A stretch of 64,000 bases of DNA, taken from NCBI GenBank assembly GCA_017506865.1, contig JAFCMP010000157.1, positions 310,001 through 374,000 on the forward strand, written 5' to 3'. Source of the DNA: Tribonema minus (Eukaryota; Sar; Xanthophyceae; Tribonematales; Tribonemataceae). Every line of letters begins with the position of its first letter. Position 1 is the first letter of the stretch. Below are positions 1 through 64,000 of this stretch, piece after piece. A model generated the notes under the pieces. It saw only the letters and a program-made list of their open reading frames with translations, searched no databases and was not told the DNA's origin. Position numbers and translations under genes: made by a program.

Positions 1-1498
1 TCAGATCGCTCGCCTGTAACTGTTGGTTCGTCCCCATAACCGAACGAGGCACCCTCCCAGTGCGCCTTCACTGCCTGGGGAGCTGTGAGCGACGTACCAC
101 ATAGCATTCGCGCCTAGAGAGTGCCCCGGAAATACCTGTGATTTGTGGTGAGAGGGAGCCACGGAGGATACCATACCGAACAAGGGTTCCACATTCGGCC
201 CAGCACATGGTGCATCCTGAGCAGTGCTGCTGAACGTTGAGATTCTGTAGATCGCGCGTTGCAACCTGAACGGTCCTGGCCAGTTCAACTTGTAGTTAGC
301 CATATCCCAGCCTTGACAGTGTTGCTGCTTCGAGGGTCGAGGTTTGCGCAAAAAAATTAGAAGCGTGTGCTTGTCAGTTTACAGCCACCTTGCAGTGTGC
401 GGCTTCCATGAGTTCAAGTACTGCTGTCAGTTTGCTGATTGATGGGCGCTCAATAGATGTGTCGTTTTTTTCTTGCAGATCTGCGGCAGCACTCGCTGCC
501 TGGTGCAAATCAAATAGTGGGGCCTAGTTCTGTCTGCTGCTCTCCTTAATGTGCACTGGTGTGGCTTGGTACGCTTGCAGTGCTTGATTGTTCAGTTTCT
601 GCATAATTTTGGTGTGCCCTGCCTTGCGCATTTGTCAGCGTTGCGCAGTTGTGAGTTGGGTCAGAGCCTACATTGGGTGCGCACACTACACTGTCTGATC
701 ATCTGCTCAGCCATTCGAATTTGTGGTAACAGCGTCGCAATGCATACCTGGAGCCAACTGGCAGGTGCAACCCTGGAGTACGCCTTCCCCCCTGCCCCTT
801 GTTGTTATACCTGCAATAACACACTGCTTGTTTTCTCATGCCATATCCATAGCATCACCAACAGTGCTTGTTCATGAGGCATTTGGTTGGTTGTTTCAGC
901 GCATGCATGGCTTGATATCTTGTCAGTCAAGCCGTCAAGACAAGCAAGCCGCTGCTTGACGCTTATGCTTGAGAACAGCGCGCCAACATGCCTGACCGCT
1001 GCCATCCCTTCAATGGGAATTAAAGCATTATCTGTCGAGCACATACCAACTCCAATGGAAAATAAATACATTATCTGTCAAGGCACATGCACATGCATGG
1101 TTGTGAGCAGGTGCACAAGTTGAAGGTGCACTGGCTGGAACTCTACAGTAAGTCCATGCAGGGCAGTGAGCATACACTTTGTGAGCAGGTGCACAAGTTG
1201 AAGGTGCACTGGCTGGAAATGTAGCCATGCAGCAAAAGGTGCACTTCGGAGCTCAACTTCAACCCGCGCTGATCACGTGTGCCAGTTGCTCTTTGCTGAG
1301 CGTCAACAGACACAACCCCAGTTTTTGATGCTTCAGTGCTGCGCTCGTGTCACACTGAGCCGGCCAGATGGCTGAAGCTCGGCGCAGCTCCGTGATGCCC
1401 ACTCTTGACGTAGCTTTGCAGAAGAAGCCGGTGCTCCGCCGAGGTAACATCTGCTCCAGGCCTCGTGACAGGCGACGACGCAAATGCGCTTCTTGCAG
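1..1498. other. No gene recognised; left flank of the bactofilin gene
   Basis: No exon could be supported here. The missing 5' exon or exons of the bactofilin-domain gene probably lie in this stretch or left of the window. A 38-bp direct repeat (1103-1140 and 1181-1218) is present. The sequence at 1368-1435 looks exon-like and ends at a GT, but its phase does not fit the exon at 1499. Confidence 0.4.
1103..1218. repeat. 38-bp direct repeat, two copies
   Basis: The 38 bases at 1103-1140, beginning gtgagcaggtgcacaagttg, recur without change at 1181-1218 with a 78-bp offset. The spacer is unrelated. The copies are too similar to be old. Confidence 0.85.
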
Positions 1499-4400
1499 AG
1501 AACGCCCAGTCGCAGTCGGCGCGCCTCCCTCACCTCTGACGTGCTGGCTGGGAGGGACGCTAGAGACGAGAGCGCGTCCACCACCAGCGCTGCCGACAGC
1601 CACCTAGAGGTGCGTGCGTGCGCCAGCCTCGCCTCTGCCCATTGATAGTATTTGATACCTTGCAACAAGTGTTGCAGGCGACTGCAATGCTGGTGTGGTA
1701 CAGCTTGCCTCTGTATCGAGGAAAGGTAAACCGCTATCCTTTCCTCCCTGGCAATGGCGCAGTAAGCATTGTCTCATCAACTGTTTGAATTGCTGCGCTG
1801 TGCAGCGTGCAACGCCATAACTTCCAGAAGCAATTGCACTTGTTGAGCACAGCACAGACGCAATCGCTGTTGACTACTCAGATGCTGACCCGCCCAAATT
1901 TTTAGTAGAGCCTCCACTAATACAAAATGCTATTGATGATTTGGAACTATCAACTTCAACAAGCTGAAATGAGCCCTATATAACCAGCAGTGGAGGATGA
2001 GCCCGCAGCTGCAGTATGCAGAGGTGGCAATTGTAAACTAGGAGATATGCTGAATAGAGTGACTTTGTTGTTCTCAATGGTGAGCAGAGACGCATGAAAA
2101 CCAGTGTTGTGTTGGATACACATTGCTTTCTTGAGAAACATGGCGCAGTCCCACCAATGCAGCACATAAACGCAGTGCTTTGGATATGGCACTGCCAGCA
2201 GGACAACACACACACGCCCGCACTTGGGAGTCTTTGAGTGCACTTTGAGCTGCGGGATGCATCTGCAGTAACTTTTAATAGTGCTTCTGTGGTAAGTTCA
2301 ACAGTGACTGCCCTCTGGTGATGCACGCGCTCACAGAGCGCATCACGACGACGATGTTAAGCCTTTTGAAGACTTGCTTTCTGCAGCATACGTGTAGCAA
2401 GAGAGCACACGTGCACCTGAACCTCACAGTCTTCGAGTAAATCGCGAGCTGCGCAAGGCATCTTCGATCAGACTTTGTACAATAAACACCCAGCAGTGAC
2501 TGCAGTGATCTGGCGGTGCACGCACTCACAGAGTACATTATGAAGACTTGTGGCTGCAGCACTCTGACTCCGACTCATGCGCTCGCACGGCATCCTGCTG
2601 CCCTAGCCCTAACCCTGACCTTAACCCTTACCCAAATGCTGATCTACTGCAGACCCATGAGTTGGATGCGCTGGGCCAGTGCCTAGGCGACATGCGGCGC
2701 AACAGCCGCTGGCGCCCTTCCGTGCCCGACATGTCGACCATGGTGAGTGAGTAGACGAGTAAGCAGGTGAGTGACTAAATCAAGAGTCACCACTGCCTTC
2801 GAGTGCCACTGCTGGCGCCCTTCCGTGCCCGACATGTCGACCATGGTGAGTGAGGAGATGAGTAAGTAAGTAGGTGAGTGAGTACAGAGTGAGTCATCGC
2901 TGCCTGTGAGTGACACTGGCACATCTTTTGTCACAGTGGACATGTCGACCACGGAGAATGAGTGGATGACTCAGGTTGAGTAAGCAAGTGAGTGAGTAAA
3001 CAAAAGTCATCACTGCTTTCAGGCACAACCGCATGCGGCCTTCTGTGCCTGACGTGGCATCTGTGTACGCAGAAGAGTAAGTAAGGGAGTGAGTACAAAA
3101 TGAGTTAGTCACTGCCGGCAAGCTCAATTGCTAGCGCGCTGCTGTGCATGACTTGCCACTCATGGTGAGTGAGTAAAATAAGTGGTGAGTGAGTGAGTAG
3201 ATGGAGAGTCATCAGAGTGCATTCACGAGTGCTTAAGGCAGACACTACACCACCAATAATTAAGAGAAGGCAAGCAAGTGAGCAGCACGGCGTGAAATGG
3301 GAAAACGTCAACTAAAACGGGAAAACTTCAACTTAAGAGCATAGCGCAGCTACGCGGTAACCTCTTTTCAAACGTATTCTTCAAAGTGTTCAATTATATT
3401 TCTCTTACATGAGGCTTCCGATCATTCAGTCTGCCAGGCAATCACCAGCACAAACATGGGCCTTCTGGGTGCAACCTGCAGCTCGATAGTGCACTAGAGG
3501 AGATTGCTGGTAGTTGTGGGTGTGCGCATCTAGGCAGGAGGCACGGGGATTACGATTACGGCGGTGCATTTTTTAGGGGGGGTATGCTATGTGGCAACGT
3601 CATCTAGAAGTGTTCGGCAATGCGCTTTGAGATGTTTTCAAGGGGCGCACAAGACATGTAGATTCTGTTTGCAAACTGGACATCCACCATCTGGGCTTTT
3701 GCGCACCATCAGGCGAGAAATCAATAAAAGTACATATGCAGTTAGTACCGGCATTTGAGCAAAACTGCATGAGTCTTCAATGCCAACCCCATCCTTTTCC
3801 TGCGCGAATGCGCGGTCAATTGAATTTGAGCACTGACTCTCCCAAACCGGGCGCCAGCACCTCGAGCCTCTACCAAACGCGGCCATCAGTTATGAAAAAA
3901 ACATATATACTCTGATGTAATGGCGTACTCCTTGCACGGTATGCTACCCATGGCGGAGTTCAGAGGGGGTGGTCGATGATAGCGGGGGGAGACAGGCCAT
4001 CCGATGCCATTTGGCAATGTGTAGAAGTGACCATCAGTGCTCATTGAGACACTTCCAAGTCGTCACGAGATATGCACGATACCCTGGTCTGTAGCAAGCT
4101 GGACATCCACCGTCTGGGCTTTTCTGCGCCCTTAGCATTCGAGAAATGTACATATAGGGTCAGCACTAGTGCACGCTGGCTGCAATGACCAAATGTCAGT
4201 TCTGTTTGCACAACTGCTGATCCAACACCCAATGTCCTTGCGCAGAACCCGCCGACCATTCTGGAGCGCGATCCCGAGAACGTTCTCGGACCGTCCCTGC
4301 GCGTCACGGGCGAGATCCACTTTGAGCGCCTGCTGCGCATAGACGGCAGCTTCAAGGTGCGCGCCGTGGGCTGCGTGTGTACTATGTGTGTACTATGCGT

Positions 4401-7400
4401 GTACTTTCTTTCTGTGCATCATGTCGTTTACAAACAGGTATGCTTTCACTGAGCTCGTGCATACATGGGCACCTGTGGCCATTATAGTGCTATCTACGGG
4501 CGGGGCTCAAACAGGGCCTCCTCTGCCGCTGTGTACCACGTGTGTACTACATGTTGACTGCATTTGTACTCACTGGCAAGGTTTGAGACCGTCTGCAATT
4601 GTGCCGTGCACCAGCAGCAGCATCATCATCGGCACCAATCACTCAATCCCTCACTTACTCAATGACCCGCTATATGACTCGCAGAGTGTGCTGAAAAAGG
4701 CAGCGGCAGCATTATCATCGGCGCCAATCACTCAATTACTCGATGACTTACTCTACTCTATGACTCGCAGGGCGTGCTCAAAGGCAGCGGCAGCATCATC
4801 ATCGGCGCCACAGGCGACGTCACCGCCGACCTTGTAGACCTGGATGAGGTCTATATTGAGGGCTCGCTCACTGGGGACATTGTCAACGCAAGCATGGTGC
4901 AGGTGAACTTGAAGTTGAAGTGCGCCAGTACCTCTTGCTGTGTGTGGTGATGTGTATGGTGATGTTGGAAAACAAAATTTGGTGACCGTCCGCCTTGCAG
5001 ATCTTGATGAGATAGATCTATATCGGCTACTTGAAGCGTATTATCGAGGGCTCGCTCACTGGAGAAATGGTCAATGCCAGCATGGTTCGCGTATCTCATG
5101 TCCTCTGTCCGCGACTTCTTCTCACCAGTTGCTGGAACTCATAAAACAAAACAAAAAATTTGAGTCGCCAAAAACTGAAATCTTTAGGTTGTTGGTAAAA
5201 TTTCACAACCACGCATTTGTTTGCGTCAGTTGATCATGAATGTTTTGTTTTATGAATAGTTCATTTGCACCCATGTCCAATACTGCCAATCTGGTAGACC
5301 TTGACGAGATGTGCCTTGAGGGCTCGCTCACCGGGGACATTGTTTTTTAATTGAAATGCAAGCATGGTTGAGGTGAACTTGAAGCGTACCTGTTTCACTG
5401 TGTGTTATTCTGCCATGGTGATATTGAACAGCAAGAAAAGGTGACCGTTCGCCTTGCAGACCTTGGAGACATAGATCCATATCGACTACTTCAAGTAGAA
5501 AGTAGTATCGAGGGCACGCTCACTGGGGGCATTGCCAACGCAAGCATGGTCCACGTGAACCTGAAGGGCACCGTTGCGCTGTGTGTGCACCGGCACGGTG
5601 GTGTTCAGAGAGAACGTCACCATTGACCTTGTAGGCCTTGATGCGATGTACGAAGTACAATCAATAGTTTTGCTTATGCCTGCATACCCCCCTTGCATCC
5701 GGGGCCACCCTAACCCTAAACCTAACCCTAACCCTAATCCTAACCCTAACCCTAACCCTAACCCTTGCTTCCGGGGCGGCGCCGTCGTCAACGGCAGCAT
5801 CCGCTGCGCCTCGCTTATAAATACTCAACCAAGCCATACACCAGCCCATGAGGCCCTCACTGGAATATCCGTGTGACTCCTCATGGCATACTACCTCACA
5901 CATTGAGGTATCCTCATTAACCATAGAAGTATATAAAACACTTTTATTACGAATACTTACATACCCTTGCATCACACGCACAGGTCCGCGGCGCCGCCGT
6001 CGTGAACGGCAACATCCGCTGCGCCTCACTCGCCCTGGACCCCGGAGTCCACCTCTCCGGCGGCAACGTCTCCATCTCCCCGGGCCAGGTCCGCTCGCAC
6101 TCCGCCGCCGCCGCCGCAGCACGCTCCGCCCCCCTCCCAGCCCCCTCTTCAGCCCCCCTCAGGGCTCGCGCAGCCTCCCCCCGCGTAGCTGGCCTTGCCA
6201 TCGCTGTCGAGGCCCCCAACTCAGAGCCTGCAACGGGTGCGGCGGCTGCTGCTGCTGCTGCCGTCAGCGGCCGCAGCGGCGGCGGCGGCAGCAGGGGCGG
6301 CGGCGGCGGCGGCGGCGGCGCGGCGGCGCCGAGGGCGCGCGATCAGTCCCCGGGGCCGCCTGTCGGGGGGCTGCGAGCGCCGTCCCCCAGGTGCTTGTTA
6401 GGCTTCTTGTTGAATCCAGTTTCGGAAGTGGTCCAGCCACGTAGCGTGTGCGGCCACTGTGATGGCACAGCTGCTTGAGTGGCACTTGGTGTGGCTTCGC
6501 TTGAAGTAAGGGCGCGACAAAGCCCAGAAAGGTTGATGCCAATCTTGCCGCCAATCCCAGTCCCCGGGGCCGCCTGCCGGGGGGGTGCGAGCGCCTTCCC
6601 CCAGTGCTTATTAGGCTACTTGTTGAATCCTGTTTGTGAAATGTAGTTTTCGATGTGCGCTCGGATAGAGTCGATGAACTGCATGAGGCTGCGACTTTGC
6701 ATATTTGCTGCTGCTGCGCACGCTCGCTAAGGTGTCCTCCTGACGCGCTTTTGCGCATTGGGTGATGATTGGTCTGTGATGGGCACGGCTGTTGGCAGGG
6801 TTGATGTTGAAGCACAACTTGAAGTTGAAAATAACTTGCTCCCCCGGCGTGCCAGCCCATATGCTGCTCGCAGCCCTCTACTGTCAAACTTTCATTGTGC
6901 TGGTGTAGGCTGGAACATGCAGGCCATAAGAGCAATTCGCTGCATAGCTTTTGTTCTTTTCATGCTTGTTCTTGTTCGGAACACCACGTGGTCAAATGTA
7001 CGCTTGCAACAAGAGGAGTCCACATCTTGTCACATGATGGTATCTGTTGCAGAATGAGGCTCGCACCTGCAGCCGTGAATCATATGGAGCGATTGGCTTA
7101 GTGTTGGAGTTACAGCCGTGGAGTGCGTGCTGACTAGTGCACGGTGCCTTGCGCAGGCACGCGAAGTAACTGGTGTGGTATTATGCATCAAACTCATGAC
7201 ATACCCCCCCCCTGCCCGCCCGCCCCCCCCCCTCTCCACTTGCAGCGGACCGGGTGCGGATCGAATGCCCCCTTCCCCCCTCTCCTCCCTCTCCAACGAC
7301 GAGAACTGGGACTGGGAAGCGGAGGCGGCGCAGCAGCACGAGCGCAAGAGCAGCGCTCAGCGCGATGCCCAACTTCAACATCAACCTCAACACCAGCGCC

Positions 7401-10400
7401 GGCAGAGCGCCAGTGACTTTGAGGCGCTCCTTTCGGACAGCGAGGACTTCAACTCCGACAGCAGCCAGGTGCGCGCGGGCTGGTACGTATGTATGCTCGT
7501 GCAGGTGCTTTACCTACCTACCCTTCACGTCCCATGTGAGTACTTGTTATAAAGAGGCCCTCCTTTCGGACAGCGAGGACTTCAACTCCGACAGCACCCA
7601 GGTGCGCGCGCACTGGTACGTATGTATGCTCGTGCAGGCGCTATACCTACGTACCCATGCAATTTATTTCATAGAGAGGAACTTCTGTCGGACAGCGAGG
7701 ACTTTGACTTTTCAACTCCGACGGCAGACAGGTGCGCGTGCGTTGGTACTTGTGAAGGCGCTATACTTACCTCCCCTCCTCACTTAAAGTTCATCATATA
7801 GAAGCCTTCCTTTTGGACAGTGAGAACTTCAACTCGGACAGCAGCCAGGTGCGCGCGCGCTGGTACGTATGTATGCTTGTAAAGACGATATACTTCTACC
7901 TACCTACCCTGCTCACGGTGCCAATCTAAACTTTCGGTACATAGGTTCGAAACGTGTGTCACTGTCAAGTCCTGTCCAGTCTTTTCGATTGCATGCGCAA
8001 TCCGGCCTCATTTGGGCCTTTACCACTAATGTCCACAAGGACCTGCACAACATGGGCAACTCATCTGTGACAATGAGGTGAGCTGCTTCAAGCACTGCAA
8101 TTTTGTCAGTACGATGTTTGATGTTGCAATGTGCATTGGGTCAGTCACGGGACGCGCTCGGTACCGTAGACAAAACAACGGCAGCACAGCTGAGTACAAA
8201 CGCAAGGGGGGGATCTCGAGATGCCATTTGGCGGCGGCGGCGTTCGAGTGGTTGTCACTGAGACACTCACACGGCGTGTAGATTCCGTACAGCAAGCTTA
8301 GATACCATTCATCTGGGCTTTTCCGCGCCCTGAGTGAGAATGAATAAACAGTACAAACGCAAGGTTGACAAAAGGTGGGTCACCCCTACACAATCGACAA
8401 CAGATTGATTACTAGCTACAGTCCCAACATCAATTGAAGTTGGCGTGGCGTTGGCCCAGCCAGTGACGTATTTCCTGGTGGAGGCGACCACATATGCCTG
8501 GAATGTTGGGTACTTGCATATGTTGGGTACTTGCATACTAGGGGTGGCATCCCAAAGCAGCTCTGCCCCAGTTTGATCTGCATTTGCTGCCTTGACGTGT
8601 TCAGATACAGATCAGTGTTCAAATGCAGATCAAGCATCTGCTACCTTGGCGCCTATGCGGATCAAGCATGCGATACCTTGACGTCTTCAAATGCAGATCA
8701 AGCTCGGCCAAAGCTCCAGTGGGATACCACCCGAGTACTCGACTTTCCGGGCATACTTCTATGCGGATCCCTTGACCAAGAAATACATCACTGGCCGGGC
8801 CAACGCCCACGCCAACGTTGATTGATGCTGGAGAAGATTGTTTTTGATTTCTGGCCATTTGCCATTACACGTAGATGTAATCATCATGATACGCTTGCCC
8901 GCGCGTGCGACTACAGCCAATTCTGTGGTCTTGAACCTCACGACTTGGCCGCACTCGTCGGGTGTGCGCATTGCCTCCGACGTTTTTGTGGTGAGCGTCT
9001 TCCGACGCGATCATCCTCCTCTGCGTCATATATCCTAGTGGGCTAGTGCCATTGAAGGTGCGCCCTTTATGTACTTATAAGCTTGTATTTATGAAGGCCA
9101 AAGGAGGCCGGGTTGCCTATGCAATCAAAAGGATTGCTTCAACGCAGCAGCCTAGTCTGTACTGCGCCCTAGGAGCTTGGATACCGACGCTGCCACACTC
9201 CGTGTACACTGTGCAAGCATGTGGCCGTTGCTGCTCTCCCCTTTCAGACAGCCCGCACTTCAACTGCAACAGCAGCCAGGTGTGTGCGCGTGCGCTGGCG
9301 CATGCTTGGGAGATATCCCAGGGGATTAGGGTTAGGGTTTAGTTAGAGTTAGGGTTAGGGTTAGGGTTAGGGTTAGGGTTAGGGTTAGCAAAGCGTGCAC
9401 AAGCTCAATGGGAGCATACGCGTCGTAAATGATGTGGTGCAGAATAGCTCAAGGGTTCCCACTCCTCAAGCGGAATTGAATAAAGAACTTCGAGGTATGT
9501 ATGCTTGTGAACGCACTATACCTACCCTGTTGCTGGTAAGCGAACACAAGACTCTCACGCTATGTTTTTTCATAGCTTACGCGGCAGCATCAACTTAATT
9601 AACACAGATAGTGTATATCGTGTTTTCATTCTCTCTACATGCTGCGAACGACGCATCTCAACATCAACGCCTGTTCACTTCTCACTTCAAAATGTGGTGC
9701 ATTGAAGATAGTTGTTATGCCCTCTCCACATGCATGTATACATTCTCTTTACATGACTTTATACAGATACATACGTACATACATACACCATGTGCACCAG
9801 GATGGCGACGGCGCATGGGTACCGGAGGCGGCCGCTCTGAGCGCTGCTGCAACGGGCGCCGGCACCGCGGAGCCCGCCGCCGACGGCCGCTCACTGGGCA
9901 TTCGCTGGTCATCAGGGCGGCAGCGCTCATCCGAGACGCCAACTTCATCGGCCAAGGGGGAGCGCGGCAGCAGCGGCGGCGTCTCGAGGTGCGTCACTCC
10001 TTGCCCTTTGCACTCGCAGTTGCTCGTGAGTCACACTTGAAGTAGCTCGCGGGGCGTCGCTGGTCATCAGGGCGGCAGCGCTCATCTGAGACGCCAACGT
10101 CATCCGCAAAGGGCGAGCGCGGCAGCAGCGGCGTTTCGAGGTGCGTCACTCCTTGCATTTCACACTTGGGGCCACTCGCGTTTCTCACTTGAAGTAGCCC
10201 GTGGGGCATAGTTGGGGCGCAGCGCTCATCCAAGACGCCCACGTCATCGGCCAAAGGGGAGCGCGGCAGCAACAGCGGCGTCTTGAGGTGCGTCACTTCT
10301 TAAATTTTGCACTCAAAGTTGTGATTGAGTTGTTCAAAAGCATCCGCTGGTCATCAGGATGACAGCGCTCATCTGAAACGCCATCGTCATCGGCAAAGGG

Positions 10401-12383
10401 CGAGCGCGGCAACAGCGGCGGCATTTCGAGGTGCGTCACTCCTTGAACTTCACACTTGACGTCACCTGGGTCGCAATTCGCTGCTGGTGGGGCAGCAGCG
10501 CTCATCCAAAACGACCACGCGTCAACGGCCAAGGGGGAGCTCGGCAGCAGCGGCGACGTTTTGAGGTGCGTCACTCCTTGCATTTGCACTTGAAGTAGTT
10601 TTGCGGAGCGTCCGCTGGTCATCAACACGGCAGCGCTCATCCGAGACGCCAACTTCATCCTCAAAGGGGGTGCACGGCAGCAGCGGCGGCGTCTCGAGGT
10701 GCGTCACTCCTTGCGCACTTGAACATGCTTGTGAGTCACACTTGAAGTAGCTCGTGGGGGCGTCGCTGGTCCTCAACACTGCAGCGCTCATCTGAGACGC
10801 CAACGTCGTCGGCCAAGGGCGTGCACAGCAGCAGCGGCGGTGTTTTGAGGTGCATGCGGCCTGAAGCTTGATGGGCAGGAAGTGAGTGAAAGAATGCAGA
10901 GCCAAACGAAAGCAGATAGCTTGAAGCTTTGCTGCGGCGGTTATGTGAGCGGCAGTTATGTAACTGATGCAACTGCTTGTGCAACACCGATTTGGCTGCC
11001 ACCGCAGTCAGCGCCCGATCTGTCCCTGTAAGATTGCAGCAATTGCTCTGCCATACAACCATTATTGTGTTGAGAACAGGCGGCAGAGCTCGCTGTCACC
11101 TTACCCAGCCCTAACCCTAACCCTAACCCTATGCCTAACCTAGAATGAAGCGGCCACGCCGCTGCGTTTCACGCCGGAGCGTCAGCGCAATTGAAGTAAA
11201 ACACAATCGTGCGACTGCATCAGTGCTCTGACACAATCTCAAATTTACAGAATGTCCAGCTCTCAAGGCAGCGCGCTCCGAGGGCCCCACTTTCCCGCCT
11301 GAGGAAAATGACAGCAGAGGGGTAATCAACCTTGACAGAAACATTTACATGAAGTGGAGCAACGGATGCCTGTTGCTGTGTGAGGTAGCTATTGATCCAT
11401 CTTAGTGTGGAGCCCAACAAGAGCATAGAAGTATATTGTGTCAACCACATGTGTGTGCAGGTACATCTGTGGTCTATCCCTGTATGGTCATATTACTACT
11501 GGGGCACATGGACAATTGCTGACTCCTGGTGCGTGCTCAGCAGCACGGCTCAGCATACTTCATGGCATTGAAGGCGTGCAAGATGCACGAAATCGTACAT
11601 TCCAGCAGCAAACTGGACATCTACGACTGGGCTTTTTGCGCCCTAAGCGAGAATAAACCAAAAGTACATGTGCGGGGGGGGGGGCACATGGACGAGGACG
11701 TAGGGGGGGATCTCGAGATGCCGCATGTCAACCCACTCGCTTTGTACGAACTGCATGCGTGTACGCAGGCAGTCAGCTACGCAAAAGCACGTGCAACTCC
11801 CCATAGCATAGAGGAAGTATGTCGCTGCAAGTGGGAAGTACTTCGCAATACCGATCACTTCGCGCCGCAGCAAAAGCGGCGGCAGCGGCGGCGGTGGCGG
11901 TGGCGGCGGTCGGCGGCGGTTGTGGTTCTCATCTTCAAGACCTTTTCGCCTCTGCCACTGGAGGAATGCGTTGCTGCAAGCGTGAAGTTCTCAACTTCAA
12001 TACCGCTTCTGCTCTTGCAGCAGCAACCGGTCGGCGCCGCCGTCCATCCGCAGCAATCATGATAGTGGTGGCGGCGGTGGCGGCGGCGGCGGCGGCGGTC
12101 TCATCTTCAATGAATTTTTTGCCTCTGCTACTGGGGGAACGCATTGCTGCAAGCGTGGTGAAGTTCACAACTTCAATCCCCTCCTTGCCTCCGTCTGACT
12201 CGCAGCAGCAACCGCTCGGCGCCACCTTCCAGCCGCAGCAACAGCGGCAACAGCGGCGGCGGCGGCGGCGGCGGCGGCGGCAGCGGAGGCGGCGCTAGAG
12301 GCGCCACCAGGAGCGGCGCGTCTCGGAGCCGCAACGCTCAGCCCCCGGCCTACAGCCCTCGCAGTGCTCAACCGCCGTACTGA
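1499..12383 (+). CDS. Bactofilin-domain protein (eight exons, 5' end missing)
   Basis: Exons: 1499-1609, 2653-2742, 4246-4356, 4771-4902, 5984-6390, 7246-7468, 9801-9988 and 12233-12383 (TGA stop). All begin after AG and end before GT. Every junction keeps phase, and the sum (1413 nt) gives 470 residues plus stop. Residues about 82-185 form a bactofilin (PF04519, formerly DUF583) beta-solenoid: it opens GEIHFERLLRIDGSFKG, continues through IEGSLTGDIVNAS, and the exon 4/5 join gives QVRGAAVVNGNIRCASLAL, which has the family spacing without gaps. The rest is low complexity: an Arg/Ser-rich start, an Ala/Gly/Ser-rich middle, an acidic stretch (NDENWDWE, SDSEDFNSDSS), and a Gly/Ser tail ending SAQPPY. 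Bactofilins polymerise without nucleotide into cytoskeletal filaments in bacteria. The role here is unknown; a structural or scaffold role is inference. The first exon and start codon were not found. Confidence 0.8.
2743..3180 (+). repeat. Array of decayed copies of the exon 2653-2742 donor edge
   Basis: The exon end, reading VPDMSTM and followed by gtgagtgag, reappears at about 2812-2850, 2935-2965, 3020-3080 and 3125-3175. Divergence rises along the array. The first copy keeps exon end and donor almost intact, and the last is barely recognisable. The intervening sequence is rich in gtgagtgag and agtgagta units. Confidence 0.8.
3550..3745 (+). mobile_element. SINE-like element, tail type CTGGGCTTTT..CAATAAAAGTAC
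   Basis: The 3' part (about 3670-3735) has the shared tail: a lead of ctggacatccaccatctgg, then gcttttgcgc, a short gap, gagaaatcaataaaagtac. The body before it is divergent. Similar tails occur at about 4110, 8305, 11620, 20105, 29570 and 47440. There is no coding capacity. The class (SINE or other short non-autonomous element) is inferred from size and the common 3' end. Confidence 0.55.
3950..4165 (+). mobile_element. SINE-like element, same family
   Basis: This copy has part of the head (gatgccatttggc near 3998), the middle (attgagacact near 4045) and the tail (tccaccgtctgggcttttc near 4107). It lies in the intron just before the bactofilin exon at 4246. Confidence 0.6.
4676..5815 (+). 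repeat. Copies of both edges of bactofilin exon 4771-4902 and of the start of exon 5984
   Basis: A copy of the exon start lies upstream at about 4676-4735 (gtgctgaaaaaggcagcggc). Copies of the exon end and interior lie downstream at about 4975-5100, 5278-5390, 5430-5580 and 5609-5650. A copy of the start of the next exon is at about 5770-5815 (ggcggcgccgtcgtcaacgg). The 5609-5650 piece imitates an exon but duplicates the internal GDVTADLVDLD segment, so it was left out of the gene model. Confidence 0.75.
5707..5765 (+). repeat. Interstitial telomere-like (CCCTAA)n tract
   Basis: About nine units of ccctaa, with two variants (cctaaa, cctaat), sit inside an intron of the bactofilin gene. The 6-mer type, rather than the 7-mer TTTAGGG of land plants and most green algae, is a weak hint to the lineage. 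Confidence 0.9.
6545..6605 (+). repeat. Copy of the end of bactofilin exon 5984-6390
   Basis: The stretch from agtccccggggccgcctg to cccccag matches the end of the exon at about 6345-6390. In the copy the donor gt has lost its g (cccccagtgctt in place of cccccaggtgctt). The match supports 6390 as the true exon end. Confidence 0.75.
7935..8036 (+). mobile_element. Short element sharing the LINE 3' tail
   Basis: The stretch 7977-8036 matches the 3' end of the LINE remnant (33597-33650). Both have cttttcgattgcat, a short palindrome, ccggcctc, tttgggccttta and a closing tgtcc or agtcc. It is either a severely 5'-truncated LINE copy or a SINE that borrowed the tail for mobilisation. Confidence 0.6.
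8200..8365 (+). mobile_element. SINE-like element, best-preserved copy with head and tail
   Basis: The head is ggggggatctcgagatgcc, then catttggcggcggcggcg and gttgtcactgagacact. The body holds gtagattccgtacagcaagc, and the tail is catctgggcttttccgcgcc followed by gagtgagaatgaataaacag. It aligns over almost its whole length with 19985-20155. It lies in an intron of the bactofilin gene. Confidence 0.7.
9326..9390 (+). repeat. Interstitial telomere-like (TTAGGG)n tract
   Basis: About ten units of ttaggg with minor variants, in the orientation opposite to the tract at 5707. It lies in an intron of the bactofilin gene. Confidence 0.9.
9989..10855 (+). repeat. Six tandem copies of the end of exon 9801-9988
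   Basis: The last about 90 nt of the exon (from cgctggtcatcagggcggc to the gtgcgtcactcc donor) recur at about 10038-10140, 10195-10288, 10335-10430, 10475-10563, 10605-10698 and 10755-10850. All keep the cgag/gtgcgtcac or tgag/gtgcgtcac junction or a close variant. Spacing is 110-160 bp. Spacers are rich in cacttgaagtag. This is the cleanest boundary array in the window. Confidence 0.9.
11490..11725 (+). mobile_element. SINE-like element tail followed by a second head
   Basis: A tail (ctgggctttttgcgccctaa, then gcgagaataaac) ends near 11665. After a G run, a head (gggggggatctcgagatgcc) begins near 11703 and breaks off. Two partial copies are thus joined tail to head. Confidence 0.6.
11850..12105 (+). 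repeat. Copies of the start of the last bactofilin exon
   Basis: GGC-rich stretches preceded by cgccgcagcaaaagcgg (about 11863-11935) and cgtccatccgcagcaatcat (about 12040-12105) repeat the opening of the exon at 12233 (ccgcagcaacagcgg). They lie upstream of it. Confidence 0.6.
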
Positions 12384-12725
12384 GAGTTACTGTGCAGCAG
12401 TGCTCAGTGCAGCAGTGCTCAGTGCAGCAGCAGTGCTCAATTGCCGTACTGAGAGGGCGCGGCAGTGCTCAGTGCAGCAGCAGCGCTCAACCGCGCCGTA
12501 CTGGGCAGGGGGGGCCCGCGGCAGCGACACAGGTTCAGGTATGTATAGCATCGGTGGGATCATTCTTCCAGAAGTGCAATGTTTGTTGTAGGTGTACTTT
12601 ATGGTCTACAACCGGGCAGCAGTGCTCAGTGCAGCAGCAGTGCTCAAAACGCGCCGTACTGAGGCTGCGCAGCAGTGCTCGGGGTCAGAAGTGGGCATCA
12701 GCGCTCAGCATTGGGGGGGGGCTAG
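12384..12725 (+). repeat. Copies of the bactofilin C-terminus and stop region beyond the stop
   Basis: The gene end (cagtgctcaaccgccgtactg) recurs at about 12395-12450, 12465-12515, 12610-12665 and 12668-12690 with tgctcagtgcagcag spacers. This array follows a stop codon rather than a splice donor, so boundary copying does not need a splice site. Confidence 0.8.
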
Positions 12726-13705
12726 AGTGGCTGCAGGGCGCGTGGCGAACGGCGCGCGGCTTCAGGTGCGCAGAGAAGGTAGAGTTGCACTCGACTGACT
12801 TTTGCTTGAGGGGTAGAACCCCCTATGAAAATATACTTTTCGAATATGCAAGATACGCCGCCCGTATGCTTTTGTGATGCGCGCGCTCACCGCACATCTG
12901 TAGGCTAAAGCAGGCGCACTACCTGCGCTCAGCCAGGCAAGCTGAGTATATGGGTCGGATCTGTGCCTGAAGTTCAACTGCGGTGCGGGCGGAGCGACAA
13001 AGTGAAGTTGTACGTTGCGTGCCTGACCCTGACCGTAACCCTGAGTGGCAGTGTGCATCGTCTTTATGACAGGTCCAGCGCCATTGGCACCTAGGGTTAG
13101 AAAAAGGGGAGAGCCCCTCCTGTGCAGCGGCGCTCAAACCTTGGCATACCCACCACAGTGCTCTCCCTTGTACGCATGTGCAGTGCTCCCCCCTTTGAAA
13201 GAATGCAAGTCCGCAAGCATGAACACAGAGCTTGCGATAACGCGCAGCTGCCTTCTTGCAAGGCGGGCATGGGGGGAACGGGGGGGGGGGGGGGGAGGGG
13301 GCGCAAGGGGTGCGGTATGTATACCATATGGGGAATCATGCTTCAACATAGAAGCATGATGTTATGTAGTTCATTTGTTACTCCACAGCGCCAGTCAAGG
13401 CGCGCAGACGGTGTGGATTGCCTGACCGCTACGGTGCTGACCGCATGCTGATCATGCTCATGTCCCTATTAAAGGATAACTCATGCACTGTTCACTTTAA
13501 CCTAAAATCTTACAGTTGACTAATTCTTTACCTCAGCATTTCGACTTTTAGCATCAAATTATCATCAAACCATGCTCACCATGCACACCAGGCTCACGGT
13601 GTAGCCACAAAGCCCCCTGACCACCAGATTTGTTGCCTTCTCCGGCCTGTTTGCGTTAATCTGTGCAGGCTGGGGACGCAGCGGCGACTGTGCGGACGGC
13701 GGTCT

Positions 13706-13738
13706 GAAACCGTCATGCTAGCGACGGTTTCGTTTTTT
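13706..13738 (+). other. Perfect 9-bp hairpin followed by T6
   Basis: gaaaccgtc (13706-13714) pairs with gacggtttc (13723-13731) around an 8-nt loop, followed at once by g and six t. The form fits the 3' end of a small structured RNA ending at a Pol III-type T run. No known RNA family was recognised upstream, so the function is open. Confidence 0.35.
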
Positions 13739-14174
13739 GAACAAAAAATACTCACAAGCGGCGGCAGCGGTTGCTACTGCAAGGGGTCTAGGAGCAGAGT
13801 CGGCGCCAAATCCGACACGAGCTGGTTTTGAAGCAATTTCTATGTCCGAGGGAGTGGTGTTACTTTCTCAATGATAGCTAGTGTGCCTTTGGGAGGATGT
13901 CTCTACTATCCTCCTTCATGTCATGGCTCAGCACATGCAGCCACCACCAGGGCGCCATGCAGCGCATCTCGGAAGTATGAGGAAACTTGTCAATCACTGT
14001 GTCACCAGCACCACGACTTGTAGCAAGATAGGGTTGAGGTTGAGCTTACCTCTAACCCTAGGGACGGCTGCTGCCTACCGCAGCGCGACCATTTCAGTTG
14101 TCCCAGCATTTTACGGCGCGGCCCAGGGGGCAACTGCCTGACGCATTCAACCTATAGGGTCAGAAACTGTGTCG

Positions 14175-14620
14175 TCACAATGCACTCCCCCTGGTGCCAG
14201 AACTGGTTGGCTGTGTCTGGACTGATTGCTGAGCACTGCCGCTGACACTGCACACATCTGCCGCAACAACTCGAATGTACTGTAATGCTGCTCTGTGCGC
14301 TGTCACCAGCTTCGCTAGCCTTCTTTTTATCCAACAGTATTGAAAGGGTACACCATGTAGTCCGGTCACGCTACGGCTCGCCCCGCTAACAAAGGACCTG
14401 GTTGAAATCTGGACTGATGCGTTGCTAAGCACTGCCACTAAGACTGCGCTCGGCGCACACCCCTCCCTGTGTGCTGTCAGCCTGAGTTTTTCACATACTT
14501 CGAAGTACATAACGCAACCATATAGCACTGCTCTATATGCTTTTGATGACTTCACTAGCCTTGATTGCGGTGTCCAGCAGTAGGCAATTCTGTTGAATGG
14601 GTACAACGCTGGCTTCAAGC
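14175..14620. repeat. Two-copy tandem repeat, about 200 bp period
   Basis: The segment from ctggactgattgctgagcac (14216) through tagccttctttttatccaac recurs from ctggactgatgcgttgctaa (14411) through tagccttgattgcggtgtcc (about 14556). The copies are diverged. Confidence 0.6.
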
Positions 14621-14759
14621 TGGGCTCACTTGCTGAGAATGGACCTGGACGTTATTTAAACAACACAGGACGGGAAGGGGGGGGGGGGGAGGGAATGCAC
14701 CTGCCAATGATGAAATTAGTGAGCCTAACCCTCATCGCAACCCTTTGCACCTGAAGTGA

Positions 14760-15210
14760 TTCACTTGAAATTTCCAATCACACGCGCCAGCAGCAGTACT
14801 TCAGCATTCAGCTGCTGCGGCTTTTGCTGCACGGACGACGCACGCTCACAACTGTGAAATGCGCTTATGGCAGAGACAGTGTGCCGTTTGTCTCGGAGAC
14901 CTGCAGAAGCTGAAGTTGCTGAACACAGGTGCCAGCAGTACTTGTGTATTCAACTGCTGCAGCATTTGCTGTACAACTCACGCACTTTTCACAGCCGAGA
15001 AATGCGCTCATGACAGAGCCAGGTTTTACTCAGTGAGACCTGCATGAGTTGAAGTTGAAGTCGTCAAACACAGCAGTACCGCCCGTCTCCGACTGCTGTG
15101 CGTCATTCGCTGCCCGGATGGCGCTTGATCATGCCATTGACCTGCAAGCACATGGGAGAACTGAAGTTGCCGTTTTGCTTCCGTGGCAACACCTGCAGAA
15201 GCTGCTTTGC
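14760..15210. repeat. Three-copy tandem repeat, about 150 bp period
   Basis: Each unit has gccagcagtactt or cagcagtacc, an attca..ctgctgc core, a cacgca..cac stretch, gaaatgcgct..tga and cctgcagaagctg or cctgcatgagttg. Units start at about 14785, 14930 and 15070, and the third is the most diverged. Confidence 0.55.
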
Positions 15211-15439
15211 CGCAATCCTGACCGTAACCGCAACACCCAACCCCGCAATGCATTACAATGAGCGATGGGGAACAAGGGCGCGAGCACAGCAAGTTGCTGG
15301 TCTTGCAAGGGCGAACGCGAAGCAATCACATGGCAGCAGAAGCAAAGCGCTGAGTAGGACATAGCTTTAGCGTTGCGACCTTCCACTTTATTGTAAGCGC
15401 ATGATCACATACCCCAACCCTAGCCCTAGGACTTGCGCA

Positions 15440-18400
15440 TCATTTCCGCGGCCGAACTGCGTGCCAGCCGCGCTGGGGTCCTCTGGGGGGCCCCCTAGCT
15501 GGGGGTCTTGGGGGTTTTACCACAGGGGGAGGGCCCTTGTGTTCTATCAACTGCTCCAGCCGTGTTTTATCGACGAACGTGCCTTTTTCCTGGTCCAGCA
15601 GCGTGAACATGTTGTCTTCCTTGATCTTGAGCGCAAAGTACTGGCCCTCGCCGGCCTGCAGGGGTGGTCACAGCGGTTACAATTCATGTCGTGATTCACG
15701 TGCGTATGCATGCGTGACGCAACGTAAACACCGCCGCTGATGATATCGACGAGCACGCCTTTGACCTGGTTATGGAATGTGAATGTGTTGTCATCCTTGA
15801 CCTTCAGCGCGAAGTACTGGCCCTCGCCGGCCTGCGAGGGTGGGCAGAGTTTGATATTCAGTATTCATGTATGCGCATTCATATGCACACTCGGTAAATA
15901 TTTTTTTTGGCAGATTTCGATATTCAGTATTCATGTATGCGCATTCATGTGCACACTCTGTAAACAATTGTTGTTGATGATATTCATGGGTGTGTCTTTT
16001 TCCTGGTCCAGTAGTGTGTGAACATGTTGTCCTCCTTGGCCTGGAGCGCAAAGTACTGGCCCTTGCCGGCCTGCGAGGGCGGGCAGAGTTGAAGTATTCA
16101 GTGTTCATGTATGCGCATTCATGTGCACACTCAGCAAACATTGTTGATGATATTCATGACTGTGTCTTTTTCCAGGACCAGTGGCGTGAACGTATTGTCC
16201 TCCTTGGCCTTCAGCGCAAAGTAGTGGCCCTTGTCGTTCTGTGAGGCCGGGCAGAGTTTAATATTCAGTATTCATGAATGCGCATTCATATGCACACTCA
16301 GTGTGTAGACATTTTTGATGATATTGATGAGTGTGTCTTTTTCCTGGTCCAGCAGCGTGAACATGTTGTCCTCCTTGACCTTCAGCGCAAAGTAGTGGCC
16401 CTTGTCAGCCTGTGAGGATGGGCAGAGGAGTAATTGAGCACAGTGTTGTTTTTTCATGTATGTGCATACATGTGCAGATTCAGTATATTGTTGATGATGT
16501 ACCGATGAGTGTTTTGGCCTGATCAAGGAGTATGAACATGTTGTCGCGTTTTGCCTTCAGGGCGAAGAAGCGGCCATTGTCAATAGCGAGGATGGGCACA
16601 GACACCATGATTCATGCCATAACTTATGTGCATACGCGGGCACGATTGAGACACCAACAGTGCTGATGATGATATCGATGAGCATGCTCCGGGAGTGTGA
16701 ACACAATGTCATCTTTTGCCTTCAACGCAAAGAAGGGGCAAGCGCACGCAGAGAGAGTTCATGGTCTCAATGCTCATGGTTTATGTAAGCGCAGACACGT
16801 GAATCATCAATGCATCATTGGTGATGTGATTGAAGAGTGTGCCTTCTGCTCAACTTGAGGTACATTTCTTGCGTTCCACTTGTGGCTGTGGAAATGCCAT
16901 GCTGTAGGCGTGTCGCCTTGCTTTCTCTCTTGGACGTAGCATGCAAAGCTTGCACGCCACGCCCCGCCCCCCACATCACCCCCAACAAAGCACCCGCAAG
17001 CGACAGTCCCCCACATACTAGCAGGGATACCCAACAAAGCTACAAGACTCTCCCCCCACAGACAGACCCGTCTTAGGGCCACCCAGCTTGATGTACTTCC
17101 AAACCCCATGATATGATGAGCGCACAATGAAGTGATATGGTTCAAGGCATTTCTGTATGTGTAAATGTGTGTGTACAGCATCATCACCGTGATGCCACAA
17201 AAATGTAGTATAAAAACCAGAGATGCCCCGTACTGCCATCATCGCACCAGTCGCGCGTAGCGCAAGAAAAATTTTAACCGGTACCGGTACCAGTACTCAA
17301 TAACTGGTACCAGCAGCTACCCGTACAGTTTAACTGGTGCGCTGTGACAACCGGTACCAGTATACTGGTGAAATCGGTAAAAACTGGTCTGACCAGTTTT
17401 CACCTGTGGTACCAGTTTTTTACTAGTGATGCCAGGGCTTTTCTCATATGCAAAGCATACAGAGTATACCGTGTGATCAGTACATACAACTACAAAGGCT
17501 TCAGGAATAATGCTCGTTAGGAGCTCGAGGATTCTAGGTTATGCAGCCGAATGGACCCAAGTGCATAGTGCGCAGCAAAGCCTTACCCACAGCATACTAG
17601 CGCAGTATTTGCTCCTGTAAGTGACACTCAAAGTGCACCCGTCGATGCAAAGGCTGTCAGCAACACGTGTGCAGCATGCAGCCAGCAAAAGGATGGGCAG
17701 CATGCTCATATATCATTCTGCCTGCTGCCACCTGTTTCGGCTTTTGCTCTGCAATTGGCACCCTTGCACTTGTGGATCAGCAAACAACCTCTGTCATATC
17801 TGTAGACCAGGTTTTCATGTCTACGCAGCTGAAGCTTGAGCCTTTCGTTGGCTGCGACAGCGACAGCGCATAAGAGCGGAAACAATCCGATCCGGAGTTG
17901 CGTTCCTGTAAATGAATGCACCACTTCCCACGTCGGTTGATGGATGCTTATGCTTTACATCCAACCTGCTATCTCAGCCTGCAGAAGCTGCTTGTGCATT
18001 CAGCGACATCAAACAGTCGCGCATCCATCAATCGGAGACTGCCACTCTGTGTTCGATTTTTGCGCCACATGGACCGCTTGCATGCCATCACTAGCCGAAC
18101 CCATATGTCAACAGCAGCATCAGTAGGTCGACTCACGACCATATCTGCCAGTATTCACCGTTTATTACACCTGTCGTGTCGCGCTGAACTAACTTCAAGG
18201 CACGAAAAGAATAAACTCGCTGAACGGTCTATGTACTTGCATTTTAACTGGTGGCGCCGGTCATCAGCTACGGCATCGGTACGTGTTTACGGGTTGCCTC
18301 ACGCGGCCAGTTACCCGTACCGGTTAGCGAGCGGCAACCAGTTACCGGTTAAAACTGGTACAAAAACTGGTACGGGTACCGGTGCTACCAGTTAACGGGG

Positions 18401-21400
18401 CATCTCTGATAAAAACGCAGCTGAATTTGTCCATCACTCAGGAGAGATTACCTTGGTCACGGAGACGATGCTGGCCAACCGCAGCAGCCGTGGCGGCCCT
18501 TTCTCGCCGAAGAAGGTGTGTGAGATGACCTCAAAGCTGTTGAGCGCCTGCACACAGAAGTTCAACATCATCAGCGCTCAGCAAACACAAAGTTCTACAA
18601 TGTCTACTGCAGCAATCGCAGCGGCTCTTTTTTGACAAAGAAGGTGTGCGATATGACCTCAAAGCTCTGAAGTGCCTGCACACACAAGTTCAACATCATC
18701 AGCGCTCAGCAAACACAAAGTTCGACAATGTCTACTGCAGCAATCGCAGCAGCTCTGTTTTGACAAAGAAGGTGTGCGAGATGACCTCAAAGCTGTGAAG
18801 TGCCTGCACAGACAAGTTCAACATGCATCAGCGCTCAGTGACAACAAAAATCAACATATGTCCACCAGCAAATTAAAGCGGACGCAGCGGTCCTTTCTCT
18901 CCAAAGAAGGTGTGCGATGTGTGTGCGAAATGACCTCAAAGCTGTTAAAGCGCCTGCACACATTTTCATTCAACACTGTGGCACATTTGCTGCACTTCCT
19001 CTTGTGCTGGACGAAGTCAAGAGAGTGAAGTAGAAGGTATCTCATTAGAAATTCAACAATGTATACGTGTACTGCAGCCCGTTCTTGCCAGCAAAGGTGT
19101 GCGGAATGACCTCAAGATTGCTGAGCGCCAGCACGCAAGTTCAATAGAGTCATAGCTCAAAAGTTAAGCTCAACATGGTGGCCCTTGTTTGCCAAAGAGG
19201 ATGCGAAAATGACCTCAAAGCTGTTGAGTGCCTGCCTGCCCACTCAACTTCACCATCATCAGCGCTCAGCAAACATAAAGTTCAACAATGTTGGGGTTCA
19301 ACAATGTTGGGTTCAACAACGTTGGGTTCACAATGTTGGATTTGATTCAGGATACTGAGCACTGACCTCGACATAGCTGAGCGACGCCACGTACTTGCCC
19401 GCATACGCGCGCGCGAGCATGAGTAGTATGACAGACAAGCCGAGTTCAACATACATGCTTCAAGTTCAACCTAACATGCTCAAACGACGTACTTTTCCAC
19501 CACTCTATCATACGATGAGATGCAACGATGAGAAATCATTCTGTAACAAACAAGTACAATATTTCTGCTGAGCGCTGACCTCCACATAGCTGAGCGATGC
19601 CACGTACTTGCCCGCATACGCGCGCGCGAGCATGAGCAGTATGACAGACACGCCCAGACCCACGCCCCCCAGCACGGGCTCAATGGAGAACTCCTTGAGG
19701 GCTTGCGTGAAGGACGAGTTGTACCTGCGTGTGCATGCGCAAATACATGCATACCATGAGCTAGTACATGCATACTATGAGCTTATAAATACGTATAGCT
19801 ACGGCTTTATGAAGAAACTGCGTCAGCGCTTCGGTGAAGGACGAGTTGTACCTATGTATGCGCAAATACATGCACACATCCGTTGAGTGCGCTATACATG
19901 TACTGCTAGGTCTGTTGCGTAACCGTTAGTCCATGGAGAACTGCTTCAGCACTTAAGTGAACGACGAGTTAAACCTGCGTGCGCATGCGCAAGTACATAG
20001 ATGCCATTTGGCGGCGGCGGCGTTTCAGTGGTTGTCATTGAGACACTTTCGGACTGTCACTCGACATGTAGATTTCGTACAGCAAGCTTCAGGTCAGATG
20101 CCATTCATCTGGGCTTTTTCGCGCCTTGAGAGCGAAATTAATAAAAGTACATACATGCATGCATGGGGCACACCGCATCGGAGTGTGCCTACGCTACGCA
20201 TATGCTATGGCTTTGTGAAGATCTGCTTCAGCGCTTAGGTGATGGACGACTTGCACCTGTGTGCGTATATACGTATACATGCACAAGGGCACACAGCTAT
20301 CAGTGAGTGGCTGCGCAAGAGAAATCAGGTGCGCCATCAAAGGGGGTCGGAGCAGCAGGACCAGGGCTGTGTGCTGCATGGAAACCCTAGGCTTAGGGCT
20401 TGGCCAACCGCGCTAGCCTCAGTGCTCAGCGCATGAGGAAACAGATGTGAATAGGTACAGCAATCACTCACTCACGCATGCAAGCCCTGATGCTAGGGTT
20501 TGCCTAACTTCCCCAGCCCCAGTGCTCAGCGCTCAATGAAAGAGTTGAGCTTTTATGCAGGTAGGTATAGCATGGCATGTGTATTGATGTAGGGTAGGAT
20601 TAGGGTTAGGGTCAAGCTAACCCTAGATGAAGACAGCATGGCACTCGCCATACCCAGTACCCCGCATGCGCAAACCGCGCTAGCCTCATTGCTCAACGCA
20701 TCAGGAGCAGGTGTGGATAGGTATGTACAGCACTCGCGCGTGGAAGCCCTAACATTAGGGTTCCACAACAGCCTCGGTGCTCAGCGCTCAAGTGAAAGAG
20801 TTGTGGGGTAGGTATAGCATGGCACTCACCATACCCAGTACCCCGCGTGCGCTATTGACCCCGCGCCCATGAACCTGAACTTCGTCTGCGCGGCAGCGCA
20901 CAGCAGCAGGAGGTTGGTGTTAGGGCCAGGCGAATATGGGTTGGTAGGTACTTGCCCTTCAACGCTACCTGTGGTGCAAAACCGTTCTTAAGTTTGAGCA
21001 CCGGCTCAACACAGAGAGTTGATGTCCAGACTTTGAAGATTGATTTTCCAACGCGGCAGCCCCTTGCGTTATCCCAACCCTAACTAACCTTAATTCTCAC
21101 CCTAAATTGTTGCGGATGCACACCACATAGACGGCAGGTACAAAACAGTAGCTACACGGCAGCTGCAACCTTGCCAGCGGCGGCAACGCTCCCTGAATTC
21201 AATGTTGGTTTGAAGAACTGAACTGAAATTGACTTTATAACGGAGCTTCTACCATGGCCACGCACAACGGGTAAATTGCAGCTGCAACGCTGCTAGAAGT
21301 GACGATGTCTTTCAGAAACATTGCAATCGACTGCAAGCGACAGCGGCGTGTAGCGCATGCGTGCATGTATGTATGTACTTGGTAGTATATACATAGCGGG

Positions 21401-22325
21401 TTTCCAACATTGAGCAGTGTGTACCCGGTATAATGCATGGTATGTACGCATGGCTTTGTGATGGTGCTCAGATGTGAACGCATTCTGCGCATGCGCATGC
21501 GCGCACGGGTCACGTTGAAACACATGTTGATATGCCCAACGCAGGAGATGACGACTCAGCAGAGATGCACTGAGGCTCCTTAAAGCACCTGGCAATATTA
21601 CGATTGGGGAGGAGACCTTGTGCATACGTAGAAGGTTGGTGTCATCACATGCACATGTGCTTAAGAGTAATGACTTCAGCGGAACAACTACTTTGAGTAT
21701 GCTGCCAGGAGCCACGGTGCATATGAAACGGTCTGCATTTGTCAATGCTTGAGCACTTCACACCTAACATGATTTTGTTATATGAAGATTAAGAGACTTC
21801 TTACAAAGCAGCAGATAATGGACATCAAAAATGCTCATGAGAATGGGTGTGATCAGAACAAAAATGCTGTCTTGACAGCAACAGAGGGCAAGCCAGCAGG
21901 CTCCGTATGAGTTGTAGTTTGCCTATGAAGCATCTCAACGCATGAATCAGCTTCCACATCATTATACAAACTGAAGACGTAGCCAACCTTCAGCAACGCT
22001 CTTTGTGCACTGAGAAGAACAAGGTGGCGATGCTGTTTGTGTTACTCAAACATGTCGCAACAGTTGACCAACCCCCACTCTACATTCCGAGATGCTGCGC
22101 AATTACCTTGGCATCACAGGTGAATAGCAGCTCTCGCTTTGCGTGATGCGGCGCGACTTTAGGAAGTCCGCCAGATCCGCTGGTGTTGGAGCTATGCCTT
22201 GCTGCCATCGCTTGCAGTCCAACAAGCTTGCAATCAGGGCCACTACGTGCGTGCTGACACTGCCGCATCAGCTGCATGCCTAAGCTATGGTAGCTTGGCA
22301 GTCGCCTGCTGCACCTCAACGCCAT
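15440..22325 (-). CDS. TMEM223: TMEM223-like mitochondrial membrane protein (five exons, complete)
   Basis: Exons in transcript order: 22325-22107, 20885-20830, 19724-19580, 18547-18452 and 15655-15440 (TGA). Phases agree at every junction; total 732 nt, 243 residues plus stop. The N-terminus, MALRCSRRLPSYHSLGMQLM, is basic and Ser/Leu-rich, as expected for a mitochondrial presequence. A segment RFMGAGSIAHAGYWVW, then GGVGLGVSVILLMLARAY, look like two membrane spans. The second is followed by SLSYVEALNSFEVISHTFFG, a basic linker and GQYFALKIKEDNMFTLLDQ. This order matches the TMEM70/TMEM186/TMEM223 superfamily (PF06979); the C-terminal part is closest to TMEM223, recalled as KVKGRRFYFLLDKTG. 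Human TMEM223 acts in complex IV assembly. The Pro/Arg-rich tail ending WHAVRPRK is extra. TMEM186 or an unnamed paralogue is the main alternative. Confidence 0.65.
15735..16745 (-). repeat. About six copies of the start of the last TMEM223-like exon
   Basis: On the minus strand, copies of the acceptor plus AGEGQYFALKVKEDNMFTLL lie at about 15735-15840, 15985-16090, 16165-16255, 16330-16425, 16515-16595 and 16675-16740. The nearest four keep a tgcgag or tgtgag acceptor side and an open frame over about 30 codons. Spacers share tattcagtattcatg and ttgatgatattcatg. Decay increases away from the real exon. Confidence 0.85.
17210..18416. mobile_element. hAT-type DNA transposon, non-autonomous, with intact 8-bp target duplication
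   Basis: The element proper is 17218-18408 (1191 bp). Its ends are inverted: it starts cagagatgccccgt and ends acggggcatctctg. It is flanked on both sides by ataaaaac (17210-17217 and 18409-18416), an exact 8-bp target-site duplication. Next to both ends are clusters of accggtacc and aactggtacc motifs in inverted orientation, typical of hAT subterminal binding sites. No transposase-like frame was found inside, so it would need a transposase made elsewhere. It lies in the last intron of the TMEM223-like gene. The perfect duplication suggests a recent insertion. Confidence 0.88.
18595..19240 (-). repeat. Copies of the start of TMEM223-like exon 18452-18547
   Basis: On the minus strand, a gtgcag-like acceptor followed by LNSFEVISHTFF-type coding recurs at about 18600-18690, 18740-18815, 18880-18960, 19095-19135 and 19185-19235. 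The second and third are nearly identical, including the spacer tcagcgctcagcaaacacaa, so array growth has been recent. Confidence 0.85.
19355..19440 (-). repeat. Copy of the end of TMEM223-like exon 19580-19724
   Basis: The stretch ctcgacatagctgagcgacg through gcatgagtagtatgacagac repeats 19578-19650 with few changes. On the minus strand it restates LLMLARAYAGKYVASLSYVE and the donor. Confidence 0.85.
19805..20270 (-). repeat. Copies of the start of TMEM223-like exon 19580-19724
   Basis: Copies of gtgaaggacgagttgtacct with a flanking acceptor lie at about 19815-19865, 19935-19985 and 20215-20265. A SINE-like element (19985-20155) has landed among them. Confidence 0.75.
19985..20158 (+). mobile_element. 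SINE-like element, full-length copy
   Basis: It aligns with 8205-8360 from agatgccatttggcggcggc to gcgaaattaataaaagtac. The tail has catctgggctttttcgcgcc. It sits within an array of exon-edge copies, so it is younger than that part of the array. Confidence 0.7.
20540..20680 (-). repeat. Decayed copies near the TMEM223-like exon 20830-20885
   Basis: catacccagtaccccgcatg at about 20649 repeats catacccagtaccccgcgtg at about 20830, which is the donor edge of the exon. Further pieces (ggtatagcatggca) flank it. A short telomere-like tract lies between at 20587-20612. Confidence 0.6.
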
Positions 22326-23213
22326 CCTCCGTCGCTGCTGCCTGAAGGCAACGCTTACGAGTCATGATGAACTTCAACAATACACTTCAAATTGTAACTT
22401 TAATTGAACTGTCTGGTTGTCGCTGTTCCTTATATGATACTTTTGCCTGCATGAGCCTCATTTATCAGTGCATTGCACTCGCCTTTCACATACTGTACAC
22501 TGATGCTACAGCATGGTAGGGGAGGGGTGGGCTGCAAATGTATGAACGCACCAGCAGTCAAGTCAGTAGCGTGCCTCCCGCCAGCAGTATGTATATGATC
22601 ATACAGCATGCATTGAGGGCACTTGCGCCAAGCGAGCCAGGAGTTCAAACGCACTTTCACACGCAACCAAATACGGTGCAAGCAAAACATATGCCAGAAA
22701 ACTCTACGCAAGCATCTGCGCAACCATTGCGCTTGCAACAAAAACAACATCAGGGCACTGGTGAACACGCGCAGCACCGCCGGACATCTCGCGTGTGAAC
22801 ATTCTGTATCTTTTCAGCCTGGCGCAGGCTGTTGGCGCTGCGCGGCCTGCGCATGGTGTGCAACGCTCAGCAACCACTACACGTGTGACAGCGCTCCGCC
22901 GAGACTCTGTGGCAGTGCTCAGCCACAGGCAGCAAGTGCTTGCATGGCACCAGCGCTCAACCGCCAGCATCATGTAGCACTCTCGAAGCGCGGTGGAACA
23001 GCTGCAGCAGCAGCCGCGGAAGCGGGCATCCCCCCTCTAACATCAAACGCACCACCACCGTCCATTCTGTGTGAAACACGTGTGTACATGGGAGCTGAAG
23101 GCTCAGCGACTGAGTGAGGTGACGGTGCACTGCGGGAGCGGCAGCTATTGGGGCATGAGAAAGCCAGTGCAACATAGCAATACCTGCCCGACTGCACTGC
23201 CCAGAGGTGTAGG

Positions 23214-23246
<33 letters not shown>

Positions 23247-23832
23247 CCCCCTTGCCCACCCATTTGCCCCCCCTTCTATGATAGCCGGGTGGGACGTCAG
23301 ACCCCCCAGACCCCCCAAGGGGGCCCACCGACCTGTATGATGAAACGGAAACTGGCGCGTCAAAACAAAAAACGCAAGGGCGGCAGCAGCCCATGCCCCC
23401 CTCATTGCTAAACGCAAAGGCGTCGCAAGTTCCCGAGAGTAGTGAAATCCGGCTACCTGTACCAATGACAGAAAGCGCCGCTGGCACGCCCAGAAAGTCC
23501 TTTTCGTGGCGCCTAGCACCCGAAGCTCACCTCAAGAGGCGCAGCATGTAGCGTACCCCCCCCCCCCCCCCCCCTCCCCGCTGTGTGGGTGTATGAGACT
23601 TGAAGGTGTGTCGGCGCATGGGGCACAGGCACACACGCCTCAAGAGGCGTGCGTTTCATGTGCCGCGTGCATAGGTGCTCGGTGACGATTGTGGCTGGCG
23701 GTACCCCAGCCGTTGTGCACCTGTGATGGTGCAGTGAGCATTGCTCAGCATGCTGCTGCTGCCGCCGCCGCCGCCGTTGCTGCAGCAGCAGCAGCAGCAG
23801 CAACCGCTGCCGCTGCCGCCGCTGTTGTCATC

Positions 23833-23864
<32 letters not shown>

Positions 23865-24029
23865 TATCATCGCCACCGCCGCCATCGCAGCACCAGCAGA
23901 AGCAGCAGCCATTGCCGTCGCCGCCGCTGCGGCCGCTGGTGCAGCAACCATTGCCACCATCGCCGCCACCGCCGCCGCAGCAGCAGCACCGCCGCCGCCG
24001 CCACCGCCACTGCCCTGGCCGCCACCTGC
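22326..24029. other. Spacer between tandem minus-strand genes; no gene found
   Basis: This holds the 5' flank of the TMEM223-like gene and the 3' flank of the surface-protein gene. It contains a C26 run at about 23217-23245, a C16 run near 23558 and a GCN-triplet-rich tract (23750-24000). Poly-Ala, poly-Gly and poly-Gln frames there are by-products of the triplet repeats. Confidence 0.5.
23750..24029. repeat. GCA/GCC triplet-rich tract after the surface-protein stop
   Basis: Imperfect gca, gcc and gct triplet runs fill about 280 bp directly downstream of the TAG stop (24030-24032). They fall in the presumed 3' untranslated region and look like repeat expansion. Confidence 0.6.
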
Positions 24030-24816
24030 CTATGGCATGACCGCCGGCGCCGCCGCCTCCATGTTCTTCCGCCGCCGGTACGTGAACACGGCGCCGCCGG
24101 CGGCAGCGCCCACGACAGCAACGCTCAGCACGGACGCCCACGCCGCCGTCACGCCGGCGCTGCTGCCGCCGCCGCCGCCGCCGCCGCTGCCGCCGCTGGC
24201 GGTGTCGCCGATGCCCGGCGCGCCGTTGTCTGCCGCTGCCACCGGCGGCGCTGCTACCGTCGGCGCGGCGGTGGGGGCCGCGGTGGGCGCCGGCGTGGGG
24301 GCCGGCGTCGGCGCTGCGAGGGTGGGGGGAGCGTCACCGAGGGAGCCAGTTGAAGTTGATAAGAGTTCAACCGGCAGTTGAACAAGTATCGGTGGCGTTG
24401 AGTTGGGTACTGCTGCAGGCGTCCACTGGGGTGTTGGACTGAGTACAGTGATGGTAGGCTTAGGTGAGCTGTGCGCGCTGCCACAGCCAGGTTTGGGGTT
24501 ACGGTTTGCTCTGAGCGCGCCGTAGCTAGCTGGTTGGCGTCTAAGCGAGGGTTAGCATTAGAATTTAGGAGATTCGGGTTTGTCATCGGAGTGCAGACCC
24601 CGTTTCACGCAAGCTCCCCATCTGCGATTGTGACTCAATCACCCGTCCAACCGATGCCATCGTCACAGAGTCCTTTTACCCGGTACTCTTCTAAGACCTG
24701 GTACCCTTCCAAGGTATATATGTGGTACTCACCAATGGTGTACAAGGTTCCAAAGCATTACATGTTTGAGCCACCGTCAATTCAGCGCCACAACTCGATG
24801 AAAATACACACACATG

Positions 24817-24877
<61 letters not shown>

Positions 24878-27800
24878 CTGGTGTCGGCGCGGGAGTCGGC
24901 GCAGGAGTGGGCGCTGTGGGGAAGGAGCGTCAACGAGCAGGGGAGGAGCGTCATCGAAGGGGATAGTTGAAGTTGGTTGAACTTATACTGGCACATTCGG
25001 ACAAGCTAGTGGCGGTGGGCGCGGGGGTGGGGGCCGGCGTCGGCGCTGCGGGTTGGGAGCGTCACCGAGGGGGATAGTTGAAGTTGGTTAGAGTTGGACC
25101 GGCAGTTGAACAAGTATTGGCAGCAGTGAGTCGGGTGCTGATGCAGGCGTCCACTGGGGTGTTGGGCTGAGTACAGTAATGGCAGGCTTAGGTGAGCTGT
25201 GCACGCTGCCGTAGCCAGGTTTGGGGTTAGAAATAGCTCTGAGCGCGCCGTAGCCAGCGGGTTGGCGTCTGGGCGAGGGTTAGGCTTAGAATTTAGGGGG
25301 TTTGGGAAAGTCATCGGAGTGCAGACCCCGTTTCACGCAAGCTCCCCATCTGCGGTTGTGACTCAATCACCCGTCTAACCGTTGCCATTGTTAAAGAGTC
25401 GTATTTACCCGGTACTCTTTTGCGACTTCACCCGGTACTCTTCTGCGACTTGGTACCCTTCAAGGGTATATATGTGGTACTCTACTAAGGTATAAAAGGG
25501 CGCAAAGCATTACACGTTTGAGGCACCGTCAAATCAGCGCCACAACTCGATGAAACTACACACATACACACACACGCGCGCGCACCAGTCGGCGCGGGCG
25601 TAGGGCAAACGTAGGTGCGAGCGTAATCTTAATGCACGCGTCCATTCCATCTGTGATTGCAGCCAATGCTACAGATTGAAGTTCATCACATATGGTACAA
25701 ACCTGGAGTCGGCGCAGGAGTAGGCGCGGGAGTTGGCGCGGGCGTAATCTTGACGCAAGCGCCCGTTCCGGCAACGCCATCGTCACAAAGGAAGCCCTTG
25801 CCACAGGCGCAGGGCGCGCACTGTGCACCATAGAAGCCCGGTAGGCACGCGCCGCACGCTACAAAGGAGTCCTGGGTCAGCTCGCACGTCTCGATGTTGG
25901 CAAAGACGCACCACTGCTTTCCAACCTCCTGAGAGGGGGGGGGGGGGGGGGGGGGTAAGCACGGTCAAGGTCAGAAAAATGTATAGTACTTTGAAGTTTG
26001 TCGTTTCGTTAGTGTAAAGAGGGTTCCTGAGTCAGCTCGCATGTCGCGATGTTGGCAACCAAGCACCACTGCTTTCCGACCTCCTGAGAGGGGGGGGAGG
26101 GGGGGGGGGGGGTCGCAAATACGGGTCACAGCCAGAAAATATGTGAAGTGGACGATTTGAAATCATCACGAAATTACAAAGGAGTCCTGCGTCAGCTCGC
26201 ACGTCTCTATGTTGGCAAAGAGGCACCACTGCTTTCCGACCTCCAGAGGGGGCAGGGGTGGGGGGTTGGGTGAATGCGCATCAGCGCATAGCGCGGAGAG
26301 TATACAACACAACATGCAAGACGGCATGTGGCAGATTTCACGTGTATGCGTAGATTTGGGCGGGAAGCCCAACGGAGCATCACCTGCTCTATCTGTGATT
26401 GAAATCTTCATCGACGATTCTGTACATGCACTATAGTCAAAATGGATGCACCATGCACTATTTTCAAAGTGGATGCACCATGTGAACAACGTAAAAGTTG
26501 CGCGTGCTGTTGCCGGCGCCTATCGGGAGCACTGGTGTGGGGCCCACTGTGGGCGGCGCGGAGCACATGCCTGCGTGCAAGTAGGGTTAGGGTTAGCAAG
26601 TTGCAACGCGCCAGCACGCCACGCGCGGCACACTTGAAGTGCTTGTTGAAGTTGCATGAGTGCGAAGAGCGCGGTACACAATGGCGGGCAACGACGCGGC
26701 GGAAGGCTGGCGTAGGTCGTTATATACGCATGGATTCATGAACCACGTGCTTTGTCCCAGAAGGCATGGCGGCATAGTCGTACACAAGCGTGTGTTAAAT
26801 TGACAAAGAATACGAACGAAAACGTGAGATTTTGTAGCACTCAAGAGCATGGTATACTTCAACTTTTTGCAGTGCACGTGCATGCAACATCGGCAACGAA
26901 CACTATCATTGCTGCTAGGCAAAAACGCTTTGCCTGCATGCAGCGGATGAGCGACTGACACCAATGGGCGTCGCGCAACCCTGATTTGCATGTGGACTGA
27001 GTGGCGATAGGTGTGCATTGAGAGCGCGCTATGTCGCGAGTCGCGACACCGCAACTGCTTTCAGCGGTGGAGTGATTGTACCAATTATCAATTCTCGCTG
27101 AGGGCGCGGCAAAGGAAAGCAATTGTACTGCAAGCATCACTGCTGTCACGAGGTGGTTGCTGCTGGCGAAATTTCATCTTAACCTTTTGAACATTGTGAG
27201 TAAAACCCTGCCATGCTCTGATTACGACATTGATTGCATCTGCTGAGTTTGCGTAAACATCATGATGTCCAGCAATTCGCACTACAGTGTATGAATGTTT
27301 TGAGATGATGTCACTGTTGAAGTTGCCGTTTGCACACCTCTGCAGGCCTGTCTTGACGTCTGCAGATGGCACAAGAATACATTTCGAATGCAAGAGTACA
27401 TGTTTACTTGTTTGCTGCCAGGTCAAGAGCTGCTGCTGATTGAGTTGCTGCATAAACGTGCGCAATGGCAACTTCGAGTGCTTGGCTCGCGGACACAAAG
27501 CGTACGCTACGGCGGCACCAGACAGGCGCTTGACTTCTGGCCGCTCTCAACCAGCTTTTCTGCATGCGTACCTGCATGCAGTTTCAGGCAGGCTTGCGTA
27601 CACGGCGCTGTGCTTGCCAAATGCCGGGGACACGTGATTGCTCTTGGCGGCGGACAAACACTTGCCATGACACTGTAGTCGGCAAGCAGCAAATAGCAAG
27701 CGAGGGTGTCGCTGGAGGCGAGCTGGCACTAGGCCACCACTTTCCATGTCCAAAGTCCTCATCATCGTCTCCAGATGATATAATCAGCAGTCGACAGCTT

Positions 27801-30800
27801 ACCACAAATCCCTCATCGCACCCTCCCGCTGTGCACCCCGTCTTGCAGTCGCACGCCACCGGCTCCGTCTCGCACTGCGCAGGATCGCAGCCGGCAGGAC
27901 ACGCAATTGCGCCTGTATCGCAGCCGCACGCCTCTGCTGTCCTTGTACACGCTGCAATGGCCAAACACAACTTAATGGCCGCCCTCATTGCCCCTTTCCC
28001 TCGCGGACCAGGTGTCCGAAGGAGAGGCGAAGGTGTGCTCCGATACAGCTGCGCGTCCTTGCTGCAGCCACCAATCGCTCAACCCTCAACGCCCTATCAA
28101 AGTCGATGCAAGAGACCATTTACCATCCCCATTGGTTTTTTTTATACCCCCAAATTGCACCGAAGCATTGAAGTTGTGTGAGTGCCGAAAAACGGTTGAA
28201 AAACGGTTAAGTTCAACGAAGTCCGGTCTGGGGCAAGAATTTCTTGAAATAAATGAACTCGGGCTGACATGCAGGTCCTCGTCATCAAAGCGATGAGGTA
28301 AATGAACTAGAAGTTTGTTGAGTTGAAGTTGAATGTGAACTCACCAAGCTGATGAAGGCTGGATGAGGTCATGCTTCTGCTGACATGCACACCACAAGGA
28401 GTCTCCACGAGATAGCAGGGCAGGGACCGCAGTCAACGCAGGGCAGACGCGCAATTGAGTCACTGCAATTTGACAGATCCGGCAGGTAGGTACCTGGTGA
28501 ACATGAATCATAGAGGGATCACTGCTTGTTTTATCAATAAATGTGATGGACTTGTGTGGCGATGCTGCGAGTGGTCGCGTGTCTGTGTCTGATGTCAGAA
28601 TATGCCCTAAACCTAGTATGTTCAGAACTTGCTCAATGACATGGCCCCCATCCATCGCGGCATCCTCACATGTGCAGCAAGTGTCACTGTCGCCGCGCAT
28701 TCATGCGTCCACAGCTCCTGCCCGGCACCCCCTCCCTGCCCGCCTTTGTGCCGCGCTCGCAACTCTTAACTTCAATTCACTGCTCAGCAGACCCTGCATT
28801 GCGCAACGCGCGCTCAGCAAGATTCATACTTACCAGGTCGGTCCGAACATAGTGAGGATTGACAGATTGAGAGCTCTTCTGTATTCGATGGGTGGTGGTG
28901 CATGGCCGTTCGTAGTTGGTGGAGTGATTTGTCTGGTTCATTCCATCAACGAATGAGACCTCCGCCTGTTAAATAGCCCCCCGCACGCATCTGCGTGGCG
29001 GGGTTGCACTTCATAGTTGGCACACAACCCCAGCTGGAAGCTGGTTCATCCTATGGCATGTGCCACAGTGTAGCCTCTGTGCTTGGTAGAGACCCCGGCG
29101 TGTGAGAGGCATCTTGTGTGGCATGTGTTGTGACCCTGGTTTTACCAATGAGCTGATAAGCTTCTGCACACCAAGTGGGACAGCCGTCCCCTTCTGGGGC
29201 AAGACCGTCGGGTGCCAGGATACCACACATGCTCTGTTAATTGACTGCGTGTGCACAGGGCTGATCGCTTTGTGCAGATCGGCGTGCAAGTTGTGTTGCA
29301 TATGTGCAGTTGGCCCCATTCGCAGTACCCTTTGCAGTCTAGCTATAGGGGTGAATGTGGTGATACCGGATGTTGGAGCGTCACCTGTGACTCAGGCTGT
29401 TACAGTTGTGGCGGTTACAAGATTGTTCATTGTCAGTTGTCTGCTCAGACAAGCGCAACAGCTCCGATGAAACACATGCTATTATCGCAGTCCGTTTAAC
29501 TGTGCTGTGTGTGGGTGTCTCACCTGCATTGTTAGTGGCACTTGTTCAAGTGTAGTACGGAAGCCAATCATCTGGGCTTTTTCGCGCCCTGAGCGAGAAT
29601 CAATAAAAAGTACGGAAGCCAGCATTAAACTTCCTCAGGCTCGCCGCTTTGCACAGCATGCCCGACCAGGTTGCAGCATGTGACTCGCCGACTTAACCGG
29701 AGTTCGTGATGTAAAGCATGACAAGACACATACTGATGTGGGGACAACATGGCACTACATAAATCGCCCAGCACAAATTTCTGGCAAATCACGGCAAGGG
29801 CATGCGAGACAGACAGCACACAAGTGCAAGACATGCCTGTGCTATGGCTGATGGTGATGCTGCCTTGCAGACAAATCGGAATCCTAGGATCCGCTCCGCC
29901 CATCCGCGACCCTGAAACCCAAAAAGCAACCGAGCACTTATGCTATAGTGAGGTCAGTCAAGGCCCTCAAACTGTTGAAGTTAGATAATAGTAGGTTGTT
30001 GGCCTCACTCAGACGCACCAGAGGAGCTCTTGGTTGTTGAAGTTGAGATGGGTGGAGCCGTGCTATTGCACGTTGAGCAGTGACATGACAGTTGAAGTTG
30101 GTATGAAGTTGAAGTTTGAATATCACCGTTGAAGTTCAATATCACATCAGGATCAATATCAACTTCAACAAGTGAGTAGTCAGCAGATGCCCCTGACATA
30201 GGGCTACAGCATGCCATAACCAAACTTCAATATCAGTTCTGCCCTGAAGACTTTACTACTGGACAAGGGCCTCGGTTGCTTTTTGGGTTTCAGGGTTGCG
30301 GATGAGCGGAGCGGATCCTGGATGCAGTGCTCTTGCAGCTGGCACAGTGCCAGTGGTTCATCATGTCCCATGCAAGTGCTTGACATTCAAGACAAGTCAA
30401 CAGGCAATGGACACCAAGGCGACCAAAAATGTCAAAAAACGTGCATGAATTATCTTTGCAGGCATGTATGTTGCTCATCACTTTGAGCCTACACTCTGAA
30501 GCCATATAGATATCTGCTGCACACATTGCTTGCACTGCTTCACGTCATATGCACTTTGTAGCTCCGCCGCCAGCCCCCGCGCTCTATCTTCTGAAGCATT
30601 TGTGGCAAGTTGCTGCCTCACGCCCCACTGCACAAGATCACCTTGCGTGCGGCATCGATGAAACATTCTGTAGCGCCGCAGAGCAAACTGAATCACTTGG
30701 TGCAGCAGCAGTCCTTGATCGCCGTAGGCGTGATCACGGTGCTGGCGAAACCATCCAAGGCTGCCAGCAAATCCGCACTGTTCACCTCGTCACACGGGTC

Positions 30801-31052
30801 AGGGGCGTTGACAGCCTTGGTCTGATACGCCCCAGCGTCGAGGGCGGCGAGGGCCGCGTCGCAAAACACACGGACTGGTTCCTTGAAGAGGTCAAGTTGC
30901 TGGGCCAAACTGGGGGGCAGTCCCGCGTTTTTGTAGATGAAACACGATTCGGCCAGATCCCTCTGCGCATGCGGAATGGGAGCGGACCCCGCGCTGACGA
31001 GCGGCGATGCCACGAGGCAGAGGGCCGCAGCCACGGTAATCGTGGTGAACAT
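24030..31052 (-). CDS. Type I cell-surface protein: signal peptide, Cys-rich/EGF-like part, TPAP stalk, one membrane span
   Basis: Exons in transcript order: 31052-30697, about 27951 or 27941 to 27803, 25928-25703 and 24313-24030 (TAG). The last two junctions are phase-consistent; the exon 1/2 junction is less certain, as phase fits only with the acceptor at 27941. The signal peptide is MFTTITVAAALCLVASPLVSA. Next come a helical extracellular region with four Cys, a Cys-dense segment (EACGCDTGAIACPAGCDP) and an EGF-like segment (CLPGFYGAQCAPCACGKG, then CDDGVAGTGACV). About 13 Thr/Pro/Ala units (TPAP) follow, suited to O-glycosylation. The span is AWASVLSVAVVGAAAGGAVF, then YRRRK and a tail of about ten residues. 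It is probably a plasma-membrane adhesion or matrix-anchoring protein; no named family was recognised. Confidence 0.72.
24290..25600. repeat. Tandem duplication of about 730 bp (exon edge plus intron)
   Basis: The interval from about 24290 to 24880 is repeated at about 25020-25590. Both run from gggggccggcgtcggcgctg through aggcgtccactggggtgttg and gtgcagaccccgtttcacgc to gcgccacaactcgatgaaa, ending at a CA-rich stretch. The unit begins with the acceptor edge of the last surface-protein exon, so this is a larger version of the same boundary duplication. Confidence 0.85.
24822..24873. repeat. (AC)n microsatellite
   Basis: About 22 uninterrupted ac units after a short acacatgcgcgcg start. A shorter degenerate relative is at about 25558-25584 in the second copy of the tandem duplication, so expansion followed the duplication. 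Confidence 0.95.
26025..26255 (-). repeat. Two copies of the start of the EGF-like exon 25703-25928
   Basis: On the minus strand the exon opening (EVGKQWC..ANIETCEL) recurs at about 26025-26093 and 26175-26252, each behind a G/C-rich acceptor region. The second copy stays open through QDSFV. G22-type runs precede the real exon and the first copy, so the run was copied with the edge. Confidence 0.85.
28340..28810. repeat. Dispersed repeat E, copy 1
   Basis: It shares order and similarity with 36905-37345: gatagcagggc..gcagtcaa, then cagacgcgcaatt, gtggcgatgctgcgagtggt, caatgacatggcccccatcc and tcac(t)tgctcag. It lies in intron 1 of the surface-protein gene. Its minus-strand frame of about 119 residues is not preserved in the other copy. 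Confidence 0.65.
29030..29490. repeat. Dispersed repeat F, copy 1
   Basis: Similar to 35260-35600: gtgtgagaggcatcttgtgt, gactgcgtgtgcacagggct, gcagttggccccattcgcag and gatgttggagcgtcacctgt. The two copies are clearly diverged. It lies in intron 1 of the surface-protein gene. Confidence 0.65.
29540..29615 (+). mobile_element. SINE-like element, 3' tail only
   Basis: Tail aatcatctgggctttttcgc, then gccctgagcgagaatcaata and aaaagtacgg. The 5' part is missing or unrecognisable. Confidence 0.6.
29830..30400. repeat. Inverted repeat with arms near 29880-29935 and 30275-30330
   Basis: ggatccgctccgcccatccg followed by cgaccctgaaacccaaaaag (29886-29925) is matched on the opposite strand by ggttgctttttgggtttcag through cggatgagcggagcggatcc (about 30276-30317). 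The arms are nearly identical with a spacer of about 350 bp. This could be a foldback element or an inverted duplication. Confidence 0.75.
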
Positions 31053-31618
31053 CTGCAGGCAGGCACGCAACCAAGGGACATCAGTATTGAGTTTCCGCAA
31101 AAAAATGCCAGCCAGGCTGCGACTGGTGCCGTCGCAACAGCAGCAGGGGGCCTCCTGCAGGGAGGCGGGGCACACGCAAATCACGATGAAGATGTAGCCA
31201 CACGGTGACATCGCCCAGCTCTGCAAAGCACAACCAAAATCCAATCAGATGAACGCACATACTTTGTGTGAGGGGGGCACCCTGACAATGCAAGCGCGCA
31301 CACTGAGCGTCTCTTACTTCGAACACACAGCACAGCGCTGTAAGACTTGCATTCAGCCACAGCTCGGACTGGCGTCACGTGCCTTGGCAATTGCGATACA
31401 GTGAGGCAGACGTTCATGCAGCAGCAGCACCGCAAAGGCAGTTGAGCAAGCAGCGCCGGGTCGAAAGCGTGACATCTCTCACCTTGGTCTTGCGACACGC
31501 TACTCCTATCGACTATCGATTGGATTGTTGTGATCACATCGTCGAGCACGATGTAGTCTTATGATTCCTTCTGAAGCACGTCAATTTTGACGCACTACGC
31601 ACCCAGTGCTGCTAGCTT
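31053..31618. other. 5' flank of the surface-protein gene; no gene found
   Basis: In minus-strand direction the reading frame of exon 1 stays open upstream to about 31244, but the extra residues have no signal-peptide character. A ctgcag lies just before the chosen ATG and could be the acceptor of an intron in the 5' leader. Confidence 0.4.
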
Positions 31619-33576
31619 ATGAAGAGGCAGTACATTCTACGCAGGTCACTGACGAAGCGCATGGGCTTCTTAGCTCGGGTCGTTGACACGGCTTTGAGTG
31701 AGACATGGTTGCACGCGTTTGACGGGTTCTGTGCATGGACGCTCGAACGCATGCTGCATCTGCACGGCTGCTCTACCGCGGCAGCCATGAAGTCACACCT
31801 GCTGGCCGCCTGCACTGCTGGTGACAATGAGGAAGCCAGCAGTGGCAGCGTGCTGGTATTGCCGCGCTTGGGCCCGCCAGAACTCACGGACATCGCAGTG
31901 CCACTGCGGGCGTCACGGTTGCCGGAGCGACGAGGCGGTCTGGGCATGCCGCTTTTGGGGCTACTGGCACCAGCCGCATACACGGCCCAGGCATGCACAA
32001 CACTGAGGCCGGCAATAATTCATGCCACTGTGGCAGCAGGGGCCCTGAGGCTCGGCACTGACGAACACGGCGCAGTCACCTGGTTCGCGCAGCACTCATG
32101 CGCAATACGCGAGGACCAGGGACTGCCGCCAATCATCGAGGCCGTGCGACGCTCTACGCGAGCGCTGACAGCTGATGGCGGCGAAAAATCACGCACAGCT
32201 GTGGCCGAGCAGCTCCCAGCATCGTTGCTACGGTGGGCAGCAGATACGACGGCCGCAGCGTCGACGCTCCCCACTGCGGTGCAAGCGATCTACGCCGCAA
32301 CTGCCGTCACGGAGACAGTGACCACTGAGCCAGCCCCACACACCCACGGCATTGTGCCTGGCGCCGAGGCGGCCGCTGCGGCGGCGACCGTACCTGGCCC
32401 TCAAGCCGCTGCCGCGGCTGCCCCTTCCACGCCCGCTAAAACACAAACTAGCGCGGAAGAAAGCAGCTGCAGCGGCGGGCAGGAGGACGACGACGACGAC
32501 TGGGAGGCCTATGCTGACGAGATCTGCAGGAAGGTAGTGCCCCGCCGCCGGCGCGGTCACTTCACGCACGGACTACAAGCCGGCCTTTCAAATGTTCTTC
32601 GACGTCAATACGAGGATTGCCTGGTGGAGGACCTAGAGGCTGCCTCGGCTGGTGCCGTGGGCAAGCCGACGCAGGCTGCACCTATTGGTGACTCGCGCGA
32701 CACCAGCCGCCGCCGCCAACAGGCTAGCGCACGGGTCCTGGCGCAGCTGCGCAGCCAGCGTGCGTCCGGGGCAATGGCGTGGATGAGCGTGCCACCCACT
32801 GCCAATGACCGCCCGGGTGCGGCGCCCATGTCCAGTATGGCAGCAGCCACGATGATTTTGATTGCGATCTTCATAGACGGGTGGGGCATACAGGGCGAGG
32901 TGTGCCCATGGCGGTGCAGTGATGTGAGCCCCACCTCCACGCATGCGATCAGCTGCCCCAGCCAGCACATACGGGGGCACAACGCGACACACACTGCCCA
33001 AAAGCGGTGCCTGCAGCGCATCTTGAGACAGCACCATGTCTCTATTGTCCGCAATGAGGACGCTAGCGTCTTCAAGGTACCGGGGTATCGGGCGGACACA
33101 GTCATTGACCCAGGGTGTCTGCACTTTAGCAGTGCATACCGTAACAAGGGAATAGTGCTAGACACAAGTGTGCGCGCGCCCACAGCGAGCTCGTACCTGA
33201 CAGGCAAAACAAATGCCTCGAACACGGACGGCTATGCTGCTGGGGTGGGGGAGGACGCGAAGGTCAAGCACCACACCGGCACCTTGACGTCATCTTGGGC
33301 TTTGTGCCATTCGTGCAGGAGTCGTACGGACGGCTGGGCAAGCAGACAAGCCTTTTTGTTAAGGAGTTGGCAATGCACTCAGCACTGTGCTCAGGGGGGG
33401 GGAAGGCAGATGTGTTACGCAAGGCCGGGTTAGCTAAGCGTCAGATCCTCATTGAGCTGAGCATATCGCTGGCGCGGGAGTTGGCGGAGCGCGTCATGGC
33501 GTACACACGTGGAGCGCGAATGCTGGGCTGTGTTGCGGCGCCGGTATCCAAGCTCCTAGGGCACAGCGCAGACTAG
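31619..33576 (+). mobile_element. LINE (non-LTR retrotransposon) remnant: 3' part with zinc knuckle and restriction-like endonuclease region
   Basis: One long frame covers most of this interval; the last about 90 residues (VPFVQESYGRLGKQ onward) are in another frame, so there is at least one break. The start resembles the region after a LINE reverse transcriptase (RLPERRGGLGMPLLGL). Further on are a Cys/His cluster of the form C-x3-C, then H-x3-C and RGHN, and an endonuclease-like segment with RADTVID and VLDTSVRAP. This order is known in LINEs that carry a restriction-like endonuclease (R2/CRE-type) and in related algal elements. No reverse transcriptase is upstream, so the copy is 5'-truncated, as is usual for LINEs. 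It stands between a gene start and the mitochondrial insert. Confidence 0.65.
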
Positions 33577-33650
33577 GCAGCTGCGTTGACGCAAGCTTTT
33601 CGATTGCATAGGCAACCCGGCCTCCCTTGGGCCTTTATAAATACAAGTCC
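33577..33650 (+). mobile_element. LINE 3' tail with two small hairpins
   Basis: After the stop (33574-33576), gattgcat..gcaac is a small imperfect palindrome and ggcctcccttgggcc forms a second stem. It matches 7981-8036. Conserved 3' hairpins are what LINE reverse transcriptases recognise, so this may be the priming structure. Confidence 0.55.
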
Positions 33651-33689
33651 ATACGTACATTTAAACATTCCAGTAGTAGCTTTTGTAAC

Positions 33690-33722
33690 CCCATCTTGTG
33701 ACATGAGTGGAGTAGACTACCC
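33690..33722 (+). pseudogene. nad9: nad9 fragment (DMSGVDYP motif)
   Basis: The translation CDMSGVDYP fits the D-[LIV]-[ST]-[GA]-VDYP motif in the middle of NADH dehydrogenase subunit 9 (NuoC-like). The match is lost after VDYP. It is short, but it has two other nad9 pieces nearby. Confidence 0.5.
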
Positions 33723-33824
33723 TATTATTTTAAATTTAGAAAATAGTAAGTTGTGGATGAAGAAAATTATATTACAACAAATTATTTCTTGGGTATTGAA
33801 AATCTAAATGTCAAAAAAAAGAAT

Positions 33825-33962
33825 AATGAAAATTTTATTGTGGAAACTACTCATGTAAATGAAAATTTTAAAAATTTTGACTTCATTTTACCACAACAAA
33901 GTGTTTTAGAAAAAGATGGATTTTTTTATAAATTTTATAAATATAAGAAAATTTATATACAA
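33825..33962 (+). pseudogene. nad9: nad9 C-terminal fragment
   Basis: The translation has VNENFKNFDFILPQQSVLEK, which resembles the nad9 end EFRYFDFASPWEQ. Some Lys/Tyr-rich residues follow before a stop. It is placed before the middle part of the same gene, so the order is scrambled. Confidence 0.45.
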
Positions 33963-33964
33963 TA

Positions 33965-34093
33965 GTATTAACCATAGTTGAAGACAACTTAGGTAAAAAG
34001 GGATTAATTTATTTTCCTTTTATTTTTATTGTATGTGTTTTTGTATTATTATCAAACGTATTAGGCTTAGTCCCTTACAGTTTAAATGAAGTA
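33965..34093 (+). pseudogene. atp6: atp6 fragment
   Basis: The frame VEDNLGKKGLIYFPFIFIV, then LLSNVLGLVPYS, matches the conserved N-terminal membrane region of ATP synthase subunit a (xDNLGxKGxxYFPFIFTLF..SNLIGLVPYSF). The match stops abruptly at about 34093, where nad9 sequence begins. Confidence 0.85.
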
Positions 34094-34104
34094 CAAGTTT
34101 ACAA

Positions 34105-34248
34105 AGTATTGTGACTTTATATCCATGTGCTAACTGGTGGGAACGAGAAGCTTGGGATTTATTTGGTGTTTTTTTTGAGAAACATCCAGATCTTCGTCGT
34201 ATTTTAACAGATTATGGATTTGAGCTTAAAGGCTTGACAGCGCTTTAA
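34105..34248 (+). pseudogene. nad9: nad9 middle fragment
   Basis: The translation has [20 protein letters not shown] followed by [11 protein letters not shown]. This is the signature of NADH dehydrogenase subunit 9 (WxERExxDxxGxxFxxHPDLRRxLTDYGF). It ends in a stop soon after, before the native C-terminus. Confidence 0.95.
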
Positions 34249-34265
34249 AAGAGTTTAAATGTAAA

Positions 34266-34411
34266 TTTTTTTCATCATACCATATTATGGTTTTTTTGTT
34301 TTGAATATATAAATGCAGATCTTTATAATGAAGAAAAAGCTCCGACTGTTTGATTGCTTGCTGTTTCATGTCCTCCGCCTTTTTTTAATTTTTTTCATTT
34401 TTTTCGGTGAT
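34266..34411 (+). pseudogene. cox1: Probable cox1 C-terminal fragment, TGA as Trp
   Basis: With TGA read as Trp the frame is EEKAPTVWLLAVSCPPPFFN followed by FFHFFR and a TGA. This resembles the cytochrome oxidase subunit 1 end (LEW..xxPPPFHxF). The fit is short and the start of the frame is not recognisable, so the identity is moderate. Confidence 0.45.
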
Positions 34412-34447
34412 TTTCTATTTTTAATTACAACAAACATAAGCATATAA

Positions 34448-34522
34448 TGTTTTTTTTAGCAGAATATTCACACATTGGCTTTTATGCCTTAGTATCAGGA
34501 GCATTGGCATTCTCCGTTTAAT
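34448..34522 (+). pseudogene. Possible start of nad3 (or nad1 segment)
   Basis: [20 protein letters not shown] resembles the nad3 start (M..EYxPIxxYxLxSxxL), or less well nad1 FFLAEYAN. It breaks off after about 24 residues. Confidence 0.35.
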
Positions 34523-34591
34523 AAACGGGGAGGAAATCTTGAATTGAACGATGATTAAGACATGTTGAACCATGAACAGAACATGTGTCAA

Positions 34592-34708
34592 ATGCCAATA
34601 CCAAGCAGCAGCTTCAAAGCCAAAATGATGACCACGACTGAAATGATTTATATACAAGCGTAAAGAACACACACCAATAAAAAGTGTACCAATAATAACC
34701 GCATTGAG
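34592..34708 (-). pseudogene. cox3: cox3 fragment, inverted
   Basis: The minus-strand frame reads [20 protein letters not shown], then [16 protein letters not shown], which is the hallmark C-terminal part of cytochrome oxidase subunit 3. The native ending FVDVVWLFLF is absent, and the match stops at WYWH. Its orientation is opposite to the other pieces. Confidence 0.95.
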
Positions 34709-34774
34709 CTTGTATTCCCGCAGCAAACCTCGGAAGGCGGCGAAACCAACAGCCGCCGCATCAGGGTCACTTCA

Positions 34775-34776
<2 letters not shown>

Positions 34777-34806
<30 letters not shown>
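34777..34806. repeat. G30 homopolymer
   Basis: An uninterrupted run of about 30 G immediately right of the mitochondrial insert. It is one of about a dozen long G or C runs in the window. Confidence 0.9.
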
Positions 34807-34808
<2 letters not shown>

Positions 34809-34849
34809 GCAAAAATAGTTGAACTTTGTGCAACTTCCCCACGAATAGG

Positions 34850-36235
34850 GGGTTCTGGCCCCAAAGTGCAACTCTCCGCGACAGGGGTTCCGAGTCTGTT
34901 CATTGGCCACAAAGGGCCCTGCTCTGCGATGATGTATGGTTGTAGACATGGCTTGGGGATGAGACAATATCCCCAAGATAGTTGTCCCCAAGATATGGCT
35001 ATACACAGCCAAAGGTTTAGCCTCATGCGCCTCACCCTTATCGCATCCCCTTGCGGCGCAAGAGGGTGCAAGGGCGGGGCTACATCCTCGAGGCGCAAGG
35101 GCGGGACTATGCTATGCCACAGTGTGTTATCGGGGCTGTTGCATGCTCTTGTCTAAGCAAACAACCGACAACGGACAATCTTGTACCTGCCACAACTGCA
35201 ACGATCACAAGCGACAGTCGCGTATACAATGTCACCACATGTAGCACCGGGCCCTCCCTCGGGCTCAGGCAGGAACTGGAATCCGATTCGTGTGATAGCA
35301 CTGCATGGCATGTGTAGTCTATGTGCTTGCAATTAAAAGAGAACCCCGACTCTGACGTGTGAGAGACATCTTGTGTGGCATACCTTGACTGCGTGTGCAC
35401 AGGGGTTATCGCAATGTGTAGCACCCGCTTGCAAGTCATGTTGCATACTCAAGGCTTCAAAGTATGTGTAGTTGGCCCCCTTCGCAGTTCCCTCCCCAAT
35501 CTACTTGGATGTTGGAGTGTCACCTGCGATTGTTACAGTTGTGTCAGTCACAAGATCGTGTTGAAGCTGAGGCTAAACCTGGTTTAGCCTATGAGGCGCA
35601 TATGTGCGCAACCATTAGCGCACAGGTGCAAGCGGTCGCTTGGGTTTGAAAGTGCCACGGGTCATGATTAGACTACAGCATCTTGAACCACACGATTGAG
35701 TGCTTGCTAGTAGGTGCTTACCACGCGAAGATCATGCCAGGAAAGCACCTACACTTCGAAGCACTTCCCTAGCCCTTAACTCTTGCCTGAGCCCTAGCTC
35801 AAACCCTACCGAAAGTGCGCGTCCTTTGGTGCAACTTCAAGTTGGCCACGAAAGGCGCGCTTAGTCCATTCATTGCAATGGCCAGAATGCCCTGCTCTGC
35901 AGTGATGTCCATTCATTGCAATGGCCAAAATGCCCTGCTCTGCAGTGATGCATGTGCAGATGTGGCTATGAACAGCAAGAGGTTTAGCCTCATGCGCATC
36001 ACCCTTACCGCACCCCCTTGGGGCGCAAAGGGGTGCAAGGGCGGGGCTCAATCCGCGAGGCGCAAGGGCGCCGGCGGGACTGTGCTATGTGTATTATCGG
36101 GGCTGCTGCTCTTGTCGGAGCACCTAGTTGTTAAACCGACAACGGACAATTTTGTTACTGCCACAATTGTAAAATCACAAGGGACAATTCCGCATACAGT
36201 GTCACCACATATACCCCCTGGATCGGAGGTTTTGC
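34850..36235. repeat. Dispersed repeat G, two copies (about 34850-35250 and 35815-36235)
   Basis: Both copies share ttcattg..ggcca, ggccctgctctgcgatgatg or gaatgccctgctctgcagtg, aggtttagcctcatgcgc, gcaagagggtgcaagggcgg, tgttatcggggctg and aaccgacaacggacaat. The second has an extra internal duplication of about 60 bp (ccattcattgcaatggcc, twice). Confidence 0.75.
35140..35600. repeat. Dispersed repeat F, copy 2, with inverted ends
   Basis: The left end (acaatcttgtacctgccaca, then actgcaacgatcac) is mirrored at the right (gcgattgttacagttgtgtc, then agtcacaagatcgtgttg). The arms of about 60-70 bp are imperfect. The interior resembles 29200-29400. It looks like an old foldback or MITE-type DNA element. 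Confidence 0.5.
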
Positions 36236-37496
36236 CGGGAGCACACGCAATGCTTGTGAACATTCTGCAGGGTGTGCGCGCGCGAAAGAAAACTAAGGCT
36301 AGCACACCGTACCAATGCCGCGAGCAACGGCAACAGAGGCAGCTGAAAGGCAACACACAGTCCCTGTGTGATGAAAAGGAGAGATATCGTCTTGCAATCA
36401 TGAAATCTGGACTGTGCCAGCTCAGCATCGCTGAGTCATCGCGCTCCAAGATCTATAACGGATCTGGAACAAATCTCGAACAAACCACAAGGGAAACTGC
36501 AACTTCAAGTGCACTACTTGAAGTGCAACCTGACTGCAAACCAAAATAGTGCTCATTTCAACACGCGAAAGGAACCTGCGGAGATGCGCATACGCGTGCT
36601 AAGCGCGCGTCGCCCTCCCACAATCCCTTGCGGCGCTTGCTATTTGATGGTTCTTGAGTTACGCCGAGTTCAGGTTGAAGTTACATTGTGACTGTTTGAC
36701 TCGTGCCAATGACTGCAGCAGCGGCGACCACGGTCATTGGTGGAAGGCACTTGCGGCTAACCATCCTTTGTCACCTAGAGCTGTACGATCTTTTTCCTTG
36801 CTATTCGATGGTTCTTGAAGTTACGCTGAGTTCAGGGTTGAAGTTAAAATTTGTGAATGAACGCCGACCCAGCCCCCAGAGCTGAATGGCTAAATAGGTC
36901 ACATCTGTGCTGCCATGAACATCAAAACAACGGGAGATAGCAGGGCCGCTGGGACTGCAGTCAATGCAAGGCAGACATGCAATGTCATCAATCAGCACTG
37001 GCAGCCGAGAGATACAACCTTGTGAACATGACCTCACAGGGCAGAGCCGTGCACAATCAGTTTAAAGTACTATTAGCAAGAAAAGCAGTGATGAATTCGT
37101 GTGGCCATCCTGCGAGCGGCCACGTGTCTTCGTGTGATAACAACAGAGCGTATCCTAAACTCAGCATCTCCACAACTTCAAGTTTGCGCAATGACATCGC
37201 CCCCACCCATCGCTGTCTCCTCATATGCGCGGCGGGGCATCACCTTCATCAAGCGGTTATGTGGCAGCAGCTCCTGCCTCTACGTCCCCTCCCCGTCCCC
37301 TCTTCTGCCGCGCCGCAGCTCTCAACATCATCTCACTGCTCAGCTCTGTATCCACTAGATACGCTCTCTCTGTAAAAACCCGCCCCCTACACACAACCAC
37401 GAAACCATTCCATGACAACAATCCCCCACCCGTGCCATACACCACATCCACATCTTCCAATTTGGGAGTTGGAGCTTCAAATTTGAAGTTTTCACT
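36236..37496. repeat. No gene; contains dispersed repeat E, copy 2 (about 36905-37345)
   Basis: The second copy of the repeat at 28340-28810 is here in the same orientation. The rest (36236-36900) has short frames on both strands without linked splice sites or family resemblance. Confidence 0.55.
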
Positions 37497-40400
37497 TCAC
37501 CAGAACCACCCCTTCTTCTTCTCGGGGGCAGGGGCGGCCGCAGGAGGCACCGCCGGAGCGGGTTTCTTGGCGCCAAACTTGTTTGTTGGCGCAGCAGGCT
37601 TGGCAGCCGATGCTTGCTTGGAGGCAGGCGCGGGCGCGGCTGGCTTCTTCTTCTTGCCGCCGCCAAAGAACTTGCCCATAACGTCCGCGCTGTCGTCGAC
37701 GTAACCCTGCACGTGCGATACATACATGTGTGTTCATGTCCTTGAAAGTATTTACTTGACACATCAAGGGGGTGTGTGTGTTAGTTTCTGAGCTTGTCAT
37801 ACACGCGTACGCGTCATTGGGCGCCCGTAAGTCGCCTTCTTCTTGCCACCAACAAAGAACTTGCCCACCACGTCCGCACTGTCGTCGACGTAGCCCTGCG
37901 CGTGTCATGCATACATGCGTGTTTATGTACATGGAAGTATGTATTCGACACATCAAGAGGGGAGTGGGGTTTAGTCGTTGAGCTCGCCAACAATGCTCAT
38001 GCTGCCGACAGCAAATCGTCTTCTTCTCGCCACCAACAAAGAACTTGCCCATGACGTCCGCGCTGTCGTCGACGTAGCCCTGCGCACACATTGTACATGC
38101 ATGCGTGTAAATGTATGTATTCAATGCTTCATGAGGCGGTGCGTTCTAGTCGTTGAGCTTGCCAACCACGATCATGCCGCGTCATTGGGCGTCAGTACAT
38201 CGCCTTCTGCTGCTTGCCTCCGCCAGAGAAGTTGCCCATCATGTCCGCACCGTCGTCGACGTAGCCCTGCGTGCACATTGTACACACACGTGTGGTCATG
38301 TATTCATTCGACACATCATGAGGGGAGGTGCTCTAGTGTTTGAGCTTGTCAATCACGACCGTGCTGCCAATTCCAGACACGCGTACGCATCAGTGGGCGT
38401 CAGTAAATTGCCTTGCTCTTCTTGTTGCCAACGATGCAATGATTTATTCATACAAGTGGCTGCACAGCACGCGGCGTTCGACGTGTAGTTGGCTGTGGAA
38501 GCACGAGACTTGAAGTAGTCCCTGGTCGACGCACGGCAGCCGAAGGTCGAATCGTCCACCCTCACCCCATTTGCCGCCAACGCCAAACGACCCCCCGCGC
38601 TGGGTATGGGGATACCCCCCTCTCCACTACCCCCCTTCCCCCACAACATGGATAATCCGCAACCACTCAAAAATGTATTGATTTGTAAGATACTTTCCTA
38701 AGAAGTGGCTGCACAGCGCGCGGTGTTTGACATGAAGTTGTGGCTGTTGAAGAAGTCACCAGCAGACTTGAAGTAGTACCTGGTCGACGTACGGAAGGCA
38801 AAAGTCGAATCGCCCCCCGTCCTCCCACTTGCCGCCGACGCCAAACGGACCCCCCACCCCCAACGACGCACTGGGTATGGCGGTTCCCCCCTCTCAACTG
38901 CCCCGCTTCTTACAACATCATGTCATGAAAAACGCGCAAGCACTCCAGATGTGGTGACGTATTGAAGAGATTAAAAACTCGATTGAGAAAAGTGGCTGCA
39001 CAGCGCACAGTATTTGGCGTGTAGTTGTTCAAGAACGAGAGTTGAAGTATTATTGTACCTGGTCGACGTACGGCAGCCGCAGGTCGAACCGCCCCCCCTC
39101 ATCCCACTTGCCGCCCACGCCAAACGACCCCCCCACCCCAAATGACGCGCTGGGAATGGGGATCCCCCCCTCCTGGTTCTCCCCCTCCTCATAGACGTCG
39201 GGGATTTTTCCCTCCGCGCGCATTTTCTGCCAGTCTGTGAGGGGGTCCTTGCCGTCGGAGCGCCGCTGCCAGGCCCACCTGATTGGGCGGACGAGGGCAA
39301 GGCGACCGCGTCATCTAGGGCTAGCGATTCTCGCGACTTGCAAGAGAGCAGCAGCGAGGGGCTGTGAGTATTCAGGGCCAGCAGCTGAATGCAGAGGCAG
39401 TGAGAACCACAACATAAAGAAGAAGTAGTAGCACCACCTTCGCTGCGCCGCTGCCAGGCCCATTGATTGGGCGGACGACAAGGCGAGCGTGTTATCTAGG
39501 GTTAGCAACCCTCGAGTTACAGTGGGGACCAAAACGCAAAGGTAAATTGTTGCTGTATACTTGAGGTAGCGCTACCCTCGCTGCGCCGATGCCAGGCCCA
39601 TCTGGTTGGGCGGATGAGGGCAAGCCAGCGGAGGGAAGCGAAGCGCGTCATCGAGGGTTAGAAATGATTGGAGTATCTTCAACAACAATGCGCCACTGCC
39701 AGGCCCACCTGATTGGGCGGACAAGGGCGAGACGCTCCACCAGTGACTGCTGCACTGCATAAGTCTGCAGTGCTCTACCTGAAGCCAGCATGCCCGTAAC
39801 TCAGAGTCACTCCATAACTGATTGCTGCGCTCTGGCAGTGTGTAGCGTTAGCAAACGTGGCTAATCTTGCATGACAACCAGAAGACCGTGCATACGCTCA
39901 TAGAAGCTCCTGCTCGCAAGCTTACCACCGACCTCTGACAGAGAAAATGAAAACTTCTCCTGAGTCGATGATCACAGGCAGGTATGTATAAGGGAGATGT
40001 CGGCAGGCCAAGGCCAACAGCCTCTACGGTCTCCCATATGGCGCGCGTCATGTTGAGGCTTGTGCTGAAGTTCCTGCATTCACACCTCTGAACATGTCCT
40101 GACTCCCATCAAGCAGGCGACCCATGAGCATCGAAGTCGTGAAGTAGTGTTGCTTGAAGTTCAATTGCCCTTCTATGAAATTGCTGTGCTGTGGTTCACA
40201 ACGCTGCCACATACCTATGCTCAGCTGGGGTATACATGGCGACATAAACCCCAACATTACTTCAAGCTGTTTTTTGCATCATGACTTCAGTGTTGAGCTC
40301 CCTGAACATGTAACTTTATGACCTTTTGAATCGTTTCCCTTACTTCAACATTGAACTTCATACGCGTACGTACACACATACCTGTTCACCTTCTCGTGCG

Positions 40401-41505
40401 CCACAGCCCCATTCGCCTCGGCCTGCTTCTTATACTCCTCCATCTGCCTAACATTAACATGACTTCAATGTTGAACTTCCACGGCCCTAGTCGCCTTGAA
40501 GTTCCGCTTCTGAGGTCAGGGACTTAGCCAGCAAACGCTGATTCGGGCAACTGACCATCACGAAGATTATTTTTGGCAACTGATCATCGTGAAGAAAAGA
40601 TGTTCGCTGTTTCAGCAGAGTTTGCACTACTTCAACATTGAACTTCATGCGTTCGCATACATACATACCTGGTGACCTTCCCGTCAGCCACGGCCCTTTT
40701 CGCCTCAACCTGCTTCATGTACTCCTCCGCCTTGTTCTTGTTGAACATATTACTTCTTCAACATTGAACTTCCTGCGTGTGCGTACATACCTACCTGGTC
40801 ACCTTCTCGTCGGCTACGGCCCTGTTGGCCTCGACCTGCTTCTTGTCTACCCAACGTTACTTTAACATTGAACTCTATGACCTTTTAAATCGTTTCCATT
40901 ACTTCAACATTGAACTTCATGCACATACCTACATACATACCCTGGTGACCTTCTTGTCGGCCACGGCCCTGTTGGCCTCAACCTGCTTCTTGTCTACCCA
41001 AAGTTACTTTAACATTGAACTCTATGACCTTTTGAATCGTTTCCATTACTTCAACATTGAACTTCATGCACATACATACCTGGTCACCTTTTTGTCCGCC
41101 ATGGCCCTATTGGCCTCGACCTGCTTCTTGTCTACCAAACGTTACTTTAACATTGAACTCTATGACTTTTTGAATCGTTTCCCTTACTTCAACAGTGCAC
41201 TTCATACGTGTACATACATACATACATACCTGTGACCTTCTCGTCGGCCACGGCCCTGTTGGCCTCGACCTGCTTCTTGTCTACCAAACATTACTTTTAA
41301 AGATTGAACTCTATGACCTTTTGAATCGTTTCCCTTACTCCAACATTGAACTTCATATGCGTACATACATACATACCTGGTCACCTTCTCGTCGGCCACA
41401 GCCCTATTGGCCTCCACCTGCTTCTTGTACTCCTCCATCTTGTTCTTGTTGCGCCGCCGTGCCAGGATCTCCTGCTGGTCCCTGAAGGCAGCGTCCATGT
41501 CATCC
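37497..41505 (-). CDS. Uncharacterised protein with charged coiled-coil start and Lys-rich tail (three 3' exons; 5' end missing)
   Basis: Exons in transcript order: 41505-41377, 39278-39059 and 37706-37497 (TGA). Phases agree (split Arg codon at the first junction, phase 0 at the second). They encode about 185 residues plus stop. The first exon is strongly charged and probably helical (RDDMDAAFRDQQEILARRRN, then KMEEYKKQVEANRAVADEKV). The second reads WAWQRRSDGKDPLTDWQKMR, then a Gly-rich FGVGGSFGVGGKWDEGGRFD and LRLPYVDQ. The last begins GYVDDSADVMGKFFGGGKKK, continues as an Ala/Pro/Lys-rich linker and ends KKKGWFW. I do not recognise the family. The hydrophobic end after a basic linker could be a membrane or partner contact, which is inference. 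No membrane span is visible. Further 5' exons should lie beyond 41505. Confidence 0.72.
37835..38275 (-). repeat. Copies of the start of terminal exon 37497-37706
   Basis: On the minus strand GYVDDSADVMGKFF-type coding behind an acceptor recurs at about 37835-37895, 38025-38085 and 38205-38270. The copies are close enough to keep the frame for about 20 codons. Spacers share gtacatgcatgcgtgt-type sequence. Confidence 0.85.
38505..38910 (-). repeat. Two copies of the end of exon 39059-39278
   Basis: ctggtcgacgtacggcagcc-type donor edges with the Gly-rich coding before them recur at about 38520-38620 and 38778-38890. Spacers repeat agtggctgcacagcgcgcgg. Confidence 0.85.
39425..39735 (-). repeat. 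Copies of the start of exon 39059-39278
   Basis: gctgccaggcccacctgatt, the reverse of the acceptor plus WAWQR coding, recurs at about 39447-39480, 39588-39622 and 39693-39725. Confidence 0.85.
40375..41285 (-). repeat. Copies of the donor edge of exon 41377-41505
   Basis: caccttctcgtcggccacgg followed by cctgttggcctcgacctgct (QVEANRAVADEKVT plus donor on the minus strand) recurs at about 40385-40450, 40675-40740, 40797-40850, 40945-41000, 41083-41135 and 41230-41282. Spacers of about 90 bp share gaatcgtttcccttacttca, so each period is about 145 bp over most of the array. Confidence 0.9.
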
Positions 41506-41584
41506 CTGCGTGCGTGCACGGAGTCAGGGTTTGTGAATGCGGTGTCTCGCGCGCATGCGTACCTACCAACCTAACATTACTTCA

Positions 41585-42095
41585 CATTTGAACTTCATAT
41601 GCCGCCTCGCCAGGATCTCCTGCTGGTCCCTGAAGGCGGCGTCCATGTCATCCCTGCGCATGTGCTTAGAGTCGCGGTTTAGGGTTTCAGAAAGTGTTTT
41701 GCGAGCGTGAGCATACAGAGGAATGTGACCTATATATATGCTTGATGTTAGTTCTTCACCAAGCTGCGATTGCAGCGCTGCGCAATGCCATTCTTCTACT
41801 TCAACATACTCTGTAAGCGCGAACTTGAAGTGCAAAGGCGGTGTCCACGTCCTCCCTGCGCACGCGCGCGCGTGCGGAGTCAGGGTTTGCGATTAGGGTG
41901 TTTCGCGCTCTTGCCCAAACAAAGGAATGCGCGCCAACAAAGCGTGGTGCTCGCCTTCCACCACGTCGTGTGTGACGCTGTGATGGCGTTGCATCCACTT
42001 TCACCAACAAGCTGCGTACACTTCAAAATGCCATGGCGGCGTGGCAGCGTCCATGTCCTCCCGGCGCGCGCGCTCCGGACACAAATAAGCAAGCG
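41585..42095 (-). repeat. Copies of the start of exon 41377-41505
   Basis: ccaggatctcctgctggtcc, then ctgaaggcggcgtccatgtc, recurs at 41607-41660; more decayed versions are at about 41835-41870 and 42035-42070 (gcgtccatgtcctcccggcg). Confidence 0.8.
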
Positions 42096-42099
42096 AGAA

Positions 42100-44857
42100 A
42101 AGCGGCAACGGTTCCCATCCATCTCTCCCGGACGGCCGCCCCTGACTCTACGAGCCTCTGAAATGGACAACGGTAACATTCAGGGGTCCTCAAGCCCCTG
42201 ACTCACAGAGCCTCTGAAATGGACTCTGCTAAGGCCAAAACCTCTGACTTGGAATCTGCTGAGGTCAGAAGTCGACGACGCTGGCCACTATTTCTTTGTC
42301 GGAACGAAGCAGTGTGCGCAGGCGCAATTGACCGTCCCTTGACTGAATCGAAAAGATGGCGGGCACAGTAGTCGCAGAGCCTCCTGCGATGAAGTCCTGT
42401 CAAAGTGCGCGCTAGGTTAGGAAATATAATGCATTGCTCCCACGCCGTGACCTCAACAAGATCCCTCCAATAATCCATGTCGTGAAGATCACTGGAGCGA
42501 CCAGGATCAGGGTGCTGAACAGTCTTGTGATAGTCATGGGCCACAGTGCAGTCTTTTGAGAATATGAAGCACTCACTCCTGGTACACTTGAAGATGTCAG
42601 ATTGCGCAAAACGCATTGCATGAAACGCCTTGTTGTGTATGTAGTCTATTGAATCGTGATCCTCCCAGTTGCACCTGGCCGCATTGCAAACTGCAGATTT
42701 TAAAAAGCGCAGCCTCGGCAACACGAGTTTAAGTGACGAACATTATCGCTGCTGTGCACACAACGAGATCAAACAAGGCTAACTGTGATAACACAGCAGA
42801 AAAGATGTCGTAAAGACGCTTGTCACGACACGGTGTACTCTACCGTACAACACAGGCTACATAGAAGGCTGCGGTGGATCAAATCATATAGCGCCATCGA
42901 CACGGCTGGCACTCACTTTCGCGAGTTCATGCTGAGAGCGCCAGAGCCGCGGCTGGCACATGTTTGCAAAGTCGACTGCGGTGGCAGGAGCGCATCACAG
43001 CCTCCAAGCGTCAGCACCGCCACACCAACAGCAGCAGCAGCGGCCCTCATCCTGCAGCTGACGAGCGCTTTTTCCTGACCGCCGCACTCACGCCCTTCAG
43101 ACTCGCGTAGGAGCTAGAGATGAAGAAGCAAGCGGAAAAAAAAAATCCCCACTTGGACTTGAAGTTGCGAGAAGTTTGGCGCGTCAGAGAATATCCCGCG
43201 TGGCACGGTGTGGTGGCCAGCCAGCATACACAGAGAGGCATCTCAGCGGATCATCATACTCTGAAGCATGCGTGGACGAAGAGCGCTTGCAGCGGCGGGC
43301 GTGCTGGCTGGCGGAACTGCCGCATTTCATGTTCCATCAGGAGCAAGGTGAATTGAACAAACGAGCTCACTTTGTCGGCGGCCGTAGCCGCTCTTGTCGC
43401 GGGAAAATATGCCTTTCCTATCAGTATCTACGGCTCTCTGGCACGTGAGTCTGGTGGCCACCGCCTCATCAACTAAAGCGCAGCTACCATCCACTTTCGA
43501 AGATCAAATATCGAACACGAGCTCGTGGTTCCTGCCCTGGATCGTTTCTGTCGCAGAGTCATTTACAGCCATGTTGCGTGCACCCTCTACCCAGCATGAT
43601 GCATTGGAATCTATGTCACTTCCGTTTTCAACTTGTACAGTTTAAGGTATACCTGTTGCACATAGCCCTCTTACACCAGCAAGTCATCAACTTCGTCAAG
43701 CACAGGGAGCTGAGCTGAGCTTTACGACAGTGCTCCGAGGCGCAGTGGCGGGGGGTGTGCAGTCGCATCAAAGCCTCCACACCTGCTGGTCCTGTTGTCG
43801 TGTGAACACACGCGCTGCGCTGATTTCTCGTAGTCGCTGTTGCAAGTTCGCGGCACTGCAAGCAGTCACGCTGCAACATTGCTACTGAGCAGCTGGACGC
43901 AACTGGCGCTGTTTCAGAGGTTTGCGCAGCCGCCGCTGAGCACTGCTGCACCTGCCACTACTGCTCATCCTTGCATGCTCCGACCCTGGTCTTGCTTGAT
44001 GGCAGTCGCACCCAGGCCAACATTCGTGTCCTGCCGCCAGTGCGTAACCTCTGCGCTGCATCAACACTTTTACCGCCACACCATATTTTTCAACAGCATC
44101 TTCTTGTTGTTGCTTTCCTGACATCTGCGCAATCCAAAATCTGTCCTCAAATTCCAATCTCCTCACTTGTTGAAGTACAGCGCCCTGAGCACTATGTGTG
44201 CGGAATGAGGAACATGCGGAGCATCTGATGCGCAGCAGCGCTCAGGCACGCGGTGTAACTGCCGGTGCAACTGACGTCACTGCCGCGTGAACCTGGCGCT
44301 GCCGGCGAGTTTCCCCCCCCTTGCAACTTCAACTTGCATCCGCCTGGACTACCTGAAGCTCAGCACGCAAAGTCGCGTTTGCGTGAATACGTTTGCGCGC
44401 TGCAGATCAAAGGCTGCGGAGCATCTGACGCGCAGTATCAGCGCTCAGAGATGCGGCGTGACCTGCCGCAAGAACCGCTGCTCTGTTGGCGCTGGCAATT
44501 TATCGCTGCTGCAACTTCAACCAAACTTTTATGAAAGTACGCTGCGCAAGCAGCAATAAAAAGTACTATGTGCCTGTCAACTACCGGTGTCTCTTCAACT
44601 TGGACATCAAGTACATTAGCTGACGGTGCGTGATACAGCTCGATTCATGCTGTTCATCGCAGACCACAGGCTGCGGAGCATCTGACACGCAGCATCAGCG
44701 CTCAGACGCGCGGCATGAGCGCCGGCGTAACCGCTGATGTAAATGCCAGTGCCAGTGCAGCTGCCTTCGCTGACGGTGCGTGCTGTTACTCGACACTCAT
44801 GCTGTTCATCGCAGACCAAAGGCCGCGGAGCACCTCACGCGCAGCATCAGCGCTCAG
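42100..44857. other. No gene recognised between divergent genes
   Basis: The 5' exons of the two flanking divergent genes may lie here. An exon-like piece on the minus strand near 43085-43115 has an AG before it and gtgagt after it but could not be joined in phase. Two decayed copies of the exon start at 44858 occur at about 44425-44470 and 44685-44730. Confidence 0.4.
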
Positions 44858-47800
44858 ACGCACGGCGTTTACGCCGGTGTAACTGCCGCGCGGCGCGTCA
44901 CCCCGGCGCCGCTGGCCATGAGCTGGTTCGATGATCTGTTTACGCGCAGCAGGATGGAGGGCGCGGGCAACAACAGCAACTCGGTGCAGGACGTGGAGGT
45001 GGTGGGCGAGGTGCGCACTTCAACTTGTAGTTGCGCTTCCTTTCTCGTTTGCATTAGAAAACAACAGCCACCTGGTGAAAGACGCGGAGGTGGTGGGCGA
45101 GCTGCGCACCTCAACTTGTTGTTGCACTTTTGTTTAGCGCGCACTTCAATTTGTAGTTACACTTTTGGTTGTTCAAAAAACAACAGCACGTCTCATGGAG
45201 CCTGGCGCAGCGCGCGCACATACACATATCATGGCGTTTTCAATTTCACAGCTTGACGTTTTATCACTGTAGAGAGCAGCAGGTACACGGGAGCGAGATA
45301 TCTGAGGAGGCTATTCGAGGCCTTCGCAGCGACAGGTTGCCCCAAAGTACGATTAGGGTTAGGGTTGGGGTCAGGGCTATATCAACGCCCTGCAGTGGCA
45401 TGGTGGGTGCGCTTAGAAAGCTTAAGGTTTGCGTCGTTGAAGCTGGGCGGGCTCAGGCTGTATGCTGTTGAAGTTGCTGCTCACAAAGGTGTGATTTTGC
45501 CATGTTATTAGTTGGTACAGAAGCCAGGTGAATGCGTGCTGGACTTGCGAATTGCGACGCTCAAGATGGGCGGGTTCAACGTGTAGGATGATGAAGTTGC
45601 TGTTCACATCAGTTGCGTGATATGTGCGTGCTTCAACAGGTACAGGTACCTGACGAACGTGTGCTGAGGTTTGCAAGTCTAAAGAAGGGCGCGCGCTCAG
45701 GCTGTGTGCTGTTGAAGTTGATGCTTACCTCAACTGTGGTTTTGGCGTGTTTCAAGCAGGTGCAGTAGCCAGGCGAACGCGTGCTGGACTTGACGTTCAC
45801 AACGCTCAGGGAGGGGGTTCAAGGTGTAAGATGTTGAAGTTGTTGCTCACATCAGTTGCGTAATATGTGCATTCTTCAAGCAGGTGCAGAAGCCAGGCGA
45901 ACGTGTGCTGGACTTGCGGTTTGCGACACTGAAGAAGGGCGGGTTCAAGGTGTGGCTGTTCTTCTGGCTGCTGGCGGAGGGGAAGGGGGACCCTAAGAAT
46001 CAGTTCACGGTGAGTCCACAGCAACACGCGCACACAACCATTAAAGCGCCTTTTTCAAGCACAAAGCATTGAGACATCATTTGATACTTGATGCAAACTA
46101 CGTTAGTAATTAGTAAATCCCGCCCCCTGCAGCGTATTGCTGGCCCGGGAGTGTCATGGTGGCACCAGGGGGAGGGGGAGGGGGGGGGGGGGGTCATCAT
46201 CGCAATGATGACATGTGTGTGTTTGTGTGTGTGTGGGGGGGGGGGGGGGGGGCACTCAAACAGATGTGATCTCGACACAACTTCACATCCTTCATTTTTT
46301 CAGAAGGTTGCAATTGCACTACCAGTAGTGCACTTGCTGTCTGCAAAGTCTGCAGCTTTGCAGCACGTGAAACTACATCACCGTCCTGTACTTGTGTGCA
46401 TGCATACTGTGCACACATAGGACAAGTCCTTCAACACGTTTACTGGCAGAAGGTACATACCTGCCAGTATGTATTGAATGCCTGACTTGAGTTAGAAATG
46501 TGGTACGCTGTGTACACTGCTTTTCATCATGACGTGCAGGTGCGGGTGATGGCGACATTCCTAAGCCTAAGCCTAACCCTAACCTAACCATCGTCATACA
46601 TACAGTAACCCACTTTTTCCTATGTGCCAACTACAGATGAAGGCGTACGATCGACTGCCCTAACCCTCACCCTCAGATACAGTGAGCCATATTCTCGTAT
46701 GTCTAAAGCACAGGCTCAAGAGTACATCTGGCGAAGTCATTGATGAGCGATCTTTGATGCGCACACATACACTTAGGGTTAGGGTTAGGCCACAAAGACC
46801 TAGGTACATGTAGATCCTGGTAGCAAGCTTGAATGCATACTGTGCACACATAGGACAAGTCCTTCAACACGTTTACTGGCAGAAGGTACATACCTGCCAG
46901 TATGTATTGAATGCCTGACTTGAGTTAGAAATGTGGTACGCTGTGTACACTGCTTTTCATCATGACGTGCAGGTGCGGGTGACGGCCGACATTCCTAAGC
47001 CTAAGCCTAACCCTAACCTAACCATCGTCATACATACAGTAACCCACTTTTTCCTATGTGCCAACTACAGATGAAGGCGTAAGATCGACTGCCCTAACCC
47101 TCACCCTCAGATACAGTGAGCCATATTCTCGCATGTCTAAAGCACAGGCTCAAGAGTACATCTGGCGAAGTCGTTGATGAGCGATCTTTGATGCGCACAC
47201 ATACACTTAGGGTTAGGGTTAGGCCACAAAGACCTAGGTACATGTAGATCCTGGTAGCAAGCTTGAGCAACTGACATCAACTGCCTGAGCTTTTTGCCGC
47301 TACTAAGCGAGGATTGTACTATCGCTGAACTCTCGCTGAACTCAGCAACCGCTACTCCCCATCAGGCACTGTGTCACGAGGCATGTGCGGGCTTCCTAAC
47401 AGCAAGCTTAAGCTATTGACACGTCAACCGTCTGGTTTCTTTGCGCCCTCTGCGAGAACTGCAAAATAGCACATCCAGGTTATCTGTTCCTGCGTACACC
47501 TAATCCTAACCCTAACCCTAAGGTGATAGTGGAACACTCATCCTGAAGTGCTTGTCGTCATCACTACGTGCAGGCGCGGGAGGCGGCTGACATACATGCA
47601 TACATACAGTGTCTAACCTCTTTTGTATGGATCACTTCTCCAAAGTTCGTTTGCGTACAGTGCACTTCATGACATCAGTCGAGCACTTTCTCTGAAGCGC
47701 ACGCCGTCATCACTGCGTGCAGGTGCGCGAGACGGCTGACGGCATACGCTGCTTCCTGACGGGGGAGCAATCAGGGGCCTCCGTAAAGGTGCGTGGCACG

Positions 47801-50800
47801 TCACATGGGGTATACTTCAACTTCTTCATACTTCATGCTTCATACTTCATACTTCATGTCAGTCTGCTTCCACGTATTTTGACTTGCAATAAGCGCATCA
47901 GAGCCAGCGTCCTGGCTCACATGAACTACCCTAGTCGCACCCCGCAATTGCCCTTTCAGGTCATGTACGTGGAATGTTCCAGAATGTTCCAGAGTGTCGT
48001 CGTTGTGCGCTGAGGCAGGGTGTTGACACACAGCTGGAACTACAGCGAGGGTTTGGCATTCGTGTGCGTGTGCTCATTGCTCAGTTTGTCCTACGTTTCT
48101 TTGTTATGGTAAGTAGCCAGGTTATGTATACTCCTCGGCATGCTCAGATTTTATGACGTCGTGATTGTGCGCTGAGGCATGTGGCAGGGTGCCCTCCCCC
48201 TTCTTGCCATGTCACCAAGGGGGGGGGGGGGGGGGGGGGCTTTGCAAATCCTCAATCGCTACGCTATGTCGCAATCCTTTCCGCCTGACAATTATTTTGC
48301 AGTACGACAAATCAGGACGATCAATGAGTGAACGGCGCGGTCACACTTCCGCTGAGCTAACTGGCTTGGCAGGGTAGCCTTCCCTTTAGTTAGTTAGGGT
48401 TGCCACAAATCAATTGGGATGTCATGTCACCAACGTTGGCTGGCGGGGGGGGGGGGGGGGGGAAAGCTCGCAACTACTCAACCATCAAGGTCCGTCTCAA
48501 CTCGCAACTACTCAACCACCAAGGTCCGTCTCAAGGTCCGTCTCAACTCGCAACTACTCAACCATCAAGGTCCGTCTCAACCTTGTCCCCCGGCACCCCC
48601 CTTTACTTACTCGCAGTTCAGCCCCCCCGTTCTCCAGGGGCTAAAGAGGGGAAGGGGAGAACCCCGAGGACAAGTTTTAACCCATTTCGCGTTCAAAAAA
48701 AGAAACAATTACGACAACTCAGTAAACGGCGCTGTCGCATTTCCGTGCCGGACTGCTGCAGGAGTACAACGGCGTGTTGGACATCAGCTGGGGCACGGAT
48801 CCGGCGCCGTTCTTCAGAGTGGACAGGTGAACTTCAGCATGAACCTCAACCCAACATATATCTGTGAACTTCAGGTTCAAGTATTGTAGTCCGCCACATT
48901 GGCGGCTTTTGCAGCGTACTACGTTTCAGATTGGCTCGTTGCCCCAAAGTACCGTTCTTCAGAGTGGACAGGTGAACTTCAAGTTGACGTATTGTGATGC
49001 CATCGGCGGCTTTGGAGCGTGCTGCATTTCAGGATAGGCTCGTTGCCGCGCACCAGAGAAACTCGATGATGTCACATGCAATCGTCAGTGCTGTCGCTGC
49101 GAACCTCAAGCGCCGTTGCTGTTGCTGTGAACCTCAAGATCAAGTATTGTGGTCTGCCATGTGGGTGGCTTCACAGCGCGCTGCAATTGAGAACAGGCTC
49201 ATTGCCTCAAAGCAGAGAGACTGAGTAACATTACTTGCGACTGTTAGAGCGCTGCTGCTAGCGCTTGCTGGTGGCTCATTGTTGTTGTTGGCCTATGGGT
49301 TCAGACACTTTACTATTGAGTCAAGAACCAGAGTGGAAATTTTGACAGTGCTCTTTGCACCAACCCCGCAAAACTCACTGCCAGTCGATTGGATGTGCTG
49401 TGCGCAATGACGTGTGGCACGTCACCTATTGTTGTGGGAAAATTGTTTTGTGCACAAACTTTGTCTTCTGACGGTACTGCAGTAGGTCTTTGAGGTAGAT
49501 AAACTCGTCATTGACTGCTACCAGTAACAGAGTTGTTGTGGTGGCTGGGGATTTGGTCTTTGGTACTGGTTCATCTATTGCACGCGCACATTCAACTCAG
49601 GGCTGCGTACGCCACCCTGTGCATAGCTTTGCAGAGTTCGAAGGTGCTTGTGGTTTGTTTGCATGGGAAAGGTGTCACATCGACTGTACACCTGGTGTGG
49701 TGAATGTTTGCGCTCAAGAAACCGCCTACAAATGGCAATAGATATGCTGTGTCCCGTGCTGGCCGGTCAGTGCTGCCCGTTGGAAAAGTGGGCTACAAAG
49801 TTTGGGCAGGTTTGGCACGTAGATGCGCAATACGTCAATGGTTTGATGCACAGCACCTGACCGCAATGCACACAAGATATGGCTTTCGAGCTCTAAGATC
49901 CAGAATCCTTTGAAAGAGGACTTTGAATAAGTTGATATTTTCACATTGCTAGTTAAGAGAGGAGGGTGAGGCTCAGCAGTGTTGCACACCAAACACATGA
50001 CAGTATGTATGGCTGTGCTGTACATATGGACTTCAATCATTGAAGGTCTCAAGGGAGGCCAGGTATCTTATGCATTCCCAGGGTTTAGTCCTATGCAGCT
50101 GCCTAGTCTGCTTCCTGAGAGCTTTGTCACCGGCGCTGCAACACAGCCTGATTCTTGAACTCAGAACTTTACAATGTGAAGCACGCAGCGATCGCCTTTC
50201 ATGATGAGTCAAATGATGCCCCTTTCCTCAGAACACTTGATCTGACTGTTGCTTGCAAAACCATACAATTCTTCCCGCACTGACCTCAGGATCGACCCCA
50301 ATGAGGAGGAGCCCTACCCTGGTGAATTAGAGGTTCTTTGCCGAATAGTGGACGCCATGGCAGAGGTGAGAATACAAGTTGAAGTTTCAAGCTCAAAGCT
50401 GAAGTTGAAGGCAGATGCAGTAGACGACGCCGTGGTTTAGGGGGTTTGTTTAGATGCACGATTGTGATTGGTCCCCAAAGTGTTGGACAAAGCGCCAATC
50501 GAGATCAGCTGCTCACAGAAAAATGCAGGACGTTTGTGCCTTTGCATCTGTTAGGGTTAGATTTGGGGTCTAAAGTAGAATTGTATGCGCGTGCATGTGC
50601 AACGACGTTTCTCACCATCTCGCTCAAGTCCTCGAGCTGGGCTAGGTCCCTACGTTCAAGTACCCATTTCACCATGAATTTTGCCCTTGCCCACTGTAGG
50701 CTGTTCTCGCTGTTTTGGTTGGATGTGCCCTTCACAGCTGGTGCATGACGACGCCACCAGCTGGCACAGACAAGCTGTTCATCTGCTATTTGATGCAAAC

Positions 50801-51711
50801 TTGATTTTGATAATTAATTGTTCAAGCACTCGCCAGCATCTGGTGCTAGGCACTTTCGCAAGCGTCGTCACCTCTCACTGACGCCATGGTCCACCTCGTG
50901 CTGTCGCAATTGGCTGTGTGCGCAAGCAGGTTCACCTGACTGACACGACTGCCCATTCTGTGCTGTCGAAATGGCTGTGCCCTTCCTGCAGCTGGTGCAA
51001 GACGATGTCACCATGAGGTGTTCACAGTCGACACAAGCAGCAGCGATGTACATGTACAAGCACATACAATGCCGTTCATCTCCTAAATTTTTCAGCGGTA
51101 GGGCTACGTAGGGTTCTGACTATGCTGACCTTTGAACCCCTCTTCGCAAATGTGATTAACCCCCACCTCATGCTGTTTTGGTTGGCCGTGCCCGTTGCAG
51201 TTGGTGCAAGACGACGTAACCGCTGGCACGCAATCTGTTCACCTTTGACACGACGCGCAGTGATGTACACGTACATACATGTACAATGCCGTTTGCCCTG
51301 AACTCTTCAGTGGTAGATGTTCCCACCATGCTGAACTGTCAATCCCTCTACCGCTGTGACTGACCGACGCCACTGCCCACCTGGTGCTGTTTTGATTTGG
51401 CCGTGTGCGCGTTGCTGCTGGTGCAAGATGACGTTAGCGCAGGGGCGGACACACTGTTCACATGCCGCTGATGAGAACATGTTTGGGAGAATTGGTGAAG
51501 CAACGTCAGCACCTCGTACAAGGCAATCGCGCAAGCAGCCTCACCTCTGACTGACATCACCTCGTGCTGTTTTTATTGGCTGTGCCCGCTGCAGCTGGTG
51601 CAAGACGACGTCACCGCTGGCGCGGATAAGCTGTTCACATTTGACACAAGCCGCAGCGACGTCAGTGATGCTAAAGCCAAGCTATCGGCGCTCGCCAGCA
51701 AATGGGGCTAA
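44858..51711 (+). CDS. Uncharacterised protein of about 180 residues (six exons)
   Basis: Exons: 44858 (ATG at 44918)-45010, 45884-46009, 47723-47788, 48762-48826, 50290-50365 and 51595-51711 (TAA). From the ATG the total is 543 nt, 180 residues plus stop, with every junction in phase. The protein begins MSWFDDLFTRSRMEGAGNNS. Next are GERVLDLRFATLKKGGFKVW and LFFWLLAEGKGDPKNQFT, a possible hydrophobic segment, then ETADGIRCFLTGEQSGASVK, EYNGVLDISWGTDPAPFFRV, an acidic NEEEPYPGELEVLCRIVDAM and a charged C-terminus ending SALASKWG. The exon frame is open upstream of the ATG to the acceptor (VTAARRVTPAPLA), so a transit peptide with a further 5' exon is possible. The KGGFKVWLFFWLL region seems familiar from uncharacterised algal proteins, but I cannot name a family. 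Confidence 0.72.
45011..45820 (+). repeat. Copies of the end of exon 44858-45010 and the start of exon 45884-46009
   Basis: The donor edge (gaggtggtgggcgaggtgcg) recurs at about 45085-45115. The next exon's start (cagaagccaggcgaacgtgt type) recurs ahead of it at about 45515-45585, 45645-45705 and 45755-45825. So the two sets of copies fill the intron from both sides. Confidence 0.75.
46401..47267 (+). repeat. Near-identical tandem duplication, 433-434 bp period
   Basis: 46401-46834 is repeated at 46835-47267 with only a few substitutions and one 1-bp insertion. Each unit contains a copy of the acceptor edge of the next exon (gacgtgcaggtgcgggtga, compare 47711-47735) and telomere-like cctaaccctaaccta and ttagggttaggg tracts. 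The near identity shows that duplication of edge-containing units is recent. Confidence 0.95.
47380..47475 (+). mobile_element. SINE-like element, decayed tail
   Basis: tcaaccgtctggtttctttg, then cgccctctgcgagaactgca, is a diverged form of the family tail. The gggct of the hairpin is partly lost. Confidence 0.4.
48420..48600 (+). repeat. Direct repeats of CTCGCAACTACTCAACCA and AAGGTCCGTCTCAA
   Basis: ctcgcaactactcaaccatc, then aaggtccgtctcaa, occurs three times between 48467 and 48580, with an additional aaggtccgtctc. It lies after a G15 run, in the intron before exon 48762. Confidence 0.85.
48827..49215 (+). repeat. Copies of the donor edge of exon 48762-48826
   Basis: accgttcttcagagtggaca and ggtgaacttcaag recur at 48951-48985. 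Flanking units with gtattgtggtctgcca..ggcggctt and caggctcgttgcc repeat three times to about 49210. Confidence 0.7.
50970..51480 (+). repeat. Three copies of the start of the last exon (51595)
   Basis: ctgcagctggtgcaagacga, then tgtcacc, recurs at about 50985-51060, 51195-51265 and 51413-51470, each behind tgctgtttt..ggctgtgccc. The copies keep an acceptor-like ag. The first lacks part of the frame and all are weaker than the real exon. Confidence 0.85.
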
Positions 51712-52122
51712 GCTCGTCCCCCTGGGCCCCCTTTCTTTCCCCTTGGAAGGGGGTATGTGGCAAAGCCAAGCTGCCGGCAGCTTGCCACGGTGGGGCTGAG
51801 CTTGTCCCCTCGCCCCCCCCCCCCCCCCCCCCCTCTTTCGGTATGTAGGGGGGAGGGGTGTCATTGGGGACAAGCGCTGAGCAACTGCCGCTGCTGAGCA
51901 CCGGGTTCAACTGGGTCCATGTAGGGGGCAAGGGCGGGGCTTGGGGAAAGGGGGCGGCAGAGTGGAGTGACTGTTACGTGACGCTCGCGTCTCTTGTCAG
52001 CCAGCACAGTGGAAGGAATGGCAACCGCTGCCAGTGTCACACCAGGGGACAGTCATATGCCTGGCTACTAGGAATGGTGGTTGTACCTTCCCACGTAGCT
52101 GGTGTCGTATGGGCGCAAGTCA

Positions 52123-52153
<31 letters not shown>

Positions 52154-52979
52154 CCCCCTTGCGCGCCCGAGTTTGTTGCGCCTGGTTTGTTTAAGCATCG
52201 TCACCTCGAGCCTGCTCGTTCAGGCACAACACCACCCCCTTGGTATTTTATTCAGGCACTGCTGATGGCAATGACTGCTTTTGCACCAGAATAGATGGGG
52301 CATTTTGGAGGGAGGGTTTGTAAGGTGCCAGTGTGGCGGACACAGGCATGGAGCTGAGTTTCTGGTGTAGCTAGCGTTTTGTGCAAACATGAGTAGTGCC
52401 TGCACAGAGACTCTGACATGCTCGTATGGCGGTGGCTTATCCCGCTTTGAGCGTTCAGTGTTCGCTTGACCATTCCACTGGGTCAAGCCTAGCATGTGCG
52501 TCTCTGAGTAAATAATCACAAGCAGCGACAACAACACACAGCCCATGGGGGGAGAAGGGGGGGGGGGGGGGGTAGTTGACACCTTTGTGCCTGTAAATGC
52601 CACCTGTATGCCAGACTACGCCAATTGCACGTAGTATGCCCGCTGTGTCTTTGCTGTTCTGGAATGTGGTCTGTCGTTCAGATAGTCTCATACTATTCTG
52701 GTGTGTAGCTGGCGTTCGCAGAGTTCAACACTTCAAGTTGTGCTCAAAGGCAGTTGAGATTTAATTGCTCGCCCTTGCAAGCGTGACTTTGCAGTAGTCG
52801 CTGCTGTGTTATGGGCTGCAATGCTGTCGTTGTAACACAAGTGTGGTCGCTCGCCTTTATCAAGCAGCTTTGGGAAACAGCGCTAAGCAACTTCACCAAT
52901 AACAGAGGGCTTGTCACCGGCTTGAATTTGACGGATGATGACTCAGAAGATATCGCACAAGCCTCTTTGCTCTCGGTAA
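51712..52979. other. Spacer between tandem plus-strand genes; holds a copy of the preceding gene's stop region
   Basis: aaagccaagctgccggcagc through tggggctgagcttgtcccc (51765-51808) repeats the last codons and stop region at 51672-51720. C runs at about 51816-51832 and 52128-52150 and a G run near 52556 follow. No gene was found. Confidence 0.65.
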
Positions 52980-55900
52980 ATGGCGCACATGCGACCACTG
53001 CCCCTGGCGGCCTTGGCTCTGCTGGTGCTCTGCGCACGCAGAACAGCTGGTCTCGTCTCCAGCAGCACTGTGGGCGGTCGCACACGCACAGTGACCATGG
53101 CTACAGCAGCACCACCTTCGCCAGTTGACAGCTTCCTCGCGAACCTGGGCTTCGGCAAGGCTGCAAGCCCCAAGTCAGCGCAGTTCACTATTGCAGTGAC
53201 AGGGTCCAGCGGTCTCGTGGGATCAGCACTGACGAAGGTGAGATCACAGGCTTGCCAAATTCAACTGTTGAAAGTGCTAGGCGCAGTCTGTGCAATGTAC
53301 TTTGACTGCAATGTAGCTGGGCATGCTTCTACTATGTGAGCCCCGCACCAATGCAGCAGCACCTTTCAGTTATGTTCAGCACAGTTTCCTATTGTTCGCG
53401 AGTGACCAGCTTGACGTCATTGTGAGTGCGTGAGCAGCCTCGTTGCATGCAACCACAGGGCCACAGTGCTGCTTGTGTAGCAAATCTTGGAGTGGTTCAT
53501 ACCTAGTGAGTCTTTTTGGCTCCGGGCCTGCCACATGGCTGCTGCAGTGCCATATGCAGATTACACTCCTGCAACGGGCATCCCTGCGGGTGAAAGGAAA
53601 CGAATCAAACGTCGTAGAGCTCTAGGTTACAAGGTGTGGTTGGCCAAATTGAATGCCTTCCACCAATAACCGTGATCGCCGCTGCTGCAGCAATTGGTCA
53701 CGAGTACTTCCTGGTCAGATGAAGCTTCAAAACCTATGTGAACTCACATCTGAACCGGGAGAGCTCACTACCACGTTGTTGTATCGCTGCATCGGTTTTG
53801 GACCCTCGTCTCACCACCATGCACGGCATTTGCATCGCATGTTGCTCCTCGCTGGCTGTGTACGTGACCACCGCTCTGTTTGCCAATCTACGCAGTGTCT
53901 ACGTTGCATGTTGTTTACAGCCAATTAGGTATGTAAATGCAGAGCATATTTGGTCTCTGCTAACAACTGTCTAGTGAGCAATACCTTGGTTTCACAGCGT
54001 GTGTGGAGCATCTGTCCATGACATGCAATATGTGCAAGTGGCAGCGGCTCCCCACTTCCAACACGTTTGCATTCATCCGCAGCTGCAAATACCTTGTACC
54101 TCCTGTTGAAATATGCGCACAGTGCGCAAAGCAGGCCAAATGATTCGCTTCAAGCTTGCCACCAGAGTCCCGGGATAAAGTGTTCCAATGCTGATCGATG
54201 GCCATTAATGAATGCATGGCCGAACGGCATCATCTTAATTTGTTCCTCAGTTGAACTTGAAGAACACGCTGATGACTGTGCATCGCATCTACACTTGCCC
54301 GCTGAAGGCACTGGAGGGAGCTCAGCTGGGGGGGAAGCCCGTTAAAACATTGCGGTGAGTCCCCCAATACCATACATACCCATGCATGCCTGCACTTGAA
54401 GTAAACATTTCTAATGATCAACTCAATATCTAGTGCTGTTACGATTCAACTCACTCATGATGAGCTGCAAACTTAAAAGCCTTATTACAATTACTCACTA
54501 GTGCTTTTACAATTCAACTCGCTCATGATGAGCTACAAACTTGAAAGCCTAACCAAGTAGAGGATATCGTGATGTTATTAGATGTTCGTGTCTTTGCGCC
54601 TGTTGGTTTGGTTTGGCAGGCCACGAGTTAGAGTCGCTAATCCCTTGATGCATTTCCTGCTTCATTTACTTGTTTGCATGTGCTGGCATTGGTTTTCAAA
54701 AGTTTTGACATGGGTTTTTTCCACACACCTTTGTTTTTGGGTGGTTCAACATTGACTGCTGCAAGTGGTGGCGTGCCTAGCCGGGGAACCAGTTTCCTCG
54801 TACTTCAAGTATCTGCAGCGCTCAGGAAATGTTTCAATAATGGAGTCAATCTGGGGGCCCAAGCACATCCGGCTTTCACGCCTCAAGCAGCCAGCAGCAC
54901 CTCTGCAGCTATACTATATTCAAACCTCAACTTGAGATGGAATTTACAAATTCAACAATACATTCAGAGTTGTGCAGCGCAAACTCTGCATCGCCCGGCA
55001 CCCCAGGGTTACAGTGAGGACTGAGTAGGGTTAGCCAACACAGTCCTGTCAGACCAAACAGTCAGGTTAGACAAAACAGTCAGGGTTAGACACAACAGTC
55101 AGGGTCAGACAAAACAGCTGTGCTACTTCGCCTGTACACCATGATGTGTGCTTGTGGCGCCGTACTGACGCGTCTCTCGCTTTTGTTTGAATCCTTCAGC
55201 TGCAGTTTACGCTGTGACACGAGCATGCTGAGGGTCAGGCTATGGACAAACCCCTTACCCAACCCTAAACCTTTGGCTTCCACTTGCTAACCCTAACCCT
55301 AAGCTGCCCCCTGAAGTTCTAATATGTAACGCTATTGGTTTCGTCCCACCGGTCTCCGAACACCACAGCGCAGGCCCCTGCAATTGTAACAAAATGCGCA
55401 GCCACGCATTTCATCACTTGTCACAGCCGCGCATTTCCCGGTCTGTAACTGTAAAACACCGCACAGGCTAGGACAGTTTCATCATGTGTAACCGCAACGC
55501 ACCGTGCGCGCAGGCTTGTGTGGTTCCATCATGCGTTACTGCGAAACACTGCGCGTGCTTGTGCGGGTTTCAACCTGTGTAACTGAATCACACCTCGAAG
55601 CACTTAGTCATCTGTAACCGTTCTGTAACTGTAAACGATCTGGCAGGCTAGTGCGGCGCGCGGCCAGGTCGGACGACGAGGTGGCGTGGGACCCTGCGAC
55701 TGGCGAAGTTGAGGTGGAGAAGCTGGTGCGTCACACTTGAAGTTATATGAAGACGGCGCATCTCGCTTCGACTTGAAGCATTTCCGATACAAAAATTGTC
55801 GCCATGTCCACTAGGCTGCAAAAAAACACTATCTAGCTCAAGTTTTGCAGGCCTTACCTGCTGTGCACATGATATGCTGGGAGCCAGGCCAGAATGAACA

Positions 55901-58900
55901 CCACGTTTTTGGGTGTCGTGTACGCGCACGGTCGAGTTGGCGGCTGGCCTTGCGAGGCTGGCGAGTCACATTCAATTGTTGAACTTCCACGGCTGCTGCG
56001 ACGGTCGTGCTGAGGGCAGTGTTGTTGCGTCAAGGTACGATGCAGACTTGAGCTTTGCAGCACGTGGCTTGCCAAGCCGTCTGCTGAAGCTGCAGCGCTG
56101 GGCATCATCAGTCATGACATCCAAGTACATACATACATACCCCGAATTGTACCCTTACCTCTAGCACTAAGCACTTCATCTGGTGTGCTCGATACTGCTC
56201 TGAAGCACCTGTTCTTTGTCACTTCTCAAAGTATATTCCGCCTGGGGCTGTGGAAGTGAACATTTCAAAGGTCCTTGTTGACGGACTTCTCATTACTCTA
56301 GGACGCAGCATGCACAGCTTCCACGTCTAAAAATGTCAGTTGAAGGCTGCAGATGCTGCGCTAACCTGTTGCCGCGGCAGTGAAAGCAGTGCTCATCAGC
56401 ATTGACGAGGGGAGAGTCACTTGTTGCACTCGGCACACAAGGCCGTCGATGCACTGCCTTGAGCTTTGTCAACTGTCATTAATCCACGTTGCGGAACTCT
56501 GCAGTGCTGCTGCCTGAAGATGGAGACTCACTGATTGCGCTGGGCGCAGGAAGGCATTGTGTCGCTCTGGCGCACAGATCTGTGACCGCTGCAGTTGAGG
56601 CTGATGGAGAGTCGCATACTTGAGCTTTTCAAAAGTATTGGAAAGTCACTAACGTGAACTTGTCGCAGGAAGGCATTGATGCGCTGGTGCACCTGGCAGG
56701 GGAGGGCGAGGCGTGCCTCATGGAGAGTCGCTTACTTGAACTTGTCGATACTTATGGGCAGCCACTTGCCTGAACTTGTAGCAGGAAGGTAGCGACGCGC
56801 TGGTGCATTCAGCGGGCGCGGACGTGGCTGATGGAGAGTCGCTTATTTGGACTTTCTAAAAGTCTTGGAGCGTCGCTTACTTGAACTTGTCGCAGGAAGG
56901 CATCGACGCACTGGTGCACCTGGCAGGCCAGGGCGTAGCTGATAAAGAGTCACATTCTTGAAGGCTTCTAACATGGAGAGACTGATGGAGAGTCACCAAC
57001 TTGAACTTGGCGCAGGAGGGCATCGACGCGCTGGTGCACCTGGCGGGCGAGGGAGTGGCGTCTGGGTCTGGGCCGCTGGCCATCCTTGGCAGGTATGTGT
57101 GTACGGAACTTTACATCATCTTTCATCAACATTGTGGTGAACGCTTGTGTGCGTTAATTCGCAGCATCCTTGATGTGCATTCCGGTGCTCTGAATATAGA
57201 TATAATTATTCCCTGTCGTTCTGCATGTTCCATCAACATAAAATCAGAGCCGGGATTTAGCAGAGGGGACCCCTTCACAAGCGCCGGTCTCTCCCCTGCA
57301 ATCACTGAGGTGGAACGACACAGAAGGCTAGCATCATGGACAGCCTCAGCCAGTGCATTAACACGGCGCAGCGGCAAGGCAGAAGCTCAATGTGATGCCC
57401 GGCTTCCATACATGCCCTGAATTGTTTCTAAACCGGTGCGAGTTGTGCGCATTTCAGGTGGGACAAGCCTAAGAGGCCCAGCATCATGGACAGCCGCGCT
57501 GCATATACTGCCGTACAACACACAATCTCATCACACATGCACAGTGACAGTGCAGCCGAGCAATCATCTTCCTGAGCCTCAGGCACGACTGAGCTTGCCC
57601 ATGTTGCACTGTGCACTGTTGCACTGTGCACAAAGGTGGGACGAGGCCAAAAAGGCCAGCATCTTGGACAGCAGCGTCAAGGCGACCGCAGAGCAGCCGA
57701 GGGCCTCGTAAACTACTTCATGCGCACAGACCATGTTTTACGCTGCTGACATTGCCATACAGTCTGATGAACCACTACAGCCAGAAGAATTGATTGACAC
57801 AAATTCCTGCGCTTGCTGTGCTCTCTGTAGGTGGGACGAGGCTAAGAAGACTAGCATCGTGGGCAGCCGCGTAAAGGGCACCGAATGACAACAAGCAGGA
57901 GGGGTTCTTGTTGATCCATCCATGCGCACAGAACATTCATTCGCACTGCCTGATATTGCCAACCATGATGCATGTCTTGGACTGTTTACACACCAATGCG
58001 CGCTGTGCACGTTTCAAACAGGTGGAATGAGGCCAAGAAGGCTAGCATCATGGACAGCCGCGTAAAGGGCACCGCAGTCATCGCCAAGGCCATAAGCCAG
58101 ATGAAGCGGCCTCCGAAGACGTTCATCTGCTCCAGCGGTGTGGGGTACTATGGCTACACGGCGGGGGACCAGGTACGTATGTATACGCATCAACAGCAGC
58201 GCTGTTGAAGTATTCAGTTTGTCGAAGTTACATCACCAGCATATGTGGCGGTACTATGGCTACAAGTCACTTCACCAGCATGCGTGGGGGTACTATGGCT
58301 ACACGGCGGGGGACCAGGTATGAAAGGTATACACATCAGCACGCCATTCAAGTATTGATTGTTGTTGAACTTACTGCTCCAGCGAAGTGGGGCACTTAAG
58401 ATACACGGCGGGGGACCAGGTATGTATGTACATGCGGCATCAGCACTGTTGAAGTGTTGAATATTGTTGAAGTTACTGCTTCAGCGGCGTGGGGCACTAA
58501 TGGCTATACGGCGGGGGACCAGGTATGTATGTAGGTATGCGCACACTGCATCAGCAGCAGTGTGAAGCATTGAATGTGTTCAAGTTACTGACAAGCTGGA
58601 CAGCCAATGAACCGGATTTCAAATGAAAAGCACTCCAGTGGTCCAGATTACTATGGTCACACTGGGGAACCAGGTGTGCAGCTTACACTGTGCGCACGTC
58701 TGCAGCATCACCAGCACTGTTGGATGGCTTGTTGTTAAAGTACATGGTGTTTTCACGCCGTGAAGATTCAGAGAATTCTCCTAGACATTGAAGTAGAAAA
58801 TCCAACTGCCCCAGCGGCGTTGGCCCAGTTTACCATCTGTGACGGCTACACAGCGGGGAGCAAGTGTGCGCACAGCACCACAATTAAACTCAACAATATT

Positions 58901-61900
58901 GTTGAAGTTGTTGTAAACTGAAGTAAACGATCATTTGGTCCAGCGGCGTGGGTTACTCATACAGTTGAGAGACCAGCTTTGTGCATGCTGCATCAGCGCT
59001 GTTGAAGTATTGCAAGCATGAACATGAGAGATACGCAAATATGTGCTCAAACCCCAGGAGCATGCTTCAGCAGTGATGTTGAATACACTGAAGTTTGCAT
59101 AGCTGTCACGCTATGACGTGCAGCCTGCTTACAGTCAATGGCACCTTCACTCTCACCACAACCTGATGTGATTGTTGCATTTGCTAATCTTCAACTCTGC
59201 AGGAGTTTGATGAATCTGGGCCTAAGGGGGGCGGCTTCCTGGCGGAAGTGGTGGAACAGTGGGAGGCAGAAGCACTCAAGGTACATCATATTCATGAATT
59301 CATTCTTATGGGCGCATCACTCAAGGTCTGCTCGGTGCGTTCTGAGTGCATGGATCAGGCATTCGATTGTAGCCGAATCTCCTGAGGTACATTCGTTACT
59401 CAGGGTCAGTGCGCTCATGCATTCAATCACGAGGGTCAGTGAGTTTATGCATTCGACTGTGTGAACACATTCACTCAAGTCACGTACTTCCATGAATTCA
59501 TTTGTGAGAACTGATGAGGGAGTCCATGCTGATCTGTGCATTGCTTGTACGATCTTGTCCGTGTGATTGGTGGCTGGGCCACTATCAGTGCACGGCAGGA
59601 TTTTTTGCCGCTGCTTCGCCGAGATGCATCGAGTCAGTGGCCTCACTTTCGACGATGTCCTGTGTTGTAGGAGCAGCAGTCAGGGACAAACTTTTGTGAT
59701 GCACAATGTGTCATTACATCTTTATTTGCTGTACTACTTTATACTTCACTATTCACACAGGAAGTATCAATGTTCAAAAGTGTCATACTTGTATTTGGTT
59801 GCTGTGCAGGTGAAAGGCCCGCGCGTGGTATGCCTGAGGACAGGCGTTGTCCTTGACCCCAAGGGCGGCGCTTTGGGCAAGCTGCTGCCCCTCTTCAAGC
59901 TTGCCGCCGGTGGCAACCTGGGCTCCGGCCAACAATACTTCAGGTACATGCAACCTACTGACGGGTAGCGTTAGGGGGATGGCATTAAGGGTAGGGTGAG
60001 GTCACCGAGGTGGTGTCCACTTAGGGTTAGGGTTAGGTTACACGGCGTCTCAGGTTTGGTGTCAATCATAGGTGCAACGAGCAGGGCACGCGAGCTGCTG
60101 CCGCTGCTCAGGCTGGCCGGCGGCAGCAACCTTGGCTCGGGCCAGCAGTACTTGAGGTATACCATACGTCAAGGTACCGTAGGGTAAGAGTGAGCTCGAA
60201 AGCTGAGGTTTTAGCAGTACCTCACCTTGTGCCCTTAACTATGGTATGGAACGGGCAATTTACCTACGCAAGCTGCTGCCACTCTTCGGGTGGCCACTGG
60301 CAGCGATCTGGGCTCAGGCCAACAGTACTACAGGTACAGTACAACATACTTGGGATTACGATAGGAGTGAAGTTTTTGACGGTAGTCCGGATACCACGCC
60401 ACCAGAAGGGACGGGTAGCTTCTGTGGCTAGGGTTTGCAGAAGGCAAGGTATGATATGCAAGGTGGTGCCGCTGTACAATTTTACTCGGGTTTAGGTTTG
60501 AAGGCTGACGTTGAATGGCATCTCAGATAGCATGCCAGGTAAGTAGAGGGATAAACGTTGTTGTGTTATTTGCGAACAGCAGGATTTTTCACGCGGTTGT
60601 GCTGTGCTTTTTGAAGGCTCGTCGCCCCGGGTCCGGGCCAGCATGGTATGTAGGTATAGTCTGGCAGCCCTCGATCTTCATCAATCATTAGCGTTAACTG
60701 TCTGTCTCATGATCATGAATTCATCATCGTGAATTCTGCTGCAGCTGGGTGTCCCTGCACGACCTCCTGAGCATCATCACCTATTCATCGCTGCTGCGCC
60801 ATCGCCATCAATCATCACACTTCAATGATCATGAATGTATCGTCGTGAATTCTGCTGCCGCAGCTGGGTATCCCTGCGCGACCTCCTGAGCATCATCACA
60901 TTCATCGCGGCTGCCCCAGGCGGCGCACCGCTGCGGGGGCCCATCAACGCCTGCGCGCCCGCACCCTGCACCAACGCCCAATTCACAAGGTCAGTCATTA
61001 CTGACGCATGACAACCAAGCAGTTGCCAATATGTTGTTGATAATGCGGTTGGGTTTGGGTTAGGGTTAGGGTTAGGGCTGGTCAATGCCTGCGTACCTGC
61101 AGCCTGCGCCAACGCGGAAGTCACAAGGGGTCGGTCGCAGTGCAGTTCTTTCTTTCTGCTCACAGAAGCAATGCTGACGCAGCCGCAGATCTTCAGCTTG
61201 ATGCTGAGGCTTGTAGTGTTGTGGGGGTGCGCGTGTGTGCGCGCTCTCTGCGCCAACGCGCTACTCACAGGGTCAGTCAAGCATAGCGCTACTGAAAAAG
61301 TAACAACATACCAGTTGCCAGTCCCCTACATGACTGGGATTGTGTGTTGGGCTGGAGTTAGGCTCGGGGTTAGGGTTAGGGCTAGGGCTAGGGTAGAGTT
61401 CGGGCTAGGGCTAGGGTTAGCCCTTACCGCGACATTCACGTTTTTTTTAGCACTGCAGCATGGTCGAGTTTTGCGTTCCGCTATCCTCCTGGTCCTTGTG
61501 AGCACTGTAGCGCACCGTGTCGCAGTTTTACATTCTCAGCCTCAGAGCTTGCCCTCTGACCACTGCTGTGTACCGGGCTGCCCCAACCCTAATCTCAACC
61601 CATGTCCCTTCTGAGCTCTGCAGCTTTAAAACCACTTCATTTTTTGAGCGCTGCTGCGTACCGGGCTGGCGCGACGGTTTCACACCGCGCCATGGCCACT
61701 GCCTTGACCCCAAGTTCGAACCCCAACTTCAAATCACATCCCGCTGAGCACTTGCTGCTCCCTCAACCTTATTCTTAACCTATGTTCCCCCTTCTGAGCA
61801 CTGCAGCGCGCTCGGCGCGGCGGTTTCGCGCCCCGCAATTGTCCCGCTACCTGCGGCCGTCGGCTCCGTGCTGTTCGGGCAGATGGGCGAGGAGATGCTG

Positions 61901-62547
61901 TTTGGGGGACAGAAGGTACGTGGCACGTCTCAATCCACATGTAGGAGCGTCACTTGTGCTGTGGAGATAAAACTTCAGTTTGCTTTGATGCGACTGTTAC
62001 AAGAGATGCTGTTTGGGGGACAGAAGGTGCGTGGCATGCCTCAACCGATTTGCAAGAGAGTCGCCTGTGCAGAGAAGCGTGCGTTGCTGTTTTTTTTTGT
62101 AGAGATGCTGTGCTGTGATTTTCCAAGATATGCTGTGTTGGGGGACAGAAGGTGCGTGGCATGTCTCACTGCACGTGTTGAAGCGTCACTTGTGCAGTGA
62201 AGTGTGTGCTGCTGTGATTTTAAAGTAGTGCATCAGCCCTCGTCACCGATTCTTGGTGTGCACACTGATGAACTTCTGTTTTAAAAAGCGGTCCTTGGCT
62301 GCAAATCGCTGGTGCACGGTCAAGTTGGCTCACAATGCTGCCTTTTGCGGTGGCTTTCGCAGACTGCTCGCTCTGCAGGGACTCCTCTATGGTCTGTTAA
62401 TGCCGCTGTGTGTATGGTCATGGTTGACCTTCATGTTGAACTTCATGTTCATTTTGAATTTCACAGGTGCTGCCCAAGAAGCTCGAGCGCAGCGGCTTCC
62501 AGTTCCAGGACACGGACATTGGGGAGTGCCTGAAGGCCATTATCTGA
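52980..62547 (+). CDS. SDR39U1: SDR39U1/GC1-type NAD(P)-dependent epimerase-like protein (ten exons, complete)
   Basis: Exons: 52980-53237, 54251-54354, 55647-55725, 57016-57092, 58022-58172, 59203-59280, 59810-59943, 60864-60989, 61807-61915 and 62467-62547 (TGA). All junctions keep phase; 1197 nt give 398 residues plus stop. Residues 1-24 (MAHMRPLPLAALALLVLCAR and on) are a signal peptide, followed by a Ser/Thr/Arg-rich stretch like a bipartite plastid leader. The Rossmann motif is TGSSGLVGSA. Other family marks are TLRLVRR, WDPATGEVEV, DALVHLAGE, WNEAKKASIMDSRVKGT, SSGVGYYGYTAGDQ, GFLAEVVEQWE, RVVCLRTGVVLDPKGGALGK and SWVSLRDLL. A C-terminal DUF1731-like end follows (GQMGEEMLFGGQKVLPKKLE, then RSGFQF). 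The family (TIGR01777; E. coli YfcH, human SDR39U1) includes Arabidopsis GC1/SulA, needed for plastid division. A plastid inner-envelope or stromal role is likely; the substrate is unknown. Confidence 0.93.
53238..54250. other. Intron 1 of the SDR39U1-type gene; nothing else recognised
   Basis: About 1 kb without exon-edge copies that could be recognised. This makes it one of the few introns here that lack a clear array. Confidence 0.5.
56540..57015 (+). repeat. Copies of the start of exon 57016-57092
   Basis: tcgcaggaaggcattgatgc followed by gctggtgcacctggcagg recurs at about 56665-56720, 56783-56830 and 56890-56940, and more weakly at about 56545. Each is preceded by gagagtcgcttacttgaact-like sequence. 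The acceptor cag is kept in all of them. Confidence 0.88.
57450..57895 (+). repeat. Three copies of the start of exon 58022-58172
   Basis: gtgggacgaggccaaaaagg, then ccagcatc.tggacagc, recurs at about 57458-57500, 57633-57705 and 57830-57885. The copies at 57633 and 57830 extend well into the VKGT part. The acceptor ag is present before the first and third. Confidence 0.88.
58173..58990 (+). repeat. Six or more copies of the end of exon 58022-58172
   Basis: ggctacacggcgggggacca followed by ggta (YGYTAGDQ plus donor) recurs at about 58250-58322, 58375-58425, 58485-58530, 58640-58680, 58810-58870 and 58945-58980. The first three keep a near-perfect donor (ccaggtatg). Spacers have gcatcagcactgttgaagt units. 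Confidence 0.9.
60060..60660 (+). repeat. Copies of the end of exon 59810-59943
   Basis: The exon segment GKLLPLFKLAAGGNLGSGQQ plus donor recurs at about 60080-60162, 60268-60335 and, as a fragment, 60620-60655. The first copy codes for an almost unchanged peptide (LLPLLRLAGGSNLGSGQQYL). Confidence 0.9.
60735..60790 (+). repeat. Copy of the start of exon 60864-60989
   Basis: attctgctgcagctgggtgt, then ccctgcacgacctcctgagc, repeats the exon opening 120 bp upstream with its acceptor. The preceding atcatgaattcatcatcgtg is duplicated too. The copy reads WVSLHDLLSIIT and then runs out of the exon frame. Confidence 0.9.
61075..61280 (+). repeat. Two copies of the end of exon 60864-60989
   Basis: gtcaatgcctgcgtacctgc, then agcctgcgccaacgcg (about 61080-61130), and tctgcgccaacgcgctactc, then acagggtcagtca (about 61240-61278), restate NACAPAPCTNAQFT plus donor. 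Confidence 0.8.
61360..61425 (+). repeat. Interstitial telomere-like tract, degenerate
   Basis: gggttagggttagggctagg and variants extend about 60 bp. A shorter purer tract is at 61055-61078. Both are inside the same intron. Confidence 0.85.
61500..61720 (+). repeat. Copies of the start of exon 61807-61915
   Basis: gagcactgtagcgcaccgtg (61500), gaccactgctgtgtaccggg (61558) and gagcgctgctgcgtaccggg with gcgcgacggtttcacaccgc (61647-61690) are diverged forms of gagcactgcagcgcgctcgg with cgcggcggtttcgcgccccg at the real acceptor. Confidence 0.7.
61990..62160 (+). repeat. Two copies of the end of exon 61807-61915
   Basis: gagatgctgtttgggggaca plus gaaggtgcgtggcatg recurs at 62000-62042; a more decayed form is at about 62100-62165. 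The first copy is identical to the exon over more than 20 bases and keeps the donor. Confidence 0.92.
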
Positions 62548-64000
62548 GTTGCGTCTGTCACGATGCTGAACGGACGTTATTTTTCAACATGGCGAACAGA
62601 CATCATTTTATCAATGGCAAACAGGTCATGCCACCTCACGAGGTGGCAGTGGCGTCGCATGTGGTGACATATGTCGCCAGTTGTTGCATGATCCCGAGCG
62701 TGTGCCTGAAAGTCAAGCGCCGTTTCATTCCATGTGAGCACAGCCCGGCAGCCCCAGTGGCTCATCATCTTTCGCGGGAACCTGCCATCTGCTGTTGTAG
62801 CCTAACCCTAGCATTAAGGGTGCCACAACGACGCTCAGCAATGCTGGCAGCGACACCACGACAGCTGGCAGTAACAACACAACACTTTGATGGCGCAGTG
62901 ACAATGCAACATCTTCTTGGTCCATTGCCAGCTTTCAATGTTCTGCTCTTGGCATTGCATGGCATGTGCAGCGTTGCCCCGCGCATGAGCATCATACAAA
63001 TGCCACAGTGCGCGTGTGAGTGAACCAATGCGGAAGCACCAATGCCTGCGTTGAGCATCATCTTAACCGGTCATGTGTGTCTGAAATGCCCCAGCGCCAA
63101 TCACGTCGGCATGAAGTGTTGTAACGATACAACGCAGGCCTGGTGCGCTCCGCTGCTGCCCCATTTCATCTGCTGATGATAATCTGTTACTGTGAGCTCA
63201 GGTCATGATCGACACAGCCAGGGTCACACAGTGCGCGGTGCGCCTGCCGAATGCTTGCAGCCGCCGGCACAGGCGGCAGCTTGCTCAAAAAGCCACCAAT
63301 GCAAAAAGTTGTCTGAAACAGACGCAACAGGAATCGCTGGAGGGAGCATTGTGAGTCTACACTCCTCAGCCCACAATGACAAGATAGCGTCCGGTGGGAC
63401 ACGAGGCGCGGTGAACAGTGGCAGCACTTAACCGCCGCTGCCGCTGCTGCAGCATGCTCTGTCACACGGTTCTTTACGTTCAAGTTGTGGTGGCAGCTGA
63501 AGCGCCCTCTGCAATTTCTGGTGTGTGCCCAGGTGTTGTCGGTGCAGCGCATCTTGGTGCGTGTCACAAGTACGTCGTTGTGCTACCCAGATGCATCGAC
63601 AACACCGGCCGCACATTGGAACCGTGTTTGGGCACCCAAAATTGTGTGTGCATGCATACTCCCGGGGGAGGGGGTGGGGCAGTGCACACAGAGGACTGGC
63701 AGCGCGTCATGACTCATGACAGCACTTCACTGATGTGGGTCGGCTCGCCTGCACCCGTGTATGCCATGCAGTTCCTGCAGCGAAACCACTGGCAACAGCC
63801 TGATGCCCGGCCCCGAGAAGTCTTTGCAATTTTGTAAGGCGAAAGCCGGGGAGCTCAATTACCCTGCAGGCAGGTCGATGGTCATTCTGCGGCGCCGGCC
63901 AGTAAAAAAAGAGACTGTGCTTCAGGGCACCGTCCGACCAACTTCAACTTGAAGTGGAGACTCTAAGGCAGGGCAGTCGCAGGCAGGCAGGCAGGCAGGC
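62548..64000. other. Right flank; no gene recognised
   Basis: Short frames occur on both strands (for example 63187-63567), but none has family resemblance or linked splice sites. The window ends in a (GGCA)n run at 63981-64000. Confidence 0.45.

Follow-up and report, generated by a model that had tools for sequence, protein, structure and literature searches.

The introns of Tribonema minus have probably been enlarged by repeated short tandem duplications, the units of which often straddle a splice site and the copies of which decay almost neutrally. The underlying pattern, decayed copies of an exon edge lying in the adjoining intron, is real and extends in the T. minus assembly (158 Mb, 554 contigs) past the window, the 64-kb stretch of DNA analysed here.

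Exon-edge copies inside and outside the window

Exon edges were resolved in two genes of the window, and its remaining arrays are local repeats near coding-like segments. The exons of the gene at 52989-62544 were set by spliced alignment of the annotated T. minus protein P0001 ('epimerase family protein'; 93% identity, covering 99% of the joined exons) and are independent of the repeats, because P0001 supplies the exon evidence. For exon 7 the donor was taken 22 nt before the annotated one, which gave a better fit to homologs. The exons of the minus-strand gene at 37497-41505 were set by the homologs P0121, P0122 and P0124, in which the sequence is present once and colinear across the junctions. 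The features of the window are collected in Table 1.

Table 1. Genes and exon-edge arrays of the window, in window positions
Positions	Strand	Feature	Evidence
2702..3213	+	Local direct-repeat cluster beside presumed exon end	Local repeats
4612..5566	+	Local copies around bactofilin-like exon (inside 4762-4905)	Repeats and Pfam
7421..7917	+	Tandem copies of presumed exon end and donor	Local repeats
15568..16601	-	Tandem copies, 171-nt period, of presumed exon start	Local repeats
37497..41505	-	PF20709-family gene; exons 41505-41377, 39278-39059, 37706-37497	Colinear homologs P0121, P0122, P0124; Pfam match
37644..38432	-	Exon 37706-37497 start: three upstream copies, about 189-nt period	Repeats and edge matches
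38446..39172	-	Exon 39278-39059 end: two copies, 114 nt of exon	Repeats and edge matches
39252..39734	-	Exon 39278-39059 start: three short upstream copies, 19-27 nt of exon	Repeats and edge matches
40305..41451	-	Exon 41505-41377 end: six tandem copies (TRF period 147), most with donor GT	Repeats and edge matches
52989..62544	+	TIGR01777-type epimerase gene; 10 exons, 9 GT-AG introns	Spliced P0001 alignment
56599..57061	+	Three tandem copies preceding exon 4 start (57016), period about 111-116 nt	Exon matches and self-comparison
57308..58074	+	Four decayed copies preceding exon 5 start (58022), one without first 14 nt	Exon matches and self-comparison
58127..58590	+	Copies of exon 5 end (58172) after exon	Exon matches and self-comparison
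59877..60350	+	Exon 7 end: two copies downstream	Exon matches and self-comparison
60709..60918	+	Exon 8 start (60864): one copy upstream, 89% over 57 aligned positions	Exon match
60944..61279	+	Exon 8 end: two copies downstream, one found in self-comparison only	Exon match and self-comparison
61892..62221	+	Exon 9 end: two copies downstream	Exon matches and self-comparison

Comparison of the epimerase exons with the whole 64 kb gave 18 non-self matches (E <=0.05), all on the plus strand and all in the adjoining intron. Exon-start parts lie before the exon and exon-end parts after it, so that 18/18 are on the correct side, and no further copy of these exons was found elsewhere in the 64-kb window at the same threshold. 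Self-comparison of the gene returned 26 direct pairs and 0 inverted ones. Copies accompany 7 of its 18 splice edges; at the end of exon 5, three of them extend to the exon end and donor, with exon parts 100%, 85% and 89% identical. In the PF20709-family gene all four resolved edges (4/4) are copied, as is the start of the first homology-supported exon, where the copies precede the exon. Across the window there are 119 direct-repeat rows in more than 30 clusters (counted by eye), in agreement with the direct-repeat arrays described in the earlier note, and local pairs are direct in 117 cases and inverted in 2. Pfam bactofilin matches were obtained at the exon within 4762-4905 (E 2.4e-05) and at 4240-4371 (E 0.026), both under the curated cut-off.

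Outside the window, CCT/Cpn60 genes (PF00118) were chosen by homology alone, without regard to repeats, and their exons were taken from Pfam matches; 10 loci were analysed from 56 matches. All their exon matches (E 1e-3) are on the same strand, in the adjoining non-coding stretch and on the correct side, with the exception of one palindromic self-match, and no exon match was obtained in L031, L033 and L035. A myosin gene carries edge copies at three exons, with one exon end not resolved, and a further match that begins 32 nt inside an exon. At the protein level no copy was seen among 96 matches to PF00063 (table read by eye), despite the DNA copies in this one myosin gene examined.

Taken over the window genes, the CCT loci and the myosin gene, the edge census comprises 43 resolved introns of 12 genes and thus 86 edges, 29 of which are copied. 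These are 17 donors and 12 acceptors, one of the latter, in L039, probably being based on a 76% match that begins 32 nt inside the exon. Reverse-complement edge copies were found at 0/86 edges and inverted pairs in none of 12 genes. The strand, side and adjacency of the copies in the epimerase gene, the CCT loci and this census led us to reject pure chance. Copied edges are uneven among genes (permutation p = 0.003): four of the 12 have no copies at resolved edges, and L031 has 0/12. The earlier note had rightly placed exon-end copies after the exon and exon-start copies before it, as seen on the same strand in the epimerase gene and the CCT loci, but it claimed too much in extending them to 'most exon edges' (29/86 overall and 7/18 in the epimerase gene) and to 'every gene'. 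Local duplicates account for 25% and 72% of the intron bases of the two window genes tested, and for 0-54% of those in the ten CCT loci.

Twenty random 10-kb loci yielded 146 local direct pairs against 1 inverted. Of their non-coding bases, a share of 0.135 belongs to local repeats in the first 100 nt from coding-like segments; in successive farther bins the share is 0.116, 0.092, 0.039 and 0.072, and past 2 kb it is 0. Here 22 of 57 arrays lie at edges against 13 expected, a rough figure that depends on self-trained codon usage and uncertain exons.

Geometry, age and decay of the copies

The matched-copy set holds 65 copies in 39 introns, found with probes that took up to 200 nt from an exon, and the exon part of these copies measures 19-135 nt. 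Donor copies stop 5 nt or less from the exon end in 34 of 39 cases, and in 25 of 26 acceptor copies the match starts no more than 5 nt from the exon start. In 46 of 57 well-aligned pairs the offset is 79-264 nt; where the alignment covers more than 0.8 of the offset, the offsets range over 62-489 nt.

In L038 the exon end is followed by tandem 151-nt units, with five sites matching the pattern ACCATGCAGGT spaced 149, 151, 151 and 148 nt. The intron parts of the first three are 97-99% identical and those of the distal ones 61-68%, so that the units most alike adjoin the exon. This array is a plain tandem duplication with a unit that straddles the donor site, and thereby bears out the earlier description of units composed of both coding and intron sequence. 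In L036 there are five units of 161-166 nt; compared with the first, the 129-nt exon-side stretch is 88-90% and the 32-nt intron stretch 82-97% identical. Older arrays have this make-up too, in decayed form, although in many of them decay of the intron part has gone too far for the full head-to-tail unit to be seen. From 79 pairs, 12 simple young duplications were obtained in which the alignment runs 0-4 nt over the offset, or falls 1 or 3 nt short of it; edge arrays are mostly too old for such reading of junctions. Copy identity declines with distance from the exon (rho -0.38, p = 0.0016), a check of copy age that upholds the decay with distance proposed earlier. The median intron length is 523, 816 and 1210 nt for introns with 0, 1 and 2 copied edges, respectively.

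Compared site by site with the real edge, copies have an identity of 0.88-0.89 at exon-side positions and of 0.70-0.76 at positions 6-18 nt into the intron, which is near the 2:1 divergence expected when the exon alone is frozen. Of the 65 copies, 57 retain their splice dinucleotide (GT in 34/40, AG in 23/25). The retention of GT and AG, 0.85 and 0.92 against 0.79 and 0.78 predicted from the exon side, is near or slightly above expectation, and the copied splice sites are therefore not purged. Changes private to a single copy are synonymous in 105 cases and not in 159. The synonymous fraction, 0.40 against 0.25-0.34 for random mutations, is a mild excess that changes in the exon lineage can inflate. 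At least one amino-acid difference is found in 75 of 91 copies (hand count; four exons dropped for frame). Not all copies look neutral: an exon-start copy in L037 has 16 synonymous changes against 1 other over 102 nt. Several arrays combine an exon part of 95-100% identity with a flanking intron that is hard to align, a contrast exceeding 2:1, and this excess is a hint of either faster intron decay or gene conversion with the exon as its source. Moreover, for 16 of the 53 flanks compared between exon and copy, similarity does not exceed that of the most similar tenth of unrelated flanks. Largely, the copies decay in a roughly neutral manner.

From the observed position, side, strand and decay of the units, and from the near-identical array, we infer a choice of splice sites and an order of events. 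Where a unit spans an exon end and its donor, splicing at the first donor would keep the protein and the copy would join the intron; where it spans an acceptor and an exon start, use of the last acceptor would have the same effect. With the exon under selection, the nearest copy could be duplicated again, and older copies would be displaced outward and decay almost neutrally. Of the process that the earlier note saw as expanding introns, tandem duplication is supported as observed in the window genes, the CCT family and one myosin gene, by the outward decay, by the longer introns and by the young array, though not in its reach to most edges and every gene.

The excess at exon edges and its possible causes

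Of the 38 arrays in the 43 introns, 29 take in an exon edge, and a further 4 abut on a splice site (33/38); the acceptor of L038 is probably placed 12 nt off, and the array scored as abutting would then sit on the edge. Random shifting of the arrays gives 11.7 edge arrays as the expectation, rising to 16.6 and 19.7 at two- and threefold edge visibility. At threefold visibility the excess weakens to p = 0.03 in the shifting test for the 25 arrays of non-window genes, and for the CCT genes alone the edge excess has p = 0.007 and 0.04 when visibility is set three or four times. Permutation at the gene level finds 36 of 71 arrays at edges against 17 expected, with arrays at unrecognised exons scored as interior. 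The weakest control compares 28/86 edges with 57/280 random interior 60-mers copied in their own intron (p = 0.028), and is diluted because edge arrays fill introns and interior probes land in arrays. Equal frequency of arrays away from exon borders, which the earlier note had named as the result that would speak against it, was not observed, and together with offsets of 62-489 nt the placement of the arrays agrees with its view that ordinary microsatellite growth does not explain them.

Edge arrays stay visible longer because their exon half is frozen and edge-straddling duplications are harmless, and this longer visibility, which the earlier note overlooked, accounts for part of the edge excess. 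That it accounts for all of it, in that tandem duplication is uniform and neutral, exon-internal events are purged and edge arrays merely remain visible longer, is rather unlikely. The substitution pattern does fit a frozen exon with neutral copies, none of the 12 simple young duplications overlaps a listed coding segment (by reading; one, in L005, is without a list), and simulations free of any bias already place 30-48% of arrays at edges. However, these forward simulations, in which neutral duplications arise uniformly, decay and are deleted, were scored like the real arrays and yield, also when intron ends are constrained, a fraction of 0.30-0.48 where 0.76 (29/38) is observed (p at most 3.5e-4). 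The non-window arrays likewise exceed this fraction (18/25 on edges, p 0.0005-0.013), and arrays with at least three repeat pairs number 13/29 (hand count) against 0.04-0.28 simulated. Splice-site regions seem to duplicate, or to retain duplicates, more than the neighbouring intron, with an edge bias, seen over expected, that is likely, not proven, to be roughly 1.6 to 2.5-fold. Tentatively, one may speculate that a splice-site-directed mutational process, e.g. breaks or nicks where transcription and splicing meet, keeps duplicating borders genome-wide and is a main builder of intron length here, possibly also in related large-intron brown algae.

Homogenisation of old tandem arrays by gene conversion from the exon, which would let exon parts seem younger than intron parts, is quite unlikely. 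It would suit some copies in L036 and L032, in which the exon part reaches 96-100% identity and the 30-nt intron flanks 0.72-0.89 with gaps and 0.30-0.73 without, but the difference in copy-to-copy identity between exon (0.834) and flank (0.763) is moderate, unrelated flanks standing at 0.62, and the L038 units are nearly alike, intron included. It is very unlikely that the copies are themselves selected, their duplicated splice sites or exonic enhancers aiding exon recognition in long introns. The retention of GT and AG lies near the exon-side prediction, 75 of 91 copies differ from the exon in protein and surplus strong splice sites would be expected to provoke mis-splicing, against which stand the 57 of 65 copies with intact dinucleotides, the 33 of 38 arrays that include or abut a splice site and the L037 copy with its 16 synonymous changes to 1 other. 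Many introns carry repeats, yet an origin from mobile introner-like elements, or from exon fragments copied in dispersed fashion, is exceedingly improbable: the epimerase copies match their own exon alone within 64 kb, those of the CCT loci the adjoining stretch alone, and 12 genes hold no inverted pairs. For the window itself mobile elements were rejected, as the epimerase exons have no dispersed matches in the 64 kb.

Related duplications and significance for intron growth

The Tribonema copies have the properties of short tandem duplications, whether made by slippage, unequal exchange or nick/break repair, being direct, adjacent and head-to-tail (full units in L038), with 0 inverted pairs in 12 genes. 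Duplications from nick or break repair have no splice-site preference known to us, and to our knowledge are not reported as intron makers. Tandem duplication of whole exons is a known kind of within-gene coding duplication that also doubles coding sequence, but whole-exon copies are 0/65 here, with probes limited to 200 nt per exon. A rice study described in PMC7407515 presents local duplications, tandem or partly so, that stem from staggered nicks or the repair of breaks, and PMC8355091 presents a Pol alpha-primase route to local tandem copies; like the Tribonema copies, those presented there are local, often head to tail and tens to hundreds of nt long. Rogers and Bendich (2025, PMC11782384) describe direct repeats at intron borders which are also near splice sites. 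As set out in that paper, however, these set one end of an intron against the other over 4-30 bp, whereas in Tribonema 19-135 nt of one edge stand beside the same edge.

The nearest kin is intron gain by tandem duplication, with the difference that here existing introns grow. According to PMC3443670, the one route of intron gain shown in vivo is tandem genomic duplication, in which an AGGT-containing exon segment is doubled; cases of gain by tandem duplication are described in Drosophila (PMC2891723) and potato (PMC4974935). In the AGGT route as described, a short within-gene tandem duplication doubles the splice sites and leaves the protein unchanged, as in the Tribonema arrays, but the new intron arises inside an exon, whereas in Tribonema existing introns lengthen from both edges. 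By deduction, that route would place a copy of the following exon's start first and a copy of the preceding exon's end last. The opposite was found in 6/6 introns with both edges copied, exon-end copies being closer to the donor and exon-start copies closer to the acceptor, and the AGGT order was rejected. Edge-anchored arrays as a general genome feature were found nowhere in a full-text literature search judged by titles and abstract openings, in which few subscription papers were covered. In the brown alga Ectocarpus, autosomal introns have a median of 524 bp (PMC12477816).

In T. minus, much of the intron sequence has its origin in the very edges of the exons. Long introns are often attributed to transposons. 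Because every array keeps its frozen source alongside, the tempo, order and direction of duplication are directly readable, and the tolerance of the splicing machinery for many intact decoy splice sites becomes testable.

Other features of the window

The coordinates of the features discussed here are collected in the table. The SSU rRNA-like fragment, which resembles the eukaryotic model at positions 1220-1483 (76-78 bits), is apparently a decayed piece of rDNA. The open frame of 517 codons had no Pfam match at E 1 and looks mobile-element-like by eye. The telomere-like runs are located in presumed introns or intergenic DNA. An exact tandem duplication (unit 433 nt, 98.8% identity) covers no known exon and is very young. 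The exons of the bactofilin-like gene (PF04519) scored under the cut-off in the Pfam profile search; the gene sits in a eukaryotic nuclear genome.

Coordinates of the features (in the window unless a contig or locus is named)
Feature	Position	Remark
Telomere-like runs	5707-5765, 9326-9388, 11109-11140, 61367-61420	TTAGGG/CCCTAA or similar
Short dispersed repeat around CATCTGGGCTTTT	3671, 8305, 11608, 20097, 29564	noted by eye; paired in self-comparison
Bactofilin-like exons	4240-4905	
SSU rRNA-like fragment	28839-29247	
Open frame	31733-33283	
Tandem duplication	46400-47266	
Epimerase exon 7 extension	59943-59964	
Exon-start copy, L037	182-284	
Kinesin matches	G000:C246:700950-701488, G000:C511:561699-562092	

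Exon copies elsewhere and gene prediction

In L037, a chaperonin (PF00118) locus outside the window, the exon-start copy carries 16 synonymous changes versus 1 other, a substitution pattern unlike that of a neutral copy. On two contigs kinesin matches have overlapping profile ranges, the smaller lying directly downstream of the larger; this arrangement is as would be expected from exon-end copies.

In the public model of the epimerase gene exon 7 is extended by 22 nt and ends at a poor donor, and the residues thereby added are missing in the three homologs compared. Gene prediction may be misled by copies of exon edges.
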